From positions 1 to 28,218 of the IMG/VR virus record IMGVR_UViG_3300044511_000147: a stretch of 28,218 nucleotides of DNA, one strand, 5' to 3'. Below the pieces are notes generated by a model. That model did no database searches. It had not been told where the DNA came from and saw only the letters and a program-made list of their open reading frames with translations. Source of the DNA: a virus. This document shows positions 1 through 28,218 of this stretch, one piece after another (within the stretch, counting starts at the first letter, position 1; each line of letters begins with the position of its first letter). A program made the translations under genes and the position numbers.

Positions 1-393
1 ATTGTCCTCACAATAAGAAGAGTAGGTTGGATACTGTCCTTCTAGTGCCAACGTAGCGAGTTCGTCACGCCAATCGCGGAGAGGTAGAAACCTCCGCGAC
101 ATCTTGACCAACAAATCGTACCCGCTAGCGTCTGCCCAGCGGAGCCCCCTGACGAACACAGACAAGTCACCGTGAAAGTGACCGAGCGGCCTGTCGGAAG
201 TGCAAAAAGAAACCCCATATTGGTCACACAAATCTTGCAGTTGTGTTACGCCGCTGCAATCATCGTGGACCAATATGGGTATATCCGGGTAGAGTTGCTT
301 CGCTGTTTCGAGATGCAGGTGAATGTATGGGGCGGTTCCACTCGTTCCAATCACCAGCCCGACCTTCGGCCTGCACTCGAACAGCTTAGACAT
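1..393 (-). CDS. Putative glycosyltransferase, partial (C-terminus beyond left edge)
   Basis: The reading frame is open from an ATG at 393 to base 1, so the C-terminus is missing. The visible 131 residues begin MSKLFECRPKVGLVIGTSG, then have a short DD pair (HDDCSG, near residue 45) after a predicted beta strand, and later DLLVKMSRRFLP. This pattern (a Rossmann-like start, a DD motif, then a 'yD.lvK.SRRf.P' segment) resembles GT-A-fold glycosyltransferases found in large phages, which is an inference from motif shape. The start overlaps the stop of the MazG-like gene by 8 bases, and AAGGGAAGA precedes it, so the two are probably translated together. The donor and acceptor cannot be guessed. 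Confidence 0.6.
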   Translation of the reverse strand, partial: MSKLFECRPKVGLVIGTSGTAPYIHLHLETAKQLYPDIPILVHDDCSGVTQLQDLCDQYGVSFCTSDRPLGHFHGDLSVFVRGLRWADASGYDLLVKMSRRFLPLRDWRDELATLALEGQYPTYSSYCEDN

Positions 394-991
394 TCTTCCC
401 TTGTTCCTTGAGCATGAATTCCTCCGTCGTGAACTGAAGGCCCTTATAGCGGACACTCAGCTTCTCGACGTTGAGGTCGATGCACGTCTGTAAATGAACT
501 CCACACACATCCCGCGCCACCGTCTCGGCGGCGAAGAGCACGTCTGACAACATTCCGATCATCTTGAACTTGGCATCCTCGTCGAACGGCTTGCCGTGGT
601 AGAGAAGCTTCTTCACCGTATCAGCGACGAGGCCGCAACGGTACATGAGTTGGTTGTAAGCCGCATCGAGGAAGGCCACATTGGGTTCATCTGTGATCTC
701 GATGTACTCGGGCAGCATCGCCCGGAATGAGCCCTTGACGACGTTGCCAGCGCCAAAGGCGACATACCAGATGATGTCGCCGAGTTCATTCAGGAGCTTG
801 TGACGGTGAGCGTCCGACAACACGCCAGCGTGCTTGATGTCGGCGACCAGTTGGGCGATCTCGCCAGCCTCGCCGCCCAGACCGAGGCCCATCGTACCCA
901 TCTTCGTCTTGTCGTTCTCCATCGAGTCCTTTGACCCAAGTTGGGTAACGAAGGTGACATACCCTTCCGGGGTGGTGAAATCAGTTGACAT
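386..991 (-). CDS. MazG-like nucleotide pyrophosphohydrolase
   Basis: This 201-residue protein has the metal-binding signature of all-alpha MazG-type NTP pyrophosphatases: E41-A-G-E44 in GGEAGEIAQLV, then E69-L-G-D72 in NELGDIIWYV. The family hydrolyses (d)NTPs to monophosphates and pyrophosphate. Phage members are thought to clean up nucleotide pools or alter (p)ppGpp signalling. The frame is open further upstream, but the start at 991 (MSTDFTTPEG) is preceded by AAGGAG at good spacing, while the upstream extension is low-complexity and overlaps the neighbouring gene. It lies beside a dCMP deaminase, which fits a nucleotide-metabolism role. Confident for the family, less so for the substrate. 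Confidence 0.85.
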   Translation of the reverse strand: MSTDFTTPEGYVTFVTQLGSKDSMENDKTKMGTMGLGLGGEAGEIAQLVADIKHAGVLSDAHRHKLLNELGDIIWYVAFGAGNVVKGSFRAMLPEYIEITDEPNVAFLDAAYNQLMYRCGLVADTVKKLLYHGKPFDEDAKFKMIGMLSDVLFAAETVARDVCGVHLQTCIDLNVEKLSVRYKGLQFTTEEFMLKEQGKNV

Positions 992-1001
992 CCTTGTCTC
1001 C

Positions 1002-1214
1002 TTAGAATCCGTAGAATCGCCAGTCGAGGACCGGCTCCGAGTGGCCCAGAAAGGCATACAACAGTCCCAGCAAGCGCCGCACGTCACGAGTCCGTGGTTC
1101 AACAGGTTCATACTGCCGAAGCATGGATCGTGCGTGCAGCTTCTTAACCGCAAGCGGGAACTCTGGGTCATTGAGGAACTGCTTGAATTTATCTGCGAGC
1201 GTTAGGGTTTCCAC
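1002..1214 (-). CDS. Small hypothetical protein
   Basis: A 70-residue frame starts at GTG 1214, overlapping the end of the dCMP deaminase gene by 13 bases, and ends 10 bases before the MazG-like start. It fills exactly the gap between these two genes, which favours a real, translationally coupled gene. The protein is rich in Arg, Leu and Phe (KFKQFLNDPEF, then RDVRRLLGLLYAFLGH), likely helical, and has no motif I recognise. No clear ribosome binding site precedes the GTG. Confidence 0.55.
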   Translation of the reverse strand: METLTLADKFKQFLNDPEFPLAVKKLHARSMLRQYEPVEPRTRDVRRLLGLLYAFLGHSEPVLDWRFYGF

Positions 1215-1705
1215 AGTTGTCCATTGAACCGGATCTCGGGTCCATTTAATACAGTGGACACAAGCACGGTTTCTACCCCAGCTTCCTCGAACATGACAAA
1301 AGCGTGAGCAATGGATTCTTTCCAGTGGTCAGGGGTCTGGTCGAACATGCGCTTGTGGCCGACGACCTTAGTTATCCCCGCCCCGATGATAGCTCGGGCA
1401 CAATCGGCACATGCGAACCACGGAACGAACATCGTCATCCCGGTGGTCCTGACACCCCGCCGCAGGGCCTCGTGGAGCACATTCCGTTCGGCGTGCTCGA
1501 TGAAGTTGTACTTGAGCGGACGTTCGAGTCGCTCAGGCTTGTTCGAGACACCGTTGGGGAACGTGTTGCACGCCTCCACGTAGTCCTCAAAACCCAAGTG
1601 ATAAAAAGGAATCACCGCTCCGTTCTGGGTCGATGGGTCCGGGCTCTCCGTCGCTTTCTTGTATGCTTGGAGGAGAAACTCCTCGTCGGTTTTGAAAAGC
1701 GGCAT
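1202..1705 (-). CDS. Deoxycytidylate (dCMP) deaminase family protein
   Basis: This 167-residue zinc-dependent deaminase would convert dCMP to dUMP, feeding thymidylate synthase. The motifs are clear: the N-terminal DPSTQNGAVI strand, H71-A-E73 (zinc ligand and catalytic Glu) in EHAERN, and C99-A-D-C102 in PWFACADC as the other zinc ligands. Length matches the family. The start at 1705 is fixed by the family's usual distance to the DPST motif. With ThyA (19986-20924) and DHFR (16577-17197) in the same window, a dTMP synthesis route is nearly complete. The substrate could be cytidine or another cytosine derivative, but phage relatives of this size are mostly dCMP deaminases. Confidence 0.9.
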   Translation of the reverse strand: MPLFKTDEEFLLQAYKKATESPDPSTQNGAVIPFYHLGFEDYVEACNTFPNGVSNKPERLERPLKYNFIEHAERNVLHEALRRGVRTTGMTMFVPWFACADCARAIIGAGITKVVGHKRMFDQTPDHWKESIAHAFVMFEEAGVETVLVSTVLNGPEIRFNGQLWKP

Positions 1706-1889
1706 AGTCTACTTCAATCTCCTTCATGACTTCACTGTGTATGGAGACGACTCGGCGCTCTCCATCCTCTGCTTCGGCAGCTATGTGCCCCACAGCCGAG
1801 TACCAACCACGGACTGTCCACATCTTATTGTCCAGTTGAAACCGGTCGTCGATGCGTAAGACCGTGGCTGGCACCCTGCTTAACAGCAC
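1587..1889 (-). CDS. Hypothetical protein, compact beta-rich
   Basis: The longest frame here begins inside the upstream membrane-protein gene, but a GTG at 1889 sits right after that gene's stop, and GGAGG overlapping the stop gives a strong ribosome binding site. From there the product is 100 residues. Its first two thirds look like a real fold (DDRFQLDNKMWTVRGWYSAVG, then alternating acidic and hydrophobic stretches). The last 39 codons overlap the dCMP deaminase gene by 119 bases and are Pro/Ser/Gly rich, so the tail may be little more than read-through. I do not recognise the family. Confidence 0.5.
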   Translation of the reverse strand: MLLSRVPATVLRIDDRFQLDNKMWTVRGWYSAVGHIAAEAEDGERRVVSIHSEVMKEIEVDYAAFQNRRGVSPPSIQESDGEPGPIDPERSGDSFLSLGF

Positions 1890-1890
1890 G

Positions 1891-3099
1891 TTAGCCTCCG
1901 AACAGGAAGTATTGCGGATGCGTCTTGATGAACAGACCCATCCCGTACAAGAGACCGCCGAGGCCCAGCAAGGACCATGCCCAGCCGACGCCTTTCCACG
2001 GCAACTCGTAGTATTTTTCCAAGATGTACAGGCAGAAGAACGTGCCGCCGAAGCCAAGCAACGCCGTCATGCCGAACACCGTGCCGAAATAGAAGGCCGA
2101 AAGACCTGATACAAGGACCACGCCCTGCATCATCCAGTACAACGGCCAACGGGTTCTCTTCCATCCATTCTCGTCCCGTTCCCATGTGTAGTAGCGGCAC
2201 GCCAGACACAAGATGCCGAGGTAGTACACGAAGCTTCCCATGAAATTCATGCCCTCTCGGAACACAGCGATCTGTGTGGCGGCTGCTCCTGTCACAGTGA
2301 ACAAGATGTGAGCAGACAACATTAGGCCAGCGGCAAACGTCGCACGAGGGATTAAGTCCTCACGGTCGAAACCAATGTAAACGACCCCCGGCAGGTGTCC
2401 GCAGATAAAGCCGAGCGCCGACAGCGCTGCCATGACCGACATGAAGCCTAAGACGTGACTGCCGAAGCAGACCGCTAAGATGCCCCATACGATCATGAGC
2501 ATGGCAGACGGCACTTCATATCTGTTGCTCTCGCTCCCGTGCAGTTTACACGTCAACACCGTGGCCCCGAGGAACCCGAAAGCCGCTGGCATCAAAACTG
2601 CGAGTTGCCAGTCTGGGCTTACGTTTGTTGCGCTCCACGCGAGGACCGAGAAGCCGAGCCAGAGGATAACCTCCCACGCCACACCCGGAACCATTAAGAT
2701 AAGGGCGAGGAAGTAGTGGCCGAAGAGCCAGATGGCCGCTGTCCCGGCGAACACGATGCCTAGCACCCAAAGACAGTTGGTGAATGTCACCAATCCTTTG
2801 AACTGCTCCCACGGTGTCGGCGGTGCGTTGCCTCCACCAGTAAGAAGCACCAGTTCGTCGTAGGTACTTGCCCTGCCGCCACTGGTCGTCTTCACTTGGT
2901 CCAGCAAGGACTTCATCAGCTTGCCATCCTTGTCCACGTCGAAACCGTCGAGTCGCAATTGCTCGACCATCTCGATGTCGCGGCGTAGTGTGACCAGCCG
3001 GTTCAAGTCCTGTATATTGCCGGGAGGAGGTTGAGCCGCAGGTTGATCCTGCGGGTCCGCCCCCAACGCGAGGGCGGCTAGTAGAATGATCGTGTTCAT
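1891..3099 (-). CDS. Polytopic inner-membrane protein with N-terminal signal/soluble region
   Basis: The 402-residue protein starts MNTIILLAALALGADPQ, a short signal-like hydrophobic stretch. A soluble region of about 90 residues follows, with a Pro/Gln linker, a helical part and DVDKDGKL, which resembles an EF-hand loop but lacks the usual acidic residue at position 12. From about residue 105 there are roughly ten hydrophobic segments rich in Gly, Leu and Trp. The ATG overlaps the preceding stop as ATGA, so it is coupled to the acetyltransferase gene. Such a large membrane protein is unusual for a phage. The family is not recognised; it may have been taken from the host. Confidence 0.8.
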   Translation of the reverse strand: MNTIILLAALALGADPQDQPAAQPPPGNIQDLNRLVTLRRDIEMVEQLRLDGFDVDKDGKLMKSLLDQVKTTSGGRASTYDELVLLTGGGNAPPTPWEQFKGLVTFTNCLWVLGIVFAGTAAIWLFGHYFLALILMVPGVAWEVILWLGFSVLAWSATNVSPDWQLAVLMPAAFGFLGATVLTCKLHGSESNRYEVPSAMLMIVWGILAVCFGSHVLGFMSVMAALSALGFICGHLPGVVYIGFDREDLIPRATFAAGLMLSAHILFTVTGAAATQIAVFREGMNFMGSFVYYLGILCLACRYYTWERDENGWKRTRWPLYWMMQGVVLVSGLSAFYFGTVFGMTALLGFGGTFFCLYILEKYYELPWKGVGWAWSLLGLGGLLYGMGLFIKTHPQYFLFGG

Positions 3100-3611
3100 A
3101 GAACTCTCTCTTTCTTCAATCCTGCCCCACATCTTACAATTGGCTCGGCATCAAAGCCGTAGACCATTTCAAATGCGTCCTCGCCGGTGTCTTCGTAAAA
3201 GTTACGATGCACATCCACGGCGAGAAACTTCTGGGACCGGAAGAACTTCTGGGCTGTGAGATTAGTCTCCCTTAGACAAAGGGAAATCTCAGTACGCCGG
3301 TGGTTTGATAGTTTGCTCTTCAGCTTGTTGACCATCTGCACCCCGATCCAACGGTTGCGATAGCCCGGATGGACCGCCATGTTCAAGACCTCAAGCCTCT
3401 CCTTGTGAAGCTCGTAGATCATGAACCCCAAGACTCTCTCTTGTGACTCGGCGACCATGCCGATGCAGTTTCGTTGTCTGAGACACTTGAGAAAGTCTTC
3501 TTCACTCCACGGACTCTCGAAGGAGCCCTGTTCGATCTGAATGACTTCTGGCATGTCCCTCCTGATCATCCAGCGGATGTGGATGTTCAGGTACTTGTTA
3601 TCTGGGTGCAT
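3096..3611 (-). CDS. RimI-like GNAT N-acetyltransferase
   Basis: 171 residues with the GNAT layout. SFESPWSEEDF near residue 30 is typical of RimI-type N-alpha-acetyltransferases. VLGFMIYEL is strand beta4, LEVLNMAVHPGYRNRWIGVQMV contains the acetyl-CoA-binding R/Q-x-x-G-x-G/A-like loop in a degenerate form (YRNRWIG), and LCLRETNLTAQKFFRSQKF is the usual end of the fold. RimI acetylates the N-terminus of ribosomal protein S18; phage relatives may modify other proteins. The start at 3611 has AAGGAG at good spacing. It lies directly downstream of the truncated dnaE gene (16 bases) and overlaps the membrane protein gene. Confidence 0.85.
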   Translation of the reverse strand: MHPDNKYLNIHIRWMIRRDMPEVIQIEQGSFESPWSEEDFLKCLRQRNCIGMVAESQERVLGFMIYELHKERLEVLNMAVHPGYRNRWIGVQMVNKLKSKLSNHRRTEISLCLRETNLTAQKFFRSQKFLAVDVHRNFYEDTGEDAFEMVYGFDAEPIVRCGAGLKKERVL

Positions 3612-3627
3612 GAAGAAACTCCTTCTT

Positions 3628-5007
3628 CTATGCGTCAATGTCCTCGTGAGGAACTGGCTGGATCGTATGCCGGAACTTCGTCTGCTTGCCGCCACGCGCG
3701 GGGCTCAAGAACCGGCTGAAACGAAGATCATGAAGGATTGGGTCCAGATCATGCAGACGCAGACAGTAGGCCAGCAATGACCCGCACACCGATCCACGGC
3801 CCGGCCCGACACCATAAACCATGTCGAAGCCGAGATGCTTTTGACAGTAATCCCGCGCCTCGTCCACCATCATCTTCTGGATGAGGAAGTAAGACGCGAA
3901 CCCCTTCTCTGTGACGAGATCGTACTCTTCCCTGATGCGTTTCACATACTTGGGTTCCTTCGGACAGTGGCGTGCGAGGAATCCCTTCTTGATCTCATCC
4001 CACAAAATAGCTTCTGCATCGGGGATGCGAGGGAGCTTGATCTCCCGGTCAAATTGCACACCTTTGGAGAACTCGGCCAACTTGACCGTGTTCGACTTGG
4101 CAATCTTGAATAACTCGTAGTCGATGGTGTCGTGGTAGTCCTTCTCCCACTTCTCATTGAGTTCCTCCTCCGACTTGAGCCACAGATTGGCGTCCTGCAA
4201 CTCGAACAAGTCGTCGGCGTCCCCGGAGTCGATCATCGCTTGGATGTCGGCGAGGGTGCGCTTGTTCTGCTGCATGAGCATGAGCCGCTGGTTGTGGCTG
4301 TGCTCTTTCTGACAGTAGTGGCAGTCTTGGGTGAGGATGAGGGGGAGGCCATACTTCGAGTGAGCTTTCAGTAAAAAAGTATCGTAAGGCTTCTGCATCT
4401 TCCAGTCGAGCATCATCAGTTCGAGGTAAAACTTATCCCCGAACATCGCCATGTACTTTTCGATCATGGCGAAACCAGCAGCATCGTCGAACTGGCTGTT
4501 GCCCATGAAGGCATTGGCGATCTCGCTGTTGCCGCAGGTGCTCGTGAAGATGATGCCTTCCTTGTACTGCTGAAGGACTTCGTGGTTGACTCGCGGCCTA
4601 CGGTAGTACCCATGAATCCACGCCCATGACGTAAGACGGACGAGGTTCGAGTAGCCTTGAAGGTTGTAGGCAATGGCGAGCAAGTGATGGGATTTGTCGA
4701 ACTTCTTCTGGGTGGCTTCGTCTCCGAGATTCTTACGAAACTCGGCAGACTCGTTGCGGTTAGCCACCTTCGGCTGCATGGGGTTGACGTACAACTCGCA
4801 GCCGAAGAGCGGAAAGAGTTTGTGCCGTTCGCATTCGGCAATCTGTTGGGGGACGGCCCCCATGACACCGTGATCGGTGATACAGAGATACTTTTGGTTG
4901 ATCTCTTTCATGCGCTCGGCGTACTCATCGACGCGAGCAAAACCGTCCAACAAAGAGAAGTCCGAGTGGCGGTGCAGATGTTCAAAACCTGTGACGGGGT
5001 GTTGCAT
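3628..5007 (-). CDS. dnaE: DNA polymerase III alpha subunit (DnaE), N-terminal part only
   Basis: 459 residues covering the PHP domain and the beginning of the palm of a C-family polymerase. PHP motifs are HLHRHSDFSLLDG near residue 10, ITDHG near 43 and LTQDCHYC near 230. The palm begins with GVGPGRGSVCGSLLAYCL near 405, matching the GPGRGS motif of DnaE, followed by LDPILHDLRFSRFLSPAR. The protein then stops at HEDIDA, the place where intact DnaE has PDxDxDF with the first catalytic aspartates. Full-length DnaE is over 1100 residues, so thumb, fingers and most catalytic palm are missing. The next gene downstream is an acetyltransferase, not the rest of dnaE. No intein-like start is visible at the end. 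A strong GGAAGGGAAGG lies before the ATG. Confidence 0.9.
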   Translation of the reverse strand: MQHPVTGFEHLHRHSDFSLLDGFARVDEYAERMKEINQKYLCITDHGVMGAVPQQIAECERHKLFPLFGCELYVNPMQPKVANRNESAEFRKNLGDEATQKKFDKSHHLLAIAYNLQGYSNLVRLTSWAWIHGYYRRPRVNHEVLQQYKEGIIFTSTCGNSEIANAFMGNSQFDDAAGFAMIEKYMAMFGDKFYLELMMLDWKMQKPYDTFLLKAHSKYGLPLILTQDCHYCQKEHSHNQRLMLMQQNKRTLADIQAMIDSGDADDLFELQDANLWLKSEEELNEKWEKDYHDTIDYELFKIAKSNTVKLAEFSKGVQFDREIKLPRIPDAEAILWDEIKKGFLARHCPKEPKYVKRIREEYDLVTEKGFASYFLIQKMMVDEARDYCQKHLGFDMVYGVGPGRGSVCGSLLAYCLRLHDLDPILHDLRFSRFLSPARGGKQTKFRHTIQPVPHEDIDA

Positions 5008-5070
5008 GGCCTTCCCTTCCTGTAAGAAAGGCTCATTGTGCGCCGGAACGGGTTTCTGGTCAAGGCGTCT

Positions 5071-5745
5071 TTACGCGCCCCTTAAGGAATGGACATCTGG
5101 GTACTTGCGGGAGCCGAGGACGGCATCAGTCAATCCGTAAAATACAGCTTCCCCAGAATCCACGTACCAATCGACTTCTTTCTTAATTTTCTTGTCGAAA
5201 AAATCGTAGGCTGTCTTAACGGTCGCCGACTTCTTCTTCTTGAAGAACTCACCGTTGATCGCGCGGTTGGCGAAGATCTCCAGCATCCGCTTGCAAGCGT
5301 TGATCTGACGCTGAGCATCGTTCTTGAAAGCGAAGGGGTGCTGCTCGCCACCGTAGGCCCAGCCGTGGTGCATCATGAAGTGACAGTCAGGCATCATGAT
5401 CCGCAGGTTCGCGGACTGGAACACGATGCCGCTCATAGAAGATGCTTGTGCATAGGCAAGCATCGTAATCCGAGATCGAGCGAACTCGATTGAGTTGAAG
5501 ATCGCCATGCCGTTGTCCCAACACCCGCCAATGGAATGCAAGTGAACAAGGATGGGGCTGTGGGGCTCTAAGTCTAAGATGTGAAGATTCTTGATGAATG
5601 TCGTCGCTTGCCGGTACTCCACGCCCGGCTCGTTCGATTCGTCTTCACAGTTCGCATAATGCGAATGCAAATAGATGTCCCTCGTTGAGAGATTGACATT
5701 GTGGTCATGAACTTCTGCTAGAACCTGTTCCTTTGCCCGCTTCAT
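5071..5745 (-). CDS. ClpP-like serine protease
   Basis: 224 residues with the ClpP/crotonase fold signature: HLHSIGGCWDNGMAIFNSI, then AQASSMSGIVFQSA with likely nucleophile Ser103, IMMPDCHFMMHHG with His126, and VDWYVDSGEAVFYGLTDAVL with likely Asp192. The triad order Ser-His-Asp matches ClpP. The start at 5745 (MKRAKEQ) is preceded by GGGAGG; the frame extends 12 codons further without a comparable site. Phage ClpP-like enzymes often mature the head, but some act like host ClpP. The gene is divergent from the leader-bearing protein at 5802, 56 bases away. A run of lysines (KKKKSATVK) near residue 170 is unusual. Confidence 0.85.
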   Translation of the reverse strand: MKRAKEQVLAEVHDHNVNLSTRDIYLHSHYANCEDESNEPGVEYRQATTFIKNLHILDLEPHSPILVHLHSIGGCWDNGMAIFNSIEFARSRITMLAYAQASSMSGIVFQSANLRIMMPDCHFMMHHGWAYGGEQHPFAFKNDAQRQINACKRMLEIFANRAINGEFFKKKKSATVKTAYDFFDKKIKKEVDWYVDSGEAVFYGLTDAVLGSRKYPDVHSLRGA

Positions 5746-5789
5746 GGTGGCCTCCCTCAAAAATGGTGTGAAAACGCTCATTACTTAAG

Positions 5790-5796
5790 ATAGATA
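5790..5796 (+). promoter_or_regulatory. Candidate late-type promoter box, ATAGATA
   Basis: ATAGATA lies 5 bases before the ATG at 5802, and no Shine-Dalgarno sequence is visible. The nine bases TAGATATTC are identical to those before the start at 13915. By analogy with T4-type late promoters (TATAAATA, start site a few bases downstream), transcription would begin at or next to the start codon. This is inference from position and similarity. Confidence 0.5.
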
Positions 5797-5801
5797 TTCC
5801 C

Positions 5802-6275
5802 ATGAAGTTCAGGAATTGGATGGAGGCCGAAGCCAGCATGGGCTCGAACATGCCCGACCTACTTGGGTCGATGCCTCCTAATAGGGGCACAGATACCCCC
5901 GCTTCAGATGAAGTGAAACGGACGGGCCTTCAACCACAGGTGGATGCGCAAGAAATCCACACAAAACAGAAGGACGAACAGGATAAGATCCTCGCCATCG
6001 ACGCCAGCATCGAGCGGCTCGACAAGGAAATCCCCAACGGCAAGGATGAGAAGACCCCGAAGGTTAATAAGTTCCGCGAGCTTTGGGACAAGCTGAAAGA
6101 GAAATGGGACCAATTGAAGATGGACGCCTCGGACTCCGATCAGGAGCCAGACGGCGACGGGGGCTTAGGCGATGCCCAAGACCCCGGTTATACCGATACA
6201 ATGCGGCAGTACCCGAATATGGTCCCCGCTCAGCAGAACTTGCCAGCGGGACCGGGCACGTTCGGCATGTCCTAA
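5802..6275 (+). CDS. Leader-bearing protein, possible head-internal cargo
   Basis: 157 residues starting MKFRNWMEAEASMG. The F-[KR]-x-[FW]-[LM] pattern followed by a hydrophobic-x-Glu site matches the leaders of four other proteins in this window and resembles the T4 internal-protein leader (MKTYQEFIAEA). After the leader come a Pro/Gly-rich segment, a charged helical stretch at about residues 50-105 (QKDEQDKILAIDASIERLDKEI, then ELWDKLKEKWDQLK) that looks like a coiled coil, and an acidic, Gly/Pro-rich tail. There is no Shine-Dalgarno site; ATAGATA lies 5 bases upstream. The stop overlaps the stop of the opposite-strand gene at 6272. Function is not established; virion packaging is inferred. 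Confidence 0.75.
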   Translation: MKFRNWMEAEASMGSNMPDLLGSMPPNRGTDTPASDEVKRTGLQPQVDAQEIHTKQKDEQDKILAIDASIERLDKEIPNGKDEKTPKVNKFRELWDKLKEKWDQLKMDASDSDQEPDGDGGLGDAQDPGYTDTMRQYPNMVPAQQNLPAGPGTFGMS

Positions 6276-6892
6276 GCAGCCGCTTTAGCGTCCAACCCTA
6301 GCTGGAGCTTGTACGCCTGCCTTAATGTCCGATAGCAAAGGCCGTCCGTATCCCAATTCTGACGAACCCAAACATCTTGATTCGGACCAGTCACCGACCA
6401 ACCCCGTTCTTTTAGAAAATCAGGTATCTTGTCGGATTCGTCCTTCTTGGCCTGACGAAGTTCCTTGTTCAAGGTGACGATGGCCTCCTCGATTGTCACA
6501 GAAGCTTCGCGGCCCTTGCGCCAACCCTTCTGGGTCAGCTTCCACTCATGGAGCAGGAGTTTGCGGGTCCACTTGTCATAGAGCCGGACCTGTTCCTTGT
6601 CAGCAGCGCGTTGCTTCTTGGCGTTGATTCGGCTCTGTCGGGCTTCGACCTTCGCGCATTTGCGTGCTCGCTTCTCTTCCGTCCGCTCGGCGTTCATCCG
6701 GGCGACTTCTTCGTCCGAGACATAGGTGACTGGTAGGTCCAACTGAGCCAGCCGGTGCTTGCGCTCGGCGCGGGCCTTGCGGTAGGCTTGACGCGATTCC
6801 TTCTTCGCCTTGAGAACGGCGGCTTGCAGACGCATCCGCTCCCACACCTTCGGGTGTACGACGAACGGCTTCTTTACTTTCTTCTTTGCCAT
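6272..6892 (-). CDS. Highly basic, helical hypothetical protein
   Basis: 206 residues, beginning MAKKKVKKPF, with a very high Lys/Arg content and an extended helix over about residues 15-130 (repeated Ala/Arg/Lys/Glu), probably a coiled coil. The C-terminal part (about 135-206) looks globular: EEAIVTLNKELRQAKKD, KERGWSV, DGLCYRTLRQAYKLQLG. Charge suggests nucleic-acid binding, but no named domain is visible. AGGAG precedes the ATG at good spacing. It is the last gene of the prkA-yeaH-spoVR array, 9 bases after the preceding gene, and meets the plus-strand gene at 5802-6275 with both stop codons sharing the bases CTAA. Confidence 0.75.
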   Translation of the reverse strand: MAKKKVKKPFVVHPKVWERMRLQAAVLKAKKESRQAYRKARAERKHRLAQLDLPVTYVSDEEVARMNAERTEEKRARKCAKVEARQSRINAKKQRAADKEQVRLYDKWTRKLLLHEWKLTQKGWRKGREASVTIEEAIVTLNKELRQAKKDESDKIPDFLKERGWSVTGPNQDVWVRQNWDTDGLCYRTLRQAYKLQLGLDAKAAA

Positions 6893-6901
6893 GAGAGGCT
6901 C

Positions 6902-7135
6902 CTATTCTGTAACCCGGACCCTCACCCCAAACGGGTAGAGCCAGTGCCATGTCTGTTCATCTTCGCAAGAGTCGATACCCTTCACTAAGATCTCGCCGTC
7001 GATTGCTTCTAAGTAAGTGCCATCAGGGATGTACTTGAAGTCCCTGTATGGACACAACATCAACACCCTTCGATTTACCGGCTTCTGATATGGTTTCCAG
7101 CCACGTTCCAGAAGGGTGCTGTAGTCGAATGTCAT
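6902..7135 (-). CDS. Small hypothetical protein downstream of spoVR
   Basis: 77 residues, MTFDYSTLLERGWKPYQKP and so on, with several Tyr/Trp and a beta-like pattern (DGTYLEAIDGEILVKGID). Its ATG overlaps the spoVR stop as ATGA, so translation is coupled. The compact composition and fit between spoVR and the basic protein gene support a real gene. No family is recognised. The many aromatic residues and the Asp/Glu-rich centre (DSCEDEQTWHW) are the only notable features. Confidence 0.7.
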   Translation of the reverse strand: MTFDYSTLLERGWKPYQKPVNRRVLMLCPYRDFKYIPDGTYLEAIDGEILVKGIDSCEDEQTWHWLYPFGVRVRVTE

Positions 7136-8733
7136 TTGAGAAATTCCTTCTCGTAATCCTCACGAGTCATGATGTGTACATCCTTCTCTGGGTTAGCCCC
7201 ATCGCAGATATATAGGTACTCAAGACCGTCTCTATTACGAGTCGCCAGCACAGTTACATCTTTCCACAGTCGGAAGATCGACGTAATCGTCTCCCGAGCG
7301 TAGCTATCGAAGAGTGGCCGACCATCCCACATGTGCTGCATGAAGAACCACCCCTTGCCCAAGTGATTCGGATCGGAAAGGCGGATGTCAGGCAGACCGC
7401 CGTTCAGGTAGCGTTGCAGGAGCTTCTTCTTGATCGTCTTGAAGTTCCTGTTCACAATCTTGTACTCGCCGTTCGGGAATCTTCGGTACTCGAAGAATTT
7501 CTTCTTCTCGCAGAATTCGGGCGTGAAGAACTCAGAGATGAGCGTGAAGTCGTTGTAATACTTCACTACTTCGAATATCTTCTGATGTCCGAGGCCGAGT
7601 TTCATGTCCCAATTCTCCTTCTTCTTCATATCCTTGCAGTTCTCCCACTCCGGGCCGAACTTGCCCTTGTTCCAGCGGTCACGGATGTCGAGCAGAAGCT
7701 CGAAGCCCAGCTTGTACGGGTTCTGGCTGTACTTACCGCCCAGCACGCGCATCTTGTGTTCGGCATAGTGCCAGATGCCAGCGTCTTCAGACTTCTGGCC
7801 GAGAGCGGCGAGACCTTGTTCACAGAGGATGTAGTGGTCGGCATAAGATGCAAAACCTTCGTTGATCATCTTGGTAGCGCGTTGTGGCGAGAAGTACATT
7901 GCCTCCTCATACAGCATGGAGATGATGTCCTGCTGCCACGGCTTCAACGGAGCATTGTCCTTGAGCCAGCAGAAGATGTCTTTGACCGGCCCCTCAAACA
8001 CGTCGAGGAACTGTGCCGCCTCCTTACGCTTGATGTCTTTCGTCTGCTTGTCGATGTACTCCTTCGGGTTGACCCACTCATCCATGTAGTTGTGGGTGGA
8101 GCGGAGCCGTTCGGCGAACTCGTAGTTTCGCTCATCCTTGACGACCGCCTGCTTGATCTTCTTCTTTCGCCACGCCTTAGCTGGGTCGATGAGGGTCTGG
8201 ATGCGGAGGCAGTGGTCGATGAACTCGGTAACGACTTCTGGACCCCAACGGGCCATGTATGCCCGGATGCGGGTGCCGTGGTTCGCCAACTTGTTCATCA
8301 TGTTTTCGTCAGTTGGCTCGAAGAAGATGTTATTCTTGAAAAAGTGGTTGTGCCCGATAGCGTGGGCAATCACGTCTACGTTGTCAACTAACGTGTTCGA
8401 GTCCATGCAATAGATGTAGCACGGATTGGTGTTGATCACCATTTCGCTGATGCGATACTGGTTGAACTCGTAGCCTCGGGCCAGTTCTTCGTACTCCATA
8501 CCCCACTGCCAGTGGGGATAGCGGACGGGAAAACCTCCATACGCGGCGAGTTCCGCCATTTCGTCGTAGGTTACAAACTCAACGATGATGGGGTAGTAAT
8601 CCATCCCCATCTTGTGACATGCCTCTTCGATCTGCGGAAGAACTTCCTTGACTTCCTTGTGCATCTTAAGGCCCGGAACGGTATTGTCGCCCTGTAGAAT
8701 GGGCGAACCGCTCATCATCTTAGATCTAGCCAT
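7132..8733 (-). CDS. spoVR: SpoVR family protein
   Basis: 533 residues, close to the usual length of SpoVR/YcgB (about 470-510). Recognisable family segments are YPHWQWGMEYEEL at 72-84, YRISEMVINTNPCYIYCM at 93-110, HAIGHNHFFKNNIFF at 124-138, and INEGFASYADHYIL around residue 290. SpoVR was named from Bacillus subtilis, where loss affects the spore cortex; in E. coli ycgB is linked to the yeaGH stress genes. Its biochemical role is unknown. Here it follows yeaH and a TPR/GT9-like gene in the same direction, with GAGGA before the ATG. The conserved pairing with PrkA and YeaH strongly supports the call. Confidence 0.95.
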   Translation of the reverse strand: MARSKMMSGSPILQGDNTVPGLKMHKEVKEVLPQIEEACHKMGMDYYPIIVEFVTYDEMAELAAYGGFPVRYPHWQWGMEYEELARGYEFNQYRISEMVINTNPCYIYCMDSNTLVDNVDVIAHAIGHNHFFKNNIFFEPTDENMMNKLANHGTRIRAYMARWGPEVVTEFIDHCLRIQTLIDPAKAWRKKKIKQAVVKDERNYEFAERLRSTHNYMDEWVNPKEYIDKQTKDIKRKEAAQFLDVFEGPVKDIFCWLKDNAPLKPWQQDIISMLYEEAMYFSPQRATKMINEGFASYADHYILCEQGLAALGQKSEDAGIWHYAEHKMRVLGGKYSQNPYKLGFELLLDIRDRWNKGKFGPEWENCKDMKKKENWDMKLGLGHQKIFEVVKYYNDFTLISEFFTPEFCEKKKFFEYRRFPNGEYKIVNRNFKTIKKKLLQRYLNGGLPDIRLSDPNHLGKGWFFMQHMWDGRPLFDSYARETITSIFRLWKDVTVLATRNRDGLEYLYICDGANPEKDVHIMTREDYEKEFLK

Positions 8734-8763
8734 AGTCCTCTATTCCTTATGATACCCCACATC

Positions 8764-9762
8764 TTACACTACAGACCGTAAAGACTCAAGCCTTTGTTTG
8801 ATCTGCCTAAGAGGGATGCTCCAATCCAAGTTCTCAGGTTGACGGAACAGTTCTACGCTTGGATACCAGACCGTAGAAGTCCCCAATCCCCAGCGAACGT
8901 CCGCGACATGCGGCAGCAGGCCAAGTGTCTTTTTGCCTAACGCGCCAGCTAGATGAAGCGTCACAGTGTCAACTGAAACTACAACATCGAGGTTGGAGAT
9001 GAGTTCGGCTGTATCAACCAGATCATTCAGTGCATACTGTACCATCATGTTGTAACGCTCTTTGTCGGGAATGACCGCGTACAACTCATTGATGCCGTCT
9101 TCAAGAATGGCAAACTCTTGGATGGGTACAGATTTCTTCGCCGAGATCGGGTTATCGGCATTGCTCTTCCAAGCAAGTCCGACCCGAAAGGCAGGTTCAC
9201 TGAACATCGCTGGAAACTCGGACAATACCGGTTGAGGGGGTATCGGCGTGTCCAGCAAAGCCTGCCAGTGGGCCGGATAATAGACATCGAACTTAAGTCC
9301 GTTCATCAGAGCCGGGATGCTCACGATGTTCGTGAAGTAATCACACTTCCGGTGCATCTGAACGAAATCGTCGATGTAATCAGGAAGCCTGCCCATCAGT
9401 CGAGCGAATTCAGCGTGAAACGCATAGTAGTTCACCACAATCCGACAAGACCAGCGTTCCTTCATCTGCTTCAAGTAACGGAGGATGTTGATGGTATCCC
9501 CCATGCCTTGATCGCAGAAGACTTCAATTGACTTACCGTTAAGAGGCTCCCCTCGCCAGAATGCGCCAAACTCTGGGTCTGGCTCAGGGGGCGAACCCCC
9601 AATGATCCTTGACATCATTCGGCGGGCAAGATCATTGTCAGGGTCGATCTTGCCGACCTGACCAATGACCTCGATGGCCTTGTTGAACCTACCCGTCCAG
9701 AGGTAGTTGTTCGCCATAGCCAATGCCTGTTTGATGAAGTTTCTAGCGAGATCAGCATCCAT
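8764..9762 (-). CDS. TPR protein with GT9-like glycosyltransferase domain
   Basis: 332 residues. Residues about 5-50 form TPR-like helices (ALAMANNYLWTGRFNKAIEVIG). The rest has the layout of TPR-linked, heptosyltransferase-like (GT9/GT41-type) proteins: GKSIEVFCDQGMGDTINILRYL near 75, FRVGLAWKSNADN near 192, and DTAELISNLDVVVSVDTVTLHLAGALGKKTLGLLP near 250. The last is the nucleotide-sugar-binding half with the conserved SVDT...HLAGALGK run. It is 1 base after yeaH and 30 before spoVR, so it is part of the same transcription unit. It may modify a protein or surface glycan; which sugar is unknown. An ADP-heptose donor would fit HldE in the window, but that is speculation. Confidence 0.8.
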   Translation of the reverse strand: MDADLARNFIKQALAMANNYLWTGRFNKAIEVIGQVGKIDPDNDLARRMMSRIIGGSPPEPDPEFGAFWRGEPLNGKSIEVFCDQGMGDTINILRYLKQMKERWSCRIVVNYYAFHAEFARLMGRLPDYIDDFVQMHRKCDYFTNIVSIPALMNGLKFDVYYPAHWQALLDTPIPPQPVLSEFPAMFSEPAFRVGLAWKSNADNPISAKKSVPIQEFAILEDGINELYAVIPDKERYNMMVQYALNDLVDTAELISNLDVVVSVDTVTLHLAGALGKKTLGLLPHVADVRWGLGTSTVWYPSVELFRQPENLDWSIPLRQIKQRLESLRSVV

Positions 9763-9763
9763 A

Positions 9764-11008
9764 TCACAACTCTAGGCCATGTGCGGCGCTTGCCTCCTTA
9801 GAGGAAAGCAACTTACGGATCGCGTCAATAATCTGCTGATTGCGATCATCCTCAGTCATGTTGGGGGCATAACCCCATCCGCTACTGAAGCCATCGCTGC
9901 TGTCCGTCTTTTCTTCTGGGCCGACATAAGCCGTCTTAACGAGATCAGCCGGGAGTTCACCCTTCTTGATTGCCTCGTCAATGTGCTGCTTGACGCTATC
10001 TTCGTAGCGCCACGAGCAGACCTGAGTGATGCCAATCATGTTGGCTACCGAGGGGCCGAGCTTTTCCTTCATGATCTTGACGATACGCTCGTTGTCGCCA
10101 TCCCAATTGTCTCCGTCAGAGAAGTAGAAGATGTAGACGTTGAACTTATCTGGCGGATACCTGTTGACCAGTTGCTCTGCGATAGCATCAAAAGCCGAGG
10201 AGCATTGTGTGCCGCCGCCGTAACGGTAGCTGTAGAACTTCTCCTCATTGACTTCTTCTGCGCGGGTATCATGGATGAAGTAACAACGATCTACTCGCTT
10301 GTAGAACTTCCTGATCCAGCAATCTAGCCACCAGCACATGTCGCTCACGATGTCGCAACGATAATCATCCATCGAACCAGAACAGTCACGAGCGAAGAAG
10401 ATCACGGCGTTGGACGACGGGATCTTAATCTCACGGTACTGACGATAGCGGAAGTCTGACTTGATCGGCGTGATGAGCTTGATCGGAACCCTCGACCCCG
10501 GAATATATGCTAAGGCATCATTCTGACCAGTCAGAGCACGTCGCTTCATCGCCTCCTTCATCGTGCGGCGGATATGACGCAGCGAATTGAGGCCGACCTT
10601 CGAGATGTCGTTGTACTTGATCTTAACTTCCTCGAATGTCTCGCTCGGCTTCGGCTTCATGTGCGGGAGCTTAAGCTCCTCTTCCATGAACTTGAGCACG
10701 TCGTCGAGATCGAGGGTAATCGTGATGCCTTCGCCCGGCTGGTCTCCTGCTCCTCCACCCTTCCCCGGTGGTGGGTCACGGCCAATAACATCACCGTCCT
10801 TCCCCGGACCCCTACCTACACCCTCCCCCGTATCACCAAATACGAAGTGGGGAATGTCGATTTGAGGAATGCTAATGGAAACCTTACCACCCTTCGGTCG
10901 CTGCCGGACGATGGCACCCGATTTGATAAGCCGCTTCAGTTCACGCCTGCTGCGGCCCGAGATCACATCTCGGAATTTCTTGTGGTCTTCTTGTATTCGC
11001 TTGGGCAT
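9764..11008 (-). CDS. yeaH: YeaH/DUF444 family protein (vWA-like)
   Basis: 414 residues, near the usual YeaH length of about 430. The N-terminal region is basic (RRELKRLIKSGAIV), followed by a Gly/Pro-rich linker at about 58-93. From about 195 a von Willebrand A-like domain begins, with the metal-binding motif D208-C-S-G-S212 in FFARDCSGSMDDY, the YGGGTQCSSAFDAI segment giving the threonine, and YFSDGDNWDGDN the last acidic loop. In bacteria YeaH is the partner of the kinase PrkA/YeaG and the two are induced in starvation and stationary phase. AAGGAGG is at optimal spacing before the ATG. A 9-bp hairpin lies between the prkA stop and this start. Confidence 0.95.
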   Translation of the reverse strand: MPKRIQEDHKKFRDVISGRSRRELKRLIKSGAIVRQRPKGGKVSISIPQIDIPHFVFGDTGEGVGRGPGKDGDVIGRDPPPGKGGGAGDQPGEGITITLDLDDVLKFMEEELKLPHMKPKPSETFEEVKIKYNDISKVGLNSLRHIRRTMKEAMKRRALTGQNDALAYIPGSRVPIKLITPIKSDFRYRQYREIKIPSSNAVIFFARDCSGSMDDYRCDIVSDMCWWLDCWIRKFYKRVDRCYFIHDTRAEEVNEEKFYSYRYGGGTQCSSAFDAIAEQLVNRYPPDKFNVYIFYFSDGDNWDGDNERIVKIMKEKLGPSVANMIGITQVCSWRYEDSVKQHIDEAIKKGELPADLVKTAYVGPEEKTDSSDGFSSGWGYAPNMTEDDRNQQIIDAIRKLLSSKEASAAHGLEL

Positions 11009-11033
11009 GATACCTCCTTAAGTATAGGTAGAT

Positions 11034-11061
11034 GGTGCGGTCCCTGAAATAAGACCGCACC
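11034..11061 (-). other. Hairpin between prkA and yeaH
   Basis: A perfect 9-bp inverted repeat, GGTGCGGTC and GACCGCACC, with a 10-base loop, sits in the 68-base gap between the prkA stop and the yeaH start. On the coding (minus) strand it is not followed by a T-run, so it looks more like an mRNA processing or stability element than a terminator. It could set different amounts of PrkA and YeaH. Confidence 0.55.
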
Positions 11062-11076
11062 CCTTACCATAGCCTC

Positions 11077-13197
11077 TTAGTTCGAGGTATCGCCTCTGGC
11101 GAAGATGCTGGACACATAGTCCAGAACGTCCGTCGCCGACTGTTGGTTGTACCCGTACTGCTTGATGAGTCGGGTCTTGATGGCGTCGATCTTCTCCTGC
11201 AACTCGGGATCGAGAGCAACGGCTTCCTTTGTCAAGGAGGCCAACTTCACCGTGTCCTTCACGTCCTCGAAGATCTTGGCTTCGAGGGCTCTCTTCAACT
11301 CAGGGTTACTGTCCCAGCGGAACGTCTTGCCACGAGTGGCGAGAGTACCGATGAAGGACGACAGAGAGCGGCGGAAGTCATCGCAGCCCTGTTCGGGGAT
11401 GCTGTTCTTCTCTTCGATGGATCGCATGAGTCTCTCATCCGGGTCCATCTTTTCCTTTGTGATGGGATGGATCATCTTCTCGTCGTTGACGTAAGCGATC
11501 ACGTTGTCAATGTACTTGGCGCACAGACGTTCGATGGCCTTCTCGTCGGCCACGAGAGCCCGCTGGACCTCATTCTTGAGGATCTCATCGAGTTCCTTGA
11601 CCGCCAGTTCAGCACAGAATTCGTAGTGCTTAATGTCTTCGACGTTTGTGATCAACGAGCAGTTCGTAAGACGAGACTTCAGTTCGCTCATCACATGGAA
11701 GACGTTGACGTACTGCTTGTTTCTTGCCAAGCAGTTGCTCAGGCCGTCCTGAATGTAACGGGCCGACAGACCACCCTTCATGCCTTCATCTGGGAACTTG
11801 TCCTGAAGCTCCTTCACAGTGTCCTGTGTCCAGCCGGGGAGTTCCCGACCATCGTAGAGCTTGGCCTTGTCCCGCAGATCGAGCTTGCCTTCGCCGTCGT
11901 CATGCAGACGTGTGAGAATGGCGAAAAGGGCCGCGATCTCCAGCGTGTGTGGCATGATGTGCTGACGCACCTTGCCGACACCGTAGTTCTGGTCGTAGAC
12001 CTTGATCTCATCGCTCCAGCGAGTGAGATAGGGCACGTCCACCTTGACCGTGCGGTCGCGGAGAGCTTCCATGAACTGGTTGTTCTTGAGCTTCTCGAAT
12101 TCTGGATTGTTGGTGTGGGCGATGATGAATTCATCGACGACAACCTGTGCAAACTTCTTCGGCTTGATCTGGTGCTCTTGGGAAGCACCGAGCAAATCGT
12201 ACAAGAAGGCGTTGTCCAACTTGAGCATTTCGATGAACTCGACGATGCCCCGGTTGCCGACCTCGAATTCGCCGTCATAGTTGAAGGCGCGAGGATCAGA
12301 ATCGGACCCGAAGTGGCCGATCTTGGAGAAGTCCATGTCACCAGTGAGTTCGGTGCTGTCTTGGTTCTTCTCGTCCTTTGGCTGGAAGGTGGCGATGCCA
12401 ACCCGGTCGATCTCAGAGTGAATTCTGCGAACGATGCGGATATGGTTTTGTACCACAGCCAACCAGTCGCCGTTGTGTCGCTTGAGCAGGCCGTTCATGA
12501 ACAGCTTGCAACGTGGGTTGAGTTCGCCTTCGCTGATCAACTCATACACGCCGTCGCGGTCTTCTTCAGAAACGCTGTCGGAAAGTGTCTTGTTCAGTTC
12601 GGCGAGGAACTCCTTTCTCATACCCATTGGCATGAGCTTGATGGGGTTCTCATTCATCGGGCACATGCAATCAGTGTTGATATACAGGGCTGGACCCTTC
12701 TCATCGTCTTTGATCGGCAGGTTGACCCACTTGAATGTGTACCACGCTCCAGCCGGTGTCTTGGAGTAGCGCTCCAAGCCTCTCTTCAAGAGGCGGCAAA
12801 TCGTGGACTTGGACGAACCGACCGGGCCGTGAAGTAAGAGAACACGGCGTTCTGTGCCGTAGTGCCCGGCAGCACCGTGGATGAAATCCACAAGATTGCT
12901 GAGAGTCTCTTCCAATCCGAAGATCGGAATCTCTTGGTCGTCGAAGAAATGGTACTTTGTGTACGTCTTTCTGTAACGCTCGAATTCGCTTGTGCCCTTC
13001 GATACCACCATGTCATAGACATACTGAAATGCGTTTCTGGCAAGCAGCGGGTTGAGCTTCATCCGCTGAACATATTCGGCGAAGCTCATTTCCTCGTTCA
13101 GCGACAGGAATTCGCTTCGATCATACAGTTCGGCGTATTTGCTGAGCACGTTCTCTTCTGTGACAACGTGCTTCTTCAATACATTCTCTTTCTCCAT
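11077..13197 (-). CDS. prkA: PrkA-type serine protein kinase
   Basis: 706 residues; bacterial PrkA/YeaG are about 630-645. The P-loop G124-P-V-G-S-S-K-S-T is a PrkA-type Walker A. Further family segments are GAWYTFKWVNL, then CPMNENPIKLMP, and FIIAHTNNPEFEKLKNNQFMEALRDR followed by VPYLTRWSDEIKVY around 360-400, which is the conserved AAA+ core of PrkA. The C-terminal third corresponds to the kinase-like part. PrkA is a cytoplasmic Ser kinase linked to starvation, biofilm and sporulation responses. The extra length is partly in the middle, around residues 245-300. The gene has a sigma70-like promoter at 13235-13263 and AGAAGGGG before the ATG, with an inverted repeat that could occlude it. 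Confidence 0.95.
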   Translation of the reverse strand: MEKENVLKKHVVTEENVLSKYAELYDRSEFLSLNEEMSFAEYVQRMKLNPLLARNAFQYVYDMVVSKGTSEFERYRKTYTKYHFFDDQEIPIFGLEETLSNLVDFIHGAAGHYGTERRVLLLHGPVGSSKSTICRLLKRGLERYSKTPAGAWYTFKWVNLPIKDDEKGPALYINTDCMCPMNENPIKLMPMGMRKEFLAELNKTLSDSVSEEDRDGVYELISEGELNPRCKLFMNGLLKRHNGDWLAVVQNHIRIVRRIHSEIDRVGIATFQPKDEKNQDSTELTGDMDFSKIGHFGSDSDPRAFNYDGEFEVGNRGIVEFIEMLKLDNAFLYDLLGASQEHQIKPKKFAQVVVDEFIIAHTNNPEFEKLKNNQFMEALRDRTVKVDVPYLTRWSDEIKVYDQNYGVGKVRQHIMPHTLEIAALFAILTRLHDDGEGKLDLRDKAKLYDGRELPGWTQDTVKELQDKFPDEGMKGGLSARYIQDGLSNCLARNKQYVNVFHVMSELKSRLTNCSLITNVEDIKHYEFCAELAVKELDEILKNEVQRALVADEKAIERLCAKYIDNVIAYVNDEKMIHPITKEKMDPDERLMRSIEEKNSIPEQGCDDFRRSLSSFIGTLATRGKTFRWDSNPELKRALEAKIFEDVKDTVKLASLTKEAVALDPELQEKIDAIKTRLIKQYGYNQQSATDVLDYVSSIFARGDTSN

Positions 13198-13208
13198 TTG
13201 GAAATCCC

Positions 13209-13236
13209 CTTCTATGTTGACCGAGTGTCATAGAAG
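13209..13236 (-). promoter_or_regulatory. Inverted repeat at prkA promoter/ribosome binding site
   Basis: Perfect 8-bp arms CTTCTATG and CATAGAAG are separated by 12 bases. One arm overlaps the end of the -10 element, the other runs into the AAGGGG ribosome binding site of prkA. It could be an operator, or if the transcript started early enough, a hairpin hiding the ribosome binding site. Symmetry is seen directly; function is inferred. Confidence 0.45.
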
Positions 13237-13263
13237 TATAGCGGAGCCCCAAAATAGACGCAA
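13235..13263 (-). promoter_or_regulatory. Sigma70-type promoter for the prkA operon
   Basis: On the minus strand TTGCGT (13263-13258) and TATACT (13240-13235) are separated by exactly 17 bases, a good match to host vegetative promoters. It lies 38 bases before the prkA start and would drive prkA, yeaH, the TPR gene and spoVR. It is of a different class from the CTA(N)ATA boxes, suggesting early or host-driven expression. Confidence 0.6.
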
Positions 13264-13301
13264 GAGGGTTTTGTAAGAAATCGTAGAAGTTCGAAAAGTG
13301 A

Positions 13302-13538
13302 TTACTTTAAGAAGGTGGGTTTGGTCAGTGGGCCATTCACAGAAGCGATCTTCTGTGGGCGCGCTGGTAGAAGACCGCCACCCGCCTTTAACATGCGGGA
13401 AACCGAAGACCCCTTACCGCGAACAGGCTTGACGAGCTTGGCTTGAATCTTAATCAACTGAAGAGGGCCGGTGTTGGATTTGACGCCACCGTACAACCCT
13501 TCGAGTTCGTCGAGTTGTAGGAATTCCTTGAAGGTCAT
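13302..13538 (-). CDS. Small leader-bearing protein
   Basis: 78 residues beginning MTFKEFLQLDELEG. This leader is almost the same as MRFKEFLQFDE of the protein at 22540-22929, although the rest of the two proteins is unrelated. L9-D-E11 fits the hydrophobic-x-Glu pattern cleaved by T4-type prohead proteases. The remainder is basic and Gly/Pro-containing (IQAKLVKPVRGKGSSVSRMLKAGGG), consistent with a DNA-associated internal protein. The ATG overlaps the stop of the preceding leader-bearing gene (ATGA), so the two are co-translated. No enzyme motif is seen. Confidence 0.75.
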   Translation of the reverse strand: MTFKEFLQLDELEGLYGGVKSNTGPLQLIKIQAKLVKPVRGKGSSVSRMLKAGGGLLPARPQKIASVNGPLTKPTFLK

Positions 13539-13915
13539 TGCTGCCCCATCATCTTACGCATCCACCGCCGCATCATACGGACTTGGGTGGGCTTAGGGAG
13601 CTTTATGACTGGTGGCAGACCGAGGTTGGTTTGGATCGCAGATGCCACATTCGCCGCGTCCGTCTCTTTGCCCACACCGGGCAAAGACTTGACGGCTCTA
13701 GCACCAGCATCCATGAGAGACGTGTTCAACGCGGACTTGTGTTGGGTGCCTGTGTTCATCAAATTGCCAGCGATGTCGGCGTTATGAGGATTGGCGAGCC
13801 ATTTCTGGGCTACTTGCTGTGTAGCTTGGGCGGTCTGGGCAGGCGCATTGTCACGCATCCCGTCCGAACCGAGTTTGATTTCTTGCATCTGTAGCCATGT
13901 CTTGAATGCGCCCAT
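13535..13915 (-). CDS. Leader-bearing protein, possible head-internal cargo
   Basis: 126 residues starting MGAFKTWLQMQEIKLG. FKTWLQMQE lines up without gaps with FKEFLQLDE of the next gene. M10-Q-E12 is a possible cleavage site. The body is Ala/Gln-rich and helical (AQTAQATQQVAQKWLANPHN), and the C-terminus is strongly basic and Met/Arg-rich (TQVRMMRRWMRKMMGQQ). There is no Shine-Dalgarno site; CTAGATA lies 6 bases before the ATG. It is first in a two-gene unit downstream of an HNH gene. Function is unknown; virion packaging is inferred from leader and promoter type. Confidence 0.75.
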   Translation of the reverse strand: MGAFKTWLQMQEIKLGSDGMRDNAPAQTAQATQQVAQKWLANPHNADIAGNLMNTGTQHKSALNTSLMDAGARAVKSLPGVGKETDAANVASAIQTNLGLPPVIKLPKPTQVRMMRRWMRKMMGQQ

Positions 13916-13921
13916 AATGAA

Positions 13922-13928
13922 TATCTAG
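13922..13928 (-). promoter_or_regulatory. Candidate late-type promoter box, CTAGATA
   Basis: CTAGATA is 6 bases before the ATG at 13915, in the 16-base gap after the HNH gene. TAGATATTC is shared with the plus-strand site at 5791-5799. No Shine-Dalgarno is present, so the mRNA may begin at the start codon. Confidence 0.55.
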
Positions 13929-13931
13929 GGG

Positions 13932-14216
13932 CTACAGCCACTTTTCTTCGCCGTTCTCCCAGAAATGGAGAACCCAGCGACCCGTGGTGGACATGTACTT
14001 TCGGTCGAGGATGATCGCAGGATTCTCACCGTGGAGCTTGTTGTGACAGTTGGCGCAAACGGTGATCGTGTTGAACTCGGTATAGATGCCACCGTCCTCA
14101 CCGGGGAGGATGCGATGACAGTGGAGACAGTTATAATCACTCTCAGGACAGAAGTAGCACTTCCCGTCCATCTTCTTCTTTGCAACCTTATTGATCAGCA
14201 TCTTCTTCTTGGGCAT
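13932..14216 (-). CDS. HNH endonuclease
   Basis: 94 residues. After a basic N-terminus (MPKKKMLINKVAKKK), CYFCPESDYNCLHCHRILPGEDGG and FNTITVCANCHNKLHGEN form a zinc-bound HNH motif: Cys pairs, HR, then N and CxxCHxxLH. The short C-terminal region (KYMSTTGRWVLHFWENGEEKW) may help bind DNA. Free-standing HNH proteins of this size are common in phages, as homing endonucleases or packaging-associated nucleases. It has no terminase next to it, so homing is more likely. It lies directly upstream of a leader-bearing gene pair, as does the other HNH gene at 23530-24120. Confidence 0.85.
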   Translation of the reverse strand: MPKKKMLINKVAKKKMDGKCYFCPESDYNCLHCHRILPGEDGGIYTEFNTITVCANCHNKLHGENPAIILDRKYMSTTGRWVLHFWENGEEKWL

Positions 14217-14259
14217 ACTGTATTAAAGCATAACCCCTAGAAAAGCGCTAGGCTTACTG

Positions 14260-14290
14260 TTGACAAGTTTGTCAGGGGGGTTAATATATA
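14260..14290 (+). promoter_or_regulatory. Promoter of the Cys-rich lipoprotein gene
   Basis: TTGACA at 14260-14265 is a perfect -35 box. The AT-rich run TTAATATATAAG at 14281-14292 holds several possible -10 boxes: TAATAT with a 16-base gap or TATATA with 19. It points to the plus-strand gene at 14319, which also has GGAGG at good spacing. The -35 box overlaps the palindrome at 14261-14274. Confidence 0.55.
14261..14274. promoter_or_regulatory. Palindromic operator candidate
   Basis: TGACAAGTTTGTCA has perfect 6-bp arms with a 2-base centre and covers most of the -35 box of the lipoprotein promoter. Such placement is typical of repressor sites. No regulator for it can be named from this window. 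Confidence 0.4.
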
Positions 14291-14318
14291 AGCTGTCTAA
14301 CCAAACGGAGGACATACA

Positions 14319-14534
14319 ATGCGAACGATTTTTGCTTCTGCTGTGCTAGCCGTTGCCCTGTGTTTCGCAGGGGCGGGCTGCCACAAGTGCGACTGCGGCG
14401 ACAAATGCCCTTGTCCCGCTTGCAAGTGCGTCAAGGACTGTCACTGCAAGACTGACGGCAAGTGCTGCTGCAACGGAACCTGCAAGCCAAAGTGCGATTG
14501 CAAGGAATGCTGCTGCAAGCCTGAAGCCAAGTGA
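14319..14534 (+). CDS. Cysteine-rich, metallothionein-like lipoprotein
   Basis: 71 residues. The N-terminus MRTIFASAVLAVALCFAGAGC is a signal peptide with a lipobox-like end (AGAGC), so Cys21 is probably lipidated. The mature part has 18 Cys in about 51 residues, in CxC, CC and CCC clusters spaced by Lys, Asp and Pro (KCDCGDKCPCPACKC, then GKCCCNG). There are almost no hydrophobic residues. This is metal-binding composition, as in metallothioneins, though no known subfamily is matched. It is a single-gene plus-strand unit between minus-strand genes, with its own promoter and GGAGG site. That is the pattern of a moron gene expressed on its own. A metal-scavenging or surface role is inferred. 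Confidence 0.75.
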   Translation: MRTIFASAVLAVALCFAGAGCHKCDCGDKCPCPACKCVKDCHCKTDGKCCCNGTCKPKCDCKECCCKPEAK

Positions 14535-14548
14535 TTGTGAATGCGTGA

Positions 14549-15913
14549 CTAACTACCCAGCAGTTTGCTGGTACTCATACCTTCGATCATAGGGGAGCGA
14601 TAGACCTCTGGTACAATGTCGGCCCCTATGATCTTTTCTTTTGCATATTCCCCGCCCTTTACCAACACATCTGGCTTGATCGCCTTAATGATTTCGAGCG
14701 GAGTGTCCTCGTCGAACGAAACCACGAAATCGACATAACGGATCGCCGCCATCACCGCCATCCTCTGCGCCAGCGGCACCAGTGGCCGTTTCGGACCCTT
14801 GAGCCTCTTAATGCTCTCGTCTGAATTCAAGGCCACAACCAATCTATCGCCCTTGCTCTTAGCGAACTTGAGAGTTGCCATGTGACCTTCATGGAGAACG
14901 TCGAAACAGCCATTGGTGAACACCAGCTTGAAATCCCGTTGAACGAGATCGCTCGGGTTGACCAAACCATCCTCAGCAAGCTCGGCTGGGCACACTGGCC
15001 GATTCATGTAATGTTGGACATAGACTGCGCCTGCCCGGTATGCTATCTCGGCGGCTTCTGGTACGGTGAAACCGTGACCGATAGCCATAGCAAAGAAAGC
15101 CCCGAAGCAATCCCCTGCACCTACGACGCTATCCACTTCAACCATCACTTCGGGCCGGTAGCAGAAAAATTCTTCCTTCCAGACCCCAGCGACCTTCTCG
15201 CCGCTGTGGGTGATAACCACGGCCTCGCACTCCAGTTCATTCTGAAGGTGTTTGGCCTGCTCTTTCCAAGCCTTTTTGCCCGTAAGAGCCTCGGCCTCGA
15301 TGCCGTTCGGCTTAAAGATGGTGCAACCCTTCCACTTCGAGAGTGGTCCCTTCTTGGGATCAACGATGGTTTTCACATGCCGGTAGAAGTCAAGGACGTT
15401 GTGTTCCGTGCTGGAGAAGAAACCCTTGTTGTAGTCTGAGAGAATGGCAACATCCGGGGTCATCTTATGCTTAACAATAGACTCTCCGAGCGACTTGGTG
15501 AAATAGTCCACCGTGTCTGGGCTCAAGCCGCAGCCGGGGGTTTCCACGTCGCGGCGAGTAACCTGAACGTGACCATCAAGGAATCGCTTCTTGTATGGCA
15601 GCTTGGCCTTGATCTCTGAGTCGCCCCAGCGCGAGAGGTTGTGGTAGCGGAAAACCTTCTCTGCCTTCGGGTCTGGGAAACAGACGAGAGTGGGGGCGAC
15701 GTTGAAGTGTCTGAACTGGTAGGCGACATTTGCCACGCCGCCCGGTCTGCTGACCGGCTTATCGTGGGTCGATGTCATGATCGGCATCGGGAACTCTGGG
15801 CTAATCCGGTTGACCTTTACATCATAGTATTCGTCAACCATAGCGTCCCCGACGCAATGGACATTCAATCGCTTCTTTCGGTTCCGGTCAAGGAACTCCT
15901 TGATAATGCTCAT
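14549..15913 (-). CDS. hldE: Bifunctional heptose kinase/adenylyltransferase (HldE/RfaE-like)
   Basis: 454 residues, close to E. coli HldE (477). The N-terminal half is a PfkB/ribokinase-type sugar kinase: VHCVGDAMVDEYYDVKVNRISPE, RPGGVANVAYQFRHF, and the catalytic anion-hole segment VDSVVGAGDCFGAFFAMAIGHG. From about residue 330 it is a cytidylyltransferase-like domain: LVFTNGCFDVLHEGHMATL with the HxGH motif, then KGGEYAKEKIIGADIV. HldE phosphorylates heptose-7-phosphate at C1 and later adds ADP, making ADP-heptose for LPS core. Both domains look intact. A hairpin with a T-rich tail lies just before the start, so expression may be attenuated. The exact sugar may differ from heptose. Confidence 0.9.
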   Translation of the reverse strand: MSIIKEFLDRNRKKRLNVHCVGDAMVDEYYDVKVNRISPEFPMPIMTSTHDKPVSRPGGVANVAYQFRHFNVAPTLVCFPDPKAEKVFRYHNLSRWGDSEIKAKLPYKKRFLDGHVQVTRRDVETPGCGLSPDTVDYFTKSLGESIVKHKMTPDVAILSDYNKGFFSSTEHNVLDFYRHVKTIVDPKKGPLSKWKGCTIFKPNGIEAEALTGKKAWKEQAKHLQNELECEAVVITHSGEKVAGVWKEEFFCYRPEVMVEVDSVVGAGDCFGAFFAMAIGHGFTVPEAAEIAYRAGAVYVQHYMNRPVCPAELAEDGLVNPSDLVQRDFKLVFTNGCFDVLHEGHMATLKFAKSKGDRLVVALNSDESIKRLKGPKRPLVPLAQRMAVMAAIRYVDFVVSFDEDTPLEIIKAIKPDVLVKGGEYAKEKIIGADIVPEVYRSPMIEGMSTSKLLGS

Positions 15914-15928
15914 GCAGTAAAAGAGAAA

Positions 15929-15952
15929 GGGCCGGGCAGTTTTGCCCGGCCC
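15929..15952 (-). terminator. Intrinsic terminator or attenuator upstream of hldE
   Basis: A perfect 10-bp GC-rich stem (GGGCCGGGCA and its complement) with a 4-base loop is followed on the minus strand by TTTCTCTTTT. This has the form of a Rho-independent terminator for the genes from 16131 upward, lying 15 bases before the hldE start. On the minus strand the 5' flank is GGTAAGGGG, as for the hairpin at 11034. Confidence 0.65.
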
Positions 15953-15969
15953 CCTTACCTTCCCGTTGC

Positions 15970-16131
15970 CTAATCGAACACTTCTTGGGACACCATTACT
16001 TCGGCAATCGGTTGATCGTCAAACATAACGATCAACCACTCCTGAATGGGAGCCATGTGTCCGCCGCAACGAGTTTCCATCTTAAGCTTAAGATGGGCTT
16101 TTAGCGCGTCTTTGAGTTCTTCGAGGTCCAT
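15970..16131 (-). CDS. 53-residue hypothetical protein
   Basis: A short frame, MDLEELKDALKAHLKLKM at the start and EWLIVMFDDQPIAEVMVSQEVFD at the end, fits the gap between the PD-(D/E)XK-like gene and the terminator before hldE. GGAG overlaps the upstream stop, 6 bases before the ATG. The pattern is an N-terminal amphipathic helix followed by two beta strands, which looks like a real small fold. No family is recognised. Confidence 0.6.
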   Translation of the reverse strand: MDLEELKDALKAHLKLKMETRCGGHMAPIQEWLIVMFDDQPIAEVMVSQEVFD

Positions 16132-16134
16132 ATA

Positions 16135-16659
16135 CTACTCCAGAGGGGTCTTCCCGACCTGTCGCATGTCCTCATAGGGCATGTTGTAACAGTCAGCCCG
16201 GAACTTCCAATTCTGACCCCTCGGCCCGTCCGGGTCTAGTTCGCCCTTCTTCCTGAAGGTGGCCCGATCCATGAACTCCTTCTTGGGAATGATGCTGACG
16301 ACGTAGACGACATCATCCTTGATGGTCGAACAGAACAGGTAGTAGTCGCAGACTTGCTTGGTGTTTGCTGCGGCGACTGTGGCGTTATAGTTCCCACGCG
16401 GGGGAACCGTGCGCTCCTTGACCTTCAGTTCGATCTTGCGGCCCTCGCCATTCTCCAGCGTGGCCTCGGTGTCAGCGTGGAACGTGTCGATGTGTTTCCA
16501 ACCCATCTTCTCGGCCACAGCCAACTCTGCGATCTTTGCGAAGTAGTGCCCCTGACCCTTACGGATCGACTTGGAGTTATTCGCGTATTGCTTCATCAGC
16601 GGTTCGGCAAGCTTCTTGGCCTTCTCCCGCAATTCTGGTGTCACCTTGATCTCGATCAT
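16135..16659 (-). CDS. Putative PD-(D/E)XK-fold protein
   Basis: 174 residues. The order E45 (KIAELAVAEKMGW), D63 (FHADTEATLENGEG) and E77-L-K79 (RKIELKVK) fits the PD-(D/E)XK nuclease core, where a helix Glu precedes an Asp and an E-x-K strand. The remainder is alpha/beta (NYNATVAAANTKQVCDYYLFCS, DDVVYVVSIIPKKEF) and ends WKFRADCYNMPYEDM, a pattern seen in uncharacterised phage proteins. Activity is not proven from motifs alone. AGGAAGAG precedes the ATG. The start lies 83 bases inside the end of the DHFR frame. Confidence 0.55.
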   Translation of the reverse strand: MIEIKVTPELREKAKKLAEPLMKQYANNSKSIRKGQGHYFAKIAELAVAEKMGWKHIDTFHADTEATLENGEGRKIELKVKERTVPPRGNYNATVAAANTKQVCDYYLFCSTIKDDVVYVVSIIPKKEFMDRATFRKKGELDPDGPRGQNWKFRADCYNMPYEDMRQVGKTPLE

Positions 16660-17197
16660 GACTCTTCCTGTATTCCATTACGGTGAACTCGGCGTAATCC
16701 TTGAAGACTGTGCCGGTCCAACCTAGTTGCTTAAGATCGGGGAAGAAGGTTGCACCCTCCACTTCTAAGTGGTTGTGAATCTCACTTGCCAGAACGCGGT
16801 CTACGAGATCGTGGTCCAAGCAGTATTGATAGACCTTCCCGCCACCTGTGATAAAGACCTCCCCGTCCGGGTCGTATTGACGCCCGAGCGAGATGGCCTT
16901 CTCGATAGACTCGCACGCAGCCATATCCGCGCCTCTTCGGTTATCTGGGAACTCGAAGTTGCGGAATCCGCGCGTCACAATGATGTTGAATCTACCGGGC
17001 AGGGGCTTGAACTTCGTGGGAATGCTATCCCACGTAGTTCGGCCCATGATACACGGGTGCCCCATCGTAGTCTGCTTGAAGAACGCAATGTCTTCAGGGA
17101 TGTGCCACGGAACTTTGCCGAGGTTGTTTCCAATCACGCCACGAGCGTTATAGGCAACAATTATCGTGCATTGTGGTTTGCAACTTTCTTGCACCAT
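16577..17197 (-). CDS. folA: Dihydrofolate reductase
   Basis: 206 residues. DHFR regenerates tetrahydrofolate used up by thymidylate synthase. Motifs: TIIVAYNARGVIGNNLGKVPWHIPEDIAFFKQTT (residues 11-44, with the substrate-binding acid likely D36), GHPCIMGRTTWDSIP, RFNIIVTR, and EVFITGGGKVYQYCL with the conserved GG. The ATG at 17197 has AGAGGAG and lies inside the HNH gene's last codons, overlapping it by 37 bases. Residues after the final strand (FTVMEYRK) form a charged tail of about 30 residues that overlaps the next gene, longer than the family norm. Confidence 0.93.
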   Translation of the reverse strand: MVQESCKPQCTIIVAYNARGVIGNNLGKVPWHIPEDIAFFKQTTMGHPCIMGRTTWDSIPTKFKPLPGRFNIIVTRGFRNFEFPDNRRGADMAACESIEKAISLGRQYDPDGEVFITGGGKVYQYCLDHDLVDRVLASEIHNHLEVEGATFFPDLKQLGWTGTVFKDYAEFTVMEYRKSHDRDQGDTRIAGEGQEACRTADEAIRE

Positions 17198-17718
17198 GCT
17201 ACAAACTCCTCTTGGGAGAAGTGATTCTTCATCAAGTTGATGTCTTTGTGAACCCATTGTACATTACTTAAACAATAGGTTCCAGTCGAATCTATTCTGT
17301 CCAAAGAAGCAGTTGTATCATCGGCTCCGGTCTTGGCAAACTTGATCGGGACATCAGACAAAGCGCACTTTCTACCTTGTTTGACATACAAATCCCAAGC
17401 CTGTTCGATACTTAAGTCGAACACGATGTCTCGCCTTACAGCACCAGCTTTGATTGCTGACCAGAAGTGTCCGGCAATGGCCTTATGGCCCTTCCATCTT
17501 GGATGGTTTCTACCACACTTCGTTTTCGGGCCACACTTGAGGCACCTGATGGTTCGACCGGAGAATACAGAGCTAGGATAGAAAGCGTGCCTCTCACCAC
17601 AAACACATAACGCTATTACTTTGGTGTGGTTGTTTCTGTATTCTTCAAGCAGCTTGAGGCCACATTGATCGAACAATAACACAGCTTCATCATGCGTGAT
17701 CTTCTTTCCTGCGGCCAT
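17161..17718 (-). CDS. HNH homing-type endonuclease
   Basis: 185 residues. A zinc-ribbon-like part (ALCVCGERHAFYP, then IRCLKCGPKTKCG) precedes a helical segment and a C-terminal HNH-like module: CALSDVPIKF, ASLDRIDSTGTYCLSNVQWVHKDINLMKN. The D-R-I-D...Y...N-x-x-W/V pattern matches phage homing HNH proteins. It sits between the deoxyribosyltransferase and DHFR genes and its end overlaps the DHFR start, which carries DHFR's ribosome binding site. This suggests a stable insertion that has become part of the operon. No clear Shine-Dalgarno precedes it. Confidence 0.8.
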   Translation of the reverse strand: MAAGKKITHDEAVLLFDQCGLKLLEEYRNNHTKVIALCVCGERHAFYPSSVFSGRTIRCLKCGPKTKCGRNHPRWKGHKAIAGHFWSAIKAGAVRRDIVFDLSIEQAWDLYVKQGRKCALSDVPIKFAKTGADDTTASLDRIDSTGTYCLSNVQWVHKDINLMKNHFSQEEFVAWCKKVANHNAR

Positions 17719-17727
17719 GACAACTTT

Positions 17728-18309
17728 CTAAGACTTGTCCTTCTGGGACTTCTCCAACCCTAGATACTTATCGGGATTCTCGACCAAATCCTTGAGGATG
17801 CCCTCGAATTTTTCCCGAGTCAACGAACCCTGCGGCGTATAAGGCTTCCGATGCGGCGCTGGCAACAGGATCACCTTTGTCAACCACAGAGCTTCTTCGA
17901 GCGTCGGCGTGCGAAAGCCCACGCATTCCGTCAGCATGGCGTGATCGTGGGGGTTGCCCTTCGGCTCCATCACTAAGACGACTGGCACGTTGAATGCCTT
18001 CGCCCACGCGATCTCCATGACCGTGCCGATGGAAACCTTCTTGGCTCCCAGCATGTTTGCCACGATCAGGTCGGCCCTACGACAGTCGTTATAATCACGG
18101 GCCGTGATGCCACGCCCCGAGGACAAAACGATGTGAGCGTAGTCCATCTTCAAATCCTGCTCGTGTTCGAGGTAATCCTTGCCCCGCATCGGGCTGAGGC
18201 CAACGATCTCCTTCGGGAGTTGGTCGATGAACCACTCGCGCCATTCGACGCAACCTTCAAAGCTGAGGCCCGTGATGGGGCCTGCCAGATATACTAGATG
18301 TTGTCGCAT
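17728..18309 (-). CDS. Nucleoside 2-deoxyribosyltransferase-like protein
   Basis: 193 residues starting MRQHLVYLAGPITGLSFEG, the typical N-terminus of this family (YLAGPI). RRADLIVANMLG and SIGTVMEIAWAKAFNVPVVLVM supply the substrate-binding Asp and the catalytic Glu of the 'GTxxEi..A' motif. The enzymes transfer deoxyribose between bases or hydrolyse nucleotides. The C-terminal 60 residues (LEEALWLTKVILL onward) are charged and may be a lid or linker. The start at 18309 overlaps the Nudix stop by one base (TGATG). The context of DHFR, ThyA and Nudix supports nucleotide salvage. Confidence 0.85.
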   Translation of the reverse strand: MRQHLVYLAGPITGLSFEGCVEWREWFIDQLPKEIVGLSPMRGKDYLEHEQDLKMDYAHIVLSSGRGITARDYNDCRRADLIVANMLGAKKVSIGTVMEIAWAKAFNVPVVLVMEPKGNPHDHAMLTECVGFRTPTLEEALWLTKVILLPAPHRKPYTPQGSLTREKFEGILKDLVENPDKYLGLEKSQKDKS

Positions 18310-18875
18310 CAGTCCAAGTCCTTTCCGGTAACATCGCCGAGTCTGCCATCCCACCACTTCTCTACAAGCATATTGTGGGAGCGGAAGCACGGCGTCGGGC
18401 AGTTTTCCTTTCTGAAGATCTGGACATCCTCGGCATCGTCACCAGCCTTGAGGCTGCCTTCTGCGATCCGGGCCAAGTAAGAGATCGTTATCTGATTGAT
18501 CTCCCCCGGCATTGGATTGCAAACACACAGAATCTTCTCCAACCGGACTGTGAGCCCGGTCTCTTCTTGCATTTCGCGGACGGCTGCCACCTTCGGAATC
18601 TCATGCCGATTGATATAACCGCAAGGCAGACACCACTCTCCCTTAAACGGAGGGATGCCGCGCTTGACCATGATGATGCTTCGGCTCTGGTCGCCGAGCG
18701 TGGCAGCCAACACAGCTACCACGGGCATTGGGTTTTCGAAGTGGATATACCCGCAGTTAAGACAGGTAGTCAGTTGTTGCACGTTGATCGACAGCGGCCC
18801 CCGCGCACAGTAGGGGCAGCAGCGGAATGGTCCCTTCGGGGGCTTCGCTGGCATTTGGGACGTTTCTGGAATCAT
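18309..18875 (-). CDS. Nudix hydrolase with N-terminal zinc ribbon
   Basis: 188 residues. Residues about 15-45 carry two Cys pairs, CPYCARGPL and CLNCGYIHFENP, as in NudC-like hydrolases. The Nudix box is perfect: G, five residues, E, seven residues, REMQEETGL (within GYINRHEIPKVAAVREMQEETGL). The fold hydrolyses nucleoside diphosphate derivatives; with the ribbon it could act on NADH, ADP-ribose or capped RNA ends. The start chosen (MIPETSQMPAK, 18875) follows a purine-rich AAAGAAAGAAG; the frame is open farther up but there overlaps the methyltransferase gene. Substrate not determinable from sequence. Confidence 0.9.
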   Translation of the reverse strand: MIPETSQMPAKPPKGPFRCCPYCARGPLSINVQQLTTCLNCGYIHFENPMPVVAVLAATLGDQSRSIIMVKRGIPPFKGEWCLPCGYINRHEIPKVAAVREMQEETGLTVRLEKILCVCNPMPGEINQITISYLARIAEGSLKAGDDAEDVQIFRKENCPTPCFRSHNMLVEKWWDGRLGDVTGKDLD

Positions 18876-18891
18876 GCTTCTTTCTTTCTTT

Positions 18892-19659
18892 CTAATCACA
18901 AAAGCTCTTGAGGGCATCAATGGCACCCCCGTTGTAGGTGATGGCCGAGGAGTAGTTAAGAGCGATGATCTTCTCATCTCTCTTAACATTCTCGAAGTCG
19001 GCTGCCGCCACACTGACTTCCACCGGAATCACCCTTCTTGTGCGAAAGACAACGCTCGTCGCACACAGGTCATACAGGGGCTCGAAGTAAGCTCGGAGCC
19101 GGTACATGTAAAGATGTAGCCAGACCAAGTGTCTATCTCCGAACAGGAAGTCTTGGTGGACTACCACACTGTCCTTCATCAAGCAAGGGAAAAACTCCCT
19201 TGCACAGTTGGCTACGAGCGGGGTTGTCTTCATTATGTCCACGAACAACCACTCGATAGGCTTGCCATTCCACTTGTGTTTACTTAAGTCTCCTTCGTGA
19301 ATCTCTAAGTGCTCTGACCAGTTCTTAGTATTCTCCTCGAACTGACCTCGGAAACTGACCCCGACGTTCATCCGCTGATCAGTCAGCCCCGACATGTATG
19401 GTTGCCAGATGAACTGATCGAACACCTGATACTTCTTATCCTTTGGCTGGCTAGCCATGCCTACCAGCGCCGGAATGGTTGAGGCTCCATACCAGCAGCC
19501 CAATTCCACCGCCTCACCCTTGCCACGGTACTCCGTCGTAAAGTAGTGATGGACGTAGCCCAACTCCTGATCCATCGTCATCTTCGGCACCGGGTCGGTC
19601 AGCCCCTTGACAGGGTTGTCGTGCCAAACCAACTGTGCCTTCTTAAAGCAGAACAGCAT
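18892..19659 (-). CDS. Class I methyltransferase-like protein
   Basis: 255 residues. GEAVELGCWYGASTIPALVG near residue 50 is a SAM-binding motif I (E-x-G-x-x-x-G). EIHEGDLSKH, IEWLFVDIMKTTPLVANCAREFFPCLMKDSVVVHQDFLF supply the post-motif acid and the central strand/helix. This resembles macrocin O-methyltransferase/Methyltransf_24-type proteins linked to sugar or glycan modification. CTAAATA lies 4 bases before the ATG and no Shine-Dalgarno is seen, unlike its downstream neighbours, so it probably starts a late transcript. Divergent from the small membrane-protein gene at 19753. Confidence 0.7.
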   Translation of the reverse strand: MLFCFKKAQLVWHDNPVKGLTDPVPKMTMDQELGYVHHYFTTEYRGKGEAVELGCWYGASTIPALVGMASQPKDKKYQVFDQFIWQPYMSGLTDQRMNVGVSFRGQFEENTKNWSEHLEIHEGDLSKHKWNGKPIEWLFVDIMKTTPLVANCAREFFPCLMKDSVVVHQDFLFGDRHLVWLHLYMYRLRAYFEPLYDLCATSVVFRTRRVIPVEVSVAAADFENVKRDEKIIALNYSSAITYNGGAIDALKSFCD

Positions 19660-19663
19660 GAGG

Positions 19664-19670
19664 TATTTAG
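19664..19670 (-). promoter_or_regulatory. Candidate late-type promoter box, CTAAATA
   Basis: CTAAATA followed by CCTC and the ATG at 19659. It is the closest of the set to T4-type late boxes (TATAAATA). Back to back with CTACATA at 19741, giving a divergent promoter pair 70 bases apart. Confidence 0.55.
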
Positions 19671-19740
19671 CCCCATGCTATTCAGTTGGGGCCTACCACA
19701 GATCGGGCAACAACTTGTTCAAGCATTGCGAATTCCTTTC

Positions 19741-19747
19741 CTACATA
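19741..19747 (+). promoter_or_regulatory. Candidate late-type promoter box, CTACATA
   Basis: CTACATA lies 5 bases before the ATG at 19753, with no Shine-Dalgarno site. It differs at one base from the boxes at 13922, 19664 and 23527. Confidence 0.45.
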
Positions 19748-19752
19748 CCAAC

Positions 19753-19989
19753 ATGAGAGACACGATCATGTTCCTGCTGGGTTTTGCAATTCTGAGCTTC
19801 CTCTTCTGGTTCATCTGCTACGACTTCTATCTCGCAGCCACCAATCAAACCACACTGAGTATTATCGTTCGCCAGTGGGTCGCGGATCACCTACACCAGC
19901 CCCACATCTTGGTTGGGGCTGGTGTGATCATCGGCTTCGTTGTCGGCCTAGTGCTTGGGTTCATACTAGGCCATCTCTTCTGGACCTAA
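19753..19989 (+). CDS. Small two-helix membrane protein
   Basis: 78 residues. MRDTIMFLLGFAILSFLFWFICYDFYL is the first membrane helix; a 25-residue polar loop follows (TNQTTLSIIVRQWVADHLHQ), then a Gly-rich second helix (ILVGAGVIIGFVVGLVLGFILGHLFW) with Gly spacing that favours helix packing. Size and topology fit a holin-like protein, but no sequence family is recognised and there is no adjacent lysis enzyme. The frame is open upstream, but that part is the reverse of the methyltransferase gene. No Shine-Dalgarno; CTACATA is 5 bases upstream. Its stop overlaps the thyA stop within CTAA. Confidence 0.65.
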   Translation: MRDTIMFLLGFAILSFLFWFICYDFYLAATNQTTLSIIVRQWVADHLHQPHILVGAGVIIGFVVGLVLGFILGHLFWT

Positions 19990-20924
19990 ACCGCGACCGG
20001 GATCTCGATCTTCGGGCCGGTGTTAAAGTCGCTGATGACGAAATCACTCGGCTGGTACGAGAAGATGTCCGCCGCCTTGTTGATCTTGAGCTTGGGCGAC
20101 TCGACCACGGGCAGGTCAAGGTACTTCTTCACGGCCTCGATCTGGTCGCCGTAGATGTGCGAGTCTGCCGTCATGTGGACGAACTCCTTCGCCTTGCAGT
20201 CGGTCTGCTGGGCCAGCATCACCGTCAGCGCCGAGTAGAACTGGATATTCGCGGGGACGCCGATTGGGAAGTCGCAGGACCGCTGGTACATGATGCCGGT
20301 CAAGTTCCGCTGGTCGTCCACCAGCACTTGGAACAGCATGTGGCATGGGGGCAGTCGCATCTTGGCGACATCGTGCGGATTCCAGAGGGTAAAGAGGGTG
20401 CGGCGACACGAGGAATCTTCCTTGATCCTGTTCACCAGCCAGTTCAACTGATCGAATCCGCCCTCGCCGTACTTACGGCCCGGCTTCTTCGACCATGAGT
20501 TCTCCATGCCGCCGAACTCCTTCGGGACTTGGGTGGCGACATCCACCACTTCGTCTTCGCCTGTTCCATAGAAGCCGCCGAAGTGACGAAGCTGGAAGCC
20601 GTAGACCGGGCCGAACGCGCCGGGGACGAAACCATGCTTCTTCTCGAAGGCATCGTCAACCCACGGAGTCCAAAAGTTACAGCCGAGCTTCTTCAGGTCG
20701 TCGTTTCTTGTACTCCCCGACAGGAACCAGATCAGTTCGGAAAAAACCGACGCAGGCCACGACTTGCGGCGCGTCAGGATCGGGAAGAACTCGGTGTCGA
20801 GGCGGTAGCGCTTCAACAGGCCAAAAATCGAAAGGGTTTTGATCCCCGTGCGCTTGTTTGACCTCTCGACACCTTGTTCGAGTATCTCCCGCAGGGCGTC
20901 ATCGTATGGTTGCATTAAATACAT
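19986..20924 (-). CDS. thyA: Thymidylate synthase (ThyA)
   Basis: 312 residues. ThyA methylates dUMP to dTMP using methylene-tetrahydrofolate. Motifs are ASVFSELIWFLSGSTRNDDLKKLG, GPVYGFQLRHFGG, RRTLFTLWNP, then LPPCHMLFQVLV with the catalytic Cys, YQRSCDFPIGVPANIQFYSAL with the dUMP-binding Arg, Ser and Asp, and HIY near the end. Asn in PANI marks dUMP specificity; hydroxymethylases have Asp there. The frame may begin at MYLMQ (AAGGAACCC upstream) or three codons later. An insertion around residues 120-165 lengthens it relative to the 264-residue E. coli enzyme. Works with DHFR and dCMP deaminase in this window. Confidence 0.97.
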   Translation of the reverse strand: MYLMQPYDDALREILEQGVERSNKRTGIKTLSIFGLLKRYRLDTEFFPILTRRKSWPASVFSELIWFLSGSTRNDDLKKLGCNFWTPWVDDAFEKKHGFVPGAFGPVYGFQLRHFGGFYGTGEDEVVDVATQVPKEFGGMENSWSKKPGRKYGEGGFDQLNWLVNRIKEDSSCRRTLFTLWNPHDVAKMRLPPCHMLFQVLVDDQRNLTGIMYQRSCDFPIGVPANIQFYSALTVMLAQQTDCKAKEFVHMTADSHIYGDQIEAVKKYLDLPVVESPKLKINKAADIFSYQPSDFVISDFNTGPKIEIPVAV

Positions 20925-21070
20925 GAGAAAGGGTTCCTTCCCTTGCTTCGTGCCCCTAAGAAATGAAAGGGATTCCTCGCTCCAAACCAGCCTTCATACA
21001 GAAACACAGTCGTTGAAATCAAAGTTAAACACAGTGACTAGACTGAAACTGTCGGCTCCCTATTGACCGC

Positions 21071-21093
21071 CAGCGGGCTACCGCTGAGTTTTT
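21071..21093 (+). terminator. Rho-independent terminator-like hairpin
   Basis: CAGCGG, loop GCTA, CCGCTG, then AGTTTTT. The 6-bp stem and T-run are terminator-like on the plus strand, yet no plus-strand gene ends nearby. It would end a short leader or small RNA starting within the thyA upstream region. Confidence 0.5.
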
Positions 21094-21124
21094 CGTTAAG
21101 GCCAACGCAAGTTGGCCGAAAACT
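21087..21124 (+). ncRNA. Possible structured RNA element with GNRA loop
   Basis: GGCCAACGCAAGTTGGCC (21100-21117) is a perfect 7-bp stem closed by a GCAA tetraloop. Outside it AGTTTTTC pairs with GAAAACT (one bulged T), with an internal loop GTTAA, extending the helix. The outer 5' arm is also the T-run of the terminator at 21071, so the two structures could be mutually exclusive. The structure is visible; any role as a small RNA or 5' leader for the gene at 21175 is inferred. Confidence 0.4.
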
Positions 21125-21174
21125 AAGTTACTCGGACGGCGCGTCTTTGTCAAGGCGTTTTACTATGTTAAGGC

Positions 21175-21849
21175 ATGGTTACAGAAACGGGCGGCAGCCT
21201 ATCGGTGCTCATTATTACTGAATCCGATCAAAATTGGCAGACTTTCGCCACTTGGTACTCAATTTACAGAAACCTACCAGATGCGAAGGTTGCTTTAGTC
21301 TGCCACCGCAACGGCCAGACGCCGTTTGTCTACTTCCAATGGGCAAAGCGACTGAGCGTTCCCAGCGTCCACCGGAATCCGTTCAAGCACCAAGACAATA
21401 TCGAAAACCTCAATGTGCTAGCAGCAGTGAAAATGGCCCAAGACAGATCATACATCGGCGACACCATCTTAGTGATGAAACCTTTGACAATGGCAACATC
21501 TGCTTTCGATCAAAAATTCTTGGATCGTCTTAAGGAAAATAAGCTCTGGGTGAATGAGGAGATGTGGTTCCTCGACGAACAGAATGTCGCAGATCTTATC
21601 AACGCTTTCTACTTAGAAGACAAGCGGTTAGAATCAACAGAAGAGAGGCTATACGTGGAGGCCAAAGAAAGCAACGAGCCGTCGTGTCTGACGAGCTACA
21701 AGAAAGGATGTGGCAGATGGATAGATAGCGCAAAGGGTTGTCCATTTTCGAGTGCAGGTGGTCTCATCACCGAAGAGATGACCGTAAACGAAAATCGCGT
21801 CATAGAACTCTGGAAGAACATGGTTCCTTTGTACAATGCAGTAGTCTGA
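21175..21849 (+). CDS. Hypothetical protein, possibly GT-A-like fold
   Basis: 224 residues. The N-terminus (LSVLIITESDQNWQTFATWYSIYRNL, then PDAKVALVCHRNG) shows beta-alpha-beta order like the start of nucleotide-sugar transferases, and GDTILVMKPLTMA could take the place of a DxD-type loop, but no real DxD motif is seen. The C-terminal part is Cys-containing (PSCLTSYKKGCGRWIDSAKGC), which might bind metal. I do not recognise the family. There is no proper Shine-Dalgarno (TTAAGGC touches the ATG). The gene heads a plus-strand cluster running to 22554. Confidence 0.65.
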   Translation: MVTETGGSLSVLIITESDQNWQTFATWYSIYRNLPDAKVALVCHRNGQTPFVYFQWAKRLSVPSVHRNPFKHQDNIENLNVLAAVKMAQDRSYIGDTILVMKPLTMATSAFDQKFLDRLKENKLWVNEEMWFLDEQNVADLINAFYLEDKRLESTEERLYVEAKESNEPSCLTSYKKGCGRWIDSAKGCPFSSAGGLITEEMTVNENRVIELWKNMVPLYNAVV

Positions 21850-21856
21850 GGCTTAG

Positions 21857-22189
21857 ATGGAAAGATATTATGACAATGACCCCGACAACGAGAAAGAACC
21901 GTTCTTCGGATCAGAAGATGATGACAACGAAGAGATGGAGGAAGAGGCAATCGCCTTCATCGACCAGCAGAGCATCGTAGATATGATGCACATGGATCTC
22001 GCCCAAACCGAACTTAACCAACAGTTGCTCGGCAAAGCCATCGAGATTGCGAAACAGAGTTGGTTCTGGTGCTTCAAGAGCCCCGAGACCAAGATGAACG
22101 AGATCGAAACGATCTACAAACGGCTGATTCAAATGACTGAAGACGCCAAGAACGATGAATCAGAAGAAGGCGAAGAAAAAGAGGAGTAA
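21857..22189 (+). CDS. Acidic hypothetical protein
   Basis: 110 residues. The first 35 residues are nearly all Asp, Glu and Asn (DNDPDNEKEPFFGSEDDDNEE) and the end is Glu-rich (NDESEEGEEKEE). Between them is a helical core with Gln/Leu spacing (SIVDMMHMDLAQTELNQQLLGKAIEIAKQSWFW, then EIETIYKRLIQM). Acidic, helical small proteins in phages may be chaperones, DNA mimics or assembly factors; no motif decides. TGAGG precedes the ATG and it is 7 bases from the upstream stop, 2 bases from the next start. Confidence 0.75.
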   Translation: MERYYDNDPDNEKEPFFGSEDDDNEEMEEEAIAFIDQQSIVDMMHMDLAQTELNQQLLGKAIEIAKQSWFWCFKSPETKMNEIETIYKRLIQMTEDAKNDESEEGEEKEE

Positions 22190-22191
22190 CA

Positions 22192-22554
22192 ATGCCTTTC
22201 TACGAATTCCAATGCCAGAAGTGTAACCATAAGTACGACGAGCTATGCTCCTACGACGAAACTGGCAAATACCCCGACGTGAAGTGTCCCGAATGCGGGT
22301 CGAAGAAGAAGGATAAGCTGATCTCGAATTGCAGCTTCCAGTTCGCACAACCGGAAGGCACAGATAGGTGGAACAGCGACTCCACCGGCCACGATTACCG
22401 GTTCAAACACAACTTCCCAAAGGTAATGAAGGAAAGAGAAAAAGCTCAACAGGCGTCCCACATGGGGGCCAATCCCTACGGCGATACAAGTGAGGCAGAC
22501 ATTCAACTAGATACAGGCATCCATGACGCCGATTCAAGATCAGGTCTTTCTTGA
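22192..22554 (+). CDS. FmdB-type zinc ribbon protein
   Basis: 120 residues. MPFYEFQCQKCNHKYDE and VKCPECGSKKKDKLIS give the zinc ribbon C8-x-x-C11 and C32-x-x-C35 of the FmdB/CxxC_CxxC_SSSS family. FmdB-like proteins are putative transcriptional regulators; phage examples are common and uncharacterised. The C-terminal 70 residues are polar, with FKHNFPKVMKEREKAQ as a probable helix. GAGGAG lies before the ATG. The last 15 bases overlap the end of the minus-strand leader-bearing gene. Confidence 0.85.
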   Translation: MPFYEFQCQKCNHKYDELCSYDETGKYPDVKCPECGSKKKDKLISNCSFQFAQPEGTDRWNSDSTGHDYRFKHNFPKVMKEREKAQQASHMGANPYGDTSEADIQLDTGIHDADSRSGLS

Positions 22555-22929
22555 TCGTTTCATCCGCCGCCGCTTTTTGGCCGGTTCGCTTAGGGCATTG
22601 CCGATCTGATTGCCAATGTCCGCACCGGCCATGATGCCAAGCGTGTTGCCGAAGTTGCCAGCCCCTCGGGTCAAGAACCCGCCAGCCAGTCCACCCAACA
22701 AACCCCCAATAAGGCCCTCGTCCTGAGATTTATCAGCTTCACGAAGCTGTGGCACTTCATAGTGCTTCTTTTTCTTCTTGTTCCACTCGTACTCGTCAGG
22801 ATACATGTCCTCGACCTGATTCGAGCCCCAAACACGACGTACCATCGGTATACAGATACGGCTAAAGCCAGCAATATCTGCTGTCGAAGTACCTGTCTCA
22901 TCAAACTGTAGGAATTCTTTGAATCTCAT
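22540..22929 (-). CDS. Leader-bearing glycine-zipper protein
   Basis: 129 residues beginning MRFKEFLQFDETG; 9 of the first 11 residues match the leader at 13302-13538. F9-D-E11 is a possible cleavage site. The middle holds basic runs (EWNKKKKKHYEVPQ), followed by a Gly-zipper stretch (GLIGGLLGGLAGGFLTRGAGNFGNTLGIMAGADIG) that might insert into a membrane or pack helices, and a very basic end (KKRRRMKRSRKT). A longer upstream frame exists but lacks the leader and reads through the preceding gene in another frame. Second gene of a two-gene unit. A virion protein that enters with the DNA is a reasonable guess. Confidence 0.75.
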   Translation of the reverse strand: MRFKEFLQFDETGTSTADIAGFSRICIPMVRRVWGSNQVEDMYPDEYEWNKKKKKHYEVPQLREADKSQDEGLIGGLLGGLAGGFLTRGAGNFGNTLGIMAGADIGNQIGNALSEPAKKRRRMKRSRKT

Positions 22930-22936
22930 GGTGATC

Positions 22937-23521
22937 TCACATTGGAGGAGCGCCGCCCGGTGGTGCGCCGCCCGGAGGAGCCCCACCCGGAGGAGCGCCG
23001 CCCGGTGCTCCACCGGGTCCGCCCATTGCGCCCGGTTGGGCACCGCCCACCTTAGCGAACGGAACTACCATCATATCCTGTAGTTCTTCCTCGCCAACGA
23101 TGACGGTCTCGTCGTTCACGGGGCCGTTGTAGTACATTGGCCGCTCGCCCTTCTTATATGGGAGGGTAAACGACTTTGGCTCCATCAATTTCTTCTGTTT
23201 CAACTGATATGTCACGGAATAGTTCCCGTCTGGTCGCTTTTCCACCGACGCATCCACGGGACCACTAACCAAGTAACCCCACTTCGACGAGTAGTCTGGT
23301 ACTTGCCAGACTGTAATGCTATTGCCCTCAAGGGCAGCGGTCATGCCTTCGTCATCCATGCCGAGGCCCCGTTCGAGAGAATCGAAGTGGTGCTTGTTCG
23401 TTTTACTGTCCGGGTTGCCGGGGGCAGCAGGAGCACCGCCCATCGACGGAGCGGCCTCATCCTCTCGGATAGAGATGTTGATGGGGTGCCGTCTCATAAA
23501 CTCTCGAAATCTATGGGTCAT
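22937..23521 (-). CDS. Leader-bearing protein with Gly-Ala-Pro repeat tail
   Basis: 194 residues starting MTHRFREFMRRHPINISIREDE. FREFM matches FKEFL of the other leaders, and I18-R-E20 or a nearby Glu could be the cleavage site. A structured middle (MTAALEGNSITVWQVPDYSSKWGYLV, then GNYSVTYQLKQKKLMEPKSFTLPYKKGE) looks beta-rich. The C-terminus is a tandem repeat of GGAPP with a 15-base DNA period. CTAGATA lies 5 bases before the ATG, inside the end of the HNH gene; there is no Shine-Dalgarno site. It is first of two co-oriented leader-bearing genes. Confidence 0.75.
   Translation of the reverse strand: MTHRFREFMRRHPINISIREDEAAPSMGGAPAAPGNPDSKTNKHHFDSLERGLGMDDEGMTAALEGNSITVWQVPDYSSKWGYLVSGPVDASVEKRPDGNYSVTYQLKQKKLMEPKSFTLPYKKGERPMYYNGPVNDETVIVGEEELQDMMVVPFAKVGGAQPGAMGGPGGAPGGAPPGGAPPGGAPPGGAPPM
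22940..23020 (-). repeat. Tandem 15-base repeats encoding GGAPP
   Basis: Four or more near-identical copies of a GC-rich 15-base unit encode GGAPP, with silent differences (cccggaggagc, cccggtggtgc). The tail is Pro/Gly/Ala only and likely unstructured. Copy number could change by slippage. Confidence 0.8.
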
Positions 23522-23526
23522 GCAGT

Positions 23527-23533
23527 TATCTAG
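23527..23533 (-). promoter_or_regulatory. Candidate late-type promoter box, CTAGATA
   Basis: CTAGATA is 5 bases before the ATG at 23521; its TAG is the stop codon of the HNH gene at 23530. Same box and similar spacing as at 13922, in front of the other leader-bearing gene pair. Confidence 0.55.
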
Positions 23534-24120
23534 CCCAGATCATGGTATTTCTTAAGCTCAGGCCGAATGTACTTCGTTGCAACTTCCAGCCATTGATTCG
23601 CCGTGAAGAAATTGCTCTTCAAGTTGTTACATCTATGACAAGCAAGAACAATGTTGCCTTCCTCATAGCCTCTTTCGTTGTCCATTCTGTCTACAGTAAG
23701 ACAAGATTTTGATCTACCTACAGTTTTGAGTGCCTCCTCCGAAACACCACAGTAATAGCACTCCCTCTTTTGCGATTCATGCCATTCATCAAAAGTCTTC
23801 TTCGATAAGAGAAAGGGGATAGACCGACTCTTGGCACAACCCTTCACACTGGAGTATTTTGATGTCTTGCTCCTCTTGACCCTGTGCTTCTCCAAACATT
23901 CAAGACACCAAGTCCCGCCGACAGCGCCGAGCGGCTCGCTACAATGAACACATAACCCAGCACGAATACGCTTGAGCCTCTTCTCTTTCTGTCTTAACCT
24001 TACTTCTTCACGATGCTTCGCACAATAACATGAAGAAACCGCGCGACCATCACAGTTCAGACACAAACCTAATTCCTTCCTCTTTATGCGATAAGCACGG
24101 GCGTAAGCAGCTTTGTTCAT
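23530..24120 (-). CDS. HNH endonuclease with N-terminal Cys-rich region
   Basis: 196 residues. The first half is basic with repeated Cys pairs (GLCLNCDGRAVSSCYCAKH, then GLCVHCSEPLGAVGGTWCLEC), probably zinc-binding DNA-recognition modules. The catalytic HNH part is CYYCGVSEEALKTVG, SCLTVDRMDNERGYEEGNIVLACHRCNNLKSN, with V-D-R-M-D, N and CHRCN. This layout is common in free-standing phage homing endonucleases. AAGGAG precedes the ATG. It stands upstream of the leader-bearing pair, and its stop codon lies within that pair's promoter box, so insertion here may have been selected to keep the box. Confidence 0.88.
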   Translation of the reverse strand: MNKAAYARAYRIKRKELGLCLNCDGRAVSSCYCAKHREEVRLRQKEKRLKRIRAGLCVHCSEPLGAVGGTWCLECLEKHRVKRSKTSKYSSVKGCAKSRSIPFLLSKKTFDEWHESQKRECYYCGVSEEALKTVGRSKSCLTVDRMDNERGYEEGNIVLACHRCNNLKSNFFTANQWLEVATKYIRPELKKYHDLG

Positions 24121-24129
24121 GGTTCTCCT

Positions 24130-24155
24130 TGTATGAATAAGAACGCTGTATGAAT
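24130..24155. repeat. Direct repeat TGTATGAAT in the intergenic region
   Basis: TGTATGAAT occurs at 24130-24138 and 24147-24155, a 17-base period, just upstream (minus strand) of the HNH start. Two copies in about 1.5 helical turns could bind a regulator, or be a short duplication. Weak evidence. Confidence 0.3.
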
Positions 24156-24197
24156 GATAATAGATCGCGTTCCTTTCAAAATACCATAACCAGTTGC

Positions 24198-24204
24198 TTA
24201 AATA
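24198..24204 (+). promoter_or_regulatory. Candidate late-type promoter box, TTAAATA
   Basis: TTAAATA within GCTTAAATACTAAGG is close to the T4 late box TATAAATA, 28 bases before the start at 24233. Here the mRNA would have a short leader containing AAAAGGGG, unlike the other boxes. Confidence 0.35.
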
Positions 24205-24232
24205 CTAAGGTCATTGCAGAAAAGGGGTGCAT

Positions 24233-24709
24233 TTGGAATCGCCGGGTTTTTCAAAGTTCAGAGCATTGATGGACATCTGGGATGAATACCTCCTCGAACA
24301 AGAGGATGAAAAGAACATCCGTGGTTTCATCGACAATCAAGGTCTGATCCTGTTCTTCAAGAAAGATAAGGATTACTTCGGGGCTGGCGAAGATAGCAGA
24401 ATCGTCTTCGCTCGTCTAAAGCATCCTGATGAGGACACTACGGACGGCTGGGCTGATGAAGCCAACTTCACGGCTATCAACCTCAGCAAGCTTGTCCGTG
24501 GCGAGCCCGGACAGCATGTATTTGGCAAGAACGACATCAAGAAGATCAAGGTTATGGACCAAGATACAGTTGTCGCCGCCTTGCAGAAAATTGCCAGTGA
24601 TTCAGGGGCACACTTTGGGACTATTAAGATCATCAAACTCGGCAACCTGATTCCATCGAAGCATGACCGCGACGACGCACCCAATTTTGTAAGAGCCGAC
24701 GAGGAATAA
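24233..24709 (+). CDS. Hypothetical protein with leader-like N-terminus
   Basis: About 158 residues. The frame has GTG at 24227, TTG at 24233 and ATG at 24269; AAAAGGGG suits the TTG best. Near the N-terminus FSKFRALMDIWDEYLLEQEDE resembles the F-[KR]-x-x-[LM] leaders with Glu sites elsewhere in the window, but only loosely. The body is alpha/beta (GFIDNQGLILFFKKDKDYFG, RIVFARLKHPDEDTTDGW, VVAALQKIASDSGAHFGTIKIIKLG) and acidic. I do not recognise it. It begins a plus-strand unit with the two following genes, 9 and 8 bases apart. Confidence 0.65.
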   Translation: MESPGFSKFRALMDIWDEYLLEQEDEKNIRGFIDNQGLILFFKKDKDYFGAGEDSRIVFARLKHPDEDTTDGWADEANFTAINLSKLVRGEPGQHVFGKNDIKKIKVMDQDTVVAALQKIASDSGAHFGTIKIIKLGNLIPSKHDRDDAPNFVRADEE

Positions 24710-24718
24710 GAGGTAACT

Positions 24719-25114
24719 ATGCCATCCCTACTTGAATTGCAAGACCTGTACAACGAAGCTCTTGTAAGAGAGATCATCGAAAAGACGAAATCCTGCGGTG
24801 TCGTCTGGAACAGTTTGGGCGGAACTCAGTTCCAATCAACGGAAGTCCAGAGCAATCCACCGAGCCCAGACATCGTATGGAACTTCTTCATCACAAAGAT
24901 CCAGATCGGCAATGCCAGCTACAAGTACACGCTCGACATCAAGAAAGACGCCGTGGCTTATATCACCATCAACGATGGGCCACTGCCACACACCGCTCGC
25001 AATAGCGTGGTGAAGGAACTGTACGAAATCGTCGAGATCATCGTGCTCGAAATGGATTCCAAGCTCAAGGAGACCATCCGCTTCGTGCAGAACATTCAGG
25101 ACTGCCGTTCATAA
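24719..25114 (+). CDS. Hypothetical protein
   Basis: 131 residues, MPSLLELQDLYNEALVREIIEKTKS at the N-terminus, then a beta-rich middle (VWNFFITKIQIGNASYKYTLDIKKDAVAYITIND) and a long C-terminal helix (SVVKELYEIVEIIVLEMDSKLKETIRFVQNI). The layout of helix, sheet, helix is globular. No family is recognised. AGAGG is well spaced before the ATG. Lies between the leader-like protein and the gp4-like nuclease, so it may also be a late virion or assembly gene. Confidence 0.75.
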   Translation: MPSLLELQDLYNEALVREIIEKTKSCGVVWNSLGGTQFQSTEVQSNPPSPDIVWNFFITKIQIGNASYKYTLDIKKDAVAYITINDGPLPHTARNSVVKELYEIVEIIVLEMDSKLKETIRFVQNIQDCRS

Positions 25115-25122
25115 GGGAGATC

Positions 25123-25857
25123 ATGCCACTAACATTCGAAGACGCCGGTTTCGGAGCCAAGCGCAGATGGCAATGTTTCGTCTGCGGAAAGCAGTACGAA
25201 GACTATGCAGGCTACAAGGATCACGTCGTCACCGACCACGAAGAGGGCCGCGAGTGGATCAAGTGCCCTGATTGTGAGGCCCCGGTACGCGACATGAAGA
25301 TGCACTACGCCGCCAAACATCCCAATCGCGTCTTGCCGAAGGACTGCCAAACGAGGGTGGCAGTATGGTTCGACCATAAGCGTCAGAAGGATGGCACCAA
25401 GAAGCCCACGGCCCGAAAGACAAACTTCCGCAAGGGTAGCTTCACTTCGCAGAAGTGTGGGCGCGACTTCGTGTATCGCTCCGGGTTGGAAGAAGAGTTC
25501 TTTAACTTACTGGAAGAGGACGCGGACGTAGAAAGCTGGGCTGCTGAACCATTCAAAATCCCGTACTTCTGGCACAACGAATGGCACAACTATATCCCCG
25601 ACATCCGCATCAACTTCGTGGATGGTTCAACGGAAATATGGGAAGTGAAGCCCGCTAATCAAACGGACTATGAGCAGAATAAGTGCAAATGGGCCGCTGC
25701 GAACAATTACTGCTCGAACATCGGATGGGACTTCATCGTCATGACCGAGGTTGGTCTAGGCAAGTTCAAACACAAGATCAAGAAACAGCGTGGGGAGCTT
25801 GCTGAACTTCTGGCTGAGATTGAGTCTCGCCCGGAAGAGCCTGACCGTCCTTTGTAG
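25123..25857 (+). CDS. Zinc-finger PD-(D/E)XK nuclease, T4 gp4 head-completion-like
   Basis: 244 residues. Two C2H2-like zinc fingers stand at the N-terminus: C18, C21, H34, H39, and C48, C51, H61, H66. The C-terminal half is a nuclease core: VYRSGLEEEFFNLLEEDADVESWAAEPFKIPYF with Glu at 123-125, YIPDIRI with D160, WEVKP with E174 and K176, then KWAAANNYCSNIGWDFIVMTE. This order and the 'YRS.lE...l....V..W..E...IPY' run match phage head-completion nucleases such as T4 gp4 and TnsA-like enzymes. T4 gp4 has no fingers that I know of. AAGGGAG lies before the ATG. The last 80 bases overlap the opposite-strand gene at 25778. Confidence 0.8.
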   Translation: MPLTFEDAGFGAKRRWQCFVCGKQYEDYAGYKDHVVTDHEEGREWIKCPDCEAPVRDMKMHYAAKHPNRVLPKDCQTRVAVWFDHKRQKDGTKKPTARKTNFRKGSFTSQKCGRDFVYRSGLEEEFFNLLEEDADVESWAAEPFKIPYFWHNEWHNYIPDIRINFVDGSTEIWEVKPANQTDYEQNKCKWAAANNYCSNIGWDFIVMTEVGLGKFKHKIKKQRGELAELLAEIESRPEEPDRPL

Positions 25858-26098
25858 CATCCGCGAACATGGCGACGAGTCTGGGATTCGACTTCTTCCA
25901 CTCTTCTAAATGCTTTTCAAACTTGGCGTCGAGGATTCTCTCGGCCTGCCGCTGATGCACCTTGAACTCTTCGGGTGTAATCAACCCCTTTGTGTGAAGC
26001 AGGCTCTTCAGGGCCAGATTCTCCGCAAGGAGGAAACGGATCATATCCGTCGTGAAATAGAAAGTGTTGCGTGCGAGATCGTCTAACTTAGTTTCCAT
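25778..26098 (-). CDS. Small helical hypothetical protein
   Basis: 106 residues. METKLDDLARNTFYFTTDMIRFLLAENLALKSLLHTKGLI, then FKVHQRQAERILDAKFEKHLEEWKKSNPRL form two or three long helices with heptad-like spacing, probably a coiled coil. The last 22 residues (GQALPGETQSQPEVQQAPHAVS) look disordered. The start overlaps the glpX stop by 11 bases, so it is coupled to it, and its end overlaps the plus-strand nuclease gene by 80 bases. No family is recognised. Confidence 0.65.
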   Translation of the reverse strand: METKLDDLARNTFYFTTDMIRFLLAENLALKSLLHTKGLITPEEFKVHQRQAERILDAKFEKHLEEWKKSNPRLVAMFADATKDGQALPGETQSQPEVQQAPHAVS

Positions 26099-27056
26099 GT
26101 TGTGTCGTCATTCTCCTGATAGTGCCGCTCTCTGATCGCATCGTCAGAGAATGAGTCGTGATACCATCGCTGGTGAACTCCACTCCCTTCATCAACTTAC
26201 CATCCGTGATCCCGGTGGCGCAGAACATCACGTCGCCCTTCGCCAGATCTTCAAGTCCCAGCACATCATTAGGCTCCTGCAACAACTCACAGTTCTTGTC
26301 GGCCAGTTGGCACTGGAGATCGCCACCCATGCACTTCACGGCGGCTGCGGCGATCACCCCCTCGGGCGAGCCGCCGACCCCCAAGTAGAGATCGACGCCG
26401 CTGTCTGGGAAACAGGTGGCAAGACAGGCCGTCACATCACAGTCAGAAATGAGCTTGATGCGACAGCCCAAATTTCGCAACTTGGCGACCAGCGACTCGT
26501 GCCGTGGCCGGTCCAAACAACAAACCGTGACATGACGGACCTGCTTTTCAAGCGCCGCAGCAACGAGCGCGACATTATGTTCGACGGAGGCCCTGATGTC
26601 AGGCTGGAACCGCTTGGCAACCTTCGGCCCCACAGCCAGCTTCTTCATGTAGAAGGCGCTGGTCTTGAGGAAGTGCCCCTTGCGAGCCAGAGCAATCACA
26701 CTCATGGCCTCGTAACCACCCTTAGAAGTAGGCGTGGTGCCCTCGATTGGGTCCACAGCAATACTGTATTCCGGGCAGTTCCGCTCCATCTCTGGGCGAT
26801 CCTCAGAGTAGGTGAAATGGACGCTCTCGTTCTTGCCACAGCCGAGGATCTCGCCCTCATACAAGCCGTAGGACTCATCCTTCTTGCCCTCGCCGATGGC
26901 AATCTCAGCCAAGAAATTGATTCTGTTGAGACGGTCTCTCATGGCCTCGGTCGCCGCCTTGTCAGCAGCTTCCTTGTTGCCACGACCTACCCATTCGGCG
27001 GCTGAAATGGCCCCCGCTTCTGTGACGCGGATTAGGTCAAGATGGTGGTTCTTCAT
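26088..27056 (-). CDS. glpX: Class II fructose-1,6-bisphosphatase (GlpX-like)
   Basis: 322 residues, matching the usual GlpX length of about 330. Motifs: LIRVTEAGAISAAEWVGRGNKEAADKAATEAMR, IAIGEGKKDES with the metal-binding Glu/Asp, YSIAVDPIEGTTPTSKGGYEAMSVIAL (DPxEGTT), and LYLGVGGSPEGVIAAAAVKCMGG near the active-site C-terminus. The family removes the 1-phosphate of fructose-1,6-bisphosphate; cyanobacterial members also use sedoheptulose-1,7-bisphosphate. Carriage by a phage is uncommon. Start overlaps the cupin stop (ATGA). Context with HldE, a cupin and glycosyltransferase-like genes suggests a sugar-phosphate role. Confidence 0.92.
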   Translation of the reverse strand: MKNHHLDLIRVTEAGAISAAEWVGRGNKEAADKAATEAMRDRLNRINFLAEIAIGEGKKDESYGLYEGEILGCGKNESVHFTYSEDRPEMERNCPEYSIAVDPIEGTTPTSKGGYEAMSVIALARKGHFLKTSAFYMKKLAVGPKVAKRFQPDIRASVEHNVALVAAALEKQVRHVTVCCLDRPRHESLVAKLRNLGCRIKLISDCDVTACLATCFPDSGVDLYLGVGGSPEGVIAAAAVKCMGGDLQCQLADKNCELLQEPNDVLGLEDLAKGDVMFCATGITDGKLMKGVEFTSDGITTHSLTMRSESGTIRRMTTQHGN

Positions 27057-27628
27057 AGGTCAAACTCATTCTTATCCCACGACGGGACGTTGGAGATGTG
27101 GGGAATCTTCTTATCTTCGCAGGAGACTTCGTTCTTCTCCACCTTCGGGTTGGCGAAGTTGATGTCGGGCCGGATGAACGGCACATTCATCGGCGGGATC
27201 ACCACCTGAACTGTTGACGGCGGCTCGGTGTAAGTGCGGATCGGGAAGCCATTGTCCCCGTGATCAACCATCAAGTCGCGCGTTGTGCGGATACTATCAC
27301 TGTCTTCGTGGTGCGTCGAGAACTCAAAGATCACCGTGTCCACAATGCCTTGCATCTGATGCTTGACACCGGGGGCAACATGGAAGGCATGACCTTCAGA
27401 CAGTTCGATAGAACTTACGTGGCCTCCGTTCTCGTTGTGAGTAAACCAAATACGGCCCGACTCCACGAATAGAACCTCGTCCTTGACGTTATGGTGGTGA
27501 TAGCTGAGCCAGTGACCCTGCTTAATGAACAGCTTCTTGCCGCAATACTTGTCGCCATTGAAGATCCACATCTCATAGCCCCACGGCTTCTGGACGTACT
27601 TCATCGACAAGGGGAAAATTTGTGGCAT
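27053..27628 (-). CDS. Cupin protein, mannose-6-phosphate isomerase type
   Basis: 191 residues. YVQKPWGYEMWIFNGDKYCGKKLFI is the KPWGYE start of cupin-type phosphomannose isomerases. LSYHHHNVKDEVLFVESGRIWF carries the HxH...E metal site and FHVAPGVKHQMQG the later His. After the barrel (to about residue 120) a Pro/Asn-rich tail of 70 residues has no known motif. The enzyme family interconverts fructose-6-P and mannose-6-P, or has only a sugar-binding role. GGAGG precedes the ATG. It lies directly upstream of glpX, whose product would be fructose-6-phosphate. Confidence 0.85.
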   Translation of the reverse strand: MPQIFPLSMKYVQKPWGYEMWIFNGDKYCGKKLFIKQGHWLSYHHHNVKDEVLFVESGRIWFTHNENGGHVSSIELSEGHAFHVAPGVKHQMQGIVDTVIFEFSTHHEDSDSIRTTRDLMVDHGDNGFPIRTYTEPPSTVQVVIPPMNVPFIRPDINFANPKVEKNEVSCEDKKIPHISNVPSWDKNEFDL

Positions 27629-27631
27629 TGC

Positions 27632-28218
27632 TTATACCTCCACCAATCCGCTCGGTTGGACCAGCTTGCCTCCATCCCAGATGTCCCCGTTCTCGGTAAG
27701 CTTGAGTTCCTCATAGGGAACTGTGTCACGCCGGTAAGTTTCGCTGATCACGTCGCCGAGGACACCGCGAATGACAAGGTGACGGCGGAAGGCCATCGTC
27801 ATGTCTCGCTGGGAGCCGACGTTGACAGTCTCGATGGTGGAACGAACTCGCTCAAGCATCGCCCGAAGGTAGGTCCGCAGACCGTAGCTGGCGCTTGCAA
27901 ACCCTTCGGCGCTGCCAAGAACTCCCCAGAGCACGGCGCTGACTGAGTAGTTAAGCTCACCAGCAGAAGCGATGGGGTCGGCTCGGTTGATCAGAGCCGC
28001 GATACTGTCCGCCGAATTTGCCAACGTCTTCTTCTTCGACTCGTTGAAGAAGGCCGAGTTGAACGAGTTGTGGGTGTAGTCGGGATCAGCCAAGAACCGC
28101 TTGCAAAGGCGGTTGACAAAGTACCCGAAATACTCACCCTTGATGTAAAGGGTGTCGTTCTGGTCCTTGAGGATACCCAGAACCTCGTTGATCGGCGCGG
28201 CGAACTTGGGGCGGTCTA
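27632..28218 (-). CDS. Unidentified protein, partial (N-terminus beyond right edge)
   Basis: The frame has no stop from 27632 to the right edge, giving at least 194 residues, and the first start inside is only a TTG at 28093 in the middle of a coherent sequence. So the gene starts outside. Residues look structured: KFAAPINEVLGILKDQNDTLYIKGEYFGYFVNRLC, SADSIAALINRADPIASAGELNYSVSAVLWGVLG, GLRTYLRAMLERVRSTIETVNVGSQRDMTMAFRRHLVIRGVLGDVI. It is mostly helical. I do not recognise it. The end is 3 bases upstream of the cupin start. Confidence 0.7.
   Translation of the reverse strand, partial: DRPKFAAPINEVLGILKDQNDTLYIKGEYFGYFVNRLCKRFLADPDYTHNSFNSAFFNESKKKTLANSADSIAALINRADPIASAGELNYSVSAVLWGVLGSAEGFASASYGLRTYLRAMLERVRSTIETVNVGSQRDMTMAFRRHLVIRGVLGDVISETYRRDTVPYEELKLTENGDIWDGGKLVQPSGLVEV

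Follow-up and report, generated by a model that had tools for sequence, protein, structure and literature searches.

The late promoters of phage T4 carry the box TATAAATA, which covers positions −13 to −6 according to the accessible part of one published account, where phage Aeh1 is also assigned a late consensus with C at −12 (PMC2988020). Leaderless mRNAs have been described for the Thermus phage phiYS40, most of whose middle and late mRNAs are without a leader according to a review (PMC3594737), and for Deinococcus-Thermus, where the available portion of the report places the −10 region of leaderless genes next to the ORF (PMC12340547).

Here we describe boxes of the form [A/C]TANATA that abut start codons in an uncultured phage, represented by a 28,218-base fragment (IMG/VR record IMGVR_UViG_3300044511_000147; hereafter the window) and in related huge phages. 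These boxes resemble T4 late promoters in their core and in their register to the inferred start, in the presence of a (weakly assigned) gp55-like protein and in their location before virion-type genes. However, T4 boxes lie mostly 14–28 nt upstream of the gene, whereas those of the huge phages directly adjoin the ATG. Specifically, TATAAATA is found within 100 nt of 9 of 35 listed T4 late genes, at 14–28 nt (one also at 73) and never at 4–6. In addition, the fourth base of the huge-phage box is free, an A/T tract lies at −29 to −26 that is lacking there in 32 T4 boxes, T4 late promoters having no conserved −35 sequence, and, of the T4 trio gp55, gp33 and gp45, gp33 and the clamp are not detected by profile in the huge-phage records. 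The leaderless genes of Deinococcus-Thermus likewise have a promoter core directly 5′ of the ORF and leaderless mRNA (in the available portion of PMC12340547), but the core there is a cellular −10 element and not a phage late box. As in phiYS40, a DUF444-type gene adjoins SpoVR, although phiYS40 has no box–ATG arrangement (2 vs 1 reversed). In the open-licence literature, as far as its text was accessible, we recognized no description of start-fused T4-type late promoters.

Boxes and genes of the window

A first-pass annotation of the window had pointed to five boxes, each 4–6 nt 5′ of an ATG, and their positions and strands proved correct (Table 1). As it also held, Shine-Dalgarno sites are absent from these starts (the pattern flags 0 of 5), but it went too far in ascribing clear AGGAG sites to the majority of the remaining genes, given that the same pattern flags only 16 of 37 other starts listed by hand. 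Three CTA(N)ATA words, rather than two, lie away from the boxed starts, the one at 17760 (+) having been overlooked, and ATAGATA also occurs at 21721 (+) within a gene. An excess over shuffled sequence stood in mild form only: the window contains 7 CTANATA words where the mean is 3.7, and 8 of 100 shuffles yield at least as many. The signal is therefore one of position and not of number.

Table 1. Start-adjacent boxes, a candidate variant box and the associated genes in the window
Feature	Coordinates	Strand	Start codon (spacing)	Matrix score	Remarks
Box ATAGATA	5790..5796	+	ATG 5802 (5)	9.2	AAAA run ~16–19 nt 5′ of box
Box CTAGATA	13922..13928	−	ATG 13915 (6)	11.6	GAAAA upstream
Box CTAAATA	19664..19670	−	ATG 19659 (4)	7.1	Without clear A/T tract
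Box CTACATA	19741..19747	+	ATG 19753 (5)	7.9	A/T tract weak
Box CTAGATA	23527..23533	−	ATG 23521 (5)	10.0	Overlaps TAG stop of gene 23530–24120
Candidate variant box TTAAATA	24198..24204	+	GTG 24227 (22 nt downstream)	7.0	Leadered form, tentative
157-aa protein, capsid-targeting-type leader MKFRNWMEAEA	5802..6275	+			Behind 5790 box
126-aa leader-bearing protein (MGAFKTWLQMQE)	13535..13915	−			Behind 13922 box
78-aa leader-bearing protein (MTFKEFLQLDE)	13302..13538	−			Start overlaps end of gene 13535..13915 by 4 nt; without own box
255-aa methyltransferase-like protein	18892..19659	−			Behind 19664 box; without leader; PF13578 1.6e-4, below curated cut-off
78-aa hydrophobic protein	19753..19989	+			Behind 19741 box; without leader
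194-aa leader-bearing protein (MTHRFREFM)	22937..23521	−			Behind 23527 box
129-aa leader-bearing protein (MRFKEFLQFDE)	22540..22929	−			7 nt 3′ of gene 22937..23521
160-aa protein, leader-like N-terminus (FSKFRALMDIWDEYLLEQEDE)	24227..24709	+	GTG		Behind candidate box 24198

At 4–6 nt, [A/C]TANATA precedes 5 of 42 hand-listed starts (a list in which two ORFs are each entered with two alternative starts) against 0.025 expected. The corresponding Poisson value of 7e-11 was obtained post hoc within the window, from window-wide word density (11 [A/C]TANATA sites, both strands); what counts as evidence is not this value but the outcome in related records and, when the test was repeated, in further loci. 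A matrix trained on the relatives ranks the five boxes among the 11 best sites of the window (scores of at least 6.9; next 4.0), which lends weak support because the box dominates the matrix and all but one of the 11 top sites are simply [A/C]TANATA words. The top sites include four within genes (7208+, 7209−, 21721+ and 22507+), and the matrix site at 14284 (+) is probably a sigma70 promoter.

Two of the boxed window genes belong to families in which the box recurs, namely that of the 157-aa protein (5 of 8 members) and that of the 194-aa protein (8 of 10 members). The gene for the 129-aa protein is probably co-transcribed with that for the 194-aa protein.

Enrichment in related huge phages

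In the main test set, made up of 15 related records plus the window itself, the pattern ATA.ATA lies 4–6 nt before the ATG of 107 genes (4.0 expected) and CTA.ATA before that of 83 (2.5 expected). These patterns rank first and second of 4096 gapped hexamers, above the Shine-Dalgarno patterns. The expected numbers, here and for the 42 window starts, come from genome-wide word frequency and thus ignore the AT-richness of upstream regions. A comparison within the same intergenic stretches does allow for it, and there the box occurs 147 times at 4–6 nt, whereas AT-rich words built from the same letters in other orders occur 4, 5 and 24 times; given that ATANATA is identical when reversed, the reversed row of this comparison overlaps the box and is not clean, and the other letter orders are cleaner. 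Before 2860 starts, box words were counted 210 times at 4–8 nt (61, 83, 29, 19 and 18) vs 22 times at 10–14 nt. Because our simple ORF caller overlooked the window genes 13535–13915 and 19753–19989, the automatic counts include three of the five window boxes.

Further loci gave 203 start-adjacent boxes vs 47 reversed, and a second, new set of loci repeated the enrichment (of 70 locus numbers, 3 had been used before and were left out, and removal of near-duplicates reduced the other 67 to 36). The box is also common to homologs, being shared by 98 pairs vs a mean of 17 and a maximum of 32 in 1000 within-genome shuffles, which ignore close DNA similarity between some contigs. The enrichment is weak in G001 (12 vs 11 reversed in one count, 20 vs 5 in another), and G008 had no match in the former count. 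Thus, the motif is more common before starts than elsewhere, as had been proposed, strongly so in the 16 records and again in further loci. The start-adjacent box is real and general in this group of huge phages.

Intergenic stretches are AT-rich, which together with the mild word count in the window might suggest that AT-rich words simply fall near starts by chance. We give this explanation practically no credence, since the signal is specific to spacing and letter order, is repeated in further loci and is common to homologs, and since eleven named T4-like phages together have no start-adjacent excess (75 vs 119 reversed). Among other named phages, small excesses were found for Mosig (9 vs 4) and OC (6 vs 3) and none for the rest. 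LR756502 (129 vs 45 reversed), LR745206 (126 vs 50) and LR756504 (102 vs 46) do exhibit an excess, but they were not counted as the same system because the 4–6 nt peak in 400 kb of LR756502 consists of ATANATA and TATATA, not CTANATA or TAAATA. We name no host for the huge phages, given that GlpX relatives are scattered across several phyla.

Probable promoter architecture and the candidate sigma factor

With a spacing of 5, [A/C]TANATA covers −12 to −6 counted from the A of the ATG. At this spacing both consensus and register match those of T4, which supports the proposed identity as a T4-type late box. Among 164 box genes with spacing 4–5, the base at −1 is a pyrimidine in 94%, vs 46% of 807 Shine-Dalgarno genes, and the A+T fraction at −29 to −26 is 0.82–0.87, vs 0.57–0.61. 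The box therefore looks like a promoter whose transcripts would begin with the A of the ATG. With the box in T4-late position against the start codon, the messages of these genes probably begin at that codon and would be leaderless, without a ribosome-landing site; the two features that point to a 5′ end there are the T4 register and the −1 pyrimidine. Shine-Dalgarno sites are rarer where a box lies at 4–8 nt (2% of 184 genes) than where it is absent (35% of 2435 genes), in part trivially so, since the box itself takes up that stretch.

The same occupancy of the Shine-Dalgarno place would be compatible with a box that acts in translation initiation, on ordinary leadered mRNAs transcribed from promoters farther upstream, as would the fact that 37 of 189 boxes are no more than 30 nt away from the end of a preceding gene on the same strand. 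We consider this quite improbable, given that the −1 pyrimidine and the A/T tract resemble promoter features that Shine-Dalgarno genes lack, that the register equals that of the T4 late promoter and that the 189 boxes have 84 divergent neighbours whose starts are at most 150 nt distant. The codon after the box is ATG in 203 cases, GTG in 44 and TTG in 43, near control patterns (29–50 and 97–163). Non-ATG codons make up 17% (112 of 642) of starts with Shine-Dalgarno sites, and the same rate would add about 25 to the box set, too few to exclude.

The A/T tract recurs in a possible leadered form with the box 15–40 nt upstream, for which same-strand matrix matches are only modestly above those on the opposite strand, and many of them are therefore background. 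Upstream of gp17 in W01 and G003, ATATATA is found at 24 and 32 nt.

A late sigma factor would not be involved if the box instead served the host's sigma70-type factor as a −10 element, in leaderless genes with early or constitutive expression, a reading that we judge unlikely. The enriched hexamers 4–5 nt before starts are TAAATA and TATATA, the first base is A or C and the fourth is free, which is close to boxes of the T4 and Aeh1 types, and the base table contains the A/T tract in place of a TTGACA-like −35 element; the association of boxes with T4-type leaders and gp13 (see below) also argues against it. Nevertheless, there is a weak excess of TATAAT 5–6 nt before ATG (14 and 9 vs ~4 elsewhere), and thus leaderless sigma70 genes may exist as well (gp47 and uvsW, by eye). 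Some box genes are not late-type, and the gp55-like relative is weakly assigned.

As for a gp55-like late sigma factor, which the first-pass annotation had proposed to look for, a family of relatives is conserved in related genomes, but its assignment is weak, with an hhalign probability of 1.2% against T4 gp55. The relative is present in W01, G001, G002, G003, G017, G018 and G019; searches of G015, G016, G020, W09 and W10 found no member of the family, and W11 gave a weak match (7.7e-5). The late-sigma PHROG matches G002 (6.6e-8), W01 (3.1e-7) and G003 (1.1e-6) and has no match in G001. A general phage sigma profile matches all four, with a better E-value than the late-sigma PHROG in W01 and G001. 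The late-sigma profile also matches 7 of 14 control genomes at E <= 1 and misses 12 of 15 related records, many of which are fragments. Profiles for gp33 and gp45 had no match in 8 phage records, several of them fragments, with a positive T4 control, and divergence beyond the reach of the profiles is possible; a DnaN profile had no match in four phage records or in T4.

Leader-bearing genes and a model of late expression

A T4-type leader is present in 92 of 189 box genes vs 139 of 2818 others (a box at 7 nt excluded a gene from both groups), and thus the suspected link of the boxes to leader-bearing genes holds. This N-terminal F-x-x-[FWY] leader resembles the capsid-targeting sequence of T4, of which only that of ipI (MKTFKEF) was compared. 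However, a pattern search finds 25–36 leader genes in each of four large genomes, 53 of 121 with a box at 4–7 nt, and packaging and cleavage of their products are predictions.

Homologs of gp13 are boxed in all three genomes where phmmer found them. Start-adjacent [A/C]TANATA is absent at gp18, gp20, gp21 and gp23, the best-known late genes; a gp21 protease homolog was found by phmmer in W01, G001, G002 and G003. In W01, the replication gene for the gp41 helicase has CTAAATA 9 nt before its ATG. Of the 130 box genes in four genomes, PHROG and Pfam scans covered 121 (7 that cross a piece boundary and 2 of at least 1500 residues were left out), along with 121 random unboxed genes for comparison. 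Among the families listed (the first 25 of 42 and of 40), box-gene matches include proteases, gp13, endolysin, virion proteins, nudix proteins, methyltransferases, a RusA-type resolvase and a tRNA nucleotidyltransferase. Judged by these predicted functions, the box genes are not a purely structural set.

We consider it likely that the boxes are T4-type late promoters fused to start codons, served by host polymerase with a gp55-like sigma factor, that yield leaderless mRNAs preferentially for leader genes. The mechanism we infer builds on the computed box, its position, composition, conservation and leader association, and on the presence of the sigma relative. The consensus [A/C]TANATA, with an A/T tract ~14–18 bases before it, would constitute a T4-type late promoter, read late in infection by host RNA polymerase carrying the phage sigma. 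From many of these boxes transcription would start at the A of the ATG (spacing 4–5) or within ~2 nt of it (spacing 6), and the leaderless mRNAs would be translated via recognition of the 5′-terminal AUG. Boxes would preferentially drive genes with capsid-targeting-type leaders, whose products are predicted to be packed into the head, but also gp13 and others.

A more far-reaching proposal, which we offer tentatively and regard as slightly more apt to be wrong than right, is that the fused box forms a dedicated leaderless channel for many head-packaged, injected-type proteins, in which the sigma factor would act without gp33 or the clamp and use the upstream A/T tract instead, and ribosomes would be shifted late in infection to initiation at 5′-AUG. 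The arrangement raises the question of how a gp55-type sigma functions where clamp and co-activator are not detected. It would join T4-type late promotion with leaderless mRNA, which are described apart in the accessible parts of the literature. For uncultured huge phages, the box may provide both a sequence rule, open to testing, for the control of late genes and a marker for probable packaged proteins.

Start-adjacent boxes in the window and in related phages

All five of the [A/C]TANATA boxes, which resemble the T4 late promoter, were recovered where the first-pass annotation had placed them, and their spacings to the ATG lie within the 4-6 nt it gave (table). Among hand-listed window starts, 5 of 42 carry such a box at 4-6 nt, where 0.025 would be expected. 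The same annotation had counted only two other CTA(N)ATA occurrences, and a further CTANATA was overlooked.

Features in the window
Feature	Position	Strand	Remark
Box	5790		spacing 5; leader gene start 5802
Box	13922		spacing 6; leader gene start 13915
Box	19664		spacing 4; gene without leader
Box	19741		spacing 5; gene without leader
Box	23527		spacing 5; leader gene start 23521
Overlooked CTANATA	17760	plus
Leader-bearing proteins, five in total	5802-6275	plus	capsid-targeting-type
	13302-13915	minus	capsid-targeting-type
	22540-23521	minus	capsid-targeting-type
SpoVR and DUF444 genes with PrkA-like gene (by eye), one stretch	7132-13197	minus
HNH gene	13932-14216	minus	directly 5' of boxed leader gene
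HNH-type gene (by eye)	23530-24120	minus	directly 5' of boxed leader gene
Sigma70-like promoter (by eye)	14260-14288	plus	TTGACA-N17-AATATA
Cys-rich lipoprotein-like gene	14319-14534		3' of sigma70-like promoter; Shine-Dalgarno site
T4 gp4-type head-closure gene	25123-25857		phrog_218, 7.3e-23

The window, an IMG/VR virus record of 28,218 bases that also carries a thymidylate synthase gene, is probably a fragment of a genome whose relatives are large to huge phages. Relatives were found through the gp4-type protein (13 loci), a gp4 alignment (126, of which the best 80 were kept) and the DUF444 protein (7 loci), and LR756511 (595 kb) is another. A DUF444-type gene adjoins SpoVR in Thermus phage phiYS40 too.

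The first-pass annotation proposed comparing the motif before starts with its occurrence elsewhere. We fetched 15 related records totalling 2.56 Mb, predicted their ORFs by means of a basic script, which gave 3025 genes once the window was included, and ranked gapped hexamers by their presence 4-6 nt upstream of candidate ATGs. Of 4096 patterns in the 16 records, ATA.ATA ranked first (107 genes versus 4.0 expected) and CTA.ATA second (83 versus 2.5), with Shine-Dalgarno patterns below both when all records were pooled. By record, CTA.ATA ranks first in G002 and second in W01 and G003; in G001 it drops to eighth and ATA.ATA leads. A count made without gene calls gave a clear CTANATA peak at 4-5 nt in G002, W01 and G003, and no plain peak there in G001. 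Across 2860 starts, [A/C]TANATA occurs 61, 83, 29, 19 and 18 times at spacings 4, 5, 6, 7 and 8, and 22 times at 10-14 nt.

Box-ATG matches exceeded those of the reversed pattern in G002 (35 versus 0), G003 (38 versus 4), G001 (20 versus 5) and W01 (50 versus 3); an earlier, narrower search gave 12 versus 11 in G001 and no match in G008. A box followed by YATG was then counted in new loci (36 after de-duplication; 592 kb): there were 19 at spacing 4, 32 at spacing 5, and between 3 and 8 at any other spacing tested. Twenty-two further records, which are not all independent because several share hits, gave 203 matches versus 47 reversed at spacings 5-6 (G015, one of these: 16 versus 13). Pooling eleven named T4-like phages (T4, Phosso, Atu_ph07, PAU, PA5oct, OC, P-SSM2, Syn9, KVP40, Aeh1 and CBB) gave 75 versus 119 reversed. 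The box arrangement is real and general in this clade. Three phages of ~635-640 kb (LR756502, LR745206 and LR756504) also exhibit a box-ATG excess, which in LR756502 is of ATANATA and not CTANATA; theirs is perhaps another leaderless promoter class.

Register of the box relative to the start codon

Among 164 genes with the box at spacing 4-5, 94% have a pyrimidine immediately before the ATG, versus 46% of 807 Shine-Dalgarno genes (A, 42%), and at spacing 6 an A occupies -2 in 64% of 25 genes. Box genes also exhibit an A/T tract at -29 to -26 (A+T 0.82-0.87) that was not seen upstream of other genes. The T4 late box is described as lying about one turn upstream of the transcription start, with its first base at -13, and that of Aeh1 as having its C at -12 (PMC2988020); by this description, a box at spacing 5 sits in the T4 register. 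Unlike the present clade, T4 has a box at 4-6 nt in 0 of 35 listed late genes; 9 of these have TATAAATA within 100 nt upstream, at a distance of 14-28 nt, with one additional occurrence at 73 nt. The sequence data strongly indicate that the boxes are promoters whose start is the ATG.

Fifteen of the 189 boxes in the pooled records contain the stop codon of an upstream same-strand gene, and in the window the stop codons of the HNH gene and the HNH-type gene are abutted or overlapped by the next gene's box. The box weight matrix trained on relatives also scores the sigma70-like element as a box.

By eye, a TATAAT-like element lies 6-7 nt upstream of the uvsW and gp47 ATGs in relatives, and TATAAT exhibits a weak general excess at 5-6 nt before starts; leaderless mRNAs may exist for some early genes too. 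IF3 homologs are encoded by W01 (325993-326250, minus) and G001 (140741-140992, plus), and were not found in G002, G003 or T4. These are of interest because IF3 levels are reported to bear on leaderless translation (PMC3594737).

Genes behind the boxes

An F-x-x-[FWY]-hydrophobic leader near the N-terminus, of the type of T4 ipI (MKTFKEF), occurs in 92 of 189 genes with a box at 4-6 nt versus 139 of 2818 without (Fisher 2.8e-58). The three window boxes said to precede leader genes do so, and the leader genes starting at 13538 and 22929 lie head to tail behind two of these genes. By our own pattern, each of four large relatives has 25-36 leader genes, and a gp21 protease homolog was found in four large genomes. 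The leader genes may thus encode numerous internal proteins that are packaged.

Both members of a homolog pair are boxed in 98 cases (mean 17, maximum 32 in 1000 within-genome shuffles), as are 8 of 10 members of the family of window gene 22937-23521 and gp13 in all three genomes where it was found. Several observations do not fit a simple late-promoter account. PHROG matches of box genes are of mixed functions. In relatives, gp18, gp20, gp21 and gp23 lack a start-adjacent [A/C]TANATA box; gp20 and gp17, behind a AATTAGAAAGG-like leader, are core late genes without one. By eye, this type of leader recurs upstream of both in W01, G002, G003 and G004. TTAAATA precedes the ATG of G001 gp23 by 2 nt and gp17 by 8 nt, and CTAAATA that of the W01 gp41 helicase by 9 nt.

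A candidate sigma factor and the late-promoter reading

A sigma-relative family (177-180 aa, 53-84% identical) is present in G001, G002, G003 and W01; a profile search found it also in G017, G018 and G019, weakly in W11, and not in G015, G016, G020, W09 or W10. A general phage sigma profile matches all four initial members. As to the gp55-like late sigma factor suggested for a search, the PHROG late-sigma profile matches three of the four (6.6e-8, 3.1e-7 and 1.1e-6), and comparison with T4 gp55 alone gave a probability of 1.2%. Profiles of gp33, gp45 and DnaN had no match in these related phages. Given that a review credits T4-related jumbo phages with sigma factors and a gp33 ortholog (PMC7824862), the non-detection of gp33 may reflect divergence.

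Both the late class of the box promoters and their pairing with the sigma relative are moderately supported. On the preferred interpretation the boxes are late promoters of T4 type, fused to the start codons, and leaderless translation of the box-gene mRNAs follows by inference.

Follow-up and report, generated by a model that had tools for sequence, protein, structure and literature searches.

Organization of the prkA-yeaH-spoVR locus

The 28,218-nucleotide stretch of viral DNA analyzed here (the window; IMG/VR record IMGVR_UViG_3300044511_000147) carries, on the minus strand from 13197 to 7132, an intact, co-directional and close-packed set of genes encoding PrkA, YeaH/DUF444, a TPR-GT9-like protein and SpoVR. 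The first gene, prkA (11077..13197), encodes a 706-aa AAA+ ATPase of the PrkA family in its long form, as judged from Pfam, PDB entry 9xip and phylogeny, and is followed by yeaH (9764..11008), the product of which is a 414-aa DUF444/VWA-type protein with MIDAS residues. Downstream lie the GT9-like gene (8764..9762), encoding 332 aa with an N-terminal helical (TPR-like) part, and spoVR (7132..8733), encoding 533 aa and free of inteins in the window. The stop-to-start gaps within the set are 68, 1 and 30 nt. Past the spoVR stop at 7132, no further component of the set was identified at 6902-7131, and a search of Rfam gave no match. Outside the set, the window encodes an HldE-like protein (14549..15913, minus strand; heptose-7-P kinase and adenylyltransferase) and, as a phage marker, a TnsA-like/head-closure PHROG protein (25123..25857, plus strand; phrog_218 head closure, 7.3e-23).

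A candidate sigma70-like promoter (13235..13263, minus strand), comprising TTGCGT at 13263-13258 and TATACT at 13240-13235 with a spacing of 17 nt, can be read directly in the sequence 37 nt ahead of the prkA start. A generic promoter scan of the window gave a site count no higher than in shuffles, and as the prkA site scores under the threshold of that scan it was not returned; the promoter signal came only from comparison across relatives. The -10 hexamer class was found upstream of prkA in 24 of 59 relatives, against a shuffle mean of 4.7 and a maximum of 10 (200 shuffles), with no enrichment of the same class upstream of yeaH, and in three relatives (L006, L007 and L010) a TTGT.. element is readable 17-18 nt before TATA[CG]T upstream of prkA. 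A terminator scan of the window returned 13 sites (7.2 expected), none of which lies within an intergenic gap of the set on the minus strand. The hexamer enrichment, confined to prkA, supports a single transcription unit, and the set probably forms one unit with its own promoter, as the sequence-only reading had proposed.

Conserved features of YeaH and SpoVR

Pfam matches and conserved motifs bear out the earlier description of an intact three-gene set running in one direction, with P-loop, DxSxS and HAIGH-type motifs. YeaH matches DUF444 (1.7e-66), scoring under the NCBIfam equivalog cut-offs, and its MIDAS residues (D208xS210xS212...T267...D298) are all five invariant in 28 sequences. SpoVR is matched by its Pfam family over residues 26-445 (6.1e-102), also under the NCBIfam equivalog cut-off. 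Sequence searches of the PDB gave no credible relative for YeaH or for SpoVR.

SpoVR of the window contains the motif H124AIGH128, and His124, His128, Asn291, Glu292, Gly293 and Ala295 were invariant in the 52 viral and 53 bacterial sequences aligned; the invariant HxxxH...NEG motif may bind metal. Many relatives carry inteins at two conserved SpoVR motifs, one insertion lying beside NEGxA|S, and a literature search pairing intein with SpoVR found no paper. These features raise the alternative that SpoVR is a working zincin-like metalloprotein which PrkA-YeaH loads or activates, in the manner of MoxR-VWA systems and magnesium chelatase. The top structural matches of the predicted model (residues 1-425) point the same way, being zinc metallopeptidases of several families (M32 carboxypeptidase with a Z of 7.9, IRAP, ACE2, anthrax LF and DPP III). 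However, all Z scores are at or below 7.9 on a model with a mean pLDDT of 77, Foldseek gave no match to the model with E < 0.001, and profile comparison with M32 peptidases gave no match. Furthermore, the catalytic Glu of a zincin HExxH is absent from every viral and bacterial sequence aligned, residue 125 being Ala in the 52 viral and Val in the 53 bacterial sequences, and we regard this alternative as somewhat doubtful.

PrkA as a probable AAA+ motor

PrkA is covered nearly over its full length by AAA_PrkA (3.1e-75, residues 37-434) and the PrkA C-terminal domain (1.4e-69, residues 443-694), and it matches PDB entry 9xip with 666 bits. The Walker-A lysine of its P-loop (GPVGSSKST; Lys130) is present in 52/52 viral and 75/75 bacterial sequences, and Asn363 and Arg382, invariant in 22 phage sequences, are read as sensor 1 and arginine finger, respectively. 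The column of E. coli YeaG Arg232, a residue needed in E. coli, holds Ser in the window and is variable across the viral clade, which leaves room for a difference in some ATPase-linked function.

The sequence-only reading had envisaged a host-like stress kinase, that is, PrkA acting as a Ser/Thr kinase with which the phage holds starved cells in a productive state or reprograms host translation. The family name favors this view, as does the in vitro kinase activity reported for E. coli YeaG (cited in PMC4664914). The K426A variant of YeaG fails to complement in E. coli (PMC4664914), an indication that this region matters in the E. coli protein. On the multiple alignment at that position, however, Lys426 corresponds to Asp484 of the window; the residue is Asp in 49 and Ser in 3 of 52 viral sequences, never Lys, and Asp or Glu in all 75 related bacterial sequences. 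Kinase activity was moreover not detected for purified B. anthracis PrkA (PMC13001217). The kinase part of the earlier claim is thereby weakened, and we consider it unlikely. The phage protein looks like a molecular motor and lacks the lysine that underlies the kinase interpretation of E. coli YeaG; the conserved residues would fit a remodelling machine of the AAA+/VWA type, acting with SpoVR, better than a stress kinase.

Phage context and evolutionary history

The contig is phage, and its relatives include a 458,813-bp contig and the huge phage LR756511 (595 kb). A gp23-type capsid gene lies outside the 28-kb window but is found in LR756511 and, with a match of 9.2e-87, in the 458,813-bp contig of a close relative, from which we infer a T4-like giant phage for the window as well. 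Among the records of 25 relatives, 9 contain such a gene, and all 14 control genomes lack it. Relatives in IMG/VR amount to 131 stretches for PrkA and 226 for SpoVR, and a comparison with other giant phages, as the earlier reading had suggested, showed prkA and yeaH just upstream of spoVR in 77 of the 80 best phage spoVR loci. The expectation that these genes are rare in phages is not supported, given well over a hundred IMG/VR relatives and the annotated genes of Thermus phages and RsoM2USA.

The presence of the set across very large phages would suit a role in the morphogenesis of a giant virion or the folding of its proteins, rather than in host physiology; AAA+ remodelling would be suitable for this, and a ClpP-like gene often comes next after the set. 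On the other hand, the set lies >300 kb from the capsid gene in the 458-kb contig (possibly <150 kb if circular), and its promoter is host-sigma70-like and not of the T4 late type (TATAAATA), which is absent from the window. A morphogenetic role appears improbable.

In trees restricted to the top 80 viral and top 80 bacterial matches, the viral sequences of PrkA, YeaH and SpoVR each formed a clade that no bacterial sequence entered (support 0.984, 1.0 and 1.0, respectively). Of the 80 nearest bacterial loci, 57 likewise have the order prkA-yeaH-spoVR, and the nearest bacterial PrkA proteins are 50–54% identical to that of the window. The monophyly of all three viral proteins fits one old transfer of a bacterial operon. 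Comparisons of the window with its nearest relatives give dS values at or near saturation. Selection was therefore estimated from less diverged pairs of relatives, where dN/dS was 0.006–0.15 for PrkA, 0.03–0.12 for YeaH (the top value coming from an LR-phage pair outside the clade) and 0.02–0.11 for SpoVR; the GT9-like gene, with no close enough pair, was left out. Viral PrkA, YeaH and SpoVR evolve under purifying selection, and a large group of giant T4-like phages has long retained the set intact. The bacterial ancestry of the genes might suggest mis-binned bacterial DNA or a functionless passenger, but purifying selection, the monophyletic viral clade with phage neighbors in common and the gp23 counts make this explanation negligible, and bacterial contamination as such is ruled out by the clade, the neighbors and gp23 in relatives.

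Comparison with known systems

The bacterial operon (E. coli yeaGH/ycgB; Rhizobium etli; Myxococcota, Chloroflexota and Bdellovibrionota) shares families, gene order and key motifs with the phage set. In R. etli, the prkA-yeaH-spoVR operon has been confirmed by RT-PCR, prkA depends on RpoN1 and (p)ppGpp, and its deletion gave no clear stress phenotype (PMC3188799). The phage set differs in its sigma70-like promoter, in forming a separate monophyletic clade and, in the sub-clade of the window, in the GT9-like insertion.

Phage-borne sets are already known from phiYS40 and RsoM2USA; the present analysis adds their scale and evolutionary history. The Thermus phages phiYS40, TMA, phiLo, MN1 and Lalka all encode PrkA and YeaH homologues, and SpoVR was found in all but phiLo at the search sensitivity used. 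Their PrkA is ~30% identical to that of the window and forms a separate lineage, as does YeaH, in the trees; the order in phiYS40 and MN1 is yeaH-spoVR-prkA, unlike the prkA-yeaH-spoVR of the window. The Ralstonia jumbo phage RsoM2USA (343,806 bp) has SpoVR (ORF28) and PrkA (ORF30) annotated (PMC8504454). Gammaproteobacterial proteins (Alcanivorax, Vibrio) are its best functional homologues, its PrkA has 648 aa, and the set probably represents a separate gain; a search for its record in the collection used here found none. LR756511, an unannotated record, encodes PrkA, YeaH and SpoVR in the order of the window (62/52/60% identical) with neighbors in common and without the GT9-like gene. No paper discussing the set of the window's clade was found in a literature search.

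Proposed role of the set

We propose that an ancestor of a clade of giant T4-like phages acquired a bacterial prkA-yeaH-spoVR operon once, retained its order and brought it under a host-sigma70-like promoter, which would make transcription possible in infection without the starvation signals reported to govern the operon in bacteria; transfer, order, selection and promoter are all read from sequence. PrkA would most likely form an AAA+ ATPase ring and YeaH a VWA/MIDAS adaptor, jointly remodelling a protein client, with SpoVR as third partner, client or effector, roles suggested by the motifs and by the three genes having been kept together. In E. coli, moreover, deletions of yeaG and yeaH have a common phenotype (PMC4664914). 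As the weakest step, the module would probably impose or buffer, during the long giant-phage cycle, the growth-arrest/stress physiology served by the bacterial operon. Taken together, from single operon uptake to a role in stress physiology, we find this proposal rather probable. A more specific form, a core host-physiology module in which PrkA acts as an AAA+ motor instead of a kinase, with YeaH as the VWA adaptor of PrkA and with SpoVR as a zincin-like metalloprotein having two intein-marked active motifs, one site being common to bacteria, is less likely than not and is put forward tentatively.

The bacterial operon is widespread and strongly starvation-induced, and kinase, protease and neither have all been reported for its function. 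A giant-phage clade has not separated the three genes despite large sequence divergence, and an apparent promoter precedes them, which suggests that they act as a unit and that their function helps a lytic virus; it also suggests which residues cannot change, and the kinase lysine is not among them. If the core-module reading is true, the phage set would offer a tractable route to the client of the bacterial operon.

The GT9-like gene and its HldE-like neighbor

The gene between yeaH and spoVR had been singled out as foreign to the bacterial set, and it indeed appears to be a clade-specific insertion: it occupies this position only in the nearest relatives of the window (SpoVR at least 71% identical) and is missing from the set of L010 (PrkA 67%, SpoVR 64%), which rules it out as an old part of the set. 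Its product has a weak C-terminal match to Glyco_transf_9 (2e-5) and a weak one, far under the cut-off, to TIGR02193. The predicted model adopts a heptosyltransferase-like GT-B fold (Foldseek; WaaC 4e-7, TibC 1.2e-5) with a C-terminal DTxxxHLAG-type nucleotide site (SVDTVTLHLAGALG), in which Ser263, Val264, Asp265, Thr266 and Leu269-Gly273 are invariant in 7 sequences. In the sub-clade of the window, a putative heptosyltransferase gene would have been inserted into the unit. The HldE-like protein encoded nearby matches NCBIfam HldE (2.7e-79, under the curated cut-off) and has a counterpart in 66 of 88 loci. The GT9-like gene probably belongs functionally with this conserved neighbor rather than with the set, and the HldE-like protein is a possible supplier of the donor for the GT9-like enzyme; in one relative (L062), the HldE-like gene directly adjoins a GT9-like gene.

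The gene set and the phage nature of the window

The gene set lies on the minus strand and is transcribed in the order prkA (13197-11077, 706 aa), yeaH (11008-9764, 414 aa), a GT9-like gene (9762-8764, 332 aa) and spoVR (8733-7132, 533 aa), with intergenic gaps of 68, 1 and 30 nt. All four are full-length open frames, with clear Pfam support for prkA, yeaH and spoVR and a weak match for the GT9-like gene (2e-5), bearing out the sequence-only reading of a complete, intact set running in one direction. A 78-aa frame (13538-13302) is found between prkA and the gene upstream of it.

The window, an IMG/VR record of 28,218 bp, encodes a head-closure-type protein, which is of phage type, as well as thymidylate synthase, DHFR, a MazG-domain protein, a dCMP deaminase-like protein and an N-terminal piece of DnaE; no capsid or terminase gene was found in it. 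The close relative L190 has the GT9-like gene at the same position (PrkA 81%, YeaH 71%, SpoVR 79% versus the window) and belongs to a contig of 458,813 bp that carries a gp23-type capsid gene (9.2e-87). The huge-phage record LR756511 (595,163 bp) likewise carries the set, neighbours in common with the window and gp23, which was detected in 9/25 relatives' records, many of them fragments, versus 0/14 control genomes. As these relatives combine the set with gp23, comparison with their sequences settles the phage nature of the window and contradicts an origin from bacterial chromosome, the finding that by the initial reading's own account would have overturned it.

Among the other genes, a GlpX-type class II fructose-bisphosphatase (26088-27056, above the NCBIfam equivalog cut-off) adjoins a cupin and is an unusual metabolic gene in a phage. 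Between spoVR and the DnaE piece lies a ClpP-like protease (5071-5781; PHROG: head maturation protease), often at the same position in relatives. The DnaE piece itself (3628-5007, 459 aa) covers only the N-terminal part of DNA polymerase III alpha (PHP and the start of the polymerase domain), and its position downstream of spoVR, and of clpP where present, is conserved. Since members of PHROG 7513 have the same length, a split DnaE is likely.

Distribution and descent of the set

The window PrkA matched 131 IMG/VR stretches and the SpoVR alignment 226. The prkA-yeaH-spoVR order was kept in the best 80 PrkA loci wherever the available sequence extends, and prkA and yeaH were found upstream of spoVR on the same strand in 77 of the best 80 SpoVR loci. 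Of the three exceptions, two are cut by a contig end, and the available stretch of the other, L232, yielded no prkA. PrkA-type, SpoVR and DUF444-type genes are also present in the Thermus phages and the Ralstonia jumbo phage RsoM2USA, where PrkA and SpoVR are annotated; such genes are thus not new in phages, and the expectation that the set would be rare there did not hold. A literature search that covered few subscription papers returned no paper on this clade's set, a one-time transfer, the promoter or SpoVR inteins. In Enterobacter phage LAU1 (L088:1-3308), yeaG-yeaH sits at the extreme start of the record and may derive from adjacent host sequence instead of belonging to the phage.

The closest bacterial PrkA proteins (50-54% identity) came from Myxococcota, Chloroflexota, Bdellovibrionota, Planctomycetota and others, and PrkA, YeaH and SpoVR occur in this order in 57/80 nearest bacterial loci (55 where nothing else was matched, two where a GNAT or NUDIX match lies alongside). 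In trees built from the best matches of each collection only, the viral sequences formed one clade without bacteria for PrkA (support 0.984; 52 viral, 75 bacterial tips), YeaH (1.0; 53 and 56) and SpoVR (1.0; 52 and 53). Viral pairwise distances correlate across the three genes (Spearman 0.75, 0.74 and 0.60), and the pattern fits a single transfer of the complete operon, after which the three genes descended together. For PrkA and YeaH, three other huge phages (LR745206, LR756502, LR756504) and the Thermus phages branch at other points of the tree; phages have therefore probably acquired such genes on more than one occasion.

Synonymous sites are at or near saturation when the window is compared with its nearest relatives, and dN for the PrkA, YeaH and SpoVR genes is 0.16-0.21. 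Closer pairs among the relatives gave dN/dS of 0.006-0.15 for PrkA, 0.03-0.12 for YeaH (the top value from an LR-phage pair outside the clade) and 0.02-0.11 for SpoVR. The GT9-like gene diverges faster (dN 0.45-0.53) and lacked a close pair for dN/dS.

Predicted promoter

Upstream of prkA we found TTGCGT, 17 nt and TATACT, with 37 nt from the hexamer to the start codon; a generic promoter scan did not return this site. TATA[ACG]T was counted between -70 and -12 against 200 shuffles: it occurred in 24 of 59 non-redundant viral regions upstream of prkA (shuffle mean 4.7, maximum 10), compared with 1/38 for yeaH (expected 2.1) and 4/55 for spoVR (expected 1.8, shuffle maximum 6). On this sequence evidence, the set is probably a single transcript from a host-type promoter, consistent with the earlier proposal of one expression unit with its own promoter. 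In contrast, expression of the bacterial operon in R. etli requires RpoN1 and (p)ppGpp (PMC3188799), and the phage copy seems to have a different regulatory wiring.

The GT9-like gene and HldE

The GT9-like gene separates yeaH from spoVR in the window and nine close contigs, and not in L010, a relative with 67% PrkA identity, or more distant loci. The predicted fold of its product matches WaaC (4e-7) and TibC. An HldE-like ADP-heptose enzyme (14549-15913), matched in 66/88 loci, has its gene 1.4 kb upstream of prkA; in bacteria, HldE makes an ADP-heptose precursor. In the relative L062 (1842-4009) a GT9-like gene directly adjoins hldE. We read the GT9-like gene as a putative HldE partner that landed inside the transcription unit of the set. 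Some giant relatives have several GT9 matches, and an HldE-like enzyme, found in most clade loci with GT9-like genes close by, points to a phage sugar pathway.

Conserved residues and SpoVR inteins

N363 and R382 of PrkA, which we take to be sensor 1 and the arginine finger from general AAA+ knowledge, were invariant in a 22-sequence phage alignment. The YeaG of phage LAU1, with K116, R232 and K426 at the published positions, served as the E. coli-type reference. K116 corresponds to the invariant K130 of the window PrkA. The R232 position (window S291) is Arg in 75/75 bacterial sequences and Arg, Gly, Ala, Ser or Asp within the viral clade, suggesting that phages have relaxed or altered this site. 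K426, whose mutant served as the kinase-dead YeaG variant (PMC4664914), corresponds to D484 and is Asp/Ser in 52/52 viral and Asp/Glu in 75/75 bacterial sequences. Neither kinase activity nor genuine protease activity was seen with B. anthracis PrkA (PMC13001217), and a solved PrkA structure (PDB 9xip, 9xiq, 9xir) matches the window protein over residues 26-701.

The MIDAS residues of YeaH were invariant (28 sequences). Pairing of an AAA+ protein with a VWA protein is a known design. In SpoVR, N101, P104, H124, H128, N291, E292, G293 and A295 were invariant (52 viral and 53 bacterial sequences). The top structural matches of the predicted SpoVR model (mean pLDDT 77) were zinc metallopeptidases, all below Z 8, and a profile comparison with M32 peptidases found no match; a metal site is a lead only.

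The window's own SpoVR is without an intein, and large insertions were found in spoVR at 22/74 complete viral loci (not de-duplicated), 14 near N101|T102 and 16 near A295|S296, with both in eight; among 46 representatives the counts were eight, nine and three. All 12 translated insertions were in frame, starting with Cys and ending with HN ahead of Thr or Ser. LAGLIDADG_3 and the intein splicing domain were matched in two phage insertions and one bacterial, the splicing domain being above cut-off only in the latter. LAGLIDADG-type inteins in phage SpoVR include L006:15162-16487, L048:12179-13399 and L042:11286-15389. One of the two phage sites is common to bacteria: site 295 also bears inteins in six bacterial loci (L139, L146, L090, L092, L093, L094), in three of which no LAGLIDADG motif was visible by eye. 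As inteins favour conserved functional motifs, the two sites, both at conserved motifs of SpoVR, indicate where this protein does its work.
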